A DNA stretch of 64,000 nt, from assembly GCA_938031175.1 (NCBI GenBank), contig CALHGZ010000005.1:186001-250000 (forward strand), in the 5' to 3' direction. The first letter of the stretch is position 1, and each line of letters opens with the position of its first letter. Origin of the DNA: Candidatus Kapaibacterium sp. GTDB lineage: Bacteria > Bacteroidota > Ignavibacteria > Kapaibacteriales > UBA2268. This document shows, piece after piece, positions 1 through 64,000 of the stretch. The notes under the pieces were generated by a model. The model was not told where the DNA came from. It did not search any database and saw only the letters and a list, made by a program, of their open reading frames with translations. Made by a program: the position numbers and the translations under genes.

Positions 1-1
1 T

Positions 2-1210
2 GCATTTAATCAGGAACTGTTCATCAATAGCAGAATGTCGGGCTTACAAGTTGGCACAAGCTCAGCAATGCTAAGATTTTTCCTCGATGACAACGCAAAT
101 GGAATATTTGACGAAGGTGAACAGTTAGTACCGAACGTAAATGCAAAGATATTGCAGGGCGGCAGACGCTTACACGATAAGGAAAGTGGTTTGTCAAGAT
201 ACGTTGGATTACAACAATATGCAGAATATAATGTAGTTATAGATGCTGAATCATTTCCAAATCCACTGTGGGTAGCTTATACTCCAACATTTACATTTGT
301 AACGGACCCAAACTCCACTAAAATCATTGATGTGCCATGCTATTCGACTGGTGTAATTGAAGGACAAGTTACACGTAATGATGGAATAGAAAGTGTGCCA
401 CAAGCAGGTGTAAAAATACATATATTAAGAACCGATAGCACTTTTGTTGACGTTTTACCTGTCTATTCCGATGGTACTTATTATAAGGCTGGAATACCTC
501 CGGGTGATTATTTAGCTTGGGTAGATTCGGCTCAGGTAGCTATATTAAATGTAAAATCAGTTCCTGAATTATTGACATTTACTATCGGAAAGACGACTTA
601 TGGGGACTTTGTTGATGGATTAAATTTTGAGTTATATACCCAAGAAGCATACTTAGCTAAAGCAAAAAATGGAAGTAAAAAGACTGATTTGGATAATGGA
701 TTGAGAAAGCAATCTGATGAGGAAGAAACTAAAGTATCGACAACAGAAGAAGTTAAAGAAATTGAAACTGCAACAACTACAAAAGAAATAGAAACTGTAA
801 CGAATACGGATGTAACTGTGGCTGAAGTTTCTAAACCTGTACCAAATATGCATAGCCGAATACAAATTATTCCAAACGAGACTAAGCTATTTACATATAG
901 AAATCCGCGCGATATTGGTCTGACACCTCAAATAACTGAATATCTCGATGCAGTAATAGAATATATGAAGAATAACCCAAGAACTGAAATCAGTATAGTC
1001 GGTCATACTGATAATTTTGGTTCCCTTGATGAAACACAGAAAGTTTCTGAACAAAGAGCTGAAGCAGTTGTTAGCTATTTAATCAGTAAAGGTATAAACC
1101 GAAACAGAATACTGTCACGTGGTGAAGGAGCAAGAGCACCAATTGCATCAAATATTTCGGCAAGTGGAAGGCAGCAAAATAGGAGGATCGAAATAATAGT
1201 CATTGATTAA
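2..1210 (+). CDS. OmpA-domain envelope protein, C-terminal part (5' partial)
   Basis: The reading frame is open to the left edge, so only the last ~400 residues are present; an internal ATG at 35 is probably not the true start. The visible part opens with a beta-sandwich resembling SdrD-B or carboxypeptidase-regulatory domains (FFLDDNANGIFDEGEQ), then a second one (GVIEGQVTRNDG). A Glu/Thr/Lys-rich linker follows, then a C-terminal OmpA peptidoglycan-binding domain. That domain shows IVGHTDNFG, the SEQRAEAVVSYL helix and GRQQNRRIEI, which carry the Asp and Arg positions that bind diaminopimelate in this family. The likely role is tethering an outer-membrane or surface structure to the cell wall. 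It resembles the OmpA domain of the protein at 34828. A strong terminator follows directly. Confidence 0.8.
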   Translation, partial: AFNQELFINSRMSGLQVGTSSAMLRFFLDDNANGIFDEGEQLVPNVNAKILQGGRRLHDKESGLSRYVGLQQYAEYNVVIDAESFPNPLWVAYTPTFTFVTDPNSTKIIDVPCYSTGVIEGQVTRNDGIESVPQAGVKIHILRTDSTFVDVLPVYSDGTYYKAGIPPGDYLAWVDSAQVAILNVKSVPELLTFTIGKTTYGDFVDGLNFELYTQEAYLAKAKNGSKKTDLDNGLRKQSDEEETKVSTTEEVKEIETATTTKEIETVTNTDVTVAEVSKPVPNMHSRIQIIPNETKLFTYRNPRDIGLTPQITEYLDAVIEYMKNNPRTEISIVGHTDNFGSLDETQKVSEQRAEAVVSYLISKGINRNRILSRGEGARAPIASNISASGRQQNRRIEIIVID

Positions 1211-1233
1211 AATGTAAAAAAAATTTTAATTTT

Positions 1234-1260
1234 AAACCGCCTTTATGGGCGGTTTTTGTA
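1234..1260 (+). terminator. Rho-independent terminator
   Basis: An 8-bp stem, AAACCGCC (1234-1241) with GGCGGTTT (1248-1255) around a 6-base loop, runs into a T-rich tail. It sits 24 bases after the stop of the OmpA-domain gene. Confidence 0.85.
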
Positions 1261-1413
1261 TTTTAAATTTTTGTTTCCGATTTAAAAATAAAGATTTAAG
1301 AGAATTACAAACCAAACTTAACATAAATTTAACACTCTCTTTAAAGCTAATTCATACAATTCGGGCAAATTTGTAATATGTTATGTAAAACAAATACTAA
1401 ATTCAACAAAATT

Positions 1414-4284
1414 ATGAACATTATTATAAGATTTTCCACAATACTAATCTTGTTTTTATCCCCTTTTATTTTAATTGCGCAAAGCAGTAATAATGGTACC
1501 ATAACCGGTAAACTTGTTGACCAGGAGACTGGCGAAGCACTCAGAAGTGGAACAGTTCAAATTGTCGGAACTAAAAAAGGTGCTTATAGTGATGTTAAAG
1601 GTGAATTTAGAATAAGAGACATAGCTCCCGGAACATATACATTACGCATATCATATATAGGTTACAATTCTAAGGAATTAACAAATGTAGTAATAAATCC
1701 AGGTTCAACAACTAATTTAGGTATAATATTATTAGAATCATCAGTAAAAAAGACCCAAGAAGTAGTTATTGAAGCCCAAAGAACGAACGATAACGAAGCA
1801 GCAATTTTAGCAATTAGAAAAAATGCTATCCAGGTAAGTGATGGAATAAGTCAGGAAGAAATTAAACGATTACCTGATTCTGATGCTGGTCAATCACTCA
1901 AAAGAGTGTCAGGTGTAACATTATTAAACGATAAATTTGTATTTGTGCGTGGTGTAAGCGAACGTTACAGCAATACTTTATTAAATGGAACATCACTTGC
2001 AACAACTGAACCAGATAAAAAAGCATTTGCATTTGATATTTTCCCATCAGATTTTTTAGAATCAGTAAATATTACCAAATCTTTTACACCTGATTTACCA
2101 GGTAATTTTGCTGGTGGGCTAGTTCATTTAAAAACAGTTGATTTTCCAGAGGGATTTTCTTTAAAAGTATCATTAGGTTCAAGTGCGAATACTAATGTCA
2201 CTCTCCAAGAAAATGCATTTTATACTTATACTGGTGGTAAAACAGACTGGCTTGGTTTAGACGATGGAACCAGAAAATTACCTGAGACAGTGCCGGGCAG
2301 TCGAAGAGAACTAAATGATTTACTTCGTCGTGCTAATAATCCTTTTGATGAAACTGGTGCTGCCGAAGAATATGTAAAAATGATGCGTTCTTTCACTAAT
2401 CAAACCTGGGCTAGAACACCAAAAACAGTCGGATTATTTGATAACCGTAGCGTAAGTTTATCACTAACAAATAAATTCCAACTTTTTGAAAATGATTTTG
2501 GACTGATAGCATCATTTAATTACGGAAATAACTATTCACTAAGCACTTTGATTCGTAATGGCTATATGTCAAATTTTGATACATTATTCACTTCGAGTGG
2601 TAAAAAAACAACATATTCAGTAAATCTAGGTGGATTGATTAATTTAGCTTATAAAATATCTAACCATAGTTCTATCAATTTTAAAAATGTGTTCAATATA
2701 TCAACAGATGACGACATAATTGATTTAGCAGGACAAGATTTAGCCTATCAATTTTTAGACTATAGAAGCTATGCCTATCAATATACACAAAGAACTTTAT
2801 TTTCAACGCAATTAGGCGGAGAGCATACCTTGGGATTTTTACAAAATTCTTTAATAGATTGGAATTTTGGTTATTCAGTATCGCAAAGGGATGAACCCGA
2901 TCTCAGGCGTCTAAGATTTACACGTCAGTTAGCTGATCTTGCATATGACCCAAACACACCTTATGCGCCAGACATTTTAGTAACACAACAAGGTGATGGG
3001 GCAAGAGCGGGAAGGTTTTATTCAATGTTGGATGATAATGTTTTAAGTGGACTTGTTAATATAACAATACCTATTAATACATTTAAATTAAAAACCGGTT
3101 TATTTATTGAAAACCGACAAAGACAATTTAAAGCAAGATCAATGACAATAATTAGGCCCTATATTTTAGATCCCGAGATAGAGCAATTAATGACTGATTA
3201 TGAACATCCGGAAAGAATTTTTGCTCCTGAAAATTTCAGATTGCAAGATGGGTTGATGATAGCTGAAGATTCAAGATTAAGTGATTCATATGATGCAATC
3301 GAGGATTTATTTGCTACATATTTAATGGTTGACGTACCTTTTACACTATTTGATTTGAACTTGAGATTTATTGGCGGAATCAGATATGAATCTAGTCTTC
3401 AGAAACTAAATAGTCATTTACTGAATGACCAGCCAGTAGAAGTTAATCAAAAACATGATGATTGGTTACCATCTCTAAATTTGATTGCCAAAATTACTAA
3501 TAATTCAAACTTAAGATTTTCAGCAACTCAAACATTAGGACGACCTTCGCTCAGAGAATTTGCACCATTTGCATTTTATGATTATCTACAAGCAGCTTTA
3601 ATTCAAGGTAATCCGAATTTAGTTCGTTCATTGATTCAAAATTATGATTTAAGATACGAAATATTCCCGAATCCTGGAGAAGTATTGTCATTTAGTGTTT
3701 TCTACAAAACTTTTACTAATGCGATAGAAGAAACAATCTATCCGCAACAGAGTGAATTGACCCGAACCTATGCTAATGCAGATGGAACAGCGTTTAACTA
3801 TGGATTAGAAATAGAAGTAAGAAAAAATCTCGGTTTTATAAGTTCAATATTATCCAACTTTGCAACCAATATAAATTTTGCATTGATAAAATCAGAATTA
3901 ACTGTCAAACAGGGTGGGGAAGGTACAGAGGATAATAGAACAATGTGGGGGCAATCACCTTATTCCTTAAATATAGGACTTTTTTACAAGTTACCCGATT
4001 GGAATACAACAGTTAATATTGGATACAATACATATGGTAAACGTATAATCCAGGTTGCTCAACGTGGAATTTATCAAGGTACTGATGATCCACATATATA
4101 TGAAATGCCCCGCGACATTATTGACTTTACAATAACTCAACCATTTGCTTCTGGGCTCGAAATAAAGTTGAGTGTGAGGGATTTATTAAATCAACCATTA
4201 ATCTGGAAACAAGCTGATAATTTAACTCTTTCAAATATTTACGGAACAACTATTTCAATCGGTTTATCATATTTGTTAAAATAA
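1414..4284 (+). CDS. TonB-dependent outer-membrane receptor
   Basis: This is an outer-membrane active transporter driven by TonB; its substrate cannot be told from sequence. A signal peptide (MNIIIRFSTILILFLSPF...) is followed by a carboxypeptidase-regulatory-like domain (about residues 25-110: GTITGKLVDQETGEAL, GEFRIRDIAPGTY). Next come a plug domain (FVFVRGVSERYSNTLLNG, then AGGLVHLKT) and a long beta-barrel to the end, with the usual length of about 960 residues. An in-frame ATG at 1378 would add 12 residues; 1414 is preferred because the signal peptide then starts at the Met. Neither start has a Shine-Dalgarno sequence. The T9SS beta-helix gene lies 45 bases downstream with no terminator between, suggesting one transcript. 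Confidence 0.88.
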   Translation: MNIIIRFSTILILFLSPFILIAQSSNNGTITGKLVDQETGEALRSGTVQIVGTKKGAYSDVKGEFRIRDIAPGTYTLRISYIGYNSKELTNVVINPGSTTNLGIILLESSVKKTQEVVIEAQRTNDNEAAILAIRKNAIQVSDGISQEEIKRLPDSDAGQSLKRVSGVTLLNDKFVFVRGVSERYSNTLLNGTSLATTEPDKKAFAFDIFPSDFLESVNITKSFTPDLPGNFAGGLVHLKTVDFPEGFSLKVSLGSSANTNVTLQENAFYTYTGGKTDWLGLDDGTRKLPETVPGSRRELNDLLRRANNPFDETGAAEEYVKMMRSFTNQTWARTPKTVGLFDNRSVSLSLTNKFQLFENDFGLIASFNYGNNYSLSTLIRNGYMSNFDTLFTSSGKKTTYSVNLGGLINLAYKISNHSSINFKNVFNISTDDDIIDLAGQDLAYQFLDYRSYAYQYTQRTLFSTQLGGEHTLGFLQNSLIDWNFGYSVSQRDEPDLRRLRFTRQLADLAYDPNTPYAPDILVTQQGDGARAGRFYSMLDDNVLSGLVNITIPINTFKLKTGLFIENRQRQFKARSMTIIRPYILDPEIEQLMTDYEHPERIFAPENFRLQDGLMIAEDSRLSDSYDAIEDLFATYLMVDVPFTLFDLNLRFIGGIRYESSLQKLNSHLLNDQPVEVNQKHDDWLPSLNLIAKITNNSNLRFSATQTLGRPSLREFAPFAFYDYLQAALIQGNPNLVRSLIQNYDLRYEIFPNPGEVLSFSVFYKTFTNAIEETIYPQQSELTRTYANADGTAFNYGLEIEVRKNLGFISSILSNFATNINFALIKSELTVKQGGEGTEDNRTMWGQSPYSLNIGLFYKLPDWNTTVNIGYNTYGKRIIQVAQRGIYQGTDDPHIYEMPRDIIDFTITQPFASGLEIKLSVRDLLNQPLIWKQADNLTLSNIYGTTISIGLSYLLK

Positions 4285-4329
4285 ATACTTAAATATAAAT
4301 ATTCTTTCACAATACTTAAAGGAGCTTCT

Positions 4330-6327
4330 ATGAAGTATCTAACACTAGCTTTGTTTGTTTTTCTTAACATTTATGCATATTCACAGCCAACAGCGGTGAA
4401 ATTAATACGCCCTAATGGTGGAGAGGTATTTAGAGCCGGTACATCTGAGGATATCGTATGGGATACAACTTTGAGTGATACATACCGTGCAAGGTGGGCA
4501 TTCCAATTTGGTACTTCTCCATCAGGTCCTTGGACTGATTTACCCGGGGCTTCAAATGTTCTGGATAGTGGTCGTACAAGGGGAAGATATGCTGGTGGAT
4601 TTAGAGTACCAGCACTCCCAACCAAAAGTGGTTACTTACGTATAGTACTTTTAAATCCCGATGGTTCAAAAAATGAAGCTGTAAGCGACGTAACAGATGG
4701 TCCATTTACAATTGACAGACCAGAGGCAGCGAAAGCTGATTCGATTCTTAGAACACCTATTACATCGCGAGTACAACTATCAAATAAGAAAATATATGGC
4801 CTCGATGGCTATGTTTTTGTTGATGATGGTGGCGTTTTAGCTATAGAACCAGGTACTATCATCATCGGTGATACTGTTGGTGAAAATTCAGCAATTTGTA
4901 TTAATCGAGGCGGCAAGATATATGCAAAAGGTACAAAAGAAAAACCGATTGTAATGACAAGCTCCGCACCACCTGGACAAAGACGTGGAGGTGACTGGGG
5001 TGGATTATTAATCTGCGGCAAAGCAGCTACAAATCATCCAGGTGGTGAAGCTGCCCTTGAAGGAGGTATTGCAGATGCTAATCGTGTTCGTGGTTGGTTT
5101 GGCGGGAAGGACAATCCTGATGATAATGATAGCAGTGGCGTAGTTGAATTTGTCAGAATTGAATTTGCTGGAATTGCAGCTGCACCGAATCAAGAATTGA
5201 ACTCATTAACAATGGGTGGTGTCGGCAGAAGAACTGTGATACGCAATGTTATGGTTAGTTATGGAAACGATGATGGATTTGAATGGTTTGGCGGAACTGT
5301 TGATGGAAAATATTTAATAGCTATTGGAACTCTTGATGATGATTTTGATGGTGATAATGGTTGGAGCGGTCGTGTTCAATTCGGTTTAGTTCAAAGATTT
5401 CCTCAACGTGCTGACGTTTCTACTAGTCAAGCATTCGAAATGGATAATGATGCAAGTGGAACATATAACACACCATTAACTAGAGCAGTATTTTCAAATA
5501 TTACAGCGATAGGACCAGTTCAGGATACATCCTGGTCAGCACCTGCTAATTTTAGTAGAAATTACGGAGCTGCTATACAAATTAGAAGAAATAATCGAAC
5601 ATCAATTTTCAATTCAGTAATTGTAGGCTGGCCAAGAGGTATAGAGATTTTGGGTTCAGGTTCACAAGGAGCAGCTACTCGGGATTCAATCAGACTAAAG
5701 CATTTAGATTTTCACGGTATAAAAGGTGTTAATTTCAGAGCAGACGGTACAGGTTTCGATGAAAACTGGATATATACTCCAGCATTCAACAATGTGTTTA
5801 ATCGTCGCTCTCCACAATCAGCTGCATTAACAAATCCTTTTGGATTAGGTTTGGATTTTAATCCATTGCCTTTACCAAATGCACCATATTTAGATAATGC
5901 TTCATTTGATGATGAATTTTTAAAAGATCCATTCTTTGAAAAAGTGAATTATCGCGGAGCCTTTAGTCCAGTTGTTGCAGAAAGATGGGATTTGCCTTGG
6001 GCTGAATACGATCCACAAAATAAAAATTATGCATTATCAGTTGAAAATGATGATTTAACCCAACAATTTGATATTAGAGTTTATCCATTGCCGGCGGATG
6101 AATATACATCTGTAATTTATAGCTTAAAGAATGCTGGGATAGTAAGCATAAAATTGTATGATGCTATGGGGAAATTAGTTCAAACTATAATTGAAGGTGA
6201 GTATCAGCATAATAGCTATTATCAATTCAATATTGACACACGTCATCTCACACCTGGTATGTATCTTTTAAACATTAATTCATCAAATGGAGACAATATC
6301 ACATCTCAAATTCCTGTTGTAAGATAA
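4330..6327 (+). CDS. T9SS-exported beta-helix surface protein
   Basis: This is a secreted protein of 665 residues. A signal peptide (MKYLTLALFVFLNIYAYSQ) is followed by an Ig-like domain (VKLIRPNGGEVFRAGTSEDI) and a large right-handed beta-helix-like region (about 130-570: VFVDDGGVLAIEPGTIIIG, GDWGGLLICGKA, NDDGFEWFGGTVDG). A type-A T9SS C-terminal domain occupies about 580-665 (FDIRVYPLPADEYTSVIYS, KLYDAMGKLVQ, PGMYLLNIN), so it should cross the outer membrane by type IX secretion and be anchored or released. An AAGGAGC Shine-Dalgarno sequence supports the start. The pairing with a TonB receptor suggests a surface-exposed partner in substrate capture (inference). Confidence 0.82.
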   Translation: MKYLTLALFVFLNIYAYSQPTAVKLIRPNGGEVFRAGTSEDIVWDTTLSDTYRARWAFQFGTSPSGPWTDLPGASNVLDSGRTRGRYAGGFRVPALPTKSGYLRIVLLNPDGSKNEAVSDVTDGPFTIDRPEAAKADSILRTPITSRVQLSNKKIYGLDGYVFVDDGGVLAIEPGTIIIGDTVGENSAICINRGGKIYAKGTKEKPIVMTSSAPPGQRRGGDWGGLLICGKAATNHPGGEAALEGGIADANRVRGWFGGKDNPDDNDSSGVVEFVRIEFAGIAAAPNQELNSLTMGGVGRRTVIRNVMVSYGNDDGFEWFGGTVDGKYLIAIGTLDDDFDGDNGWSGRVQFGLVQRFPQRADVSTSQAFEMDNDASGTYNTPLTRAVFSNITAIGPVQDTSWSAPANFSRNYGAAIQIRRNNRTSIFNSVIVGWPRGIEILGSGSQGAATRDSIRLKHLDFHGIKGVNFRADGTGFDENWIYTPAFNNVFNRRSPQSAALTNPFGLGLDFNPLPLPNAPYLDNASFDDEFLKDPFFEKVNYRGAFSPVVAERWDLPWAEYDPQNKNYALSVENDDLTQQFDIRVYPLPADEYTSVIYSLKNAGIVSIKLYDAMGKLVQTIIEGEYQHNSYYQFNIDTRHLTPGMYLLNINSSNGDNITSQIPVVR

Positions 6328-6350
6328 TAATTTTTTTTCATGCATTCATA

Positions 6351-6380
6351 AAACTGCCGGTTATCCGGCAGTTTTTTTAT
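6351..6380 (+). terminator. Rho-independent terminator
   Basis: A perfect 10-bp stem AAACTGCCGG (6351-6360) / CCGGCAGTTT (6365-6374) with loop TTAT runs into a run of T. It ends the TonB receptor/beta-helix transcript. Confidence 0.93.
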
Positions 6381-6497
6381 TTTTATTTATATATTGGAAT
6401 GAAATTTGCTAAAACTTGCAATAATAGTGATTATTAAAATCAAAATTAAAATATTACACTAATTTATCCGATAGAGCATAATATTGGGTTATAAATT

Positions 6498-8240
6498 ATG
6501 AAAATGTTATATATTATTATATTCACATTATTGTTCTTAATAGGAACCATTTTGGTTTATCGTTTTTACTATGATAAACCTGAAATTAAAATAGAAATGA
6601 TAGAAGATACAAAAATCCCACAATTGGATGAGGCATTAAAAACACCACTTAATATATATAATCTTGATTTATCTGGCTTGGGTCTCGACAGTTTACCTAA
6701 CTCAATTAGTTTTTTAAAAAATCTTGAAGTTTTAAATTTACGCAATAACAAATTGAGAGATCTACCACCAAATTTTTCAAATTTAAAGAAGTTGAAAACT
6801 CTTGAAATCTCATCAAATAAATTTTCTGCAATGCCCGATGTTATATTTGAGTTAGTTAATTTAAATGATTTATATGCTGAATCCAATAGAATTGAATTTT
6901 TACCAGATAAATTTAGTAATTTAAAAAACTTGAGGTTCCTCTCTTTAAGTGATAATCTACTAAAAGAATTGCCAGAGAGCTTAACAGAACTTTCGAATTT
7001 AATATATCTTAATTTAAGGTTCAATAAATTAGAATTTTTACCGCGAAATTTCGGGAATCTACGAAAATTACGACAATTAATCCTCGAGGAAAATAACCTT
7101 CGTTCTTTACCCGACAATTTACATCAATTAGTGAGTTTACAAGAAATTTATTTTGATGGCAATTTTAAAATGGATTTTGCTGAAGCATTAAAAAAATTAG
7201 CAAAATTGCCCCAGCTAGAAGTTTTGGAACTTTCCATTTGTAATTTGAAAAGCATTCCTGAAACTATATCTGAAATTCACAATTTGAAAGAACTATTAAT
7301 TTATAGTAACCATTTGCAAACACTTCCTGAGTCTATTGATAAATTAACAAAACTCGAATATTTAAATTTGACAGGAATTATCTCGCTCGATTTTGAAGAT
7401 ACCTTTAAAAAAATAAAAAAAATGCCCAATTTGAAACTACTCAACATATCTTACAATAAATTAAAAAAAATACCTGATGAAATTGGTAATTTTAAATCGC
7501 TGGAATGGCTTATTGCACATGGAAATGAATTGGTAGAATTACCAGAAAGTATTGCAAATATAAAGACATTACAAAAATTAAATGTTTCAGCTAATAATTT
7601 GGCAGTCCTACCAAAAAGTCTGGGCAATCTTCCAAATTTATTAGTACTGCAAGCAGAATTTAATCAAATTGAATATTTGCCTAATGAAATTGGTAATTTA
7701 ATTAATTTACAGGAACTTTATTTACATAATAACAAACTTAAAGCAATCCCAGAAACTATCACAAGACTTTCCAATTTAAAAGAATTACATATTTTTAACA
7801 ATAATCTTACTGATCTTCCTGAGAATATTAGTAATTTAAATTCATTAGAAGTATTAATGCTAGGAAATAATAAACTTAAAAGATTACCAAGTTCATTTTC
7901 AATGTTGAAAAATCTTAAAGTAGTCGATTTGAATAATAATTTTTTCATTGAACTACCAATTCCCTTGACGAAATTATCAAGTTTAGAGTTGTTAAACATT
8001 AGCAATAATAAAATTGGACTTATGAATGGCAAATATGATAGTTTATATAATTTGGAAGTTTTATTGATAAATAACAATGAATTAAAAACAATACCCAATT
8101 TAACGAATACTATGAGAAAGTTATCTTTTCTAAATATATCAGGAAATCCTATATATGATATTAATATGAATAAAATCTCAAACGAGTTTGATAATGTCTA
8201 TTTGAGATTTGAGAAAACTGATAGGTTAAATGCTAATTGA
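6498..8240 (+). CDS. Membrane-anchored leucine-rich-repeat protein
   Basis: The protein has 580 residues. An N-terminal hydrophobic helix (about 3-22, MLYIIIFTLLFLIGTILVYR) acts as a signal anchor or uncleaved signal. From about residue 50 to 570 it consists of some 20 leucine-rich repeats of ~23 residues (for example LEVLNLRNNKLRDLPPNFS, LQELYLHNNKLKAIPE). There is no enzymatic domain and no T9SS tail, so it probably stays in the inner membrane facing the periplasm as a binding scaffold (inference). Its TGA stop overlaps the TTG start of the NAD synthetase gene, so the two are probably translationally coupled, although no functional link is evident. Confidence 0.85.
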   Translation: MKMLYIIIFTLLFLIGTILVYRFYYDKPEIKIEMIEDTKIPQLDEALKTPLNIYNLDLSGLGLDSLPNSISFLKNLEVLNLRNNKLRDLPPNFSNLKKLKTLEISSNKFSAMPDVIFELVNLNDLYAESNRIEFLPDKFSNLKNLRFLSLSDNLLKELPESLTELSNLIYLNLRFNKLEFLPRNFGNLRKLRQLILEENNLRSLPDNLHQLVSLQEIYFDGNFKMDFAEALKKLAKLPQLEVLELSICNLKSIPETISEIHNLKELLIYSNHLQTLPESIDKLTKLEYLNLTGIISLDFEDTFKKIKKMPNLKLLNISYNKLKKIPDEIGNFKSLEWLIAHGNELVELPESIANIKTLQKLNVSANNLAVLPKSLGNLPNLLVLQAEFNQIEYLPNEIGNLINLQELYLHNNKLKAIPETITRLSNLKELHIFNNNLTDLPENISNLNSLEVLMLGNNKLKRLPSSFSMLKNLKVVDLNNNFFIELPIPLTKLSSLELLNISNNKIGLMNGKYDSLYNLEVLLINNNELKTIPNLTNTMRKLSFLNISGNPIYDINMNKISNEFDNVYLRFEKTDRLNAN

Positions 8241-10168
8241 AATATGATTTAAAAAAATATGGTTTTCTAAGAGTAGCTGCCTCATCACCTGAAATAGAAG
8301 TTGCTAATGTTCTATTTAATTCCTCGCGAATTATAGAGCAAATAGAATACTCTGTTGACAATGAATGCTTTTTTATAGTATTTCCCGAGTTGAGTTTGAC
8401 TTCATATACCTGCGGTGATTTGTTTTTCCAAAAACAATTACTTGATATGTCATTAATGAGTATAATTGAGATTGAGAAAGCAACATCTAAATTCAATGCT
8501 ACGGTAATTGTAGGTGCTCCTATCGAAAATAATGGCAAGATATTTAATTGTGCAGTATTTATATCGAATGGTCAAATCTTAGGTGTTATTCCTAAAACCT
8601 ATTTATGCTATCATAATGAATACTATGAATCACGTTGGTTCGCATCTGAATACAACCGAATAAGTGATTATATCGAAATAAATGGTAAATGTGTTCCTTT
8701 TGGTGCTGATTTACTATTCAAGGATTCAAACACAAACAATATTGTTGTAGGTGTAGAAATTTGTGAAGATTTATGGGCTGTAATTCCACCTAGTTCATCA
8801 ATGGCATTAGCAGGTGCCAATATTATTTGTAACCTATCTGCTAGTAACGAATTGCTCGGCAAGTCAGAATACAGAAATTCCCTTGTCATATCTCAATCAG
8901 CAAGATGTCTATCGGGCTATATTTATAGTTCATCTGGTCCAGGAGAATCAACTACTGATACTGTTTTTTCTGGAGCATTATTAATAGCAGAAAATGGAAT
9001 ATTACTAAAACACAATAATAGATTCCATTCAGAGAGTGAAACGATATTTGCTGATGTGGATATTGAGAAATTATTATGCGAACGCAAAAAAAATTCAAGT
9101 TATAGGATAGGTTCAGCTCTAAAAAAATATAGATTCATTAACTTCAATTTATCAACTAAGATAAGTACAAAATTTTATAGAATTTATTCTAAAAAGCCAT
9201 TTGTGCCAGATGATAAATCTAAAAGAGATGAAGTATGTAAAGAAATATTTGATATACAAATTAATGGTTTGATTAAACGTTTAAAACATACAAACTTAAA
9301 AAAAATAGTTATTGGTATATCAGGTGGTTTGGATTCAACATTGGCTTTACTGTCCTCTTATCAAAGTTTCAAACGCTTAAAAGTACCAACAAAAAATATT
9401 ATAGCAGTAACAATGCCCGGCGAAGGTACCTCAACAAGAACAGAAAATAATGCGATTAATCTGGCTAAAGAATTAAATGTAACTTTATTGAGAATACCAA
9501 TTGAAAAATTGGTTAATGAACATTTGAAGGCAATAGGAATAAAAAATAAAAATACAGTAACTTTTGAAAATACACAAGCACGGGAACGAACCCAAATTTT
9601 ATTTGATTTAGCAAATGAACATAAAGCTCTTGCTATTGGAACAGGAGATTTATCAGAGATAGCATTAGGGTGGAGTACCTATGGTGGCGATCAAATCTCA
9701 ATGTATAATTTAAATTCGGGTGTACCAAAAACACTTGTAAAATTTTTAGTCGAATGGATTGCAGATACACAATTCAAAGGTAAAATCAGTAGGATTTTAA
9801 AAGATATATGCGAAACGCCGATTTCACCAGAATTACAACCTTTAAGAATAAAAGAGCATCAAACACAGCTAACAGAAGAAATAATAGGACCTTATGAACT
9901 CCACGATTTTTTCCTGTACTATTTTGTCCGTTTTAACTTTAGCCCTCCCAAAATACTATTTCTTGCTCAAATAGCTTTTGCAGATAAGTATAGTAAAAAT
10001 CAAATCAGAAATTATCTTAAAATTTTCATTGAACGATTTTTCAGAAATCAATTTAAAAGATCTTGCTCACCAGATGGTTTGAAAATAGGTTCAGTTGGAT
10101 TATCCCCAAGAACAGATTGGCGTATGCCGAGCGATGCCAATGAATTAATCTGGTTATCGTCATTATAA
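8237..10168 (+). CDS. nadE: Glutamine-dependent NAD+ synthetase
   Basis: This cytoplasmic enzyme makes NAD+ from deamido-NAD, ATP and glutamine-derived ammonia. The N-terminal nitrilase-like glutaminase domain (1-~290) keeps the Glu-Lys-Cys triad: E51 in FPELSLTSY, K120 in IPKTYL, C176 in VEICEDLW. The C-terminal synthetase domain (from ~330) has the pyrophosphatase loop SGGLDST (362-368), TMPGEGTSTRTENNA and GTGDLSEIALGW. Its 643 residues match the long bacterial glutaminase-type NadE. The start is TTG within a TTGA overlap with the LRR gene; the nearby ATG at 8244 is out of frame. Confidence 0.95.
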   Translation: MKYDLKKYGFLRVAASSPEIEVANVLFNSSRIIEQIEYSVDNECFFIVFPELSLTSYTCGDLFFQKQLLDMSLMSIIEIEKATSKFNATVIVGAPIENNGKIFNCAVFISNGQILGVIPKTYLCYHNEYYESRWFASEYNRISDYIEINGKCVPFGADLLFKDSNTNNIVVGVEICEDLWAVIPPSSSMALAGANIICNLSASNELLGKSEYRNSLVISQSARCLSGYIYSSSGPGESTTDTVFSGALLIAENGILLKHNNRFHSESETIFADVDIEKLLCERKKNSSYRIGSALKKYRFINFNLSTKISTKFYRIYSKKPFVPDDKSKRDEVCKEIFDIQINGLIKRLKHTNLKKIVIGISGGLDSTLALLSSYQSFKRLKVPTKNIIAVTMPGEGTSTRTENNAINLAKELNVTLLRIPIEKLVNEHLKAIGIKNKNTVTFENTQARERTQILFDLANEHKALAIGTGDLSEIALGWSTYGGDQISMYNLNSGVPKTLVKFLVEWIADTQFKGKISRILKDICETPISPELQPLRIKEHQTQLTEEIIGPYELHDFFLYYFVRFNFSPPKILFLAQIAFADKYSKNQIRNYLKIFIERFFRNQFKRSCSPDGLKIGSVGLSPRTDWRMPSDANELIWLSSL

Positions 10169-10246
10169 AATTATTTGGTCTGATTTTTGATTTGTATTTA
10201 TATTAATTCAATTTTAGTATTGATTAATTTTTACTCTGATTTAAAA

Positions 10247-10900
10247 GTGCTTGAATTTATTAAAAGAGAAATTAATTTAATTATTGCCGATGACCATGAG
10301 GTAGTTCGGGCTGGTATAAAACGCCTTTTATCTATGGACAAAGATATACATATAATAGATGAAGCAAGTGATGGATACAATGCAGTTGAATTAGTGAAAT
10401 ATCATCAACCCGATATTGCTATTCTCGATATAATGATGCCGAGAATGACCGGAATCGAAGCTACTAAAATTATCAAAAAAGAGTTACCTTTTATCTTTGT
10501 CGTTATGCTAACAGCTTTTGAGGATTTCAATCATATTGATGATGCTCTTTCTGCTGGAGCTGATGGATATCTATCCAAATCTGTCGGAGCAAAAGAGCTG
10601 ATAGAAGCCCTAAGGAGAATTTACAAAGGTGAAAGAGTTTTAAGTAAATCAATTATTAATACTTTACAAAAGAAATATTATTCCGATAAAATAGATATAG
10701 ATGCAAATATAATTATTACAAGACGTGAACAGGAGATTCTAAATCATGTTGTTGCTGGAAAAACTAGTCAGGAAATTGCAGATTTGCTTAACCTGAGTGT
10801 TAGAACAGTTGAGTCTCATAGATATAACATTATGAAAAAATTAGGGGTAAAGAATACTGCTGCACTTGTTAGGTATGCAGTTTTCAAATCAGATTTTTAG
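10247..10900 (+). CDS. NarL/FixJ-family response regulator
   Basis: This is a DNA-binding two-component regulator. The receiver domain begins at INLIIADDHEVV, with phospho-acceptor D61 in AILDIMMPRMTG, the TAF motif and the conserved Lys in YLSKSVG. A LuxR-type helix-turn-helix lies at the C-terminus (TRREQEILNHVVAGKTSQEI, SVRTVESHRYNIMKKLGV). The GTG at 10247 is chosen because it places the receiver 9-10 residues from the start, as is usual; the frame opens upstream with a TTG at 10187, which would add an odd 20-residue hydrophobic leader. No kinase gene is adjacent, so it is an orphan here. Confidence 0.85.
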   Translation: MLEFIKREINLIIADDHEVVRAGIKRLLSMDKDIHIIDEASDGYNAVELVKYHQPDIAILDIMMPRMTGIEATKIIKKELPFIFVVMLTAFEDFNHIDDALSAGADGYLSKSVGAKELIEALRRIYKGERVLSKSIINTLQKKYYSDKIDIDANIIITRREQEILNHVVAGKTSQEIADLLNLSVRTVESHRYNIMKKLGVKNTAALVRYAVFKSDF

Positions 10901-10902
10901 AG

Positions 10903-10930
10903 GATTAGGATATTCTAATCATTTTGATTT
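10903..10930 (+). terminator. Possible weak terminator
   Basis: A short hairpin, GATTAG (10903-10908) / CTAATC (10915-10920), is followed by ATTTTGATTTATTTT just after the response-regulator stop. The stem is only 6 bp and AT-rich. Confidence 0.3.
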
Positions 10931-11034
10931 ATTTTAAAATAAGAATATTATTAACTAAAATTAATAAATAAAAAAATTTTAATATTAAAAATATTTTTAT
11001 TATATTATTAGACTACCAGTAGAATTACTGATAA

Positions 11035-11062
11035 TTTGTTTTAAACTTAACTCATAATTTTG
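11035..11062 (+). promoter_or_regulatory. Possible Bacteroidota-type promoter
   Basis: TTTG (11035-11038), a 16-base spacer and TAATTTTG (11055-11062) fit the TTTG / TAnnTTTG pattern of Bacteroidota housekeeping promoters, though the spacer is a little short. It lies 66 bases before the first gene of the surface-protein cluster. Confidence 0.4.
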
Positions 11063-11127
11063 GATATATTTTCGGAAAAGAATTTAAAAAAAATATAAAT
11101 ACAAATTTAAGCCTTGGAGGCTGTAAT

Positions 11128-13593
11128 ATGACCTATAAAAATGATGAATTCATCGAAAATCGATGGTTTAATGACATAATTGGAATGATTGTATCATTAG
11201 TCATTCCTACAGCTTTATTGTTTATTTCTCAAAATGAACTTTTAGCTCAAACTGAAAATGTTGGTATTGGTACAACAAATCCAAGTAATTCAGCTGTTCT
11301 TGAGCTAAGTATTGATGCTTTATCTGTACCACGTGGATTTTTAGTTCCACGTATGACTACAACGCAAAGAAACAATATACCAGGTCCCATACCGCCTGGA
11401 CTTCTAATTTATAATACAGATAATAATAGATTTGAATTTTACAGTGGTTCAACTTGGCTTGCTCTGATAGCAACAGGATTTACGTTTGCTGATATATCAA
11501 GTGGTACTAATACTACTGCTGCAATGGTTGTGGGTGATGGCTCATCTCTATCGCCTTCAGGAAGTGGATATATAACTGCTAATCGTTTTGTTGGAAGTGG
11601 TTCTACAACAGATAATGTTGATTTAGCTACTAATGAAGTAAGTGGAGTTCTTCCTATTACAAAAGGAGGTACAAATATTAATAGTATTCCTGCTAACGGA
11701 CAATTGCTTATTGGTGACGGTTCTGGTTACACATTAAATACATTAACAGCAGGTTCTCTAATTAATATCAGTAATACAGCGGGTTCGATAACAATTTCAT
11801 CTACTGGTGAAAGTCCTTTAACTTTCGATAATGGTATAACTCGTAGTTCTAATAATGTATCCCTCGGTGGTGCACTCAATCAGAACACTTCTATTGATAT
11901 TGGTTCGAATAACTTAACTTTAAGCGTTAGTGGTAACTCAGGGGATGTTATAATAGGTAAATTTACAAGTGCTGGTTTTGTAAAATCCAATGCTTTGGGT
12001 GTACTTTCTACTGGTTCGATCACAGCAAATGAATTACCCCCGCTTCAAAGCTCCCAGATATGGATTGGTAATGCTTCAAACCAGGCGACAGCACAGACTA
12101 TTACTGGTGCTGGTACCATATCAAATACTGGAGTTTTAAGTATTAACGATAATGCAATTGGTGGAAATCATATTAATCTAACAGGTAATCAGAACGGAGA
12201 TTTGATGTATTACGATGGTACCGACTGGATTAGACTGCCAGCAGGAACTAATGGACAAGTGCTTAAAACAAGTGCAGGAATTCCGGCTTGGGGTACAGAT
12301 GAAAATACAACATACACAGCAGGAGATGGACTAGTCCTTAATTCAAATGAATTCTCAGTAAATTTCGCTGGTAGCGGTATAGCAACAACTGTCTCACGAA
12401 GCGATCATACTCATTCAATAACATCAAATATTTCTGCAACTCCTTGGAGGCTTTTCTATTCTGATGGCTCAGGAGCAATTAATGAATTAGCCCTTGGTAA
12501 TAATGGGACAGTCCTCCAATCAACTGGTAATTCTTCTGCACCTACTTGGGCTAATTTAAGTCTACCCACAGGTTCCGATGGTCAGACCCTACGGAATAAT
12601 AATGGTACTTGGGAAGCTACTAATATATTATTTAATAATGGCACTAATATTGGCCTCGGTGGAATTACTTCCCCAGTTTCAACTCTACATCAGGATGTTG
12701 GCACAGCAGAAGCAACATTTCATAAATTCACTGCTGGTACAACAACTGGACAAACGTCGAATGACGGATTTGATATTGGGATTGATGCTTCAGGAAATGC
12801 CATAATTATGCAAAGAGAAAATCTTCCTATGATGTTTTATACAAATAATACTGAAAGGATAAGGATATTAAGCGATGGTAGGATAGGGTTTGGTGTTACT
12901 TCACCGAGTTCAACTTATACATACGAATTCGACGGCAGTGTCAAAATCGAAGGTGATCTGGAAGTTACCGGAGAAATAGATCCTGTTGCACTTATTTTAA
13001 TACCTCAAAATACTACACCTGCATCAGTTAGAGGAAAAATTTATTTTGATAATAATGATAATACTTTAAAAGTCTATGATGGTACTCAGTGGGTAGATAT
13101 TTCTGGTACTACAGGCTCTTTACCAAGCGGTTCATCAGGTCAAACTTTAAGGCATAACGGAACTGAGTGGGTAGCTAATGATGTAATCTACAATGATGGT
13201 TCAAATATTGGAATAGGGACAACATCTCCTGAAGCAAAACTTGATGTTAATGGAACATTTGCTTTAAGAGCTACTTCAATGACCCTTAACAGTGGTTTCC
13301 GTAATAATGTTGACGTCGGAGATTATTCTTTTGTCAGAATCACACCTTCAGGTGGCGAAGTCATTATCACCGGTATTTCGGGTGGTTATGATGGTAGAAT
13401 TCTAATATTAAGAAATACAAGTAGTACAAATTTATTAAGTTTATCAAATGAAAACAATAACTCAAATGCTGAAAATAGAATTTTAATTGGCAGAGCTAAT
13501 TCTAACATAAGTGTACTGAGTGCTGGTTATATGTTAATATATGATGGTACTTCACAAAGGTGGATTTTACTTGGTCGTTCACCAGATGAATAA
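11128..13593 (+). CDS. Secreted fibre-like repeat protein
   Basis: The protein has 821 residues. An N-terminal hydrophobic segment (about 18-41, ending in LLAQ) is a long signal peptide. The body is rich in Gly, Ser, Thr and Asn and carries the NVGIGTTNPSNSAVLE motif near the N-terminus, NIGLGGITSP around 510 and NIGIGTTSPEAKLDVNG around 690. It also has repeated 'VPRMTT', 'GLLIYNTDNNRFEFYSGSTW' and 'KVYDGTQWVDISG' segments. These resemble tail-fibre-like stalks of Bacteroidota surface proteins and phages. There is no T9SS tail or enzymatic domain; adhesion or a structural role is an inference. A strong GGAGG (11116-11120) lies 7 bases before the ATG. Its end overlaps the next gene by 8 bases. 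Confidence 0.72.
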   Translation: MTYKNDEFIENRWFNDIIGMIVSLVIPTALLFISQNELLAQTENVGIGTTNPSNSAVLELSIDALSVPRGFLVPRMTTTQRNNIPGPIPPGLLIYNTDNNRFEFYSGSTWLALIATGFTFADISSGTNTTAAMVVGDGSSLSPSGSGYITANRFVGSGSTTDNVDLATNEVSGVLPITKGGTNINSIPANGQLLIGDGSGYTLNTLTAGSLINISNTAGSITISSTGESPLTFDNGITRSSNNVSLGGALNQNTSIDIGSNNLTLSVSGNSGDVIIGKFTSAGFVKSNALGVLSTGSITANELPPLQSSQIWIGNASNQATAQTITGAGTISNTGVLSINDNAIGGNHINLTGNQNGDLMYYDGTDWIRLPAGTNGQVLKTSAGIPAWGTDENTTYTAGDGLVLNSNEFSVNFAGSGIATTVSRSDHTHSITSNISATPWRLFYSDGSGAINELALGNNGTVLQSTGNSSAPTWANLSLPTGSDGQTLRNNNGTWEATNILFNNGTNIGLGGITSPVSTLHQDVGTAEATFHKFTAGTTTGQTSNDGFDIGIDASGNAIIMQRENLPMMFYTNNTERIRILSDGRIGFGVTSPSSTYTYEFDGSVKIEGDLEVTGEIDPVALILIPQNTTPASVRGKIYFDNNDNTLKVYDGTQWVDISGTTGSLPSGSSGQTLRHNGTEWVANDVIYNDGSNIGIGTTSPEAKLDVNGTFALRATSMTLNSGFRNNVDVGDYSFVRITPSGGEVIITGISGGYDGRILILRNTSSTNLLSLSNENNNSNAENRILIGRANSNISVLSAGYMLIYDGTSQRWILLGRSPDE

Positions 13594-16500
13594 AAATCTT
13601 ATGATTTATATCAAAATAAAATTAATACACTTATTTAAAATCCTAAGTAAATACAAACTTGGGTTTTATATCTTTTTGTGCATTTTTTCGCTTTTAAGTT
13701 ATTCAGGTTTTTCCCAAGGTCTTATTAATATACAAGAGAATGCTGAAATTAGGATAAATCAAGATGCAACAATTAGAATTAACGGTTCTATTCGTATTGC
13801 AAATGGGGCACAAATTACGCAGAATCAATATGGATTAATTGAGATTACAGGAAACTGGCAAAATAATGGTGGTTTATTTAATCCAGGTGTTGGTACTGTA
13901 ACTTTTATTGGGACTACTTCTTCAAATATATTTGGTTCAGGTTCGACAAGATTTTATGATTTAATCATAAACAAAACAGCTGGTTCTCCTAATAATCAAG
14001 TAATACAAACACAAAATTTGACTATTGATAATGATTTAATTGTTACAGCAGGACAATATATAACCGGCACAGGAACATTTGATCTGACAATCAATGGAGA
14101 TATTGAAAATAATGGAACAGTTAATTTAAATAATAATCCTAATTATGTCAATGTTACTTTTGTAGGTGATGCTAATTCAAATATAACAGGAACAGGAACT
14201 ACTACTAATTTTAATGAAATTACAGTAAACAAATCAGCAAAAGATTTAGAAGTCGTTATAAATTCGTCAGCATTTACAGCTGCAAGTGGATTTTTAACCT
14301 TAATTCGGGGTACTTTTCATATTGCCGGTAATGTTTCTTATCCAGCCAATACGGTATTCAAATCATCTGCTGGTAATTATAATATACCTTCAGAATCAGC
14401 GTTCTGGCTTGATAATCCAAATTTTACCGTAAGTGGACAAAATGCAACAGCAAATTTAAGTGGTCGTTTAAGAATAAGTTCAGGCACTTTTAATGTTGGC
14501 ACTGGCACCAATCAAAATCATTTATTATACAGTAGTGGTTCTGAATTCATACTTGAGAATGGTACAGTAAATATAAACACTCGATTTTCCCGAGGTGCAT
14601 CTGATATTGCTACTATTGATTATCAGCAGTCCGGTGGACAAATGAATATTGGTGTGGGTGCATCAAGTAATGCAAACAATCGAGGAATGTTTGATATTGG
14701 TGCTTCTTCGTCCACATTTAATTGGACTGGAGGAGTAATCGAGATGAGGCGAAATTCTCAGAATACCGATGCTAATGGCGGTGACTTTTTCATCGCAGCA
14801 AGTAATGGTAATGTAAATAATGGTACACTTCTGCGATATTCCCAATCCGGAACCTCTCAAGTTCATAGAATCAATACAATTCAACCAATAGGTGAATTAT
14901 TTATCAATGGAACAAACAATCCAATTGTTCAGTTACTCAATAATGATTTAACTGTACTTGGTGATATAACTATAAACGGTTCTGTACCGGGCAGATTAGT
15001 TGCAGGAGGGTTTAATATCAACATTGGTGGGAATTGGATACACAATGGAGCTAATTTGTTCTCAGCTGGTACCGGCCGTGTTATTTTTGACGGCAACACT
15101 GACCAAAGCATCGGTGGATCTAACAGCACAACTTTTAACAATATCTCGATTAATAAAAGTGGTGGGAAAGTCAATCTAAATATAGCTACAACTATTAATG
15201 GCGATATAAGATTAATATCATCAACAGCAAAAATAGATATAGGACCATATAATCTGACACTTGGTACGAATAATATTATATACTCAGATGATGGTGTTAA
15301 TAGTGTAATAAACCCGGGTCTTGGCTTTTCTGAGGACAAATGCATACTATATTCGGCAATGGATGAAACCGGTGGTTCGATAATTCGAAACGTAGCATCG
15401 GGAACGATTTCTTCATCAACAATATTCAATTTCCCATTAGGTACGAAAGATCCAACAGGTACCTTTGATGTTTACACACCAGCCAGAATAGTTATTAATG
15501 AAGCTACTGTAGGTGCAAATGCCAGTTTAACAGTTAAGCCTGTACCCCAGGAACATCCTAATGTTAAAACTAACAATATGTCATTAACAAAATATTGGAA
15601 GATACAAAAAAATAACATTACCTTGGGAACAAATCGAGCTGATCTAAGATTTTGGTACGTTGAAGAGGAAGTTAATGGAACTGAAGGGAATTATCGTGTA
15701 TTGAGATATAATACTCCGAACTGGCTCATTGATCCCGGTTTATCGGCATTGGTTAGTTTTAATACTAATGAAATTATTTGCGAACGACCTGCTGACAATC
15801 AATTTGATGGTGATTGGACTGCCGGTGAAGAACAAGCCGCTCGTGCAAAGTATTATAGTATAGCAAACGGTAATTATAATGATCCTAATACATGGTCAAA
15901 AATTTCTTTTGGAGGACCACCATCAAATACAGCACCAAATGACCCTTCAGATAATATTTACATTGGAGACGGGAAAACAGTTACTGTTACATCAAATCCA
16001 ACAGCGGCAAATTTGATAGAAGTAAAGAGCGACGGTGCTTTAATAATGAATAATTATGTATTTATCGGTGATACTTTGAGAGTTCTTGGAGGTGGAAGAT
16101 TATCGATTGGACATGCATCAGGTTTAGTATTAGCACCTACAAATCAAGGAAATGTTCAGACAACTGTACGTCAATTTGATACTACTGCAATATATATATA
16201 TAACGGAACAGTTAATCAGGTAACCGGAAATGCTTTACCCCATAGAGTTCAGTCTCTGATTTGTAATAAACCTCCAAATACAACACTAACTATAACCAAT
16301 AACTTAATAATTGGAGATTCACTAGTTATTGTCAACGGAATTGTTGATGATAACGGAAGATTCCTCGATGGCGAAACAAGTGGTAGAACATTTATTATGT
16401 TTGGGGGTGAGATAATTTTACGCAAAAATTTCCCCAAAAATTATGATCCACCAACATTTAATGCTGGCAGAGTCAATTTTACTGGTACTACAAGTATTAG

Positions 16501-19500
16501 AATACCATCATCAGGTTCCACACCTGGTGTATTGCAATACAATGATTTAAATATTGGCGGTAATCGTGCTTATGGAGATATTATTTTCGAACCGGATGGT
16601 GAAATTCGGATTCAAGGCAATTTTACAATAAATGCACTCGATTTTACTGTTTTCAATATTGGTAATTCCAGATTGAGAACAGATGGTTCGACTATAGTTT
16701 TCAATGGTTCAGGTAATCAAAATATTCCAAGAAATACACTAAGATCTGGTAGTGGTGATGATTATACACTTTATTATCATAATCTGGTAATATCCGGTGG
16801 TGGAGTAAAAAGCCTGATTGATGGCAATCATAGAATATATAATGAGTTAAGACTTGAATCAGCTACTCTAAATTCAAACACTAGTGATATTGAATTAAGA
16901 GGTAATTGGATAAATACAGGTGGAAATTTTAATCCTGGAACGAGAACCGTAACTTTCAACATAACAACTGCAGCCACGACAAAATATGTAAAAGCTCGAA
17001 ATGTTCCTTTCTATAATTTAAGTATTACCGGTCTCGGAACTTTGAAACATCAGGATGATCCCGGTGACGAATTAATAGTAAACGGGAATTGGACAAATAC
17101 AGCAACATTTGATCCCAACGGTAGTAAAGTGCGCTTCTCTGGTACAGCACTCCAGATAATTACAAACACAAATAGCGAGAATTTTTATGATTTAGTTGTC
17201 AACAATCCTGCGAATATTAGATTAGCTGCAAATACAAATATTACCGTTCAAAATGAGCTTACCTTCGAATCAGGAATATTAGATGCCAGAACGAATAATA
17301 GGGTCGTTGCAGTCAATGGTAGTGTTATAAGGACAGGCATAGGTCATGTTGATGGGAATTTAAGAATTAATATACCCTCAGGATCCACAAATGAAATTGT
17401 TTTTCACCTTGGGCGTGGTGCAAATTATCGTCCTGCTCGATTGACTTTTGATGGCACTGGGGGTAACCCTGGCTATTTAAATATTATTGATAATGCAAGG
17501 ACTGTGAATCTAACTGGTTCACAACTGAACACAGCACAAAATGTTGAAGAACAATGGGAAATAACAATACCATCAGGTAGTAACTTCACACTTGGTAACC
17601 GAAGATTTAATTTGATATTGCAATTTTTAAATCCAGAAGATATACGAGGTGGAGCAAATCCAAATAATTTCGTCACGAGGGTATGGAATGGAACTTCATG
17701 GTCAACAACAACAACGGGTAACCGCACAAGTAATACAACACAATCTTTATCCAATACAGTCTTTGGTTTTTATGTGATTGGCCCACCTTCGATGCCTACC
17801 TACTATAGTATATCCAATGGTAATTGGAATGACCCAAATACCTGGTCGACTGCTGGTTATGGTGGTGCGCCTGCAACAAGTGCCCCTTCAACAAATTCTT
17901 ATGTTTACATTGGGGATGGTAAAACAGTTACCTTAAATATTGCAAATTATATAACTGCCGTTGGCGACTCTATTATCGTCGAAACGGCTGGTCCGTCTGG
18001 GCAACCTGGACATTTGATTTTACCACCAAATAATATTATTTCCGGCAATGGCTCATTTGCATTAAGAAATGGTGGCGTTTTAAGTATTGGTTCTCCTAAT
18101 GGAATAACGACAACTGGAGCTACTGGGAACATTAGAACAGCAAACAGGAATTATAATGAAAATAATCATAACAATGGCAACTTTATATATAATGGCACTG
18201 CTAATCAAAATACAGGTGATGGATTGCCATCAGTAGTTGCTACTTTGACAATCAATAATAGTGGTAATACTGTTACACTTTCATCAGGAAGTGGCATAAC
18301 AATTACTGATAGTTTGAACATAATTGCCGGAACATTTGATGTATCTACAGCAAATCGCTCTATTGAGCTTCGAGGAAATTGGCGAAACAGCGGTACATTC
18401 AATCCCAGAAATGGAACGGTTACCATTAATGGAAATGGTTTGCAATTAATTACTAATTCAACCAATGAGACATTCTACAATCTCACAATAAATAAATCTT
18501 CTAACTATGTAAAATTAGAACCATCAACAAATGTTACAATTACAAATACACTAAACTTACAGTCAGGAATAATTGACGGAAGAAGTAATTCCGTAGCTTT
18601 GATTATTCCATCTGGTGCAACTTTGAATCGTACATCGGGGCATATAAATGGTGAGTTACAAAGATACATCCCAATCAATTCATCTAATACAGTGTTTCAT
18701 ATTGGTACTGAATCCGATTATACTCCAGCTACTTTGTCAATTACTGGTACCGGTGGTACAGCAGGTTTAGTGAGTATGATAACTTATGCAGAAGACCATC
18801 CTCAAATTGTTACAAGTGGGCTGGATTTGACTAAAAATGTTCAAAGATATTGGAGTCTATTTTTACCTACCGGATCATCATTTAATCTTGATAATCCCTC
18901 AAGGACTTACAACATTACAGTTCAATTTCTAAATCCTGATGATATTAGAGGTGGTGCCAATACATCCAATTTTGTAATTAGAAGATACGATGGTAATTGG
19001 CAAGCAACTACAGCCGGAACCCGTACCGCAACAACAACTGAAGCTACAAATATAGCTGTTTTAGGTGATGACTTTGTAGTTGGCGAACTTGGTGCTTCCA
19101 GAGTATTTTATACACGGGCAGATGGGAACTGGAATAATAATACCGTCTGGTCAGAAATAGCATATGGAGGACCACCTTCAGCTAACTGGCCCGATGACCC
19201 GGCTGATGTTGTATTTATTGGCAATGGCAATACAATTACACTTGCTGGTAATAGAACCGTTGCCAGTGTTACTGTTGAAGACGTAAATGGTATGGGAACT
19301 TTGAATTTAGGTAATTATATCTTAAGTGGTAATCAATTTATTCTAAAAAGCGGAGGTAAATTAATTATTGGCTCGGCCGATGGTATCACAGCTTCTGGAC
19401 CGTCAGGAAACATACAAACAAATATTAGAAATTATAACCATAATTCCCATAATAATGGTCATTTTGAATATGTTGGTGATGCTCAAAATACTGGTACAGG

Positions 19501-22500
19501 ACTACCTACTAATATAGCTTCACTAACTGTAAATACAAATGGTGATATCAATTTAACCAATTCAGTAAACATTACTCAAAACATAGTAATTGAATCAGGA
19601 AATTTAATAGCAGGTTTGAATACTATCGGTATTGAAGGTAATTGGGTTAATAATTCATCATTTAGTGCAGGAAATGGAACTGTCGAATTCAAAGGTACTA
19701 ATAATCAGAATATACAAGGTTCATCGAATACAACCTTCAATAATTTTACAATCAATAAGCAGGCTAATGATATTTATCTGCAAATTAATACAAGAATAAG
19801 TGGTCAGCTGAATTTCGCAACGGATGGGAAAATAATACTAAATAATAATGATTTGATTTTTGAAGAAAACGCAACTATTTCTGGAACGACTAATCAAAAT
19901 AGAATGATTGTATCAGACGGATCAGCAAACTCAGGTAACATAATTAAATACTACAATCCCGGTGTAAATGTTTCCAGAAATTTCAAAATTCCAATCGGAG
20001 TTGGGAATGTTTTTAATGAAGCTGAACTAAATCTTTTCGGAATTTTTAACTTAGGTTCGTTTCTAAGATTGAAATTAAGGGCAGAGCAACATCCAAACAG
20101 ATTAAACAACAATGTTTTATCAAAATATTGGAGGATTGAAACTTCCGGAATTGCATTACAGATTAATCTTTTAACAAACTTTAGTTTCCGCTATCAGATG
20201 TCTGATGTTAATGGTAATCAATCTTTATATATACCAGCTCGTTTTACTGCGGGTCAATGGGAAGTCAATCTTGGCAATAGCAGAAGTGCTTCTTCTTCAC
20301 CCATTACCGTTGAAGGTGAAACTGTGTTGGATGGTGATTGGACTGCTGGTGAACCAGCAGCATTTTTTGCTGGACGTGTCTTTTATAGCCGTCAGACAAA
20401 TGTTAACTGGAATGTTAATACATCCTGGTCAAATATTTCCCATATTGGTGCTGTATCGGCTTATTATCCTGGGGAGGTATTTCCGTTCGATACAGTTATA
20501 ATAGCCAATAATCATCAAATTAATTACAATGTCACAAATATTAGTATTGGCAGAATCCGAGTGGGTGATCCATCGGGTCTAACTGGAAATCTTAGATTTG
20601 TTACTGGGACAAACAAAACTCTGTATGTTTCTGGTGACTTTGAAGTTGCTACAAATGGGGTAATATCTGAGATAGGACCGATAAGTGATAGGAGGGATAC
20701 TCTATATATCGGCGGTAATTTAATAAATAACAATAACACCACGCCAAATGCTGTAGATTTTAGGCAAAGTGGTACACGCTATGTTTTAGTAGTTTTTAAT
20801 GGTGATGGTTCCGATACAGTACGAGGTGAAGGTAATTGGCGCTTGTCCGGAATCAGAATTAATAAACCTAATGGTTTACAAGATACCCTAGTCAATCGCT
20901 CAATAACCTTTAGTAATGCGGTTTCTACTGCTGTAAATCAAGCTGGATCGATTCAGGCTCCTGAGAGGTTTTTAATTCAATCAGGTATATATTGTCACGA
21001 TGTTAATAATCCTAATATAATGGAATTGGATAGAGATGGTACTGCTGATGGTGCAGTGTATCAATTAGGAACTAACTCCGGTTTAAATCTTATTCAAGGA
21101 GATATTAGATTCAATGATGATTTTTTGACCAATACAAATACCTCAATATTCATACAAGGTGGTATTATGAGAGTTGGTAGAGGTAACAATGAAGATTTCA
21201 AATATCACAGCGGTACCACCTTTACAATGACTGGAGGCGAAGTAATTATTCAAGCTTCATTCTCAAGACAAGAACCTACTTCAACTATTAATTATAATCA
21301 ATCAGGTGGTATTCTCAGAGTTGTTATAGCACGTAATGCTGATGGAATTGGATTTGGTATTGACCATAGTAGTTCAACATTTACTCAAAGCGGTGGAACT
21401 ATTGTTATTACAGATATATCATATCCGGGTGATTATTCCGTGAATGCTAATACAGTAAATGTAACTGGTGGCACTTTACAAATTGGTGAATTAAATGACC
21501 CCTTTTTCAGTACATCGGGAGATATAGCTGTTGGAAATCTTAGGCCAACAATTTGGAATCTACGAGTTTTATATACACGGACTGCGACTAATCTTAGGGC
21601 TTTAATATGTATCTCCAATCCATTATATGTAAAAAATGATGTAATAATCGAGCCTGATGGTTGCTTAGACTTAAATTCGTTTAGTATGAACATAGGCGGA
21701 GATTTTATCAACCGGGGCGTATTTGATACGGACGGTCAAGGTTGGGATACAGGAGGTTTGAAATTAGTAAGATTAACTGGGGATCCCTCGCAAGGATATG
21801 GCAAGACTGACCAACTTATAAGAATAGAAAACCCGATTGTGCCTGCACAAGATAATGCCGGTGGCTATAGAAATGAGGCTTTTTTTGATTTAATTATAGA
21901 TAAACCCAATGGAGGTAGAATAATACTCGACAATACTCCTAATTCAAATTTACACGTAAGGAATTTGCTACAATTTGCTCTTGGCAATACTGCTATTATT
22001 GATGCCCGTACCAATGATAGATATGTATATGCCAATGCTGAGTTAGCAAATGATCAAGGTAGAATAGAACGAATAACTGAGGGACATGTTGACGGTAAGC
22101 TACGTAGAAATGTTGGTACTGGCAATCAAAATATAACTTTTTTTATTGGAACTGATTTTGATTATACTCCAGCAAATCTTGTCATTAGTGGTACTGGTGG
22201 CACTGCCGGTGTTGTTGAAATGATAGCTTTTGCAGGTGAACATCCCCAATTAAGTACCAACACTCTCATTGATGATACACGTGATATAGAACGATACTGG
22301 CGAATGTCGAGGCCAACAGGTTCATTCGCTCTTGGTGCTAGGTCATACAATATGACTCTTACTTTTTTGCCTAGTGATGTTCCTCCACTGGCTAATTGGT
22401 CATTATTTGAGCAATATATTTATCCAAGTGGTGGTCCATGGAATGGTACAGCAGTTGGTCTCAGAACCCAAACCACGACGGAATCGATTAATAATACAAT

Positions 22501-25500
22501 TTTCAACAATACTTCAACTGATTTTGTTATCGGCGAAAGTGCAGCAACTGATTATTATTCATATCAAGATGGTCCTTGGAGTGACCCAATGTCATGGTCA
22601 TTAAGTGGTTATGGAATATTCGACCCACCACCTTCAGCACCAAGTGGGTTGGATGCTCAGGTTCATATTGGTGATGGGAAGCGGATTGTTCTTGATAGAG
22701 TAGATTCCGTTAAAGCCTTAATTGTTGAAGTAGCTGCCGGCGGTCCCGGGCATTTTGATGCAAGTAATAACTTTTTAAAAGGATTATACTTCAATCTTGA
22801 AGATAATACCTATTTGACTACTGCTCACGAATTCGGTATAAGATTAACGCAAAATGCTGGTTCTATCAGAACAGTGCAAAGATACTACGGTGCTTCGCAC
22901 TATACATACAATAGCCAGTTTTTAGCTCAAAGTACAGGCGATGGTTTGCCATCAACAATTGATATTGCTTCTCTGACAATCGATAATTCAGCACCTGATT
23001 CTGCTTCGAGCATTGTATTTTTGACAAATAATGTCTCAATTGCCGGAAATTTATACCTTAAAGATGGGAATTTATTCGCAGGGAATAAAAATATACAGCT
23101 TAAAGGGAATTTAATAAATGATAATGGGGCGCAATTCATTCCTGCTTCAAGTATTTTTGAATTTAATGGCAATCATGGCGATCAATATATAACATTAAAT
23201 AATCCTGATGGTATAAGATTTAATATTTTAAGCATTAATAAAAATAATAATTCAGTCATAATTGATGGTTCAGAACCCTCTGCTAACATTACAATTAGTA
23301 ATCGTTTAAGATTTTCTTCTTCTAATAATGCAAGGATCAACAGTAGAGCGAATAATCGCAAAGTAATTATAAGTCCGGGTGCTTACGTTGAGAGATTGGG
23401 TAATGGACACGTAGATGGAATCTTGCAAAAACCGATAGGAACAGATACCCAGCCCTATTTATTTGAAATAGGTGATGGAGCTATATACACTCCGGCAACG
23501 ATTACATTTAATTCAAACGGGGGTACCGCTGGACCTGTAGATGCTATTGCTATTAGTCCCGTGCCTTTATCTCCATTCTTTGGAAACAGAATGGATCCAA
23601 TTAGAAAAGTTGATAGATACTGGAGATTAGTACCTCAGGGATCGTTTGATTTAGGGAATAGAACAATAAATGTCAAATTACAAACACCATCATCAGATCT
23701 CGCTAATCTTACTCTTTCCAATACGGTCATAAGAAGGCTAAGTATTCCTTCAGCAAGCTTGCTCTGGACTGAAAGAAGGTATGAACAGCCAATTGGAGAT
23801 TTGCAATGGAACACAGCTATTGCTACGGTTGAACTCAAACCAACAGCTAATTTCTGGGAAGGTCTTGGAGAATTTTATATTGGTGAAAAGGCTAAAAGAA
23901 TTTTCTATAGTTATAATGGTGGTGGTAACTGGGATGATTATACATCATGGGCTTTTGATGCTGCAGGGACGATCCCTGCACCACCCGGAGAATTTCCAAA
24001 TTCGGATTGGAATGCACCACATGGATATGAATATGAAACAAGGGATAGCGTCATAATACAAAATAGTGATATTATTAATTTAAATACATTGCCAGAATTA
24101 GCCAATTTAGAATTAAAAGATAATGCAACTTTATATATACCCGATGGATTTTATGTTGAGCAGAGCCATAGTGGTTTAGCTAATTTTGAAATGAGGGACA
24201 ACTCTTGGCTCAATATTGCTTCAGCACTCGGTATTCAAAGTGATACGAGTATCAGCATAATTAGGTTTGATTCAAGAATTTTTGAACCAACAACGAATTT
24301 CCAATTTTCAGGAAATATGCAACAGACCTTTGGCGATGCATTCCCTGAAATTGTCAATAATGTCGTGATTTCAAATACAGGTTCAGGAAATAATTCTATT
24401 GTAGCGTTAAAGCCAAACAACTTGCGAATCAATGGAAACTTAAATATTATATCAGGAATCCTTAGACCAATAAATTCAACAACAGAGGTAGAACTTGCTG
24501 GTAATCTAAATGTAGATGGTACATTAGACGCAACAATTGATCCATTATCATTACCCGCACAAACAGAATTTTCATTCGTTGGTAATAACGGTAATCAAAA
24601 TATTAGTGGATCAGGCAGCATTAAATTTTACAATTTAAATATGGATTTAGGTGCATCGGCAGGAGTAGTAAATGTCGCAAATACAATTACTATAAGTAAT
24701 GTTTTGGATTTACAACGTGGGGCGAATGCTAACAATCAAATAATTCAACTTGGTAACGATATAAATTTAATAATCGAAAACACATCAACTGATGCAATAA
24801 GAGATGCATCTGGTGGCCCAGTTTACAGATATATCAGAACAGGTACAAATAGCGGTTCCTTATTACGCAATATTGCTACGAGCGGAACATATTTATATCC
24901 CATTGGCTCCTATGACGAAGGACAGAATCGTTATACACCAGCAGAGTTTTACGCTGGAAATTCAGGTTTAACAGGTTCAATAGGGGTAAGAGTGTCGAGA
25001 GGAACAAATCCCGGACCACAAACTGATGGACACTTATGGCTTAATCCAGTACGCACAACTGATTATATCAGACGATATTGGGCAATAGACAATGTAACGA
25101 CAACTATTGCAGGTCAATGGAGGTTTTATTATTTAGATCCATCTGATATAAGTGGTAATGAGTCAAACATAGTCTCAGTCGGAAGATGGCGACCTGTTAA
25201 AGAAGGTGCTGGTGGAAATTGGATAACTGCTCCGGGCATTGTTGTTCCAGTCTCTAATTATTTCGAAACAATGCCAAATTATTCCGCTGATAACTTCGAA
25301 GGAGATTGGACAATAGCCAACGCTGAAGCTTTCCGCAGAATATTTTACAGCCGCCAATCCGGTTTATGGAATAGTGACCAAACATGGACTTATTCATTCA
25401 CTCATTCTGGTCCTATATTTGGACCTGGAGTTTGGCCTAATGATCCACTTGATTCAGTTGTTATTGGTGGTGGCAATTTAGGGATTGGCAATCATATAGT

Positions 25501-26329
25501 TACCTTAAATGTGGATACTCCAAATGGACCGGGATTTGGTATAGCTGTTGGTACTTCACCACATAATACAGGTACCCTCGACTGTGGAACAAACATTGTC
25601 TATGGTGGTATTTTTACTATAGGAGACCATTCTACACTCAGGATCGGTTCACCAGATGGAATTACTTTACTTGGCAATCCAAATGGAAATGTACAAACCA
25701 CACTTATAAGACAATTTTCTGGTCCTGGAATAAACGCAATTTTTGAATATACTGGTACACAAAATCAGGTTATAGGGAATGGTTTGCCAAATAGTGTTAG
25801 AAGCTTGGGGATTATTAATACTGGTTTATCCGGTAATAATATTGTTAGTTTCGATAGAAATATAGATATTCAAGAGAATTTATATATAAATAGTGGATAC
25901 TTGGATTTAAGTGAATATACAGCAAATACGAATGGTTCTGGAACATTTACTTTATCGGCTGGTGCAGGTTTAATGATTGGTGGTAATAAAAATTTAAGTA
26001 CTTCAATTAATGGTTACAGTTTTTATGATATCAATCCGATAAGTATAATAGAATTTTATGGGATACAACCAAATAACCAGGTGATAAGTTTATTACCAGC
26101 GAATTTGAATCAAGACTTCCTTCTGAATCAAGGGGGATTAGGGCATGTGATTTTAAGAAATTCTGGCACTAAAATTGTCGATTCACCTTTGCTAATCCGG
26201 GGAGATCTGACAATAATTAATGGTGCAACGCTACAAAATAATCTGGGGGTCGATGCATTGTCTGTACGTGGGAATATAGTCAATAGTGCAACTATTAATA
26301 ATGAGGGGGTAATTGAAATAGGAAATTGA
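13586..26329 (+). CDS. Giant modular beta-solenoid surface protein (~4,250 aa)
   Basis: One uninterrupted frame of ~12.7 kb. A signal peptide follows a short basic region (GFYIFLCIFSLLSYSGFSQG). The rest is built from repeating units: (a) a G8-like unit of the form GNWNDPNTW...P...YIGDGKTVTL, seen seven times; (b) many beta-solenoid strands of the type GNW.N.G.FNPG.GTVTF.G, ending in TFYNLTINK; (c) units such as GHVDG.L...F.IG...YTPA.L.I.GTGGTAG and ERYWR...; (d) closing units DGDWTAGE. It lacks a recognisable T9SS domain and ends in EGVIEIGN. ATG 13586 is chosen since its 8-base overlap (ATGAATAA) with the upstream stop implies coupling; 13601 is the alternative. A role as a long surface filament or layer protein is an inference. 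Confidence 0.8.
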   Translation: MNKNLMIYIKIKLIHLFKILSKYKLGFYIFLCIFSLLSYSGFSQGLINIQENAEIRINQDATIRINGSIRIANGAQITQNQYGLIEITGNWQNNGGLFNPGVGTVTFIGTTSSNIFGSGSTRFYDLIINKTAGSPNNQVIQTQNLTIDNDLIVTAGQYITGTGTFDLTINGDIENNGTVNLNNNPNYVNVTFVGDANSNITGTGTTTNFNEITVNKSAKDLEVVINSSAFTAASGFLTLIRGTFHIAGNVSYPANTVFKSSAGNYNIPSESAFWLDNPNFTVSGQNATANLSGRLRISSGTFNVGTGTNQNHLLYSSGSEFILENGTVNINTRFSRGASDIATIDYQQSGGQMNIGVGASSNANNRGMFDIGASSSTFNWTGGVIEMRRNSQNTDANGGDFFIAASNGNVNNGTLLRYSQSGTSQVHRINTIQPIGELFINGTNNPIVQLLNNDLTVLGDITINGSVPGRLVAGGFNINIGGNWIHNGANLFSAGTGRVIFDGNTDQSIGGSNSTTFNNISINKSGGKVNLNIATTINGDIRLISSTAKIDIGPYNLTLGTNNIIYSDDGVNSVINPGLGFSEDKCILYSAMDETGGSIIRNVASGTISSSTIFNFPLGTKDPTGTFDVYTPARIVINEATVGANASLTVKPVPQEHPNVKTNNMSLTKYWKIQKNNITLGTNRADLRFWYVEEEVNGTEGNYRVLRYNTPNWLIDPGLSALVSFNTNEIICERPADNQFDGDWTAGEEQAARAKYYSIANGNYNDPNTWSKISFGGPPSNTAPNDPSDNIYIGDGKTVTVTSNPTAANLIEVKSDGALIMNNYVFIGDTLRVLGGGRLSIGHASGLVLAPTNQGNVQTTVRQFDTTAIYIYNGTVNQVTGNALPHRVQSLICNKPPNTTLTITNNLIIGDSLVIVNGIVDDNGRFLDGETSGRTFIMFGGEIILRKNFPKNYDPPTFNAGRVNFTGTTSIRIPSSGSTPGVLQYNDLNIGGNRAYGDIIFEPDGEIRIQGNFTINALDFTVFNIGNSRLRTDGSTIVFNGSGNQNIPRNTLRSGSGDDYTLYYHNLVISGGGVKSLIDGNHRIYNELRLESATLNSNTSDIELRGNWINTGGNFNPGTRTVTFNITTAATTKYVKARNVPFYNLSITGLGTLKHQDDPGDELIVNGNWTNTATFDPNGSKVRFSGTALQIITNTNSENFYDLVVNNPANIRLAANTNITVQNELTFESGILDARTNNRVVAVNGSVIRTGIGHVDGNLRINIPSGSTNEIVFHLGRGANYRPARLTFDGTGGNPGYLNIIDNARTVNLTGSQLNTAQNVEEQWEITIPSGSNFTLGNRRFNLILQFLNPEDIRGGANPNNFVTRVWNGTSWSTTTTGNRTSNTTQSLSNTVFGFYVIGPPSMPTYYSISNGNWNDPNTWSTAGYGGAPATSAPSTNSYVYIGDGKTVTLNIANYITAVGDSIIVETAGPSGQPGHLILPPNNIISGNGSFALRNGGVLSIGSPNGITTTGATGNIRTANRNYNENNHNNGNFIYNGTANQNTGDGLPSVVATLTINNSGNTVTLSSGSGITITDSLNIIAGTFDVSTANRSIELRGNWRNSGTFNPRNGTVTINGNGLQLITNSTNETFYNLTINKSSNYVKLEPSTNVTITNTLNLQSGIIDGRSNSVALIIPSGATLNRTSGHINGELQRYIPINSSNTVFHIGTESDYTPATLSITGTGGTAGLVSMITYAEDHPQIVTSGLDLTKNVQRYWSLFLPTGSSFNLDNPSRTYNITVQFLNPDDIRGGANTSNFVIRRYDGNWQATTAGTRTATTTEATNIAVLGDDFVVGELGASRVFYTRADGNWNNNTVWSEIAYGGPPSANWPDDPADVVFIGNGNTITLAGNRTVASVTVEDVNGMGTLNLGNYILSGNQFILKSGGKLIIGSADGITASGPSGNIQTNIRNYNHNSHNNGHFEYVGDAQNTGTGLPTNIASLTVNTNGDINLTNSVNITQNIVIESGNLIAGLNTIGIEGNWVNNSSFSAGNGTVEFKGTNNQNIQGSSNTTFNNFTINKQANDIYLQINTRISGQLNFATDGKIILNNNDLIFEENATISGTTNQNRMIVSDGSANSGNIIKYYNPGVNVSRNFKIPIGVGNVFNEAELNLFGIFNLGSFLRLKLRAEQHPNRLNNNVLSKYWRIETSGIALQINLLTNFSFRYQMSDVNGNQSLYIPARFTAGQWEVNLGNSRSASSSPITVEGETVLDGDWTAGEPAAFFAGRVFYSRQTNVNWNVNTSWSNISHIGAVSAYYPGEVFPFDTVIIANNHQINYNVTNISIGRIRVGDPSGLTGNLRFVTGTNKTLYVSGDFEVATNGVISEIGPISDRRDTLYIGGNLINNNNTTPNAVDFRQSGTRYVLVVFNGDGSDTVRGEGNWRLSGIRINKPNGLQDTLVNRSITFSNAVSTAVNQAGSIQAPERFLIQSGIYCHDVNNPNIMELDRDGTADGAVYQLGTNSGLNLIQGDIRFNDDFLTNTNTSIFIQGGIMRVGRGNNEDFKYHSGTTFTMTGGEVIIQASFSRQEPTSTINYNQSGGILRVVIARNADGIGFGIDHSSSTFTQSGGTIVITDISYPGDYSVNANTVNVTGGTLQIGELNDPFFSTSGDIAVGNLRPTIWNLRVLYTRTATNLRALICISNPLYVKNDVIIEPDGCLDLNSFSMNIGGDFINRGVFDTDGQGWDTGGLKLVRLTGDPSQGYGKTDQLIRIENPIVPAQDNAGGYRNEAFFDLIIDKPNGGRIILDNTPNSNLHVRNLLQFALGNTAIIDARTNDRYVYANAELANDQGRIERITEGHVDGKLRRNVGTGNQNITFFIGTDFDYTPANLVISGTGGTAGVVEMIAFAGEHPQLSTNTLIDDTRDIERYWRMSRPTGSFALGARSYNMTLTFLPSDVPPLANWSLFEQYIYPSGGPWNGTAVGLRTQTTTESINNTIFNNTSTDFVIGESAATDYYSYQDGPWSDPMSWSLSGYGIFDPPPSAPSGLDAQVHIGDGKRIVLDRVDSVKALIVEVAAGGPGHFDASNNFLKGLYFNLEDNTYLTTAHEFGIRLTQNAGSIRTVQRYYGASHYTYNSQFLAQSTGDGLPSTIDIASLTIDNSAPDSASSIVFLTNNVSIAGNLYLKDGNLFAGNKNIQLKGNLINDNGAQFIPASSIFEFNGNHGDQYITLNNPDGIRFNILSINKNNNSVIIDGSEPSANITISNRLRFSSSNNARINSRANNRKVIISPGAYVERLGNGHVDGILQKPIGTDTQPYLFEIGDGAIYTPATITFNSNGGTAGPVDAIAISPVPLSPFFGNRMDPIRKVDRYWRLVPQGSFDLGNRTINVKLQTPSSDLANLTLSNTVIRRLSIPSASLLWTERRYEQPIGDLQWNTAIATVELKPTANFWEGLGEFYIGEKAKRIFYSYNGGGNWDDYTSWAFDAAGTIPAPPGEFPNSDWNAPHGYEYETRDSVIIQNSDIINLNTLPELANLELKDNATLYIPDGFYVEQSHSGLANFEMRDNSWLNIASALGIQSDTSISIIRFDSRIFEPTTNFQFSGNMQQTFGDAFPEIVNNVVISNTGSGNNSIVALKPNNLRINGNLNIISGILRPINSTTEVELAGNLNVDGTLDATIDPLSLPAQTEFSFVGNNGNQNISGSGSIKFYNLNMDLGASAGVVNVANTITISNVLDLQRGANANNQIIQLGNDINLIIENTSTDAIRDASGGPVYRYIRTGTNSGSLLRNIATSGTYLYPIGSYDEGQNRYTPAEFYAGNSGLTGSIGVRVSRGTNPGPQTDGHLWLNPVRTTDYIRRYWAIDNVTTTIAGQWRFYYLDPSDISGNESNIVSVGRWRPVKEGAGGNWITAPGIVVPVSNYFETMPNYSADNFEGDWTIANAEAFRRIFYSRQSGLWNSDQTWTYSFTHSGPIFGPGVWPNDPLDSVVIGGGNLGIGNHIVTLNVDTPNGPGFGIAVGTSPHNTGTLDCGTNIVYGGIFTIGDHSTLRIGSPDGITLLGNPNGNVQTTLIRQFSGPGINAIFEYTGTQNQVIGNGLPNSVRSLGIINTGLSGNNIVSFDRNIDIQENLYINSGYLDLSEYTANTNGSGTFTLSAGAGLMIGGNKNLSTSINGYSFYDINPISIIEFYGIQPNNQVISLLPANLNQDFLLNQGGLGHVILRNSGTKIVDSPLLIRGDLTIINGATLQNNLGVDALSVRGNIVNSATINNEGVIEIGN
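15850..25460 (+). repeat. Seven diverged G8-like modules inside the giant gene
   Basis: Copies of a ~45-residue unit start near 15850, 17800, 19102, 20375, 22548, 23898 and 25338. Examples are YYSIANGNYNDPNTWSKIS, YYSISNGNWNDPNTWSTAG, VFYTRADGNWNNNTVWSE and YYSYQDGPWSDPMSWSLSG. Each is followed by Pro-rich residues and an IGDGKTVTL-like strand. Spacing is about 420-730 residues. DNA identity between copies is low, so the units are ancient protein repeats rather than recent duplications. Confidence 0.75.
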
Positions 26330-26365
26330 AAAATGAAAAATAATTTAAATATGAAAAAAAATCCA

Positions 26366-26395
26366 TTGATTTTTTATAAAAAATTTTTATATTTG
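26366..26395 (+). promoter_or_regulatory. Possible Bacteroidota-type promoter
   Basis: TTG (26366-26368), 19 bases, then TATATTTG (26388-26395) match the -33/-7 pattern of Bacteroidota well. It lies in the 200-base gap after the giant gene and would give the 837-residue gene its own transcript with a leader of about 130 bases. Confidence 0.42.
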
Positions 26396-26532
26396 TTATA
26401 ATTGGGTAGTTATACTTATTTCATATAATGAAGTTGGTGATTATTTTAGACAAACTTTAGAAAATGTATGAAAATAAACAAATTAATCAATATTAAATTA
26501 CTATTGTCCAAATAACCTTGAGGAGGTATTTT

Positions 26533-29046
26533 GTGAAAACTGAACGTTTTACAACCGCATTACTTGTTTCAGCAATATTAGCCTTAATATTGCTTGGGAC
26601 AGAGCTTTTTGCTCAAAATTTGACGAATGAAACCTCTGGCAATATTAATAATGCCGGAACAATCCGATTTCGTCAAGATAACGCACAATTTATCAATAAT
26701 CGCCCTAATCCTGTGAGTGGGGGATTTATTGTGAACACAGGCACAATTGAATTTCGTGGATTGGTTGCGAATCCCGTTTTTGTTGGGAGCAATCCAGTTG
26801 GTGTATCAGGGCAGAGGATCGGTGGAACAGTTGAATACAGTGCAGCTGCTGGTAACATTACAGTTACTGGTACAGGAGCCGCAACTTATTATACTAATCT
26901 CGTCCTTTCTGGAGGCTCTTTGAAATCTGTTCCAGATGCTGTTTATGTTTATGGAAATTATAATCCATCTACGTCTGGTAATAGAACTTATGCTGGAACA
27001 TTTTACTATGACAGAGCAGAAAATGACGACCAGCTTATATATCCCGAAAATGGTGCAACGGCTGGGACAAATGCATACAACAATCTAACATTTCTGGGTA
27101 ATGGAACCAAGACAATTGCTTATGTTGCAGGTCCCGGAGGTGAAGTATATGTAGATAATGATTTCACTGTCTCAGATGCTGCAGTCCAAACCCGGGTTTA
27201 TGATGATATGGTTGTAGGTCGAAGTGGTGGTAGCGGTTCAACTGTAGCAGGTCCTATGATTGTTGGCGATGGAACTAATAATGGTAGCTTTAGCATGAGA
27301 AATGCAAATATTACCTATTCTTCCACAGTTGATGTTGCAACAGGTGTATTTAATATAGAAGGAACTGGTAATGGTGTATTTAATGGCGTTGTTACTATCA
27401 ATACAGGTAGTATGAACTTGACTTCTACAGTTGCTAATACAGGAAATGCAACTTATAATGCTAATGTAAACATTAATAACAATGGTACTTTATTAGTAGC
27501 AGGAGAGGGAGATGCTACATTTGAGCAAACTGTAGCAGTTGCTGCTGGTGGTACACTTCAAAGCAATAATAATGTTGCCGGTATCATTGATGTTAATGGT
27601 ACCTTAACACTTGCCAATGCAGCAAATGCCACTTTATCGCTCGGAAACAATACATATATGTATATCTCTGGTGTATTTAATAATAATTTTGATGCCCGTA
27701 CAAATATGACATTTGGAAATGGTTCACTTGTAACATACGATGGCCAGAACAATCAGCAAATTATGACAACTGTTGCTGGTAATAATAATGATTATGCCGG
27801 TCTAGTCATTCGTGGTGCCGCAGGTACAAGAACACCAGTAAATAATGCTACTTCACCAAATATAAACATACGAGAATCATTTGAGCTTGGTACTGATGGA
27901 GATATCAGGCTTGATTTGTATGCATCAAACCCGAATGCTTATGTAAACATAACAGGTAATGGTCCTGCTACGTATTTAGGTTTATCAGAAGTTTATGGTA
28001 AATTTAGAAGAACATCCTTTACAGCAGCAAATGGCTTGGTATTTAATAATGCTGAAACAGTCCTTGATTTTGCAACGGCGCCTGCCAGCTTCTTCCAGTT
28101 GGATATACGTGGCGGTTTAGTACCTGATTATACAAAGATTGCAACTCCAAACGCTGTAACTACTGATGTTCAACGAAGAATTACTGTTGAAACAAATGCA
28201 GCTCCTAACCAGGGTACAGTTTCGAGAATGCGCATTGCATATTTGCCAAACGAATACAATCCAAGTGGTCCTGATCGCGAAGATCGTCTCAGGTTATTAG
28301 AAGCTTATGGTAATGCAAGTGTTCGTGGTGATAAGATCACAACCGGTGTACCAATCACAGTACGTAATTATGACAATACAGGTTGGGAATATCTCGAAAT
28401 TTCCGGTGTCAACAATCCACCATCACAGCATTTGATAGTTATGACTGATAATTACGGAACCCCCGGACAAATCTGGGAAGTCTCTCGTCAATCTGACATT
28501 GTACTTACTGATGAAGTTGGCTTGATGATCTCAATTCGTCACGGTCGTTGGTCAGATCCCGAGACATGGGATGAAGGAAGAAAGCCTATATCTGAAGACA
28601 ACTGTATAATAAGACACGTTGTTTATACAGGTTATGATGGTGGTGCATCTCAAGTATTCGGAGCACGTCCTTGGCCAGACAATGAAGAAGCTACACCTGG
28701 TTTAATTCAAAGCAATGGTGGATATGTTTTGGCTAATAGTGTCTTAATTGAACCAGAAAATATGCCAATTACAGCCGATGACAGAGCATTACTCATAGGT
28801 AATCAAGATAATGCTCCTGGTGTAGTGCTTGTCATTGGTACACAATCTGGATTGGGCAATGGTATAAGAAATGATAATACTGAAGCTCTTAGTGGATGGA
28901 CTCCAAACTGGACAAATACCACAGGATTACAAGGTATCTATGTATTACCACCAAATACATATACACCAGTTATTAGATTTTCACAGATTACGAACTCCGG
29001 TTCAATAACTAACAGTACCGGAAGTACAATTGAAATCGGTGATTAA
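26533..29046 (+). CDS. Secreted beta-solenoid protein, relative of the giant protein
   Basis: The protein has 837 residues. The GTG at 26533 is the start because GAGGAGGT (26520-26527) sits 5 bases before it; an upstream in-frame TTG at 26518 precedes that Shine-Dalgarno sequence. A signal peptide (MKTERFTTALLVSAILALIL...LFAQ) is followed by NLTNETSGNINNAGTIRF and a solenoid of Asn/Gly/Thr-rich strands (about 40-400). A more globular part follows, with a G8-like unit around residue 670 (HGRWSDPETWDEGRKP), and the C-terminus is NSTGSTIEIGD. The end resembles that of the giant protein (NNEGVIEIGN). No T9SS tail is visible. It is likely surface exposed and structural (inference). Confidence 0.78.
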   Translation: MKTERFTTALLVSAILALILLGTELFAQNLTNETSGNINNAGTIRFRQDNAQFINNRPNPVSGGFIVNTGTIEFRGLVANPVFVGSNPVGVSGQRIGGTVEYSAAAGNITVTGTGAATYYTNLVLSGGSLKSVPDAVYVYGNYNPSTSGNRTYAGTFYYDRAENDDQLIYPENGATAGTNAYNNLTFLGNGTKTIAYVAGPGGEVYVDNDFTVSDAAVQTRVYDDMVVGRSGGSGSTVAGPMIVGDGTNNGSFSMRNANITYSSTVDVATGVFNIEGTGNGVFNGVVTINTGSMNLTSTVANTGNATYNANVNINNNGTLLVAGEGDATFEQTVAVAAGGTLQSNNNVAGIIDVNGTLTLANAANATLSLGNNTYMYISGVFNNNFDARTNMTFGNGSLVTYDGQNNQQIMTTVAGNNNDYAGLVIRGAAGTRTPVNNATSPNINIRESFELGTDGDIRLDLYASNPNAYVNITGNGPATYLGLSEVYGKFRRTSFTAANGLVFNNAETVLDFATAPASFFQLDIRGGLVPDYTKIATPNAVTTDVQRRITVETNAAPNQGTVSRMRIAYLPNEYNPSGPDREDRLRLLEAYGNASVRGDKITTGVPITVRNYDNTGWEYLEISGVNNPPSQHLIVMTDNYGTPGQIWEVSRQSDIVLTDEVGLMISIRHGRWSDPETWDEGRKPISEDNCIIRHVVYTGYDGGASQVFGARPWPDNEEATPGLIQSNGGYVLANSVLIEPENMPITADDRALLIGNQDNAPGVVLVIGTQSGLGNGIRNDNTEALSGWTPNWTNTTGLQGIYVLPPNTYTPVIRFSQITNSGSITNSTGSTIEIGD

Positions 29047-29070
29047 TCAAATATTGCCAAATTTTTACCT

Positions 29071-29110
29071 CCAAAAGGCGGAGATTATTCCGCCTTTTGG
29101 TAGTTTTGAT
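29071..29110 (+). terminator. Rho-independent terminator
   Basis: A perfect 12-bp stem CCAAAAGGCGGA (29071-29082) / TCCGCCTTTTGG (29089-29100) with a 6-base loop. The tail TAGTTTTG is only moderately T-rich. Confidence 0.8.
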
Positions 29111-29252
29111 AAAATTAATTGATATTATGAGATTATAATAATTTATTAAAATATTGATAATTTAGATTTATTAAGCTATATTGTTGCATTACACGTCTTT
29201 TCTTTGCAATAGTATAGCTACCATAAAATAAAAATGCATGAAAATAAAACGA

Positions 29253-29260
29253 TAAGTTTG
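29253..29260 (+). promoter_or_regulatory. Possible -7 element
   Basis: TAAGTTTG matches TAnnTTTG and lies 22 bases before the TTG start of the dockerin-like gene. No convincing -33 partner is seen. Confidence 0.28.
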
Positions 29261-29282
29261 AGAATATAAGCTAAGAAATAAT

Positions 29283-31334
29283 TTGAAGTACAAAATAACG
29301 ATATTGATATTCATTTTTATTACAACGAATTGTCTGTTTTCCCAGACTCTTTTGAATAATAATAAAGCTTCCGGGAAAATAGTCAACGAAGGAACAATTC
29401 GTATTCGCAGTGCAGGGAGTATATTGGGTATGCCCGATACGATAGGAGGCAGAGTCGAATTTATTGCAAATAGACCAGAACATCAACAAATCATTCCAAA
29501 TGTCGTTTATTATCAATTATTTGTAACAGGCGAAACACCAAAATATGTAGATTCTCTTTGGAATGCACCTGGATCTAATCCTTTGGCTACCCTTGATTCT
29601 TTCGTTGTTATCCGCTCAATTCTAAAAGTAGATACTGTGGAAGTAAATGCTAAATCAACAGTCATGAATCAGCAGGCACAGGTTGTTGGCAAAAGAGATG
29701 TTCGATTGAATGGAGACTCTTTATCACAAAATATATTTGGGGATGGTTATTTTACAAATCTTAACATTGATAACTCTTTTGGTGTAGACGTTGTCAATGG
29801 TGGAGGGTTCACTGTTACAAAGAAACTTGAGTTAACTAAAGGCGAATTTCGTAACGACCAACAGAATAACTTCAATTTAGCTGACTCAGTTGTTATCATT
29901 CGTCACGTTGGAAGTTCGCTTGCAAGTGAGCCAAATTTCGGCAAATACATAACAGTGAGATATGTCGGCAATGGTTCAATAATTTCGACCGGGGAGTTGC
30001 CCTCGGATTCAACAAAATTAGCTATTTTAAAGAATGAGACATCTGATGGATTAACTCTAACCAAGTCTGTTACAGTCAATAAAGAATTATATTTAAAATC
30101 ACCAATAATTACAGAACCTGATACAACTGATATTCACATTTTAACACTAACCGCTGAGCAAGATCCACAATTCGATTCCCCCAACGCAGAAATTATAGGC
30201 AGTTTCAGGCGGACTTTTTTAAGGCAAAATGGAACACGTACTATTTTTAATAATCCATATACTTGGATATCTTTTGATTCACCTGATTTAGCGGGTAGAA
30301 TTAATGAAATGACATTCAGGGTATTGCCTAAGACTACGCCACCATTTCCAAAGGGTGATATGAAAGTCCAACGAACTATCAGTATTAGAGCTCTTGACAT
30401 CGATTATGAACCGGTTGTAAATGGCTTCACAATGCAAATGGGATACGGATGGAGATATTCAAGTAATTTAGAAAAAGATGAAACGAATAATTTGCCAGTT
30501 GCGGACTTAATATTGCAAAGATGGAGTGGGAGCGATTGGTTTGATATTCGCTCATCGGTACCTCCTCAGGTCAATATTGATGAAGAATGGGGCTATGGAT
30601 ATGCTACAGAAGTCAATATGTTGGGAGATTATGCGATTGGAATGCCTGGGGGCTTACTTCTAACATTAAACTCGAAAGTTTTGCTCGAAGGACCATATAG
30701 ATTCGGAAGTATGGCTATGGATTTGAGAATAAAGAATTTAATACCTAATTCACCACCTGACATTTATCCTTATAATTTAGATCCGAATCGACCATTTATA
30801 TATGTAAAAACGATACCTGATTCAATAGTTGATTGGATTTTACTCGAATTCAGACCAAACTTTACATCGAGTGATAGATATTATAGGACTGTATTTTTGC
30901 ACGTTGATGGAAGAATAGTAGATTTGGATGGACAATCACCTGTGCTTCTTGCAAAAGGCGGAATCGATTCTGGTGAATATTTTATTGCTGTCAGGCACCG
31001 TAATCACCTGGCAATAATAACCGAGAATAGAATAAGCATTTATCCAGAAACTATGCAACAAATAGTGGATTTCACTAATCCAAGTAATATTATGGGGAGA
31101 ACAAGTGCTTTAAGACCTGTAGGGTATGATGCAGAGGGTAAATTGCTTTGGGCTATGTTCACAGGGGATACAAATGGAGATGGTAAAATTAATCAAAACG
31201 ATTTTGTTAATATCTGGGAAGCAAGAGATTTGGAAGGATATTTAAATGCAGATTTAAATATGAGCGGATTAATTAATACAAGAGACTTTAACTTTGGTTG
31301 GAATAATCGTGGTAAGGAGACATTAGTTCCATAA
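29283..31334 (+). CDS. Secreted protein with C-terminal dockerin-like domain
   Basis: The protein has 683 residues and starts at TTG (MKYKITILIFIFITTNCLFSQ signal peptide) with no Shine-Dalgarno sequence. The mature N-terminus (NNNKASGKIVNEGTIRIRS) shares the G.I.N.GTI.I motif with the upstream solenoid protein. Beta-rich regions of no recognised family follow. The last ~57 residues form a dockerin-type-I-like pair of calcium loops: D-T-N-G-D-G-K-I-N-Q-N-D, then D-L-N-M-S-G-L-I-N-T-R-D. Dockerins bind cohesin domains in a calcium-dependent way, so this protein may be docked onto another surface protein, possibly the product of the next gene (inference). Confidence 0.78.
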   Translation: MKYKITILIFIFITTNCLFSQTLLNNNKASGKIVNEGTIRIRSAGSILGMPDTIGGRVEFIANRPEHQQIIPNVVYYQLFVTGETPKYVDSLWNAPGSNPLATLDSFVVIRSILKVDTVEVNAKSTVMNQQAQVVGKRDVRLNGDSLSQNIFGDGYFTNLNIDNSFGVDVVNGGGFTVTKKLELTKGEFRNDQQNNFNLADSVVIIRHVGSSLASEPNFGKYITVRYVGNGSIISTGELPSDSTKLAILKNETSDGLTLTKSVTVNKELYLKSPIITEPDTTDIHILTLTAEQDPQFDSPNAEIIGSFRRTFLRQNGTRTIFNNPYTWISFDSPDLAGRINEMTFRVLPKTTPPFPKGDMKVQRTISIRALDIDYEPVVNGFTMQMGYGWRYSSNLEKDETNNLPVADLILQRWSGSDWFDIRSSVPPQVNIDEEWGYGYATEVNMLGDYAIGMPGGLLLTLNSKVLLEGPYRFGSMAMDLRIKNLIPNSPPDIYPYNLDPNRPFIYVKTIPDSIVDWILLEFRPNFTSSDRYYRTVFLHVDGRIVDLDGQSPVLLAKGGIDSGEYFIAVRHRNHLAIITENRISIYPETMQQIVDFTNPSNIMGRTSALRPVGYDAEGKLLWAMFTGDTNGDGKINQNDFVNIWEARDLEGYLNADLNMSGLINTRDFNFGWNNRGKETLVP

Positions 31335-31388
31335 AACTTAGACTAAACCATATTAAAATGCAAATTATTAAAAAAACAAATACAAGTC

Positions 31389-31440
31389 AAGGAGAAAATT
31401 GTCAAATAATGCTCAAATGGATAATATTATTCACCATTAA
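31389..31440 (+). other. Orphan Shine-Dalgarno with possible leader mini-ORFs
   Basis: AAGGAG (31389-31394) is not followed by a long frame. Two tiny frames begin near it: TTG 31399 (14 codons) and ATG 31409 (13 codons, MLKWIILFTINKI). Neither is in frame with the gene at 31476. It could be a leader peptide or a decayed start; support is weak. Confidence 0.2.
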
Positions 31441-31475
31441 TAAAATTTAATTTTAAATTAATTGAGCTTTCATTT

Positions 31476-32780
31476 ATGTTCATCAAAATAAATATATTAA
31501 TTATAATTTCAATAATAATTTTTCCTATTTCCATTTTCACACAAAATATAGATACTCTTGCAATTGTAAGGATTGAAAATATATTATTAGTTCAACCTGA
31601 TACATTACAATTCGATATAAGGATTTATCGCAATTCGGATAGATGGTCAAAATTGGCAAATGGAACATTTCAGTTAACAATAGGCGATGGAACAACTTCT
31701 GTTTACGAAGAAAATGCTAAGATAGAATATATATCAGGATCAAGCCAACTTAGAGTTTACCCTATAACAGGACAATTAACCAAAGATAGCTATTTTATCT
31801 CGCCCTCAATAATTAGAGATAGAGTTAGCATTAGTGTACTCGGTCCGGAGTTGTTCCAGGATGCTAATTTTATACCCAAAGACACTGGTTTGCTAATTGG
31901 AACATTCCAGGTAATTGAAAAAAGTGGTAATACATTGCCGTTAAATATAAATTGGCTTTACCCTCAATTTTATTATCAAGCTTGTGCTTACAAACTAGAA
32001 AATGACTCGATTGTACCACCATTTATTACTTGGAATTTAGCTAATGATAATATAGAAATGGAAGATATTCATCGTACAACAACTGTTCGATATGAAGCAG
32101 ACATAGCACCGGATCCATACGTCAAACTGAAATATTTTTATGCCCGTTATGAAGGGCAAAGAAAAGTTGGTCTCTATTGGGAAACAGAGACTGAATTTCT
32201 GAATCGGGGATTTATTCTCCGCCGTGGTTATTTACCATTTGGCTCCCGTGATACCGCTGGTGTTGAATTTAAGGATTTTGTAGCCAGCTACGAGGGGGGT
32301 GAGGGAAAGCCACCAGTTCCTGAAATGATAGGTTTGGGGTCATCCCGATTAGGTAAACCATATAGCTACAAACACGATACAGTACCTTTTAGAGGTGAAA
32401 CCTATTGCTATGCACTTTATTACAAAGATTTTTACGGTGCTGAACATTATTTAGCTTCTTCCTGTGTAAAAATTCCGAACTCTGTTATCGTCTATGCCCA
32501 AGCTAATCCCAACCCAATGACTACATCTACTACTATCGAGTACCAACTCGATGATGATGTGCTGTTGGAATGCAATGTTTACGATTTATTAGGTAGGAAA
32601 GTTAAAAATCTCATTGATCTGCAAGAAATAAAACTGGGAAAGCACGAAATTGTATTCGAAACGCCAAGAGAGCATTTAGCATCACAAAGTATGTATGAAG
32701 TAATATTCATTGCCCATCCAATTGATGATCCAGCTGTTGACATTTCGAAAGCAGTGGTAAAAGTTCAACTTATAAGATAA
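31476..32780 (+). CDS. T9SS-exported beta-sandwich protein, possibly cohesin-like
   Basis: The protein has 434 residues. A signal peptide (MFIKINILIIISIIIFPISIFTQ) is followed by an N-terminal beta-sandwich (about 25-200). Its strands LQFDIRIYRNSDRWSKLANG and LLIGTFQVIEKSG, followed by LPLNINW, recall cohesin-like folds; this is an inference and not a firm family match. A fibronectin-like region follows (YEGQRKVGLYWETETEF). A type-A T9SS C-terminal domain spans about 338-434 (YAQANPNPMTTSTTIEYQL, YDLLGRKVKNL). It ends 3 bases before the WD40 gene, so the two share a transcript. Lying next to a dockerin-like protein makes a docking-partner role worth testing. Confidence 0.75.
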   Translation: MFIKINILIIISIIIFPISIFTQNIDTLAIVRIENILLVQPDTLQFDIRIYRNSDRWSKLANGTFQLTIGDGTTSVYEENAKIEYISGSSQLRVYPITGQLTKDSYFISPSIIRDRVSISVLGPELFQDANFIPKDTGLLIGTFQVIEKSGNTLPLNINWLYPQFYYQACAYKLENDSIVPPFITWNLANDNIEMEDIHRTTTVRYEADIAPDPYVKLKYFYARYEGQRKVGLYWETETEFLNRGFILRRGYLPFGSRDTAGVEFKDFVASYEGGEGKPPVPEMIGLGSSRLGKPYSYKHDTVPFRGETYCYALYYKDFYGAEHYLASSCVKIPNSVIVYAQANPNPMTTSTTIEYQLDDDVLLECNVYDLLGRKVKNLIDLQEIKLGKHEIVFETPREHLASQSMYEVIFIAHPIDDPAVDISKAVVKVQLIR

Positions 32781-32783
32781 AAT

Positions 32784-34730
32784 ATGGAAAAATTTTTTTA
32801 CATATTAAAGTATGACAAAATTGTAATATTTATCTTTCTGATAATTATTACCTCTAGCCATGCAATTTCACAAATCAGAATATTAAAACCAAGTTCTATT
32901 GATACTATTTTTTATGGAAAAGAATTTGAAATTGTCTGGACTGGTAATGATAATAACACAGTAGATATTTTTTATTCAACTGATTTTGGTGCATCTTGGG
33001 AGCTAATTGCTGAAAAGGTTTCAGGTAACCGATACATATGGCAAATTCCTTATTTGATGATAAGTTCTGTAATTATTAGAGTTACAAGTTCAATTATTCT
33101 TAAACCATATATAATATGGGAAATAAAGCAAGCTCATAATGCGGAAATACGTTCTGTTTCAATTTCAGCTGACAGTAAATTTATTTTATCAGCTAGCAGG
33201 GATGGCACTGTAAAATTATGGGCAATTGACAGCCGACAACTTCTTGACTCAATAATGATTTCAACTTCAAGAAATGTTTGGGATGCAAAATTCTATGGTA
33301 GCGAGGATACTATTGTAATTGCAGCTGATAATAGGATTGTTATCTGGGACAGGAGAAATAAAAGCGTTTTTGATTTATTGCCTATGCGTTTTAATGATAT
33401 TGTTCGATGCTTGGCAGTAAATTATAATAAAGGGCTAATAGCAATTGGTACAAGTACAAATGATAAAAAAAATTATGTATATAATTGGGATTCTTTGATA
33501 CTTGAATTTGCCAATCCCGATAATTGGGAAAGCTACTCTCTGGATATATCAGAAAATGGTAAATATCTTATTAATGCAACTTATGGCGGTGCTATTTACT
33601 ATACGGATATATTTGGGAACAAAAATGAATTTACTCTTACTGGTCATGGAATTAATGGTGCTGAACTTGCAATATGGTCGGTAAAGTTTTCGACTGATTC
33701 CAAAATAGCTATTTCCGGTGGTGTTGATAAAACGGTTAGATTGTGGGATTTGAATGAACGTAAAGAGATAAAAAAATTTACTTCCCACTCCGGACACGTA
33801 AGAACTGTGGACATTTCTTCTGATGGGCGTTTGGCTTTGTCTGGTTCATTAGATGACACTTTAAGACAATATTTTTTACCAACCTTGGGAGAAATTGATG
33901 TTGCAGTAAGTCATAATGGGGATATTTTGTCTGCATCTTATTCAATAACTGCTGATTCAATTGTAACTACCGGTCGGGATAGCTCAATAAAATTATGGAA
34001 AAATTTTAGAATGAGCGAATCTTTCGACGAAGTTACTTGTAAAACACGGTACAAGGAATATATTTATATACCACATTTATTTGCTTATATTGGTGAGATT
34101 GTTGAAATACCCTTGATATATTCAGGAATTTCTGAAAATCCGAGCTTATTGCAATATACTTTTAATGCGGTTGCTGAAATTGAAATGCCAAATAGACTAT
34201 TAAATGTAATTAATCCAGCAAATTATACAAAGTCAAGTCAGCGAAAAGATACAATCATCATCCAAATGAATAACATAAACTTCTTTATGGATACTCTTGG
34301 AAAATTTCTGGCAGAAACTTTATTAGGCGACAAAAATACTGAGGAGATCAGGATTCTAAATTTTGAAATTGAAAATGATAGTTTATTTGTAATTGAAACT
34401 GATGATGGTTCTATTAACTTATTTGAATATTGTGTTGGTAACTCGCAGCGTTCTATTCAATTTCAAAGCAATAATAAAGCATTGGTAATAATTAATGAAA
34501 TAATAAACGATTATTTAGATTTAGAATTATCTTTAATTGAAGATGGTGATTATATACTAAAATTATTTGATATGAAGGGCATATTAGTTGCCAATGAAAA
34601 TATTAAAAATTTAAAGGCAGGTAAATATTACTATTCAATCAATATAAATAGTTTACCATCTGGTACTTATCAAGTTGTTTTGAAAAGCCCATCATCATTT
34701 TTTAGTCGTAAATTTCTCCTAATCCGCTAA
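32784..34730 (+). CDS. T9SS-exported WD40 beta-propeller protein
   Basis: The protein has 648 residues. A signal peptide (about 1-29, ending HAISQ) is followed by an Ig-like domain (ILKPSSIDTIFYGKEFEIVW). A full set of seven WD40 blades spans about 115-410 (for example RSVSISADSKFILSASRDGT then VKLWAIDS; GGVDKTVRLWDLNER; TGRDSSIKLWKNF). A beta-rich region and a T9SS type-A C-terminal domain (about 570-648: LELSLIEDGDYILKLFDMKG, PSGTYQVVLKS) complete it. WD40 propellers are protein-interaction platforms that usually act in the cytoplasm; here the signal peptide and T9SS tail place one at the cell surface. Confidence 0.85.
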   Translation: MEKFFYILKYDKIVIFIFLIIITSSHAISQIRILKPSSIDTIFYGKEFEIVWTGNDNNTVDIFYSTDFGASWELIAEKVSGNRYIWQIPYLMISSVIIRVTSSIILKPYIIWEIKQAHNAEIRSVSISADSKFILSASRDGTVKLWAIDSRQLLDSIMISTSRNVWDAKFYGSEDTIVIAADNRIVIWDRRNKSVFDLLPMRFNDIVRCLAVNYNKGLIAIGTSTNDKKNYVYNWDSLILEFANPDNWESYSLDISENGKYLINATYGGAIYYTDIFGNKNEFTLTGHGINGAELAIWSVKFSTDSKIAISGGVDKTVRLWDLNERKEIKKFTSHSGHVRTVDISSDGRLALSGSLDDTLRQYFLPTLGEIDVAVSHNGDILSASYSITADSIVTTGRDSSIKLWKNFRMSESFDEVTCKTRYKEYIYIPHLFAYIGEIVEIPLIYSGISENPSLLQYTFNAVAEIEMPNRLLNVINPANYTKSSQRKDTIIIQMNNINFFMDTLGKFLAETLLGDKNTEEIRILNFEIENDSLFVIETDDGSINLFEYCVGNSQRSIQFQSNNKALVIINEIINDYLDLELSLIEDGDYILKLFDMKGILVANENIKNLKAGKYYYSININSLPSGTYQVVLKSPSSFFSRKFLLIR

Positions 34731-34791
34731 AAGATTTTTCAAAAAATTAATAAAATTACCGAAATTTTTTTATAAATTAGTTATAAGTTGC

Positions 34792-34814
34792 TAACTTTGA
34801 TTAGGTTTAAACCT
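34792..34814 (+). promoter_or_regulatory. Possible -7 element and palindromic operator
   Basis: TAACTTTG (34792-34799) matches TAnnTTTG, and a perfect 12-base palindrome AGGTTTAAACCT (34803-34814) sits where transcription would begin, 14 bases before the ATG of the OmpA-domain gene. The palindrome could be a repressor site. Confidence 0.35.
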
Positions 34815-34827
34815 GCAAATGACTTAA

Positions 34828-36222
34828 ATGATAAAAAAAATCAAAATAATTGTTCCTTTACTTTTAATGATATCAATATATAACATTTTTTCTCAAAATC
34901 CTTCGGGCAGATTTGTTGATAAAGTATTATTACCCAATTTGGATACATTAAAACTTAACCGAACTTATAGTGAATGGTGGTATGGCATAACAGGGGGCGT
35001 GAACTTGAATACCTACTATAGCCAGCTTCAAGTGCCATATAATCCCGGACGTGTAGTTGACCAGTCAAATAAATTATTTGATTATCCGAAAGGTTTAGGA
35101 GCAGGTTTGTTTGCCGGATTAAGGGGGGAATGGCTTCCTTTTGGTAGTAGTTGGGGTGTAATGATTGATCTTTATCTTTGGGATTATCGTCACGCCATAG
35201 CTCAAACAGATATAATAACCGACACAATGTATATTATCAACCCTGAGCGTGAAAAATTTCGATTTCAAACCAAAAACAATTTCACATATCTAACTTTATC
35301 ACCATCAGTTCGCTTTAGCTTACCAATTGAACATTTGTACTTGTTTGGTGGATTTGATTTTGAATTAATAATTGCCCAAAATGCGGAGAAAATTACAAAA
35401 TATGAGCATACAGGTAGTATTGATCAGGTATTTAATTTAAATTACAATGAGGTTAAATCACGAGTTGGTTTTCATATTGGCAGCGGATATGACATCTTTT
35501 TAGCTGATTTTCAGCATAAATGGCGTATTTTCTTTTGTCCATTTATTTCTTTTAATGCTGGGACCGTGGTTTTAAGCGATTTTGGCTCCAGTTGGAATAC
35601 TTTTATGCTTAGAGTAGGTTTTACTGTTAAGCTTGAACGTGACTATATAGAAGAGGAAATTTTATATTACAATCCGGAATACACTCCTGGACCAGTATTT
35701 GCCGATGCGATTACTATTGAAGATAGAATTGAATTTCCCGGGTTCGAATTCAATCCATTGCCTGCTAATCAATTGGCTTATATCGAAAAACCTCAAATTA
35801 TAGTCGAAATAAGCGAAAAATTGCAAATAACACCTAAAAAAGTTGAAGAACCAAAAGTAGCTAAAACAGATTTAATTGATCCTAAAAAAGTAGAAATATT
35901 TAATTATGAAACGACATCGGATGTTACACTCGATCAAAAGGCTATGAACTACCTGGATAAATTAGCAGAATTTTTAAAGGCTAATCCAAATTTCGAAGTA
36001 AGGATAGTAGGGCATTCAGATAATGTTGGTACCTATGAGCAAAATCTCAGGAGGTCAAATCTAAGAGTACAAAATGTAATCAATTATTTGGTTAAAAAGG
36101 GAATTCCGAGAAGCAGAATGTTAGCACGCGCAAGAGGGGCAGTAGAACCTATAGCAAGCAATACTACTGATGCAGGTAGGCGATTGAACAGAAGAGTAGA
36201 AATTTCTATCATAGAAAAATAA
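34828..36222 (+). CDS. Outer-membrane barrel protein with OmpA C-terminal domain
   Basis: The protein has 464 residues. A signal peptide (MIKKIKIIVPLLLMISIYNIFSQ) is followed by an N-terminal beta-barrel (about 50-275: WYGITGGVNLNTYYSQ, GAGLFAGLRGEWLPFG, WNTFMLRVGFTVKL). A linker rich in Lys, Glu and Pro follows, then an OmpA peptidoglycan-binding domain (about 350-464: VRIVGHSDNVGTYEQNLRRS, RGAVEPIASN, GRRLNRRVEISI). It anchors the outer membrane to the cell wall and, by position, may hold the surface structures encoded upstream (inference). The receiver gene follows 36 bases later. Confidence 0.87.
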   Translation: MIKKIKIIVPLLLMISIYNIFSQNPSGRFVDKVLLPNLDTLKLNRTYSEWWYGITGGVNLNTYYSQLQVPYNPGRVVDQSNKLFDYPKGLGAGLFAGLRGEWLPFGSSWGVMIDLYLWDYRHAIAQTDIITDTMYIINPEREKFRFQTKNNFTYLTLSPSVRFSLPIEHLYLFGGFDFELIIAQNAEKITKYEHTGSIDQVFNLNYNEVKSRVGFHIGSGYDIFLADFQHKWRIFFCPFISFNAGTVVLSDFGSSWNTFMLRVGFTVKLERDYIEEEILYYNPEYTPGPVFADAITIEDRIEFPGFEFNPLPANQLAYIEKPQIIVEISEKLQITPKKVEEPKVAKTDLIDPKKVEIFNYETTSDVTLDQKAMNYLDKLAEFLKANPNFEVRIVGHSDNVGTYEQNLRRSNLRVQNVINYLVKKGIPRSRMLARARGAVEPIASNTTDAGRRLNRRVEISIIEK

Positions 36223-36258
36223 AATTAATAATAATCTATTATAATCAGGTAAGAAATT

Positions 36259-36648
36259 ATGCAAGATGAAAATATGAAAATTTGTGTTATTGAAGATATG
36301 TTGCCAATTCGCAAACTTATTAAGACAATTCTCGAAAAAGCTGGATTTACAGTTTTTGATTTTCCAAATGCTAAAAGCTTCTTAGATTGGATAAAAGATA
36401 ACGAGCCTATAGCTGTTGTTGTGGATATTTTATTGCCTGATATTAATGGGACAGAACTGTTACAATACATAAGGGAATTAAACAATGGGAACAAGATTGC
36501 AATTGTTGCTGTTACTGGATTTGCTCAAACAAGCGATAAGGAAAAGTATCTTCAATTAGGTTTTGATGCATATATCCCAAAACCCATCAATACGTTAACA
36601 TTTCCTGATGAAATAAAAATGCTGATAGAACAAAAGTCTAATAGGTAA
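36259..36648 (+). CDS. Single-domain receiver (CheY-like)
   Basis: The 129 residues consist only of a receiver domain. The acidic pair is in VIEDML, the phospho-acceptor is D56 in VVVDILLPDING, the conserved Thr is in AVTGF and the Lys is in IPKPIN. There is no output domain. It lies 29 bases upstream of a sensor-kinase gene and probably exchanges phosphoryl groups with it or signals by protein contact. Confidence 0.9.
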   Translation: MQDENMKICVIEDMLPIRKLIKTILEKAGFTVFDFPNAKSFLDWIKDNEPIAVVVDILLPDINGTELLQYIRELNNGNKIAIVAVTGFAQTSDKEKYLQLGFDAYIPKPINTLTFPDEIKMLIEQKSNR

Positions 36649-36677
36649 AAAAATTAAAAACAAAGTAGAAATTTGCC

Positions 36678-38873
36678 ATGGAAGAAAAGAGTTTAACGCC
36701 TACAACAACTTATGAAGAGATACTAAAACAAGCTTCACAACAAAAAAGTTTCATTTTTAAATTTTCCAGAGCATATCCGGCATATATTATATTACTATTA
36801 ATGATAATGCTAAGTATCGGGGGCTGGTATGTAGTAGGTCAGAAAGTCAATTCTGATAGATCCGCTGCTTTCGATAAAGCTACTACATCAATAATGAACC
36901 GACTTGAATTTAAATATCGTAATGATTATCAAGTTTTGCAATCAATGCGAAGTTTATATGATAATTATGTTCAGGTTGTTAGGGATGTCTTCGAACTTTA
37001 TGGAACTATACCAACACGTACATATACATCTATCCTTGCAATTCTATATGTTCCAAGGGTATATCAGAATGAATTAGAGAATTACATTCTTTATGTTCGT
37101 TCTCAGGGATATTACGAATACTCGATTAACCCGCCTGGCAACAGGGATGTTTATTATTTAGTTGAATACGTAGTACCACTTGAAAATAATATGCATAGAA
37201 GTGGATGGGATTTGGCAACAAATGATATTATCAAAATTGCAATTGAAAAAGCGAAAAATAATAATATGGTAACCGCAACCGAGATATTCGAGATACGATC
37301 GCCAGATACTACTGGTTTTTTCCTAATTTCACCTGTTTATGACCGTGATGCAATAGCTAAGGGTAATCAAAATTTAAACGAAATTTTTCAAGGCGTTATC
37401 GCACTGGAAATTGATGCTAAAACTTTTTTCGAAACCGCTTTAGGTACTGGGGTTGCTACTGATACAAGCATAATATTCCAATGTATTGATATTAACAAAA
37501 GTGGAGATACAACAATAGTATTTGAATCAGAGAATGCATTTTTATTAGAAACAAATTTTGTACCCTTATTAACAGATACCCGAATATTAAATATTGCTGA
37601 TAGAGAAATACTGGTTAAATTTTACTCAATTCCAAACTTTGGTGGGGTACTCCAGTCTCTTTTACCAATTATCACCTTCATATTAGGACTCTTAATAAGC
37701 GTCGGTTTTTCAGCATTTATTTTATCAATTATTAGCAGTAGGGCAAGAGCTATTGATTTGGCTGAAAGGATGACACGATCTCAAAGAAGAATACTTGAAT
37801 CATCAAATGACATCATAGCTGTTCTTACCCTGGATGGTATTTGGAAATCAATGAATCCTGCCTGTAAAAAGATTTTTGGACTTTCACCCCAAGAAATGAT
37901 TGGTAAGAAATTTGATGAAATATTGATTTATGAGGATGAGAAACAAAATTTCTATAGAATAATCGATCAACCTAAAGAAGAATATACCGAAAGGATAGAT
38001 ACGCAAATTAGTGTAAATGGCGAAATTAAGTGGATTAGTTGGAGTTTAACAGTTTCAAAAAATGATGGTTATATATATTGCATTGGGCGTGATATTACTT
38101 CTGAAAAATTAGCTGAAGAAGAAGCAGCTTTGAGAAATAGGCAAAATCAATTAGCCGAACAAATGGCAAGAGAAGTCAGCGAATTTAAAACTTTTTTTAT
38201 GCTTAAATTAAGCCATCAGTTCAGAAATCTTTTAACATCGCTAATGGGATATTTGCAACTACTTTCACAAAAAGTTTATGATAGCGATGAAGAACGGGAT
38301 AATTTTGTTGAACTTGCTGTACAAAGCTCGGAGGAATTATTCACATTTGTTTCTGATATCAATGAAATTGCTTTAGGCTCGTCCGATGCGGGGAAAATTG
38401 ATCTGAGCTTTATAAATTTAAGTCGATTCATTGAACATATTCAAGAAAATTTCCTGAAATACAAAGGTAAGGAAATCAAATTCGAAATAATCGATGGGAA
38501 AGAAGCTTCTTTTGTTGCTGATTCTGGATACTTATCTCAATCATTCATTGAATTAGTTGATGCGTTAATGGATGGTAGCAATTCCAATGAAGTGAAAATT
38601 AATGCTCAGGAAAATCCTTATGAAGCAGCAACTGAATTGCAGTTATTGGTTCCTGCAACTAGCAGATCAATTAAAATGGTAGATATTTATAATGAAAATC
38701 AGAATAATCTAATAAATACCTTGAAATATGATAAAAAAGATATACTTCTAAAAATTGCTCTCACGGCTTCAAATATTAGAATGATGAATGGAAATATGAA
38801 AATCGATGCTTTAGGCGAAAAGGACGGAATTATTGTCCAAATTACATTACCACTAAATAAACCCGTAGAATGA
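36678..38873 (+). CDS. CHASE-PAS sensor histidine kinase with degenerate ATPase domain
   Basis: The protein has 731 residues. TM1 (about 32-54) and TM2 (about 322-350) flank a periplasmic CHASE-type ligand domain (RSAAFDKATTSIMNRLEFKY, VYYLVEYVVPLENN, GFFLISPVYDRD). A PAS domain follows (about 367-475: LESSNDIIAVLTLDGIW), then a dimerisation helix with the phospho-acceptor H513 in LKLSHQFRNLLTSLMGYL. The C-terminal part is the right length for an ATPase domain, but the N-box is FIELVDALMD instead of the usual NLLxNA pattern, and no DxGxG or GxGLGL box is seen. It may not hydrolyse ATP and could act as a phosphotransfer protein or receptor only. Confidence 0.82.
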   Translation: MEEKSLTPTTTYEEILKQASQQKSFIFKFSRAYPAYIILLLMIMLSIGGWYVVGQKVNSDRSAAFDKATTSIMNRLEFKYRNDYQVLQSMRSLYDNYVQVVRDVFELYGTIPTRTYTSILAILYVPRVYQNELENYILYVRSQGYYEYSINPPGNRDVYYLVEYVVPLENNMHRSGWDLATNDIIKIAIEKAKNNNMVTATEIFEIRSPDTTGFFLISPVYDRDAIAKGNQNLNEIFQGVIALEIDAKTFFETALGTGVATDTSIIFQCIDINKSGDTTIVFESENAFLLETNFVPLLTDTRILNIADREILVKFYSIPNFGGVLQSLLPIITFILGLLISVGFSAFILSIISSRARAIDLAERMTRSQRRILESSNDIIAVLTLDGIWKSMNPACKKIFGLSPQEMIGKKFDEILIYEDEKQNFYRIIDQPKEEYTERIDTQISVNGEIKWISWSLTVSKNDGYIYCIGRDITSEKLAEEEAALRNRQNQLAEQMAREVSEFKTFFMLKLSHQFRNLLTSLMGYLQLLSQKVYDSDEERDNFVELAVQSSEELFTFVSDINEIALGSSDAGKIDLSFINLSRFIEHIQENFLKYKGKEIKFEIIDGKEASFVADSGYLSQSFIELVDALMDGSNSNEVKINAQENPYEAATELQLLVPATSRSIKMVDIYNENQNNLINTLKYDKKDILLKIALTASNIRMMNGNMKIDALGEKDGIIVQITLPLNKPVE

Positions 38874-38933
38874 TGATTAATTACATTAGTTAAGCAATAA
38901 ATAACTTTATCATTTATAAATCAAGGGGGCAGG

Positions 38934-39335
38934 ATGTCAGATTTTTCAACTTCGGGCAATTATCCTGAGCTATCTTTTGTCCTTCCTTTGCAACAAATAA
39001 TTGTACGTATGAGCAAGGATATGCGATTTGTTGGTATCTGCTCCATTTTATATGGCGGATTTTCATGTCTATCTATATTTGGAGCTGTTATCGGAATTCC
39101 AATAATATTAATGGGTTTAAGAATGCGTGAATCTGCCGATGCTTTCGCTTCATTTGGCAGATCAGAAGATAATAATACGCTGATCTATGCCATTGATAGA
39201 CTGTCGAAAATGTTCTTTCATTTTAAATTATGGATTATCATTTCGATTATTACATACATACTTACTATTTTAATAATTATTGTTGTATTTGGTATTTTGG
39301 GTACTGCAATTTTTGATGAACTAATGAGATTGTGA
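38934..39335 (+). CDS. Small membrane protein (DUF5362-like)
   Basis: The protein has 133 residues with two long hydrophobic stretches (about 33-58 GICSILYGGFSCLSIFGAVI and about 95-125 LWIIISIITYILTILIIIVV). Its layout resembles DUF5362 membrane proteins of Bacteroidota (family assignment from memory, moderate). AGGGGGCAGG before the ATG provides ribosome binding. Its function is unknown. Confidence 0.65.
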   Translation: MSDFSTSGNYPELSFVLPLQQIIVRMSKDMRFVGICSILYGGFSCLSIFGAVIGIPIILMGLRMRESADAFASFGRSEDNNTLIYAIDRLSKMFFHFKLWIIISIITYILTILIIIVVFGILGTAIFDELMRL

Positions 39336-39401
39336 TATAAGAGTTTGATAAAACACTTTTAATCCGTCTTCAAAATAAGGTTCAATTGAATCAATCGATA
39401 T

Positions 39402-39432
39402 ATATCAAATAATAATTTATTATATTTGATAT
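39402..39432 (+). promoter_or_regulatory. 10-bp inverted repeat over a -7-like element
   Basis: ATATCAAATA (39402-39411) and TATTTGATAT (39423-39432) are perfect inverted copies, 21 bases centre to centre. The right arm overlaps TATATTTG (39421-39428), a TAnnTTTG match. A perfect palindrome TTCAATTGAA lies just upstream (39381-39390). The arrangement fits an operator controlling the TPR gene at 39460. Confidence 0.45.
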
Positions 39433-39459
39433 GATTGTTTTATAAATAATTAAAAAACT

Positions 39460-40902
39460 ATGAGCTATACAGATTACGACGACGACTTCAATTCCGGTTA
39501 TTCCGATGATATGGAGGAAAAAGTCAGACAATACAAAAGAGCCATACGCAAAAAAGGTGCTAGTTCCAATGAATTGCCGGGTATAGATATTATTGAAAAT
39601 ATTGTAGATTATTGCATTGAAAAAGAAGAATACGAGGATGCTCTTGAATTTTGTGAACTATGGGTTGAATATATTCCTAATTCTGCTGAAGCCTGGACGA
39701 AAAAAGGAATTGTACAATTAAATCTGGAGATGCCTGAGGAATCAATCGAATCATTCGATCGTGCCTTAGCTCTCAATCCGACCGATACCGAAGCTATGCT
39801 TAAAAAATCCATCGCCCTTGAGCATCTTGGCGAATTTGAAAAAGCACTCGAATTAATTAATTACTCACTTGAATTATTTTATGATGAAGAAACATTACTG
39901 CAGAAAGCGGTTATATTAGCTGCTATCGATGAATTAGAAGAAGCAATAAAAATTCTGGAATATTTATCATCCAGTAGTGTGATGCAAAAAGAAGCCCTAA
40001 AAGAGTTAGCCTACTGTTATGATTCAATGGGAAATTTCAACAAATGCATTGAAACTTATGACCGTGCTATTGAGAACGATCCCTACGATGAAGAATTATG
40101 GTATGATAAAGCAATGGTTTATATAGAAAGTGAACAATATTTAAAAGCGAAGGATGCTCTCGAATTTGTTCTTGCTATTGATGAAAAAAACTATGAAGCT
40201 TGGTATCAATTAGGTAATGTATATTCTTCTTTGGGAAGAATCACTGAAGCTATTGATAGTTATAGGCAGGCAATAAATCACAATCCTTTTGATTATGATT
40301 GCTGGCATAATTTAGCAAGTATTCTTGGTGATAGTGGCAATTATATGGAGGCTATTCGTTGCTATACCAAAGCAATTTACATAGAACCGGATAAGTATGA
40401 ATCATATTTTGGTAGAGGTATTTGTTTTGATGCTCTTGACTTATTTGATAGAGCCATTAAAGATTATGACGAAGCACTAAAATTATACCCTGACAATGAC
40501 AATATTTGGTATGCTAAAGCTGAAGCTTTGTACAATTCAAACAAAGTTTCCGAAGCATTAAAATGTTATAAAAAAGCACTAAAATTAAATCCATTTAATG
40601 ACGAATGCTGGTTAGATTTTGGTATGACATTATTTGAATTGAAAGATTACAATAAAGCTATCGAAGCAATAAATAAATCCATTGAAATAGCTCCATCCAA
40701 ACCTGAATCATACTATTCTTTGGCTAAAATATATTTGCAATTAAATGACTTGTCAAATGTTGAAAAAATGCTATCCATTGCATTTTCTCTCGATGAAAAT
40801 ATTATTGAAAAGTTAAATGAAGAATATAATGATTATTTTTACCAGAAACCTCTGGAATACTATTATAATTTACAAAGAAGGTCGTTGAAAAAGAGACGTT
40901 AA
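39460..40902 (+). CDS. Tetratricopeptide-repeat protein
   Basis: The protein has 480 residues and no signal peptide, so it is probably cytoplasmic. After an acidic N-terminus (SYTDYDDDFNSGYSDDMEE) it consists of about eleven TPR units of 34 residues (for example AWTKKGIVQLNLEMPEESIE, AWYQLGNVYSSLGRITEAID, CWHNLASILGDSGNYMEAIR). The tail is basic (RRSLKKRR). TPR arrays mediate protein contacts; the partner is unknown. The Memo-family gene converges on it 11 bases away with no visible terminator. Confidence 0.85.
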   Translation: MSYTDYDDDFNSGYSDDMEEKVRQYKRAIRKKGASSNELPGIDIIENIVDYCIEKEEYEDALEFCELWVEYIPNSAEAWTKKGIVQLNLEMPEESIESFDRALALNPTDTEAMLKKSIALEHLGEFEKALELINYSLELFYDEETLLQKAVILAAIDELEEAIKILEYLSSSSVMQKEALKELAYCYDSMGNFNKCIETYDRAIENDPYDEELWYDKAMVYIESEQYLKAKDALEFVLAIDEKNYEAWYQLGNVYSSLGRITEAIDSYRQAINHNPFDYDCWHNLASILGDSGNYMEAIRCYTKAIYIEPDKYESYFGRGICFDALDLFDRAIKDYDEALKLYPDNDNIWYAKAEALYNSNKVSEALKCYKKALKLNPFNDECWLDFGMTLFELKDYNKAIEAINKSIEIAPSKPESYYSLAKIYLQLNDLSNVEKMLSIAFSLDENIIEKLNEEYNDYFYQKPLEYYYNLQRRSLKKRR

Positions 40903-40913
40903 AATTATCTATT

Positions 40914-42146
40914 TTACTTCTCAAAAGCTAAACTTGCAAATGAAACAGCTGACTTGGTTTCCTTTTCATCATAAATTCCGTATTGAAGCGAATAACCACG
41001 TTTTGGTTTAACAGCAGAAAGTAAAGCATAAAAAGGAGCAGTACCACAAACCTTCCATTTATCGTTTTGTTGAATTATATAATTAAAAAAATCGTTAAGC
41101 TCACAATTTTTCAATTTTTCAATAATTATTCCATCGGCTTCAGTTAATTCCATAAATTTTTCTTCTGCATCAAAATTATCATTAAATTTCCGTCCGATAT
41201 GAGCTAAATCTCCACTTGCTATATATAAAGGTTTAATTTTTAAATTTTCGATGGCTTGCTTAAGAGTTTTAATAAATGTGTTAAAATTGTTATCTTCCGA
41301 TGGTAATTGTTTTTTTTGAATATAATCATAGTATGAACCTACAAGTACAGGCAAAATTTTAAAATTCTTATTTTCAAAAAAGTATTTTAGTAAAACAACC
41401 TGGAATTCAATTGAATGCTCAAATCTATGAGCTTGTTCATCAATATAAACGATACTTTGATTTATCGACTTCATTTCATTAATTAGTTCTATATTGGTCT
41501 CAACAATTCCCAGTGGGGTATCGAAATTTTTTTCTGATAGCATAAAATTAAATGTACTTCGATAATGTGCTGTACCGAAAATAATAAATGTATCTGCATC
41601 GGATTCTTTGATGTTGTTATAAGCAAGCGCATAGGCTTTCATAGTATCCAATCCGGTACGAAAATCAAGATGTGGTGCAATAATTGCATCGGCTGGTCTT
41701 TCCGTTTTATAACCAGCGGCTAAGCTTTCCATTGCACCGAACATTTTTTTCAGCATTTCTGGGGTATCTGGATAAGAATAACCTGCACAAACAGCAGAAC
41801 GTATTGGTGATGCATAGTATTTATCCCAGTCTTCCTTTAAAGCATAATAGGTGGGGCTCTCTAAAAAACCAAGAATTTCCATATAATATATTAAGTCAAG
41901 ATAAGCCTTGATGTCTTTATCACTAAGTTCCAAACCTTTCAGGCTATTAATTATGTTCTCTATTGTTTGTGAACCATCGAGGAACTGTAAAAAAACTGAA
42001 ATTTCTAATGGTAAAGATATTTTTTCTGCTGTGTATTCCTTTGGGTCAGATAAAATGATGAATTTTCTGGAATCGTCGTTGATAATCTTGATTGACAAAT
42101 CAGAACGTAATTTTGGTGTAAAATTATTGTCGAATTTGTATTTCAT
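40914..42146 (-). CDS. Memo-family protein (AmmeMemoRadiSam B) with N-terminal PqqD-like domain
   Basis: The protein has 410 residues. The N-terminal ~100 residues look like a small winged-helix/PqqD-like domain (PLEISVFLQFLDGSQTIENI). The Memo domain (about 115-410) keeps the family's metal-site motifs: IIAPHLDFRTG, FGTAHYRS, HSIEFQ, ASGDLAHIG and VCGTAPFYALL. Memo proteins are related to class III extradiol dioxygenases; their bacterial role, often beside AMMECR1 and a radical-SAM gene, is poorly defined. Neither partner is seen here. The start overlaps the stop of the upstream small membrane gene by 4 bases (ATGA). Confidence 0.85.
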   Translation of the reverse strand: MKYKFDNNFTPKLRSDLSIKIINDDSRKFIILSDPKEYTAEKISLPLEISVFLQFLDGSQTIENIINSLKGLELSDKDIKAYLDLIYYMEILGFLESPTYYALKEDWDKYYASPIRSAVCAGYSYPDTPEMLKKMFGAMESLAAGYKTERPADAIIAPHLDFRTGLDTMKAYALAYNNIKESDADTFIIFGTAHYRSTFNFMLSEKNFDTPLGIVETNIELINEMKSINQSIVYIDEQAHRFEHSIEFQVVLLKYFFENKNFKILPVLVGSYYDYIQKKQLPSEDNNFNTFIKTLKQAIENLKIKPLYIASGDLAHIGRKFNDNFDAEEKFMELTEADGIIIEKLKNCELNDFFNYIIQQNDKWKVCGTAPFYALLSAVKPKRGYSLQYGIYDEKETKSAVSFASLAFEK

Positions 42147-42367
42147 TTCCTGTTTTCACTATTATTTAATAACTTTTTTTTGTAATAAGTTACAAAGAAG
42201 AAATATGAAAATGCAGCTAATAACAAAAGAATAGATGCAATAAGTAATATTATCTTTTGAAGTAATAAATAAGTTATAAAAAAGAGAGACGAAGCGATTA
42301 TATTACTTATAGCAATCCACATCAAGCTGATTTTTAAATTTTGTGTAATTTTTTCACTGTTTTTCAT
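42143..42367 (-). CDS. Small membrane protein
   Basis: The 74 residues contain two hydrophobic helices (about 13-35 SLMWIAISNIIASSLFFITY and 39-61). It lies between dapD (2-base gap) and the Memo gene (4-base ATGA overlap), which supports it as real and co-translated. No family was recognised. Confidence 0.65.
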   Translation of the reverse strand: MKNSEKITQNLKISLMWIAISNIIASSLFFITYLLLQKIILLIASILLLLAAFSYFFFVTYYKKKLLNNSENRK

Positions 42368-42369
42368 AA

Positions 42370-43206
42370 TTATCTTAAAATATCATTTAATGCTGTTTTA
42401 GCATCAGTTTTATCATCGCGGTATTTTACAATTATAGGAGTATAAATTGATAAACCGTGATTCATGGCAAATTCATTTTGAACAGCTCTTGTGCCGGGTA
42501 CAACGACTGCTCCTTCCGGTACTTCGAGCGGTTTAGAGTTTTGAGATGTTATGATGGTATTATTGACAATATCGAACAATTTAGTAGATGAGGTTAGAAT
42601 AACACCTGAAGCTAATACAGCTCTTTTTCTGACTAAAGTGCCTTCATAAATCCCACAATTCCCACCAATCATAACATCATCTTCGATTATAACTGGTCTG
42701 GCATTAGGAGGTTCAAGTACACCTCCTAATTGAGAGGCAGCACTTAGATGAACATTTTTACCCACTTGTGCGCATGTGCCAACAAGTGCATGAGAGTCTA
42801 TCATAGTTCCTTCATCTACATAGGCTCCGATATTTATATACATTGGCGGCATACAAATTACACCCGAGGCAATATAAGCACCAGTTCTTATACTCGAACC
42901 ACCAGGTACAAGACGAATTGAATCCTTTAAAGAAATTCTCTTTAATGGTAATGTATTTTTATCAAAAAATTTAAAATTTTCATCTATTGACATATCGCTT
43001 AGCTGTCCATATTTGAATAGTAGTAATATTCCTTCCTTGACCCAGGTATTGACAAACCAGTTACCGTTTTCATCTTTTTGTGCAGCTCGAATTTGTCCTG
43101 TATTCAACAAATTTAAAAATTCGTTCAAAAATTCTTTTATAACTAAATCAGAATAGGTTTCTTTTTTACTGTAAATATTATGAATGCGGCTTTTTAATGA
43201 CTTCAT
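42370..43206 (-). CDS. dapD: Tetrahydrodipicolinate N-succinyltransferase
   Basis: This enzyme transfers succinyl from succinyl-CoA to tetrahydrodipicolinate in the succinylase route to diaminopimelate and lysine, and so feeds peptidoglycan. The 278 residues show an N-terminal helical domain and a left-handed beta-helix of hexapeptide repeats (GVICMPPMYINIGAYVDEGT, MIDSHALVGTCAQVGKNVHL, IIEDDVMIGGNCGIYEGT). The length is normal. AAGGAA lies 5 bases before the ATG. It heads a tight minus-strand group after the agmatinase gene, 51 bases away. Confidence 0.93.
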   Translation of the reverse strand: MKSLKSRIHNIYSKKETYSDLVIKEFLNEFLNLLNTGQIRAAQKDENGNWFVNTWVKEGILLLFKYGQLSDMSIDENFKFFDKNTLPLKRISLKDSIRLVPGGSSIRTGAYIASGVICMPPMYINIGAYVDEGTMIDSHALVGTCAQVGKNVHLSAASQLGGVLEPPNARPVIIEDDVMIGGNCGIYEGTLVRKRAVLASGVILTSSTKLFDIVNNTIITSQNSKPLEVPEGAVVVPGTRAVQNEFAMNHGLSIYTPIIVKYRDDKTDAKTALNDILR

Positions 43207-43257
43207 TTGAATTCCTTGGTTAACTTTTACAAGCGAAAAGTCGAAATATAATAATTA

Positions 43258-44157
43258 TTATTGCTTAGCAAACGCAAGATTAAGTAGTTTATAGATTAAT
43301 CGTGCTGTGGTGAGCTGGGGATAATGTAGATTCTCAATTGGGGCGAGTTCAACTATGTCAAATCCAATAATTTCCTTATCTTCGTCAATTAAAAGTCTAA
43401 GCAAATCTAATGTTTCACTGTATAGAAGACCATCGGGTTCAGGAGTACCTGTTGCTGGAATCACGGACGGATCGAAGTAATCAACGTCAAATGTAATATA
43501 CACATGCTTCGACAATGAATTGACTACTTCGTTCTGCCAATAATTACCATAAATACCTTTTCGTATCCCTGAAGCAAAGAATGTCTTAACATTATGATGT
43601 TCTATAAAATCAGCTTCTTCTTTGCATAATGCACGTATTCCAACTTGAATAATTCTTTCCGGAGTTAAGAATTCAGCAACTCTTGCCATTACACTTGCAT
43701 GAGAGAATTTAGAATTTTCGTATGTATCTCTAAAATCGGCATGAGCATCGAATTGCAATACACACATATCTGGATATTTTTTCAAATGTTCGTGAATTGG
43801 AGCCGATGAAATCGTGTGCTCACCACCTAATGTGACTACAAATTTATTTTGATTAAGTAATTCATTAATAGTTGATTTTATAATTTCTAATGCATCGCTA
43901 TCATATTTTGAAGTAAAATCAATTGGTTCTAAAGTAGCAATTCCTTTATCGAAGCAAATCTCCCTTTTGAATTCATCATCATAGAATTCAACGTAAGCAC
44001 TTGCTTCGAGAATCTTTTTTGGTGCTAATGCGGTTCCACGTCCATAACTTACTCTGTATTCATAAGGTGCTGGCAAAATGACGATTCTTGAATTATCAAA
44101 ATCAGAAAATTGCTCTTCAATTGCCAAAAAATTTGAGGATGGTGGTAGTGTTTTCAT
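43258..44157 (-). CDS. speB: Agmatinase / arginase-family ureohydrolase
   Basis: It belongs to the binuclear-manganese ureohydrolases; the probable reaction is agmatine to putrescine plus urea. Motifs present are TLGGEHTIS, QFDAHADFRD and FDVDYFDPS, carrying the metal-binding His and Asp residues, plus VELAPIEN. The ATG at 44157 is chosen because AAGGGAA (44161-44167 on the complement) precedes it, and the promoter-like element at 44187-44194 rules out the upstream ATG at 44187. The mature length of 299 residues is typical. Substrate choice (agmatine against guanidinobutyrate or arginine) cannot be settled from motifs alone. Confidence 0.88.
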   Translation of the reverse strand: MKTLPPSSNFLAIEEQFSDFDNSRIVILPAPYEYRVSYGRGTALAPKKILEASAYVEFYDDEFKREICFDKGIATLEPIDFTSKYDSDALEIIKSTINELLNQNKFVVTLGGEHTISSAPIHEHLKKYPDMCVLQFDAHADFRDTYENSKFSHASVMARVAEFLTPERIIQVGIRALCKEEADFIEHHNVKTFFASGIRKGIYGNYWQNEVVNSLSKHVYITFDVDYFDPSVIPATGTPEPDGLLYSETLDLLRLLIDEDKEIIGFDIVELAPIENLHYPQLTTARLIYKLLNLAFAKQ

Positions 44158-44186
44158 ATTTCCCTTAATAGTAATAATGGTGAACA

Positions 44187-44194
44187 CAAATATA
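44187..44194 (-). promoter_or_regulatory. Possible -7 element for the speB-dapD operon
   Basis: On the minus strand TATATTTG (44194 to 44187) matches TAnnTTTG and would start transcription about 23 bases before the 44157 ATG. No clear -33 element is visible. Confidence 0.35.
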
Positions 44195-44270
44195 ATATTA
44201 AACTTTTTGATTTTGTAAAATGTCTAAAGAAATGAATTCGCATTTTTATAATCATCATAGGAGTTATCAA

Positions 44271-44684
44271 ATGAAAAAGCATTTAATGAGCATAATGTAT
44301 TTAGCAATATTATCAATAATATTTTTTGCTTTTGCACAGTTTAATATTTATGCCAAGCAGGGTTCAAAACTTGACCCTAAGTATAAAAATTTCCAAAGGA
44401 TTAGTGAAAAGTTAAATTTGAATGATGAACAGATTTCAAACATTAAGCCAATTTTAGTTGAACATCAAAAGCAAATAAGGGAAATTAGGGCTAAATACTC
44501 AAAAGATGGAAATTTCGACCGTCTAGGTTTTTGGAATGAAATTGATCAAATGCACAATGAGTTAGATAAAAAGCTTGAGAAATATTTAACTAAAGAGCAA
44601 ATGGAAGAATTGCATAAAATGCGTGTAGAAAATCGTCAAAATTTTGGTAGCAAAGGTCAAAAAAGGAAAAAGGGCAAATGGTAA
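44271..44684 (+). CDS. Spy/CpxP-like periplasmic protein
   Basis: The protein has 137 residues. The start is ATG 44271, preceded by AGGAGT six bases upstream; the longer frame from 44220 has no such site. A signal peptide (MKKHLMSIMYLAILSIIFFA...) is followed by a short helical domain with an LTxxQ-type motif (LNLNDEQISNIKPIL and LTKEQMEELHKM) and a basic tail (KGQKRKKGKW). Relatives are periplasmic chaperones or metal-stress proteins (Spy, CpxP, ZraP). The exact role is unknown. Confidence 0.75.
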   Translation: MKKHLMSIMYLAILSIIFFAFAQFNIYAKQGSKLDPKYKNFQRISEKLNLNDEQISNIKPILVEHQKQIREIRAKYSKDGNFDRLGFWNEIDQMHNELDKKLEKYLTKEQMEELHKMRVENRQNFGSKGQKRKKGKW

Positions 44685-44715
44685 AAATAAATTGAAACAA
44701 AAATTCCCTCAGAAT

Positions 44716-44750
44716 AAAAGCCGAAGATTTTCTTCGGCTTTTGTATTTTT
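44716..44750 (+). terminator. Rho-independent terminator
   Basis: A perfect 12-bp stem AAAAGCCGAAGA (44716-44727) / TCTTCGGCTTTT (44731-44742) with loop TTT, followed by a T-rich tail. It separates the Spy-like gene from secA. Confidence 0.92.
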
Positions 44751-44855
44751 GCAATATGTTTTTGGGCTTAAATTTTCAAAAATACAAATACATACTTTAA
44801 TGGTTCGTCAAAAAGAAAGTAAATAATCAATTATAAATATAATAGTTAATTTAAA

Positions 44856-47800
44856 ATGCTAAATTTTTTAACCAAAATTTTTGGAACAAAACACGAAAAG
44901 GATATCAAGAAATTACTACCTATTGTAACTGAAATAAATCAATATTATGAAGAATTTCATTCATTAAGCGATGATGAATTAAAAGAAAAAACAAATAAAT
45001 TCAAGGCCTTCATAAAAGAAAGAATATCCCATCAGGAGGAAGAAAGAGATGCTTTACAATCCAGATTAATAAATGAGGCTCTTTCATCGCAGGAAAGTGA
45101 AAATATTACGCAGAGAATCCGAGAATTGGATAAAGAAATCTATGCAATAATTTCCGAAACACTTGATGAAATTCTACCTCAAGCTTACGCCTTGGTTAAA
45201 CAAGCCTGTAAAAGACTCAAAGATAAAGAATATAGGTATGAATATGCGGGGCAGATTTATACCTGGGATATGATTCCTTTCGATGTTCAATTAATCGGTG
45301 CAATCGTACTCCATCAGGGCAAAATAGCTGAAATGGCAACCGGTGAAGGTAAAACATTAGTAGCAATTATGCCATTGTATCTAAATGCACTTGCCGGACG
45401 TGGTTGTCACTTAGTAACTGTGAATGATTATTTAGCTAAGCGAGATTGCGATTGGATGCGACCTGTGTATGAATTTTTAGGCTTAACAGTCGGTGCCATT
45501 CAATCGAATATGGATGGAGATAAACGCAAAAAAATGTACAACTGTGATATTACTTATGGCACAAATAGCGAGTTTGGATTCGACTATTTACGTGATAACA
45601 TGGTTGTAGAGCTAGACCAAATGGTACAAAGAGGACACTGGTATGCTATTGTTGATGAAGTTGATTCTGTTTTAATTGATGAGGCTCGTACACCACTTAT
45701 AATATCTGGACCAGTAGGACAAACAGCAGACAAGTCTTTTGAGGAAATGAATCCCCGTGTCAAAAGATTAGTTGATGCCCAAACAAAATTAATAAATCAG
45801 CTAACTACCGAAGCTATTGAATTACTCAATAGTAATATTAAAGAAGATAGACAGAAAGCTGGTGTCTTGCTCCTTACTGCATATAGAGGTTTACCCAAGC
45901 ATAAACGTCTTATGAAATTATTACAAGAGCCTGATAATTTAAAATTGATGAAAGAAACCGAGTTAGATTATCTTCGCGATCAAGGTAGGCGTATGCACGA
46001 AATTGATGAGCAGTTATATTACACAATAGATGAAAAGAATCACAACATAGATATAACCGAAAAGGGAAGACAATTACTATGCACAGCTCAGGAAGATCCT
46101 GATATGTTCGTGATTCCCGACATTGCAACAATTATGAGTCAGCTCGAAGGCGATACCTCCCTAAGTGCCGATGAAAAACAAATGAAAATAGATGAAATCA
46201 ATAGATTATATGCAGAGCGTAGTGAGAGAATTCATACTGTTACCCAGTTGCTCAGGGCATATTCACTTTACGAAAGAGATGTTGAATATGTCATCCAGGA
46301 TGGAAAAGTTATGATTGTTGATGAGTTTACCGGCAGAATTCTCGAAGGGAGAAGATACTCTGAAGGTTTGCATCAGGCTATTGAAGCAAAAGAAAATGTC
46401 AGAGTACAACGTGATACTCAAACTCTTGCTACAATAACCTTACAAAATTATTTCAGATTGTATAAAAAATTAGCTGGTATGACTGGTACTGCAGAAACAG
46501 AAGCAGCCGAATTCGAAAAGATTTACAATCTCGATGTTGTTGTAATACCTACCAACAAGCCTTGTATAAGAATAGATCACGATGATTTAATTTATCGTAC
46601 GAAAAAAGAAAAATACAATGCAATAATTGAAAAGATAGAAGAATATTTAAAACAAGGTCGAGCAGTACTTGTCGGCACAACTAGTGTTGAGGTCTCGGAA
46701 CTTGTAAGTAAACTATTGAAACGTAAAAATATACCACATAACGTGTTAAATGCAAAACACCATCAGAAAGAAGCTGAAATAATTGCAACAGCTGGTCGTA
46801 AAGGCTCTATAACCATAGCCACCAACATGGCTGGTCGCGGCACAGATATAAAACTTGATCCAGAAGTAAAAAAGAATGGTGGTTTAGTTATAATAGGTTC
46901 GGAGCGACATGATGCAAGAAGGATCGACAGACAGCTCCGTGGACGTGCAGGACGCCAAGGAGATCCCGGTGAATCACAGTTTTTTATCTCCTTAGAGGAT
47001 AATTTAATGCGTCTTTTTGGAGGTGAAAGAATTGCAAATGTAATGCAAACTCTGAAAGTTCCTGAAGGCGAACCCATACAACATCCGATGATAACCAAAT
47101 CTGTTGAAAAAGCCCAGAAAAAAGTCGAGGAAAACAATTTTGCAATTCGTAAAAGATTACTTGAGTATGACGATGTAATGAATCAACAGCGTGAAGTTAT
47201 CTATAACAGGCGTCGACAGGCTTTGAGAGGTGAAAGATTAAAAGGTGAATTATTTGATTACATCGAAGATTTTGCTGCAGAAATTTATGATATTTATCAC
47301 CCTTCTTATGATTATAAATCTGCAGTTGCTAAAATAAGATCAACTCTTTTGTGCGAGCCCAAAATAAATGAAACTGATTTTAAAAACATCAGCAAAATTG
47401 ATTTCATCAAGTCTGTAGTTAGTGCAGCCGATGAATTCTATACCCGAAAAGAACAGATGACAGGTAGTGAATTTATGGCAAGGCTCGAGCAGGTTGCCGT
47501 ATTACAAACTATTGATGATAACTGGCGCGAACATCTTCGTGCAATGGATGATTTGAAAGAAGGTATTCATCTTAGGGCTTATGGTCAGAAAGACCCAATT
47601 CTTGAGTATAAAGCCGAAGCATATAAATTATTTGTTGAATTAATTAGAAAAATAAATATTGAATCAGTGCAATTTGCATTTAAATATTTTCCTCAGGTTA
47701 TTCAACGGCAACTACAACAACAGGAAGCAGATGCAAAGCGTCGGGTCCTTGGCGATGTTCCCAAATTAAAACGATCCACTGAAGCTGTACAATATAATCA

Positions 47801-48023
47801 TCCCTCTACAATACCTGATTACATTAAAAGAGAAGTATCAGTAAGTCAGCCTGAAGGTGCTGCTCGGCAAGCTCCGACAATTGTTAGAAGAAGCGAACCC
47901 AAAATTGGTAGAAATGATATCGTTAAGGTGCAATACAGAGATGGTACAATTAAAAATGTAAAATACAAAAAAGTCGAGCAAGACATCAACGAAGGCAAAT
48001 GTCAAATTATTTCCACAAATTAA
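44856..48023 (+). CDS. secA: Preprotein translocase ATPase SecA
   Basis: SecA is the ATP-driven motor that pushes unfolded proteins through SecYEG. Walker A GEGKT is at 163-167 (MATGEGKTLVAIMPLYL) and the DEAD-like motif is in AIVDEVDSVLIDEARTPLII. The second helicase half is shown by TNMAGRGTDIKL and QLRGRAGRQGDPG, and the helical scaffold by DDNWREHLRAMDDLKEGIHL. It is long (1,055 residues), as in Bacteroidota. The C-terminus ends KIGRNDIVKVQYRDGTIKNV...: after the GRND start of the usual tail, the cysteine/histidine zinc motif that contacts SecB is missing. Confidence 0.96.
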   Translation: MLNFLTKIFGTKHEKDIKKLLPIVTEINQYYEEFHSLSDDELKEKTNKFKAFIKERISHQEEERDALQSRLINEALSSQESENITQRIRELDKEIYAIISETLDEILPQAYALVKQACKRLKDKEYRYEYAGQIYTWDMIPFDVQLIGAIVLHQGKIAEMATGEGKTLVAIMPLYLNALAGRGCHLVTVNDYLAKRDCDWMRPVYEFLGLTVGAIQSNMDGDKRKKMYNCDITYGTNSEFGFDYLRDNMVVELDQMVQRGHWYAIVDEVDSVLIDEARTPLIISGPVGQTADKSFEEMNPRVKRLVDAQTKLINQLTTEAIELLNSNIKEDRQKAGVLLLTAYRGLPKHKRLMKLLQEPDNLKLMKETELDYLRDQGRRMHEIDEQLYYTIDEKNHNIDITEKGRQLLCTAQEDPDMFVIPDIATIMSQLEGDTSLSADEKQMKIDEINRLYAERSERIHTVTQLLRAYSLYERDVEYVIQDGKVMIVDEFTGRILEGRRYSEGLHQAIEAKENVRVQRDTQTLATITLQNYFRLYKKLAGMTGTAETEAAEFEKIYNLDVVVIPTNKPCIRIDHDDLIYRTKKEKYNAIIEKIEEYLKQGRAVLVGTTSVEVSELVSKLLKRKNIPHNVLNAKHHQKEAEIIATAGRKGSITIATNMAGRGTDIKLDPEVKKNGGLVIIGSERHDARRIDRQLRGRAGRQGDPGESQFFISLEDNLMRLFGGERIANVMQTLKVPEGEPIQHPMITKSVEKAQKKVEENNFAIRKRLLEYDDVMNQQREVIYNRRRQALRGERLKGELFDYIEDFAAEIYDIYHPSYDYKSAVAKIRSTLLCEPKINETDFKNISKIDFIKSVVSAADEFYTRKEQMTGSEFMARLEQVAVLQTIDDNWREHLRAMDDLKEGIHLRAYGQKDPILEYKAEAYKLFVELIRKINIESVQFAFKYFPQVIQRQLQQQEADAKRRVLGDVPKLKRSTEAVQYNHPSTIPDYIKREVSVSQPEGAARQAPTIVRRSEPKIGRNDIVKVQYRDGTIKNVKYKKVEQDINEGKCQIISTN

Positions 48024-48091
48024 AATATACGATTACAATAGTCGTATATATTGTGCGTCAATTATTCGGGTTGGCAAATTGTTCGTTTTAT

Positions 48092-48520
48092 ATGTTAAAA
48101 TTATCAAAAAAAGTTGAATATTCATTACTTGCACTACAACTTTTAGCACAAAATTGTGATAAAAAATTAAGTGCCAAGGAGATATCGGAAACATTGAACA
48201 TTTCTTTCGAATTTTTATCCAAGTTACTTCAAACACTGATGAAGAAAGGACTTGTATCATCGTACCAAGGGATTCGTGGTGGTTATACCTTACAAAAATC
48301 AGCTGAAGAAATTTCGATAGCTGATGTCATCAATGCCTTAGATGATATGCCAGCTGTTGTAGATTGCTTAAGAGATGACGACTATTGCGGCTGTGATAGA
48401 ATAGAAAACTGTACTATAAGATTACCGATGCAAAAAATTCAAAAGGAAATAGATACTATGTTTTCAAGAACAAGTATTGCTCATTTAGCTGATAATAATG
48501 AAGTTTTGAAAAAAGATTAA
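48092..48520 (+). CDS. Rrf2-family Fe-S sensing regulator of the SUF operon
   Basis: The protein has 142 residues. The ATG at 48092 is chosen since the Rrf2 winged-helix begins there ([20 protein letters not shown]); the longer frame from 47999 overlaps secA. The helix-turn-helix is around [20 protein letters not shown]. Cysteines C92, C99, C101 and C107 match the spacing of the cluster ligands of E. coli IscR (92, 98, 104). It is therefore probably a cluster-sensing repressor or activator of the downstream suf genes. Confidence 0.87.
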
Positions 48521-48531
48521 GGGTAAAAACA

Positions 48532-49977
48532 ATGGGAAATGGTAATGATATATTAGAAAAATTAACTCAAAGTGATTACAAGCATGGATTTGTTTCTAAT
48601 ATAGAGCAAGAATTAGCTCCAAAAGGATTAAATGAAGATATAATTAGATTTATTTCACAAAAAAAGAATGAACCTGACTGGATGCTTGAATGGCGTCTTA
48701 AAGCTTTTCGTTATTGGCAAACAATGAAAGAACCAAAATGGGCAAAAGTATATTACCCATCAATTGATTATCAGGATATACATTATTACGCAGCACCTGT
48801 CAAAAAGCCAGGACCAAAAAGTTTGGATGAAGTTGATCCTGAATTAATCAAAACTTTTGAAAAACTAGGTATTCCTCTCGAAGAACAAAAAAGATTAAGT
48901 GGTGTAGCAGTAGATGCAGTACTCGATAGTGTCTCTGTTGCAACAACTTTTAAAGATAAACTTGCTGAACTTGGTATTATCTTCTGCCCAATAAGTGAAG
49001 CTTTACAGGAACATCCTGATTTAGTCAGACAGTACATAGGCAGTGTTGTTCCATATACTGATAATTATTTTGCTGCACTCAATTCAGCAGTTTTTAGCGA
49101 TGGTTCTTTCTGCTACATACCAAAAGGGGTACGTTGTCCGATGGAGCTATCTACATATTTCAGAATTAATGCTTCCTCGACCGGACAATTTGAGCGTACA
49201 TTAATTATTGCTGATGAAGGTAGTTATGTAAGCTATCTTGAAGGCTGTACAGCACCAATTCGTGATGAAAATCAACTACATGCTGCGGTTGTAGAATTAA
49301 TTGCACACAAAGATGCTGAAATAAAATACTCAACTGTCCAAAATTGGTATCCAGGAGATAAAGAAGGTAAGGGAGGTATTTATAATTTTGTTACTAAAAG
49401 AGGTATTTGCCTTGGTGAAAATTCGAGAATATCTTGGACTCAGGTGGAAACTGGTTCAGCAATTACCTGGAAATACCCAAGTTGCATTCTAAAAGGTGAT
49501 AATTCCGTTGGCGAATTTTATTCTGTTGCACTGACTAATAATTTTCAACAAGCTGATACAGGTACAAAAATGATTCACATCGGAAAGAACACTCGTAGTA
49601 GAATTATATCAAAAGGAATCTCTGCAGGCAGGAGTCAAAATAGCTATCGTGGATTAGTTAAGATCAATAAAAAAGCACAAAATGCACGTAACTTTTCTCA
49701 GTGCGATTCACTTTTGATAGGTGATAAATGCGGTGCACACACTTTTCCATATATAGACATAGAGAATAATACAGCAATAGTTGAGCATGAAGCAACCACA
49801 TCAAAAATCTCTGATGATATTTTATTCTATTTCAATCAGCGTGGGATATCCAAAGAAGACGCAATTGGAATCGTAGTTAACGGATATGCAAGAGAAATTT
49901 TAAATCAGCTTCCGATGGAATTCGCCGTCGAAGCAAGGAAGTTATTATCAGTTAGCCTGGAAGGTAGCGTTGGATAA
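48532..49977 (+). CDS. sufB: Fe-S cluster assembly scaffold SufB
   Basis: The protein has 481 residues and forms the SufBCD scaffold complex on which clusters are built. Typical motifs are [79 protein letters not shown] and [10 protein letters not shown]. The conserved Cys in YPSC is the proposed cluster site in the family. AGGGT precedes the ATG; the regulator gene ends 11 bases before it and sufC begins 23 bases after it. Confidence 0.96.
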
Positions 49978-50000
49978 TGTTTTAAAATGGAGTTAATCAA

Positions 50001-50765
50001 ATGTCATTATTAAAAATTGAAAATTTAAAAGTCAAAGTAGAAAATAACCTTATATTGAACGGTATCAATTTAGAAGTCAATGAGGGGGAAATACACGCCA
50101 TTATGGGACCAAACGGTTCCGGGAAAAGTACATTAGCATCTGTTCTTGCTGGAAAAGAAGGTTATGAAATTGTTGAAGGTAGTGTATGGTATAAAGGAAT
50201 GAACTTGTTAGAATTACCTGCTGATATTCGTGCAAAAGAGGGGATATTTTTAGCTTTTCAATATCCTGTCGAAATTCCAGGAGTTACAAATGCAAATTTT
50301 ATGAAAACCGCAGTAAATGAAATAAGAAAATATAGAAATTTAGAGACTTATGATGCAATGGAATTTCTCAATGTTATGAAAGAAAAAGCTAAACTTGTCG
50401 AAATGGATACAAGCTTTCTGAATCGATCTGTAAACGAAGGTTTTTCAGGTGGAGAAAAAAAGAAAAACGAAATTTTTCAATTGGCAATGCTCGAACCTAC
50501 ACTCGCTATACTTGATGAAACAGATTCTGGACTTGATATTGATGCACTCAGAATTGTTGCCAATGGTGTTAATTCATTGAGAAATGAGCATAATGCCTTT
50601 ATTATCATAACTCATTACCAAAGGCTTTTAAATTACATTATACCTGATTTTGTGCACGTTTTGAACAAGGGGAAAATAATACAATCCGGTGATAAAGAGC
50701 TTGCCTTACACCTTGAAGAGTATGGATATGATTGGATAAAACAAAATGGTATTATTAATAATTAA
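50001..50765 (+). CDS. sufC: SUF ATPase SufC
   Basis: This is the ABC-type ATPase of SufBCD, with 254 residues. Walker A is GPNGSGKSTLA, the signature is FSGGEKKKNEIFQ, Walker B is LAILDETDSGLDIDAL and the H-loop is ITHYQRLL. GGAGTT lies 8 bases before the ATG. sufD begins 6 bases downstream. Confidence 0.97.
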   Translation: MSLLKIENLKVKVENNLILNGINLEVNEGEIHAIMGPNGSGKSTLASVLAGKEGYEIVEGSVWYKGMNLLELPADIRAKEGIFLAFQYPVEIPGVTNANFMKTAVNEIRKYRNLETYDAMEFLNVMKEKAKLVEMDTSFLNRSVNEGFSGGEKKKNEIFQLAMLEPTLAILDETDSGLDIDALRIVANGVNSLRNEHNAFIIITHYQRLLNYIIPDFVHVLNKGKIIQSGDKELALHLEEYGYDWIKQNGIINN

Positions 50766-50771
50766 CTTAAA

Positions 50772-52106
50772 ATGACGCAAAATATTCAAAATATTGGCTT
50801 AACGGAAATTGTTGCTCGATATTATGATGATATTTTGGAATCATCTAATTCTGCTTATATGCCATCAATAATTGACATTAAAAAGAAATCATTCAATATG
50901 CTTATAAAAAATGGGCTACCCACATTGAAAAACGAAGAGTGGAAATATACAAATGTTCAATTTCTTAATAAGATTCCTTTTACCTTCGAAAGAATTTCGT
51001 ATATAACCCAGAAAGCTGATAATTTAATAAGAAGTATAATCAATAAATTATCTCAGAAAAATTACTTGGTTTTTTTCAATGGTAAATTTTTGGAAGAATA
51101 CAGTAAAATCGAGCATGAAAATATAGAGATAATCAACTTTAAGCTTGATTCTAATAGCCTTAATCCCTTAATTATCTCTTCATTTAACAAATTAGATAAT
51201 ACAGACAGTTTTTTTTCATTGATGAACACAATATTAGTAGAATCGGGGATATTTATTAATGTACCTAAAAATAATCAAATAGATAAACCAATTAACTTAA
51301 TAAATATTCTCAGCAGTGAAGAGAAAAATATAATAACCAGTACCCGAACTATAATCAATATCTCACCTAATAGCATGCTTGATTTAATAATTTATAATTA
51401 TTCTGATAATAAATCGAGTGTACTCAATACAGCTGTTAATGACATTTCACTTAATGAAGGTGCACAGCTAAATTTATTATTATATCAGAATGAAGATAAA
51501 AATACAATTACTTTTACTAAAACAAATGTAAATTTAGAAAAGGAATCAAACTTAATAACCGATACAATTACATTCAGTCGGGGTTTTACACGTAACGATC
51601 TTAATGTAAATCTAACGGGTGAATTTTCAAAAGCCAGATTTTATGGACTTTATATTGGTAAGGACAAATCTTTCATAGATAATCATACACGTGTTGAACA
51701 CAAGGTAGCCAAATGCCAAAGCGACGAGTTTTATAAGGGAATAATTGATGATTCATCTCATTGTGTATTCAATGGTAAAATCATAGTTTCACAGGAGGCA
51801 CAAAAAACAAATGCTTATCAATCAAATAAAAACATACTTCTATCTGAAAACGGAATAATTAATACAAAACCACAATTGGAAATATATGCTGATGATGTTA
51901 AATGTAGTCACGGTGCAACTGTTGGAAACATTGAAAAAGATGCCATTTTTTATCTAAAATCAAGGGGAATTGATGAATTTACAGCCAAAAATCTATTATT
52001 AAAAGCATTTGCTATTGATATAATAAATAAAATTCATAATCAAGATTGGGTGGGTATAATTGAAAGTGATTTGGTTAAGTTGCTAAATTTGAAAGAAATA
52101 AATTAA
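50772..52106 (+). CDS. sufD: SUF scaffold subunit SufD
   Basis: The protein has 444 residues and pairs with SufB. The N-terminal region has LKNEEWKYTNVQFLNKIPF, followed by the beta-helix core. The conserved C-terminal end is CSHGATVGNIEKDAIFYLKS, then RGIDEFTAKNLLLKAFA. It is more diverged than SufB, which is usual. Confidence 0.94.
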   Translation: MTQNIQNIGLTEIVARYYDDILESSNSAYMPSIIDIKKKSFNMLIKNGLPTLKNEEWKYTNVQFLNKIPFTFERISYITQKADNLIRSIINKLSQKNYLVFFNGKFLEEYSKIEHENIEIINFKLDSNSLNPLIISSFNKLDNTDSFFSLMNTILVESGIFINVPKNNQIDKPINLINILSSEEKNIITSTRTIINISPNSMLDLIIYNYSDNKSSVLNTAVNDISLNEGAQLNLLLYQNEDKNTITFTKTNVNLEKESNLITDTITFSRGFTRNDLNVNLTGEFSKARFYGLYIGKDKSFIDNHTRVEHKVAKCQSDEFYKGIIDDSSHCVFNGKIIVSQEAQKTNAYQSNKNILLSENGIINTKPQLEIYADDVKCSHGATVGNIEKDAIFYLKSRGIDEFTAKNLLLKAFAIDIINKIHNQDWVGIIESDLVKLLNLKEIN

Positions 52107-52113
52107 TTTTATT

Positions 52114-53388
52114 ATGAGACATTCGATTGTTATAAAAGATAAAAAGCCAATACAAGAAATAAAAGTAATTGGTTTTGATGTTTACAAAATTAGAGAAGAT
52201 TTCCCAATACTCAGCACTCTTGTACGCGGCAAACCTTTAATTTATTTAGATAATGCAGCTACAACACACAAACCACAAATTGTAATTCACAATGTGAGTA
52301 ATTTTTATGCAACATATAATAGTAATATCCACCGTGGAGTACATTATTTAAGTGAATTTGCAACCCGAAAATATGAAATCGCCCGCAAAACAATACGTAA
52401 ATTTATAAACGCTCAATATGATGAAGAAATAATATTTTTAAGAGGTGCAACGGAAGCAATAAATTTAGTTGCCCAAACTTATGGTAAAAAAAATTTCAAA
52501 GAAGGTGATGAAATAATCCTCACCGAAATGGAACATCATTCGAATATTGTTCCATGGCAAATATTGGCAGAAGAGAAAAATCTCAAGCTGAGAGTATTAC
52601 CAATAGACGATAACGGCGAGCTTATTATCGATGAATTGCAAAATTTAATTAACTCTAAAACCAAGCTTATATCCGTAGTACACATATCAAATTCGCTTGG
52701 GACAATAAATCCTATTGAAGAAATTATAAGAATTGCTCATTCTAACAATATTCCAGTATTAATTGACGGTGCTCAATCAATTCAGCACCTAAAAATTGAT
52801 GTGAAAAAGCTTGATTGCGAGTTTTTTGTATTTTCCGGTCATAAAATCTATGGTCCTACAGGTATTGGAGTTCTTTACGGGAAAAAGCATCTTCTTGAAT
52901 CAATGCCACCATATCAGGGAGGTGGTGATATGATAAAATCCGTTAGTTTTGAAAAAACAATTTATAATGACTTGCCTTATAAATTCGAAGCTGGCACACC
53001 CAATATTGTTGGAGCAATAGGTTTGGCTGAAGCAATTAAATATTTTGAAAGTGTCGGCATCGAATATATTATGAATTACGAGAATCAATTATTAAATTAT
53101 GCAACTGAGGTCCTCGCAGAAATTAAAGAATTAAAAATCATAGGAACTGCAAAAGACAAAGCAAGTGTTATATCTTTTGTACTTAAAGATATTCATCCGC
53201 ATGACATAGGAACAATAGTGGATATGGATGGTATAGCCATACGCACTGGACACCACTGCACTGAGCCTGTGATGAAACATTTTGGCGTTCCAGCTACATC
53301 TCGCGCGTCCCTTTGTTTTTATAATACAAAAGAAGAAATTGACCAATTAGCAAATTCATTAATAAAAGTAATACAAATGTTTTCATAG
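52114..53388 (+). CDS. sufS: Cysteine desulfurase SufS
   Basis: This PLP enzyme takes sulphur from cysteine and passes it to SufU. Motifs are YLDNAATTHKP, ATEAINLVAQ, EMEHHSNIVPWQ, the PLP lysine in FSGHKIYGPTGIGVLYG, and the catalytic cysteine in RTGHHCTEPVM. An N-terminal extension of ~25 residues precedes the usual start of the fold at VYKIREDFPIL. Confidence 0.96.
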   Translation: MRHSIVIKDKKPIQEIKVIGFDVYKIREDFPILSTLVRGKPLIYLDNAATTHKPQIVIHNVSNFYATYNSNIHRGVHYLSEFATRKYEIARKTIRKFINAQYDEEIIFLRGATEAINLVAQTYGKKNFKEGDEIILTEMEHHSNIVPWQILAEEKNLKLRVLPIDDNGELIIDELQNLINSKTKLISVVHISNSLGTINPIEEIIRIAHSNNIPVLIDGAQSIQHLKIDVKKLDCEFFVFSGHKIYGPTGIGVLYGKKHLLESMPPYQGGGDMIKSVSFEKTIYNDLPYKFEAGTPNIVGAIGLAEAIKYFESVGIEYIMNYENQLLNYATEVLAEIKELKIIGTAKDKASVISFVLKDIHPHDIGTIVDMDGIAIRTGHHCTEPVMKHFGVPATSRASLCFYNTKEEIDQLANSLIKVIQMFS

Positions 53389-53396
53389 ACTAAATT

Positions 53397-53849
53397 ATGG
53401 ATGAATTAAGTGAATTATATCAACAGGTGATTTTAGATCACAATAAAGATCCGAGAAATTTCGGGATATTGAATGATGCAACCCATATTGCACACGGGCA
53501 TAACCCACTTTGTGGAGATAAAGTTGATATCTACCTTAAAATTCAGGATGGGAAAATTGATGATGTAAGATTTAACGGATCCGGATGTGCTATTTCGAAA
53601 GCCTCCAGTTCCATTATGACAACAATATTAAAAGGTAAAACTATTGAGGAAGCCAAAGAATTATTTGAGAAGTTTCACAAAGCCGTTACTTCTGATTTAG
53701 ATGATAACTTGGACATAATTGATTTAGGTAAACTTGCTGTCTTTTGTGGTGTCAGAGAATTCCCTGCTCGTATAAAATGTGCCAGTTTGCCTTGGCATAC
53801 AATGATGAATGCTTTAGAAAGTAAAGAAGTTGTTACAACTACAGAATAA
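53397..53849 (+). CDS. sufU: Sulphur acceptor SufU
   Basis: The protein has 150 residues and is of the IscU-like SufU type: YQQVILDHNKDPRNFG, NPLCGD, GSGCAIS and CASLPW supply the three conserved cysteines and an Asp that bind zinc. It replaces SufE as the partner of SufS, which is next to it. It also has the characteristic insertion of SufU compared with IscU. Confidence 0.95.
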   Translation: MDELSELYQQVILDHNKDPRNFGILNDATHIAHGHNPLCGDKVDIYLKIQDGKIDDVRFNGSGCAISKASSSIMTTILKGKTIEEAKELFEKFHKAVTSDLDDNLDIIDLGKLAVFCGVREFPARIKCASLPWHTMMNALESKEVVTTTE

Positions 53850-53851
53850 TT

Positions 53852-54175
53852 ATGGAAAGTGAAATAAACATAAAAGAGCTAGAAGAAAAAGTAATTTCTG
53901 CTATTAAAGAAATTTATGACCCGGAAATACCAGTTAATATTTACGAACTTGGCCTAATTTATGATATTAGCATAACAAGTTCAGCCGAAGTGGTAATCCT
54001 GATGACTTTAACTGCCCCAAATTGCCCCGCAGCTGGTGGATTACCAGCGCAGGTTGAAGAAAAAGTAAAACAAGTATCAGGTGTCAAAGATGCAAAAGTT
54101 TTACTTACGTTCGATCCTCCTTGGGATATGAGTATGATGAGTGATGTTGCAAAATTCGAGTTGGGATTTCTATAA
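53852..54175 (+). CDS. MIP18-family Fe-S assembly protein (SufT/PaaD-like)
   Basis: The 107 residues carry the MIP18 (DUF59) core: DPEIPVNIYELGLIYDI and TLTAPNCPAAGGLPAQVEEK with the conserved Cys. In SUF operons of many bacteria this family helps cluster maturation (SufT). It starts 2 bases after sufU, and the next start codon follows its stop directly. Confidence 0.88.
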   Translation: MESEINIKELEEKVISAIKEIYDPEIPVNIYELGLIYDISITSSAEVVILMTLTAPNCPAAGGLPAQVEEKVKQVSGVKDAKVLLTFDPPWDMSMMSDVAKFELGFL

Positions 54176-55273
54176 ATGACTAATGTATTTCAAAATAATA
54201 AATTTTATAAAATAAAGGTTTCTAACATTATAAAAGAAACTGATAACACTCATACTTTATATTTAGAAATACCAAATGATTTGTCAGACTTATTTAAATA
54301 CAAAGCAGGCCAATATTTGACATTGAAGATTAATATAAATGATAAAATTTATCGTCGCTCTTATTCAATTTCTACAAGCCCAGAGGTTGATGATAAAATA
54401 GCAATAACTATTAAAAAAGTACAAAATGGTTATATCTCTCATTATATTAATGATAATATAAAAAAAGGGGATTTTATAGAAGTAATGCCTCCGAGAGGAA
54501 ATTTTACGATTGAGCTTTCCCCAGAATCAAAAAAAGAGTACGTTTTTTTTGCTGGTGGTAGTGGAATAACTCCACTGATATCCATTATTAAATCAATTTT
54601 AAAAGTGGAAAAAAGCAGCAAATTAACTCTATTTTACTCTAATCATTCAGAAAAAAATGTTATATTTCGAAAAGAAATTGAAGATTTGGTATATAACTAC
54701 AGAGATAGATTTACTATTGTTTATATATTTACTGGCAAAGAATACAAAGATTATCCCTACTATGGTAGAGTTGATTCTGAAAAAACAAAAAAATTGCTAA
54801 ATGAATTTATCCGTACTGATATATCAGAAGTTGAATTTTTCCTATGTAGCGTACCAGCAATGATGAAAACAATAGAAAATACCCTTATTTCTCTTGGAGT
54901 AGAAAAATCTATGATACATAAAGAATCATATACGAATTCTAACAGTAATGATGAATATATTACAGATTTTAGAATGAACGAAATAGATAAAATAGTTTCC
55001 AGGCAAGTGCATATCAAATTATACGGAGAAGAATTCAAAATAACGGTTGAACCAGACGAGACAATATTAACGGCAGCAATGAGGCAAGGTTATGATCCAC
55101 CTTTTAGCTGTCAAATAGGTGCATGCTCAACATGTAGGGCTAAATTATTATCAGGAAAAGTGCATATGGACGAACGTGATGCTCTAACTGATGAAGAAAT
55201 CGAGATGGGATATATTCTTACTTGCCAATCACATCCATTGACAGATAACGTCATAATTGATTATGATGATTAG
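54176..55273 (+). CDS. FAD/[2Fe-2S] ferredoxin-type oxidoreductase
   Basis: The protein has 365 residues. An FAD-binding domain (YRRSYSISTSP) is followed by an NAD(P)-binding domain (FAGGSGITPLISIIKSIL). A C-terminal plant-type [2Fe-2S] ferredoxin domain has CQIGACSTCRAK and a distal Cys in ILTCQSHP. The architecture is that of PaaE/phenol-hydroxylase-type reductases. Its place inside the suf operon, with start and stop adjoining, suggests it may supply electrons for cluster assembly (inference). Confidence 0.88.
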   Translation: MTNVFQNNKFYKIKVSNIIKETDNTHTLYLEIPNDLSDLFKYKAGQYLTLKININDKIYRRSYSISTSPEVDDKIAITIKKVQNGYISHYINDNIKKGDFIEVMPPRGNFTIELSPESKKEYVFFAGGSGITPLISIIKSILKVEKSSKLTLFYSNHSEKNVIFRKEIEDLVYNYRDRFTIVYIFTGKEYKDYPYYGRVDSEKTKKLLNEFIRTDISEVEFFLCSVPAMMKTIENTLISLGVEKSMIHKESYTNSNSNDEYITDFRMNEIDKIVSRQVHIKLYGEEFKITVEPDETILTAAMRQGYDPPFSCQIGACSTCRAKLLSGKVHMDERDALTDEEIEMGYILTCQSHPLTDNVIIDYDD

Positions 55274-55302
55274 TTTTTTAATTAATAAAAGGAGATATAG
55301 CA

Positions 55303-55689
55303 ATGATTGAATCATTCGTTGAAGATGATTTAGTTAAAATTAACACAGGCGTTGAGGGCGCTGATGAAAATGACTACATTATGGTAACAACCAAAGCCCT
55401 CGAAGTTATAAAGAATGTCCGCAGTGAAAATCAAATTGGTGAGGAATTTGCACTACGTATTGGTACTCGCCCCGGTGGTTGTTCCGGAATAGCGTATGCA
55501 TTAGGTTTCGATAAAGAAATCAGTGAAAATGATAGGATCTTCAATTTAAGTGGAATAAAATTAGCCATTGATGATAAAAGTATTTTTTATCTTATGGGGG
55601 TGACACTCGATTATACTGAAGGTCCCGAGGGAAGTGGATTTATATTTATAAATCCAAACAATTTCCACTCTTGTGGTTGCAGTGGTTAA
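55303..55689 (+). CDS. sufA: A-type Fe-S carrier (HesB/IscA family)
   Basis: The 128 residues contain an A-type domain from about residue 24, with the three cluster cysteines (GTRPGGCSGIAYAL and FHSCGCSG). It carries preformed clusters to target proteins. AAAGGAG lies before the ATG. It is the last suf gene before superoxide dismutase. Confidence 0.9.
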   Translation: MIESFVEDDLVKINTGVEGADENDYIMVTTKALEVIKNVRSENQIGEEFALRIGTRPGGCSGIAYALGFDKEISENDRIFNLSGIKLAIDDKSIFYLMGVTLDYTEGPEGSGFIFINPNNFHSCGCSG

Positions 55690-55728
55690 TTCATAATTTT
55701 ATAAATAATTCGAAAGGAGGTTAAAAAT

Positions 55729-56307
55729 ATGAGCTTTAAATTGCCTGAACTGCCGTTTCCAAAAGATGCATTAAAGCCTATTATTTCAGAAGAGACATTC
55801 GAATATCATCATGGCAAACACCATCAAACTTATGTCAATAATCTTAATAACTTAATAGCAGGTACGGAATTTGAATCAATGTCACTTGAAGAAATCATTA
55901 AAAAATCAAGTGGAGGTATTTTTAATAATGCTGCACAACATTGGAATCACACTTTCTTCTGGAATTCAATGAGCCCTAATGGAGGTGGAACTCCAACTGA
56001 TAAGTTGCTCGAAGAAATTAATAAAAACTTTGGATCATTTGAATCATTCAAAGAACAATTTTCAAAAGCAGCAGCAACTTTATTTGGTTCTGGTTGGGCT
56101 TGGCTTGTTAAAAATCCGGATGGTTCACTTTCAATTGAACAGACAAGTAATGCCGGAACACCATTGACCGACAATAAGACTCCATTGATAACAATTGATG
56201 TTTGGGAACATGCTTATTATATTGATTATAGAAACGCTAGACCACAATTTATTGACAGATTCTGGGAAATAGTTAACTGGGACTTTGCCTTGAGGAATCT
56301 CGGTTAA
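55729..56307 (+). CDS. sodB: Superoxide dismutase, iron type
   Basis: The protein has 192 residues. Metal ligands are H27 ([13 protein letters not shown]), the His in HWNHTFFW, and the Asp and His in [13 protein letters not shown]. The Gln in NNAAQHWNH is typical of the iron-dependent class. It has the strongest ribosome site in the window (AAAGGAGG). Placed after the SUF genes, it fits an oxidative-stress/Fe-S module, although it may have its own promoter. Confidence 0.95.
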
Positions 56308-56334
56308 ATTATTATATGGTAAATCATCATTAAT

Positions 56335-56366
56335 AAGAGAGTGGTGAATAACCCTCTCTTTTTTAT
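56335..56366 (+). terminator. Rho-independent terminator
   Basis: Stem AAGAGAG (56335-56341) / CTCTCTT (56354-56360), extended by GGT/ACC with one bulge and loop GAATA, is followed by a run of T. It ends the suf-sodB transcript. Confidence 0.82.
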
Positions 56367-56437
56367 TTTAAAATTCTTTAAAATTTTCGATATTAACAAT
56401 TTATAAATTTTGATTTTTAATATTTTATAGTGATGAA

Positions 56438-57235
56438 ATGAATGATTTTCCGAAAATAATGGGGATTTTAAATGTAACACCTGATTCATTTTCTGACGGT
56501 GGTAAATATCTCGAACCATCAAAAGCAATTGAACATGCTTTAATGATGATCGATGAGGGAGCAGATATAATTGATATTGGTGGTGAAAGCTCAAGACCTG
56601 GCGCCGAAGATGTCGAAATTAACGAAGAAATAAAAAGAATTGAACCAGTTATTACAGGTATAAGAAATGTTAACAAAGATATTATAATCTCCATTGATAC
56701 AAGAAAATACGAGGTTGCAAAAATAGCACTTGAACTTGGAGCTAATATTATAAATGACATTAGTGGATTGACTTATGACGTAAGAATTCTTGAGCTGGCT
56801 AAATTATTTGATAGTCCATTGATTATTATGCATATCCAGGGCACTCCAAAGAATATGCAAACTAATCCACATTATAATGATGTTGTAGTTGATATTTTCA
56901 ATTTTCTCAATGAAAAAATAAAAATTGCTAAAAATTTTGGAGTTAATAAATTGATTGCCGATGTTGGAATAGGTTTCGGTAAAACCTATGATCATAATAT
57001 AAAATTATTAAAAAATATCTCTAAATTTAAAGAATTAAATGTACCAATACTGCTTGGCATATCAAGGAAAACTTTTATTGGTAAAATGACCGGAATAAAT
57101 GAACCTGAAAATAGAGACATACCCACAGCTTTAATCCACGCTCTTTTGCTGAATGAATCAATTGATATTATTAGGGTTCATAATGTTAAATTGCTATCTA
57201 TGTTAAAAATTATTTATAAATCTTTAAAAAAATAA
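56438..57235 (+). CDS. folP: Dihydropteroate synthase
   Basis: This enzyme joins p-aminobenzoate to the pterin diphosphate in folate synthesis and is the target of sulfonamides. The 265 residues hold MGILNVTPDSFSDGGKYLEP, IDIGGESSRPGAEDV, SIDTRKYEVAK, GANIINDISGL and GISRKTFIGKM. It leads a five-gene co-directional run through the sigma-factor genes. Confidence 0.95.
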   Translation: MNDFPKIMGILNVTPDSFSDGGKYLEPSKAIEHALMMIDEGADIIDIGGESSRPGAEDVEINEEIKRIEPVITGIRNVNKDIIISIDTRKYEVAKIALELGANIINDISGLTYDVRILELAKLFDSPLIIMHIQGTPKNMQTNPHYNDVVVDIFNFLNEKIKIAKNFGVNKLIADVGIGFGKTYDHNIKLLKNISKFKELNVPILLGISRKTFIGKMTGINEPENRDIPTALIHALLLNESIDIIRVHNVKLLSMLKIIYKSLKK

Positions 57236-57262
57236 AATATTTTTGAGACGTTTTTGAATTTG

Positions 57263-58444
57263 ATGTGTCTATTAGATAAAACTAAAAGAATGATTTATAA
57301 TTATTATAAATCAGGAGAAAGTTCGGAAAAAATTAAGGATACAAAAGATACAAATTTTTTAAAACTAATACATTGTTTAAAATTATGTGTTCTTTGGCAT
57401 CTAATATTGGTCACTCTATCGGGATGTGACGTTTGCACAAATTATGATACAATTGGTAAACCACAGTTTGGAGATATTTTTTTTACTGCAATACCATTAG
57501 CTAAAGATATTCCAAGTATATATTCAGTAAAGCCAACTGGCGAGAATTTGAGAGAAATAGTTACAAATGGCGTTTTATATTCTAAACCATCGAATAACGG
57601 CAAGCTTGCTTATTTAAGATTTACAGCTGCTGGTAATGAACTTCACATATGTAACATAGATGGTTCCGGTGACATATTATTGCTCAAAGATGAAAAAGTA
57701 CCTGAAGGAACGATTACTTATCCGATAATATCTCCAAGCGGTGATTACATATTATTTATTGGTGGTAGAAGTGTTTTATACAGTGTTGATAGTAAAGGGC
57801 AAACTGTTTATAGAATAACACTTAGGATGATTGAAGAGACATTACCATCTTTCTCATTCGATGGTAAATATTTTGCATTATTTGAAAGTATTGGAAATAA
57901 TTTGGGGTTTCTGATTAAGGTATTTGAAAGTAAAACGAGAAAAGAAGTTTATTCAAGACAATACAATGAAGGATTAAAAGACTTTAATGGAATTTCGAGA
58001 ATAGATTGGGCAAGAAATGATTATTCGTTTATATATTCCCTAAGATTTAGACAAAAAGACATTGTATATTTGCATAATTTAATGAACAACGATATACTTA
58101 AATTTTTTGTAATTGACAGTGCAATTGGTTCAGAAATGCCTGTACTTTCTCCGGATGGAGAACATTTTGCATTTGTTACTAAAAACGGAGATATTTTCAT
58201 AAGGAATACTGATACTTTAAACCCTAAATTTAGGCAAATTACTATAATAGCAGAAAATGAGGTTAACAAATATCCTGAGTGGTCTAACGACGGGCAAAAA
58301 ATTTTGTATCATAATTATTTTAAATTTGATGACCAGGTTTACAAAGCAACACTAATTTTAATCAATAATATTTTCAAAGAAGCAAATGAAAGACAATCTA
58401 TTATAATTCGAAGCAATAATGTTTTAAGAGGATTTTTCTGGTAA
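57263..58444 (+). CDS. Lipoprotein with TolB-like PD40 repeats
   Basis: A hydrophobic segment ends in a lipobox (LVTLSGCDVC, Cys at about residue 55), so it is probably a lipidated envelope protein. The rest resembles a beta-propeller of PD40/TolB type (ITYPIISPSGDYILFIGG, GSEMPVLSPDGEHFAFVTK, NKYPEWSNDGQKILYHN). The n-region before the signal helix is unusually long (about 40 residues), so the true start may lie further inside; ATG 57263 is preferred to the TTG at 57254. It follows folP closely and lies 4 bases before the sigma-factor gene. Confidence 0.72.
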   Translation: MCLLDKTKRMIYNYYKSGESSEKIKDTKDTNFLKLIHCLKLCVLWHLILVTLSGCDVCTNYDTIGKPQFGDIFFTAIPLAKDIPSIYSVKPTGENLREIVTNGVLYSKPSNNGKLAYLRFTAAGNELHICNIDGSGDILLLKDEKVPEGTITYPIISPSGDYILFIGGRSVLYSVDSKGQTVYRITLRMIEETLPSFSFDGKYFALFESIGNNLGFLIKVFESKTRKEVYSRQYNEGLKDFNGISRIDWARNDYSFIYSLRFRQKDIVYLHNLMNNDILKFFVIDSAIGSEMPVLSPDGEHFAFVTKNGDIFIRNTDTLNPKFRQITIIAENEVNKYPEWSNDGQKILYHNYFKFDDQVYKATLILINNIFKEANERQSIIIRSNNVLRGFFW

Positions 58445-58448
58445 GTAA

Positions 58449-59003
58449 ATGACTAAGGATTATCGCAAATATAATGATCAGCAACTTTTCGAAAAACTGA
58501 AAGGCTCTGAAAAAGAGCGTCAACTTGCATTTGCTGAAATATATTCACGATATTCACATCGTGTTTATTCGTACTGTTTGAGGCTTAGAGGAAATATTGA
58601 AGATGCCAATGATATATTTCAAGACACTTTTTTAAAATTATATTATTCGATTGATAATATTGACCATATTGATAATTTTCTACCATATCTTCTAAAAATC
58701 AGCCGAAATTTATATTTGAATCATAAACGGATGTCTTTTTCAAAAGTTGTATTAGATGAATTGGTTCTGATTTCGAACGATAAAAGTTACGAACAAAAAG
58801 AATTACTTGATCTAATTGCTAGTGCTCTAGAATGCCTTAGTTTCGATTATAAAGAAGCATTTATTTTAAGATTATATCAAGGCTTATCATACAAGGAAAT
58901 TTCAGATATAACGGGGGTTTCAGTACCTACTCTTAAAAATAGGGTGTGGAGGGCAAAAGAAAAAATAAAAGAAATTCTTGAACCAATTTTAAATGAATTA
59001 TAG
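58449..59003 (+). CDS. ECF-type RNA polymerase sigma factor
   Basis: The protein has 184 residues. Region 2 is RYSHRVYSYCLRLRGNIEDA followed by NDIFQDTFLKLYYSI; region 4 has the helix-turn-helix YKEAFILRLYQGLSYKEISD, ITGVSVPTLKNRVWRAKEK. It belongs to the SigW/RpoE-like ECF group. The next gene encodes its likely anti-sigma factor. Confidence 0.92.
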   Translation: MTKDYRKYNDQQLFEKLKGSEKERQLAFAEIYSRYSHRVYSYCLRLRGNIEDANDIFQDTFLKLYYSIDNIDHIDNFLPYLLKISRNLYLNHKRMSFSKVVLDELVLISNDKSYEQKELLDLIASALECLSFDYKEAFILRLYQGLSYKEISDITGVSVPTLKNRVWRAKEKIKEILEPILNEL

Positions 59004-59022
59004 GAAAAATAAGGTATAAATA

Positions 59023-60294
59023 ATGAGTTACGAAAGATTAATTCATCAATATTTTGATGCTGATTTAAGTGAACCAGAAAAAGAAGCTCTCTTTGCCAAA
59101 ATCAGTCAGGATCAGGCTTTGAGAGCTGAATTCGATAACCAGCTAAAGATCCATTTGATTGCACAGGCTGATATGAATGCAATTGTTCCACCTGTTGATA
59201 TAGGTAACCGCATCTTTAGCAAATTGGGAATACCTCTAACTGTTGATAAAATTAATAATCAAAGTATTCTAAGCGGAAAACTTAACTCTATGACGAGATT
59301 TCTTCCCATTCTGCTAACTATTTTCTTTACATTTACATTAACAGTAGCACTTTTAAAATATTCTGATGGAGTCTCCGATTTTCTACTTGGTGAGAAATTT
59401 GACGAATCCAATTTTAACAGCATAAATTTTCCTTCTCCTAATCAAAACGTAATTGAATTAAATGCTCAAATTGAACAATCTAATAATAATGAGGATGCTC
59501 TGAAATTTACTAATGTTGATGTAGATAAAAAATTTGATCGTAAGTCTGAAACATTATCCCAAATGGATAATCAAAAAGAAATGCAAAATTCTATTGCTAA
59601 TCAGGTAAATATAATTCAATACGCAAGCAAAGAAAATAAACAAAAAAACGAAATTATTAATTTAGCTAGCTTGGATAATAAAATTAGTGACTTTCAATTT
59701 ATACTTCACAATAAATCAATTAATTTGAATAATTTCAATATACATAATATTAATTTACAAACTCCAAGCACCTTTAATTTAAGTGATAAATTATCAAATA
59801 AATTTGAAATTAGAGTTCGACAGCTTGCTTCCACAAATAACATAAAGTTCGATAAAGAAATAAATGATAAATTATCTGAGGTAGCCGGTTCAATGCTTCC
59901 CGAAGGTTATGCCATTGCATCATATTATAGGATTAATGAAAATCAATCATTAGGTATTGAATTTGGTAATGAACGTTTTCCACAAATTTTTGAACTTGCC
60001 GGAACAGGTAAATATTATCAAAATCCAGAGATATTTTGGATTGGCATAGGGTATAAATTAGATTTGCCACAACTAAGCATAGCTGAAATTTTATATCCAT
60101 ACACACAAATGGAAGCCTGCTATACAACTATCGGTCCTATTTTTAGACCTCAAATCGGATTTGTGTTAAAGCCTATAAAAGATCTTACTGTTTTTGCTGG
60201 ATATGAGGCAGCAATTTTATTATATAATGTTGATGGAACTATTTACAATAGTAGTAAATACGGATTAATTTACGGTTTTAGTTTCCATTTCTGA
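59023..60294 (+). CDS. Anti-sigma-like membrane protein with barrel-like C-terminus
   Basis: The protein has 423 residues. The N-terminal cytoplasmic part (about 1-88: LIHQYFDADLSEPEKEALFA) resembles anti-sigma domains and lacks zinc ligands. One TM helix (about 92-113) and a long Asn/Gln/Lys-rich linker follow. The last ~150 residues form amphipathic strands (FWIGIGYKLDLPQL, RPQIGFVLKPIKDLTVFAGY) ending in YGLIYGFSFHF, with the terminal Phe typical of outer-membrane barrels. A single protein combining both is unusual. Starting 19 bases after the sigma-factor gene supports the anti-sigma role. Confidence 0.72.
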   Translation: MSYERLIHQYFDADLSEPEKEALFAKISQDQALRAEFDNQLKIHLIAQADMNAIVPPVDIGNRIFSKLGIPLTVDKINNQSILSGKLNSMTRFLPILLTIFFTFTLTVALLKYSDGVSDFLLGEKFDESNFNSINFPSPNQNVIELNAQIEQSNNNEDALKFTNVDVDKKFDRKSETLSQMDNQKEMQNSIANQVNIIQYASKENKQKNEIINLASLDNKISDFQFILHNKSINLNNFNIHNINLQTPSTFNLSDKLSNKFEIRVRQLASTNNIKFDKEINDKLSEVAGSMLPEGYAIASYYRINENQSLGIEFGNERFPQIFELAGTGKYYQNPEIFWIGIGYKLDLPQLSIAEILYPYTQMEACYTTIGPIFRPQIGFVLKPIKDLTVFAGYEAAILLYNVDGTIYNSSKYGLIYGFSFHF

Positions 60295-60992
60295 TGATTA
60301 GTAGATTCCAAAGAATAATTATTCAGATAGCATTTATTGTTATTGGTTTATTTCAATTAGCTTGTGAATGTGTTCCCGGCTTAAACACTCCAAAAGTTAT
60401 AGATCCAAGTGTATCTGCCAATATTGCCTTTGTTCATTCTTTACCGGATATTGGAAGTTTATATCCGAAGACAAATAATAACGTATTTAATGAAATAAAC
60501 TATACCAGTTATAATATCTCTTATAACAAATTAGCTGTTTATGATATTATCACCTTAGAAAATAGCAACAAAAACATCCTCTATCGCCAAGTAGTCGAAT
60601 TAAGGCAAAATGCTTTCTATACAATTATCTTCTATGGTATAGGTAACAGAATCAGAGAAATTTTGCTTGATGATTCTGTAAGAAAAACTGATGGAGAAAA
60701 TTCCTTTGTCAGATTTGTTCATACTGGTATTAATACAGGTGCAGTTGCTTTCAAATTGAATGACAGTATAGTTACAAATATTATGACCTATGGTTCTTAT
60801 ACTGAATTTAAAGAAATTGAACCAGGGAAATATTCTGTAAACGCTTTCAATATTGTAAATGATAGCTTAATAGCTTCAATCAGTGATTTTACATTTTCGG
60901 ACAAACAAAAATATCTTGTAATATTAAAGGGTTACCTCATAGGTAATTCCAGCAGACCACTTGAATGCAAAGCTCTTAAATATGTCCAATAA
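60294..60992 (+). CDS. DUF4397 lipoprotein
   Basis: The protein has 232 residues. A signal peptide with lipobox (IGLFQLACECVPG) is followed by a DUF4397-type domain (FVRFVHTGINTGAVAFKLND, EIEPGKYSVNAFNI). Such proteins are envelope lipoproteins of unknown function. Its ATG overlaps the stop of the anti-sigma gene by one base. Confidence 0.8.
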   Translation: MISRFQRIIIQIAFIVIGLFQLACECVPGLNTPKVIDPSVSANIAFVHSLPDIGSLYPKTNNNVFNEINYTSYNISYNKLAVYDIITLENSNKNILYRQVVELRQNAFYTIIFYGIGNRIREILLDDSVRKTDGENSFVRFVHTGINTGAVAFKLNDSIVTNIMTYGSYTEFKEIEPGKYSVNAFNIVNDSLIASISDFTFSDKQKYLVILKGYLIGNSSRPLECKALKYVQ

Positions 60993-60993
60993 A

Positions 60994-61022
60994 AAAGCAA
61001 TAGATTCAGGATCTATTGCTTT
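60994..61022. terminator. Bidirectional terminator
   Basis: A perfect 12-bp stem AAAGCAATAGAT (60994-61005) / ATCTATTGCTTT (61011-61022) with a 5-base loop sits between convergent genes. The minus strand has the better T tract, so it mainly ends the rpsR operon. Confidence 0.85.
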
Positions 61023-61041
61023 CATCACTTGTTTAATTCTA

Positions 61042-61308
61042 TTAGTTTATATCTTGAGCAACAAACGGTATTAATGCTAAATGCCTTGCATATTTAATGG
61101 CTTTAGCCAACTGTCTTTGTTGGTATGCATTAACACCGGTAATTCTCCTTGGTAAAATTTTGCCTTGGTCATTAGTAAATCGTGATAAAAATTTAGGGTC
61201 TAGGTAATCAATTACACGGGAATTTTTTAAAGGATTAACTTTCTTTTTAATGATCTTTTTATTTTGCTTTGCCGTTGAACCGGTTTGCATTGGGAATATT
61301 GCATTCAT
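61042..61308 (-). CDS. rpsR: Ribosomal protein bS18
   Basis: The 88 residues hold the S18 core ([52 protein letters not shown]). There are no cysteines. It is preceded by AAGGAGT and its ATG overlaps the rpmE stop by one base. It is separated from the usual rpsF/rplI partners. Confidence 0.95.
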
Positions 61309-61541
61309 TATTTACTCCTTGCTGTTTTAATTTCTTTTGATTTTTGCATACGTTTATTAAAACGATCAACTCTACCGGCTGTATCAACAAGAACTTGCTT
61401 ACCAGTGAAGAATGGATGTGATTTTGAATCGATTTCAAGTACCATTCTGTCAGATTTATAGCAAGATCTAGTTTTAAAAGTAGTGCCATCGGTCATTACT
61501 ACTTCGACAGTTCTGTAATATGGATGTATTCCTTTTTTCAT
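61308..61541 (-). CDS. rpmE: Ribosomal protein bL31, zinc-free form
   Basis: The 77 residues start [20 protein letters not shown] and contain [20 protein letters not shown]. The layout is that of type-A L31, but all four zinc cysteine positions are replaced (VMT for CSC, DSKSHP for CSKCHP). Only one cysteine remains, in RSCYKS. The start follows the upstream small gene by 8 bases. Confidence 0.93.
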
Positions 61542-61549
61542 TTTACCAC

Positions 61550-61726
61550 CTATAATGATATATCAATTTTATCAACTTCATTAATGTCTTTGACTTGTAC
61601 AAAACGCTCAAGAGTTCGAATGGTTCCTCTTTCTTCAGATTTATACCATTTTATGACTTTTACTGTAATTTTGTCAGTGTCTTTTTTCTTTTTTAACTTA
61701 TCGGCAAAAGATTGTTGTTTAGCCAT
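61550..61726 (-). CDS. Unrecognised small basic protein (58 aa)
   Basis: The protein starts MAKQQSFADKLKKKKDTDKI and ends DINEVDKIDISL. It is Lys-rich at the start, with a beta-like core (TVKVIKWYKSEERGTIRTLE). It leads the rpmE-rpsR operon, with a GGTGG ribosome site for rpmE overlapping its stop. A good promoter sits just upstream. The first residues (MAKQ) and the context suggest a ribosome-associated protein (inference). I do not recognise a family with confidence. Confidence 0.7.
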   Translation of the reverse strand: MAKQQSFADKLKKKKDTDKITVKVIKWYKSEERGTIRTLERFVQVKDINEVDKIDISL

Positions 61727-61759
61727 AATATTTCTCTAATTGTTATTTAATCAAGATTT

Positions 61760-61791
61760 CAAATTTATTGAATTTTTTATATTTTTCCAAA
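61760..61791 (-). promoter_or_regulatory. Bacteroidota-type promoter of the rpmE-rpsR operon
   Basis: Reading the minus strand, TTTG (61791-61788), a 20-base spacer and TAAATTTG (61767-61760) match the -33/-7 consensus of Bacteroidota. The start codon of the first gene is about 34 bases downstream. Confidence 0.55.
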
Positions 61792-61803
61792 TTAAATCCA
61801 TTT

Positions 61804-64000
61804 TTAAGTACCAATCAAAAGGAATGAACCCCAATAGTAAGGGCTTTTGAAATTTTCTTTTAATTTTTTCTGGGCGATTGCAAAAGCCTCACTAATAGTT
61901 TTATTATTTGCAAGTTGTTTATAAAATTCAACCATTAATTCATAAGTAGCCTCATCGTCAATTTTCCATAGTGACATTAGTAAATTTTTAACCCCGGCTA
62001 CAATAAATGCTCTTTGTAAACCATATACCCCTTCACCATTTTTAATTTCTCCTAACCCTGTTTCACAAGCACTAAGTACAAGTAGTTCTGTCTCATCTAA
62101 TCTTAAATTCATTGCTTCTTGAGCATAAAGTATACCGTTTTCAAACTCTCCGTAAAATTGATTCCTTTGTAAGTATGAATCTCCAGCTCCAGCTAAAAGT
62201 AAACCAGAACGTAGTAAAGGATTTTCCGCAGCTAATTCCATATCGACACCAAATGCACGTTTACGATATTTTATGTCTAAATCTGAGAAAAAAAAACCGT
62301 GTGTAGCAATATGAAGAATATTGGGTGAATTTATGCTTTTTAAATTATTTTCAGAAGCATTTTTGCCTTGATATGTTATTACATTCCATCCTTTATTGAT
62401 CAATATTTCGGATATTTTTTCAATCTCGAGCTTCGTAAAGAGTAATTCACTAATACCAGTATGTTTAGTTGGATTTTCCTGTGAATCACTTATTTTAACT
62501 ATGTTTGGGTTAATTTCCTTAAGTGGAGCGTTAAAATCAGGGTTGCCAAAAATGATAGAGCTTTTAATTTTTTTATCAACTTTGTATGATAAATTTAAAT
62601 AATCGGCTGAATTTGTTAATATTTTAATTACTTTACTATCAATAATGTAGGAATCGTCGGGCTTCAATAAAGTATTAATATTAATTTTATAGTAAACACC
62701 ATCGGGAGATATATATATCTTTTGCTTGTCTTGAATAATTTTATCAATAGGCTCCCAAAATGCTTTATATGATTCTTTATCTTTTATTCTGAGCTTTATA
62801 GAATTTAGATAATTTTTTATGTATAGTTCCTCAAGTTGCTTACCATTTCTTAGTAGAACAAGCTTTGGATTATCTTTAGTTTCTTTTGTAATAATTAGGA
62901 AAGCATAGTAAATATCTTCGGAATTCCCACGTTCAAAAAATCTGAATCTTATGACATCAATTAGAGCTTCATCAGGTTTTAATTTAGTTTGTATATCTTT
63001 CCAAGTTAGCTTGCGTTTTTCATAAGAACTTTGGAAAATAGAGGAGTAACGGCTAAGGTATTTTTCTAATTGGTTTATAGTGTCTTTTATTGCTTCGATA
63101 TTAATGTTTTGTGATTGTATTTCTCTTTTCGTGAGTGTGTAATAAAGTGCTAATTTTTTGCTTTTTTCGAGCCAGAGATTAAAAGTTGAAATTAATTCAG
63201 CATTATTACTATTTTGAATTGCATCTCTAATTTTTTTCGATGAATTAATTATAACAGCTTTTGTTTTCAATTGTATATCGAACATTTCATTCAAAAGTTT
63301 TGGATTTTCTTCATATCGTGTAATAACATAGCAGTTGAACATTTCAAATCTTTCTTTAAAAGAATTGAAAAATCTACTTTTTTCTTCTTCGCTCAGAAAA
63401 TTGAAATAGTTATCAATTAATTCGAGGTACAAGGCAAAAGCTTCCTTATACAATCTATCAGCTTCATTGAAATAGCCCATATCCTTATACAAACCGGCTA
63501 AATTGTTTAATGTTGTGGCATAATCAGGATGTTTATCGCCTAATATAAACTTCCTTAATTGAAGAGAATTTTCTAAATAGTTTTTTGCCTTTGATAGATC
63601 TCCTTCGATCCAGTAAATTGTCCCAAGTGCATTTAAGCAGGATGAATATAGGGGATGACCATTACCGAATTTTTTTTCAGTCATATCCATTGCCTGATTA
63701 AGTAAGTCTTTTGCTTTTTCACTTTCTTCAAAAGCCCAATGCAACAAAGCAAGATTGAAAAGGGTAGAAGGATAATCAGGATTATTCTGCCTTATCTTCA
63801 TTGCTTTTTCATCAGTAGATTTTGTTAAAATTAATTTAGCTTCCTTTTGTTTTCCTAAACTTAAGTATGTATAGGCAAGATTTAATTCAGCTTTTTCAGT
63901 TTCGCTATCGAATTCACCCCTGTGTTTTCTTAAAATTTTAGCGGCATTTTCAAGGTATCCAATAGCTTTTTCGTTGTTTCCAAGTTTTCGGTAAAGCATA
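61804..64000 (-). CDS. TPR-CHAT caspase-like protein (5' partial)
   Basis: At least 731 residues are visible; the frame reaches the right edge, so the N-terminus is missing and the first visible Met is probably internal. TPR units (for example HPDYATTLNNLAGLYKDMGY) fill about 1-200 and a helical region follows. A C-terminal CHAT domain (about 490-731) has the catalytic His in ILHIATHGFFFS and Cys in LLVLSACETGLGEI, plus GLQRAFIVAGVKNLLMSLW. CHAT proteins are caspase-like proteases, with roles in signalling, regulated proteolysis or defence. No CRISPR or obvious target gene is nearby in the window. Confidence 0.88.
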   Translation of the reverse strand, partial: MLYRKLGNNEKAIGYLENAAKILRKHRGEFDSETEKAELNLAYTYLSLGKQKEAKLILTKSTDEKAMKIRQNNPDYPSTLFNLALLHWAFEESEKAKDLLNQAMDMTEKKFGNGHPLYSSCLNALGTIYWIEGDLSKAKNYLENSLQLRKFILGDKHPDYATTLNNLAGLYKDMGYFNEADRLYKEAFALYLELIDNYFNFLSEEEKSRFFNSFKERFEMFNCYVITRYEENPKLLNEMFDIQLKTKAVIINSSKKIRDAIQNSNNAELISTFNLWLEKSKKLALYYTLTKREIQSQNINIEAIKDTINQLEKYLSRYSSIFQSSYEKRKLTWKDIQTKLKPDEALIDVIRFRFFERGNSEDIYYAFLIITKETKDNPKLVLLRNGKQLEELYIKNYLNSIKLRIKDKESYKAFWEPIDKIIQDKQKIYISPDGVYYKININTLLKPDDSYIIDSKVIKILTNSADYLNLSYKVDKKIKSSIIFGNPDFNAPLKEINPNIVKISDSQENPTKHTGISELLFTKLEIEKISEILINKGWNVITYQGKNASENNLKSINSPNILHIATHGFFFSDLDIKYRKRAFGVDMELAAENPLLRSGLLLAGAGDSYLQRNQFYGEFENGILYAQEAMNLRLDETELLVLSACETGLGEIKNGEGVYGLQRAFIVAGVKNLLMSLWKIDDEATYELMVEFYKQLANNKTISEAFAIAQKKLKENFKSPYYWGSFLLIGT

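Follow-up and report, generated by a model that had tools for sequence, protein, structure and literature searches.

End-to-end stacking of β-solenoids is an accepted route to building filaments, as in curli, designed β-rolls and bactofilins, which are built from small subunits of one or a few similar kinds. Cellulosomes, assembled through type I and type II cohesins, are defined by dockerin-bearing enzymes and a scaffoldin with multiple cohesins. A study of MAGs from the Cloacimonadota describes, for 'Ca. Stygibacter', a scaffoldin with tandem cohesins and a surface-attachment C-terminal domain, together with dockerin-bearing degradative enzymes (PMC8542988). Type B CTD substrates of the T9SS are described together with PorP/SprF and with PorE, a peptidoglycan-binding outer-membrane protein (PMC10202324).

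Here we analysed a 64,000-nucleotide stretch of DNA from Candidatus Kapaibacterium sp. (the window), in which open reading frame calls place seven consecutive plus-strand genes at 11128-36222, encoding FIB (821 residues), GIANT, MID (842), DOC (683), COH (434), WD (648) and OMP (464; Table 1). GIANT as called has 4262 residues from a start at 13541, its first ATG overlapping FIB; starting at 13601 gives 4,242 residues. All seven proteins have a hydrophobic, signal-like N-terminus ending in (A/S/T)-Q when read by eye, and Pfam at E up to 1 finds no enzyme domain in any of them, bearing out an earlier note on this DNA that had described seven consecutive signal-bearing genes of this kind. At the same threshold, FIB and MID have no match, GIANT has one G8 domain, WD is a WD40 protein, DOC has weak EF-hand/Dockerin_1 matches, COH a weak T9SS tail, and OMP an OmpA domain and one sub-threshold, chance-level match; the NCBIfam scan covered the six proteins other than GIANT. 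A terminator consensus scan gave 8 sites (mean 6.4 in shuffles), and since the site with the longest stem separates MID from DOC, the cluster may not be one operon; we consider a single operon doubtful. A tRNA-Cys call at 16459-16535 lies within the GIANT frame and was taken as a false positive.

Table 1 Features of the cluster and its neighbours, in window positions
Feature	Positions	Strand	Description and basis
LuxR-type response regulator	10187..10900	+	receiver + GerE; Pfam
FIB	11128..13593	+	821-aa fibre-like secreted protein; variable distal component
GIANT	13601..26329	+	~4,240-aa solenoid-like protein; signal-like N-terminus, G8 domain; solenoid fold suggested by sequence
GIANT C-terminal acidic rung	26273..26326	+	..NNEGVIEIGN; protein end
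MID	26518..29046	+	842-aa, solenoid-like (putative fold); rungs: basic N-terminal GTIRFR, acidic C-terminal TIEIGD (protein end)
Terminator-like hairpin	29071..29100	+	between MID and DOC; 13-pair stem, one G-T
DOC	29283..31334	+	683-aa; begins with a solenoid-like part (basic rung GTIRIR), followed by the X-module and a dockerin at the C-terminus
X-module of DOC	30648..31151	+	residues 456-623; alignment A4; confidently modelled in read-through model
Dockerin of DOC	31152..31331	+	residues 624-683; two Ca-loop-like motifs; ends WNNRG..LVP
COH	31476..32780	+	434 residues; cohesin fold + FN3 + T9SS C-terminal domain; predicted folds
Cohesin-fold domain of COH	31548..32105	+	residues 25-210; predicted model vs 5nrk_A
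T9SS C-terminal domain of COH	32481..32777	+	residues 336-434; PorU-like predicted fold
WD	32784..34730	+	secreted WD40 propeller with T9SS-like tail, accessory; Pfam/NCBIfam
OMP	34828..36222	+	~300-residue N-terminal region (putative barrel) + OmpA peptidoglycan-binding domain; Pfam
OmpA domain of OMP	35923-36192		
REC	36259..36648	+	single-domain receiver; Pfam
CHASE-PAS-HisKA sensor	36678..38873	+	degenerate ATPase region; Pfam, alignment inspection

With cellulosome-type assemblies the locus shares the cohesin fold of COH, in the form of a single anchoring cohesin, and with cellulosomal X-dockerin dyads it shares an extra module followed by a two-loop dockerin tail in DOC, a likeness of domain arrangement. 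Unlike cellulosomes, it shows no enzyme domain in the Pfam scans of the seven proteins and has one cohesin-fold domain in COH in place of a many-cohesin scaffoldin; its cargo is solenoid-like, its anchor is a T9SS tail, and COH gives no match to Pfam Cohesin (PF00963) at E up to 1; neither dockerin-bearing enzymes nor a multi-cohesin scaffoldin was found in the cluster. The 'Ca. Stygibacter' system and this locus, each deduced from MAGs, both pair an anchor bearing a cohesin and a surface-attachment C-terminal domain with dockerin-bearing partners, but here the anchor has one cohesin, the proteins are solenoid-like, their gene order is conserved, and the locus includes an OmpA protein as well as a sensor (PMC8542988). 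Type B CTD substrates are likewise surface proteins encoded next to an outer-membrane partner, but the scans matched neither a type B tail in GIANT, MID or DOC nor a PorP/SprF family among the cluster proteins (Pfam, and NCBIfam for six; PMC10202324). In contrast to uncapped β-solenoid and β-roll polymers, different large subunits would here stack in a fixed order. Our literature search, conducted mostly at the level of abstracts, found no published description of such a filament or gene cluster, in agreement with the earlier note, which had known of no named system of this composition.

Our preferred reading, which we hold tentatively and at slightly below even confidence, is that the locus encodes an ordered, surface-anchored GIANT-MID-DOC filament docked via an X-dockerin on the T9SS-exported cohesin COH. 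GIANT, MID and DOC would be β-solenoids stacking end to end in the order of their genes, GIANT first and DOC last, each junction bringing an acidic edge rung at the C-terminus of one protein against a basic edge rung at the N-terminus of its successor. The X-module and dockerin of DOC would, with calcium probably taking part, plug into the cohesin-fold domain of COH, which in turn would be exported through SprA by virtue of its T9SS tail and fixed on the outer face, so that the tail-less solenoids (680-4,240 residues) could be carried or captured through the DOC-COH coupling. OMP, combining a putative barrel with an OmpA domain, would perhaps tie the filament base to peptidoglycan, WD would be an accessory surface propeller, and FIB or GIANT may form an exchangeable distal part.

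The C-terminus of DOC in the window carries two dockerin calcium-loop motifs, GDTNGDGKINQND and DLNMSGLINTRD, within ~60 residues; at least six related loci (L050, L057, L058, L059, L095 and L107) have a degenerate first loop. Searching PDB sequences with a DOC profile gave 15 matches at E up to 1, 14 of which are dockerin chains aligned at profile positions 160-217, including 2mte, 1daq and other chains that are named by their enzyme and that we take to be dockerins; the best E was 0.0032, and two matches alone fell below E 0.05. Dockerin_1 matches 16 of 40 DOC members at E up to 0.1, and DOC from the window by itself reaches 12.8 and 16.1 bits against a Pfam cut-off of 22.9. The dockerin-ended protein of the earlier note has a dockerin sequence signature; what had been missed is the key relation, the cohesin-fold protein encoded next to it.

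This neighbour, COH, is predicted to begin with a cohesin fold. Two predicted models, made from overlapping alignments, match 5nrk_A with Z 10.4 (rmsd 2.9, 127 aligned) and Z 10.1, and 44 of the 50 entries listed for the second model, the first 37 included, are cohesins (counting 4fl4 and 3kcp, whose titles do not say so but which we take to be cohesins). In a Foldseek list ranked by E-value, FN3 proteins and PorU come first. A COH profile also found nothing among PDB sequences (E up to 1), so it is the predicted fold that underlies the cohesin call, and because sequence divergence cannot here be told from non-membership, we write "cohesin fold" and not "Pfam Cohesin member". The C-terminal part of COH, as modelled, superposes on PorU (6za2_A) with Z 9.7, rmsd 2.7, 91 aligned residues and 19% identity; its Pfam score (15.9 of 27 bits) is below the cut-off, as is its NCBIfam score. 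The genome encodes SprA (TIGR04189, 885 bits, over the cut-off), and the predicted T9SS-type tail fold together with SprA supports a surface location. Por_Secre_tail has 105 matches genome-wide at E up to 0.001, none of them in GIANT, MID or DOC (Pfam, E up to 1); NCBIfam likewise finds no T9SS tail in MID and DOC, and no TPS domain or TpsB family of two-partner secretion was found in GIANT, MID or OMP (Pfam, E up to 1).

A more ordinary explanation is that the cluster is a conserved neighbourhood of distinct, co-regulated surface proteins, namely T9SS adhesins plus an OmpA protein. The cohesin-like domain would then be a generic spacer ahead of the tail, and each solenoid would act as an adhesin by itself. 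Seven other T9SS-tailed open frames in the genome have Pfam Cohesin matches, one above the cut-off, so dockerin binding does not follow from the presence of such a domain; T9SS tails are abundant in the genome, the giant, fibre and WD genes vary between relatives, and a read-through AlphaFold model of X-dockerin and COH (pTM 0.48; dockerin poorly modelled, pLDDT < 50) does not support docking. Against this stand the adjacency of a dockerin-type tail and a cohesin-fold protein, the conserved, oppositely charged solenoid ends, the fusion of MID and DOC, and the finding that none of 60 sampled genomes from the same order as the source genome has a full COH without DOC. We judge this explanation unlikely.

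In these 60 genomes, full-length COH is found in 52 and DOC in 53; the two occur together in 52, DOC alone in 1 and neither in 7, and in two of these last (G033 and G050) all X-dockerin matches fall on other proteins. COH was scored as present only if the match covered the cohesin part, and DOC if the match belonged to a DOC gene, even one cut by a contig end (for example in G001, G021 and G028). Raw tallies at E up to 1e-6 were 60/60 for COH (alignment A2), because the FN3-tail part matches many T9SS proteins, and 55/60 for DOC (alignment A1). DOC and COH are same-strand neighbours in 49/60 genomes, with a median gap of 35 bp, DOC-COH-OMP is collinear in 40/60 and MID-DOC-COH-OMP in 27/60; MID has no match in 16/60. 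The earlier note's proposal that at least four of the seven families would be conserved in order holds at this level. A DOC-anchored scan restricted to the best 80 of 341 matches agrees: COH is the next gene after DOC in 59 of 72 loci with room, and MID lies directly upstream of or overlaps DOC in 39/56 (27/56 without overlapping frames).

The proteins of the proposed stack also have distinctive ends. GIANT and MID finish at the extreme C-terminus in a mostly acidic rung, and MID and DOC start with a mostly basic one. The GIANT rung pattern occurs in 19 of 20 GIANT members, with E at the charged position in 16. At N-terminal rungs this position is K/R in 32/40 matched MID and 35/64 matched DOC sequences, compared with 54/722 internal matches to the same pattern and 2/72 to a stricter internal one; at C-terminal rungs it is E in 33/53 matched sequences against 7/173 internal matches. 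These counts are drawn from related sequences, with a few matches falling in signal peptides, and the patterns miss 7/47 MID N-ends, 16/80 DOC rows, 1/20 GIANT and 14/48 MID C-ends. In some relatives (loci L129 and L130; genomes G041, G049 and G056) MID and DOC are one fused protein.

The same ends could be read as export or sorting signals and not joints, in which case the X-dockerin tail would be another kind of sorting domain, for the T9SS or a different route, and a second new signal would lie in the EIG rung at the C-terminus. Both occupy the very end of proteins that differ widely in length, a position typical of sorting signals, and these proteins have signal-like N-termini and no recognised tail. 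This reading leaves unexplained why MID and DOC begin with matching basic rungs, and the MID end lies internally in the MID-DOC fusion. Furthermore, the DNA pattern IEIGx-stop has four matches in this genome, namely the GIANT end, the MID end and the ends of two short frames (41 and 83 codons, stop included; reversed-pattern controls gave 3 and 0), as against the 105 T9SS-tail matches, so we rejected the terminal rung as a general tag in this genome. We regard sorting signals as quite improbable.

Returning to the filament, the X-dockerin is also found as the modular tail of other giant proteins, lying 0-26 residues from the C-terminus in 19 of 20 hand-picked loci (the other, L150, had no ORF match and was scored as a miss). 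Of 45 genes with a C-terminal X-dockerin, from loci lying mostly outside the order, 17 are directly followed by a gene that runs in the same direction and encodes a T9SS-tail motif and 28 are not, another X-dockerin gene directly follows 12 of the 45, and the N-terminal profile of the partners outside the order is weakly similar to COH (hhalign probability 8%, P 0.004). Across 296 genomes sampled from the phylum, X-dockerin occurs in 43 and a COH-type cohesin in 20. The wider proposition, that uncapped β-solenoids form a heteropolymer ordered by charged rungs and plugged by X-dockerin into a T9SS-exported cohesin, carrying tail-less giants to the surface, and that this X-dockerin/T9SS-cohesin pair is a general Bacteroidota display scheme, strikes us as somewhat unlikely. 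If the pair binds, it would explain how tail-less giant proteins stay on the surface and equip T9SS bacteria with a modular coupling for surface display, and the charge-coded solenoid stack would be directly testable; if true, the scheme would give a function to several large-protein families left unnamed by the family libraries used.

The locus has a constant core of MID-DOC-COH-OMP, often with REC/CHASE, and the distal fibre and giant genes and the WD40 gene are variable. Among the best 80 of 341 matches in the DOC-anchored scan, a giant or fibre gene lies within 6 kb upstream in 26/44 loci and WD within 4.5 kb of DOC in 24/65. The T9SS-like tail of WD is sub-threshold (16.3 bits against a cut-off of 23; Pfam/NCBIfam). 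FIB-type homologues lie upstream of MID/DOC in the gene strings of relatives; PHROGs matches FIB exclusively to families of unknown function, and a phage tail fibre is at most a candidate identity for it.

The earlier note had seen in the cluster a surface layer or adhesion apparatus. The T9SS-tail fold of COH and the presence of SprA support a surface location, which may be that of an adhesin, a coat or something different; four of the families keep their order, but the fibre, giant and WD40 parts of that picture proved variable. A two-dimensional layer tied to peptidoglycan by the OmpA-domain protein would fit the very large secreted proteins and the presence of OMP within 4.5 kb of DOC in 51/65 loci (best 80 of 341 matches); against it, no S-layer family was matched in the seven cluster proteins by Pfam or in six by NCBIfam, and a hetero-stack with one dockerin end would suggest threads over a lattice. 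We consider such a layer highly unlikely.

Downstream of OMP, the receiver and sensor genes named in the earlier note are both there, but the "kinase" lacks ATP-binding motifs: by inspection, the N and G boxes are absent in 35/35 aligned CHASE sequences, and the window protein has no HATPase match in Pfam. Its H-box histidine is kept in 23/35, and from its sequence this CHASE-PAS-HisKA protein is probably a pseudokinase. Together with REC and the LuxR-type regulator, it may sense and control the filament system; several relatives (for example L080, L091, L092, L094, L097 and L144) have a homologue of this regulator upstream of the cluster.

Our analysis of open reading frames, N-terminal segments and Pfam matches bears out the proposal of an earlier note that seven consecutive forward-strand genes form a cluster at 11128-36222, a real and conserved surface locus. 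All seven encoded proteins begin with a hydrophobic segment ending in (A/S/T)-Q, as read by eye from the sequence, and the genome from which the stretch derives (18 contigs, 2.69 Mb; bases 186001-250000 of contig 5) encodes SprA. In several relatives (L091, L092, L094, L097 and L144), NAD synthase and LuxR genes lie ahead of FIB-type clusters, as they do upstream of the cluster here.

Features of the window, with Pfam Cohesin matches in its genome
Feature	Position	Strand	Length (aa)	Character
NAD synthase and LuxR regulator genes	8237-10900			upstream of the cluster
FIB		+	821	fibre-like; first of seven; no family matched in Pfam scan
GIANT		+	4262 as called	solenoid-like; Pfam G8
tRNA-Cys (ARAGORN)	16459-16535			odd anticodon; within GIANT frame, probably a false positive
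MID		+	842	solenoid-like; no family matched in Pfam scan
Terminator-like hairpin	29071-29100			13-pair stem, between MID and DOC
DOC		+	683	Pfam EF-hand/Dockerin_1, weak
COH		+	434	Pfam T9SS tail, weak
WD		+	648	Pfam WD40
OMP		+	464	putative barrel; Pfam OmpA
REC			129	receiver; downstream of OMP
CHASE	36678-38873		731	after REC; CHASE, PAS and HisKA domains kept (Pfam)
Pfam Cohesin matches	G000:C8:103090, C7:1554, C10:117541, C2:132318, C2:151791, C15:54903, C9:227637			elsewhere in the window's genome (G000)

The locus is conserved. We searched 60 genomes of the order Kapaibacteriales, the window's own included, for OMP and MID, and found the two near each other in many of them. Stretches from 20 relatives, picked for holding both genes, share the single order MID-DOC-COH-(WD)-OMP-(REC)-CHASE, with some genes missing or cut off. 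Profiles of DOC (A1) and COH (A2) detected DOC in 53 of the 60 genomes and full-length COH in 52; 52 genomes hold both, one holds DOC alone and seven hold neither; in two of these seven (G033 and G050), matches to the X-module plus dockerin unit (X-dockerin) sit on other proteins. DOC and COH are same-strand neighbours in 49/60 genomes, separated by a median of 35 bp; the remaining genomes with both comprise one with 822 bp between the genes and two with the genes on different contigs. MID was matched in 44/60 and, under gap limits of 600 bp, 3.5 kb and 2.5 kb, DOC-COH-OMP is collinear in 40/60 and MID-DOC-COH-OMP in 27/60.

A separate A1 scan of named genome records returned 341 matches, from which the best 80 loci were used, 44 of them titled Kapabacteria/Kapaibacterium or Ignavibacteria. 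Within these best 80, COH is the gene right after DOC in 59 of the 72 loci with room; OMP lies within 4.5 kb of DOC in 51 of 65 loci and WD in 24 of 65; and CHASE is found no more than 8 kb away in 33 of 56, REC in 27 of 56. On the other side, MID overlaps or lies just upstream of DOC in 39 of 56 loci, and in 26 of 44 the 6 kb upstream contain GIANT or FIB. In the stretch examined from several relatives, FIB-type proteins and a small solenoid-like frame (128-168 aa) stand ahead of MID in place of GIANT. Together with this replacement, the DOC-anchored neighbour counts show that the base of the locus is constant and its distal part exchangeable. At one locus (L117), homologues of FIB and GIANT are found downstream of WD rather than upstream of MID.

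The C-terminus of DOC is, by its sequence, an X-module followed by a dockerin. Its last 60 residues hold two calcium-loop-like motifs. Pfam Dockerin_1 matched 8 of 21 DOC sequences with a limit of E 1, and 16 of the 40 members of a broader set of X-dockerins with a limit of E 0.1. Searched against the PDB, the X-dockerin profile matched 15 sequences at E up to 1, of which 14 are dockerin chains and one is a gingipain; the dockerin chains align inside profile positions 160-217 (best E 0.0032, second 0.014). Of 20 loci hand-picked from the match list, 19 have the unit at the C-terminus or at most 26 residues away from it. The window's genome contains one X-dockerin match, as well as one separate Pfam Dockerin_1 match in a different frame with a T9SS tail, and in some relatives the unit is repeated on other, often very large, proteins (13 matches in G044, 10 in G050). 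In DOC of six loci (L050, L057, L058, L059, L095 and L107), the first calcium loop is swapped for other sequence and the second is kept.

Structure prediction makes COH a cohesin-fold T9SS protein. In an AlphaFold model from the A2 alignment (pLDDT 84, pTM 0.71), predicted residues 25-210 resemble cohesins (5nrk_A, Z 10.4, rmsd 2.9, 127 aligned; also 4fl4, 3kcp, 5nrm, 5g5d, 3l8q, 1tyj and 5lxv), residues 214-336 resemble FN3 (2ibb, Z 9.3) and residues 336-434 resemble the PorU tail (6za2_A, Z 9.7, rmsd 2.7, 91 aligned, 19% identity). Foldseek ranking of the model by E-value placed FN3 proteins and PorU on top. When the prediction was repeated with an overlapping alignment, cohesins took the first 37 places and 44 of the 50 entries listed, the other six being GH20 and CBM. 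The COH sequence had no match to Pfam Cohesin, and its profile had none among PDB sequences. With E values up to 1 allowed, Pfam Cohesin matched seven places across the window's genome, and one of these matches exceeds the cut-off (E 4.6e-6). All seven lie in T9SS-tailed frames, six within 250 bp of the tail and the seventh at about 790 bp, and cohesin-like domains may be commonly present on T9SS cargo.

A sample of 296 genomes from the phylum was searched with a profile threshold of E 1e-5. The profile of the COH cohesin matched 20 genomes, 19 belonging to the order and one to the class, and that of the X-dockerin matched 43, of which 19 are inside the order and 24 outside it; among the sample's 25 order genomes, 19 have both and six neither. 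We also inspected 29 X-dockerin loci, mostly outside the order (L129, L130 and L133 are perhaps inside), in which 45 C-terminal X-dockerin genes have at least 1.2 kb downstream. The next gene is co-directional with a T9SS-tail motif for 17 of the 45 and is another X-dockerin gene for 12. An X-dockerin gene with a T9SS-tail gene behind it is also present in Adhaeribacter soli (L136), a relative in culture. Fifteen T9SS-tail partners have an N-terminal region that, by eye, is possibly a cohesin. Profile comparison of 13 such partners with COH showed a weak likeness (probability 8%, P 0.004), which makes a general X-dockerin/T9SS-cohesin pairing a lead. A Melioribacteraceae MAG has tandem X-dockerin-tailed genes at L134 and L138, both on one contig, with T9SS-tail genes interspersed in the L138 run; an Ignavibacteriae MAG has a further tandem run at L146.

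Most GIANT and MID proteins, putative solenoids, finish at their very last residues with the repeat, or rung, N.G.I.N.G.IEIG. This C-end pattern was matched in 19/20 GIANT and 34/48 MID sequences. The charged position is E in 16 GIANT and 17 MID ends and Q in one GIANT and seven MID ends; two ends, counting both families, have K or R there. N-end rungs mostly carry K or R: 32/40 matched for MID (47 members), 35/64 matched among 80 DOC rows that take in X-dockerin relatives and some spurious matches, and 30/49 matched among the 54 DOC members scoring over 250. As controls, the N-end pattern at internal sites of GIANT and MID has K/R in 54/722, and the C-end pattern at internal sites has E in 7/173; all rung counts are drawn from related sequences and are given without a probability. 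A single open frame, 1509-1549 codons long, contains both MID and DOC in G041, G049 and G056, all of family f7, and at loci L129 and L130, possibly in part from the same genomes. At the two loci, residue 816 or 815 is the last one covered by the MID profile, and the residue after it is the first covered by the DOC profile. Such a fusion reads as the joint predicted by a stacking model, in covalent form.

In our proposed mechanism, GIANT, MID and DOC would form an ordered filament, the DOC dockerin would dock it onto COH, and COH would be exported by the T9SS and fixed outside; OMP may tie the filament base to peptidoglycan. No T9SS tail is recognised on GIANT or MID, and the idea that a tailed partner carries tail-less proteins over the outer membrane is the mechanism's weakest step. 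A read-through AlphaFold model of X-dockerin and COH reached pTM 0.48, with the dockerin under pLDDT 50, and neither supports nor refutes docking.

The individual parts belong to known kinds. A Cloacimonadota scaffoldin is inferred to have cohesins and a surface-attachment C-terminal domain, with dockerin enzymes (PMC8542988). Among the giant-protein systems considered, the nearest is that of type B T9SS substrates and their partners PorP/SprF and PorE (PMC10202324). The cluster is apparently undescribed in the accessible literature on cohesin/dockerin in type IX secretion and on Kapabacteria type IX secretion, a body that leaves most subscription journals uncovered. If borne out, the combination would be new, above all its charge-coded solenoid joints.

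Downstream of the cluster, a receiver followed by a sensor kinase had been proposed. The receiver REC and the CHASE, PAS and HisKA domains stand, but on inspection the N and G boxes are absent from the CHASE ATPase region in 35/35 aligned sequences. The H-box histidine is retained in 23 of these 35 and lost in 12, and CHASE is best regarded as a probable pseudokinase, a conserved sensor near a lone receiver. Within the cluster, the terminator-like hairpin suggests at least two transcription units, and possibly sets the ratio of filament to base protein.
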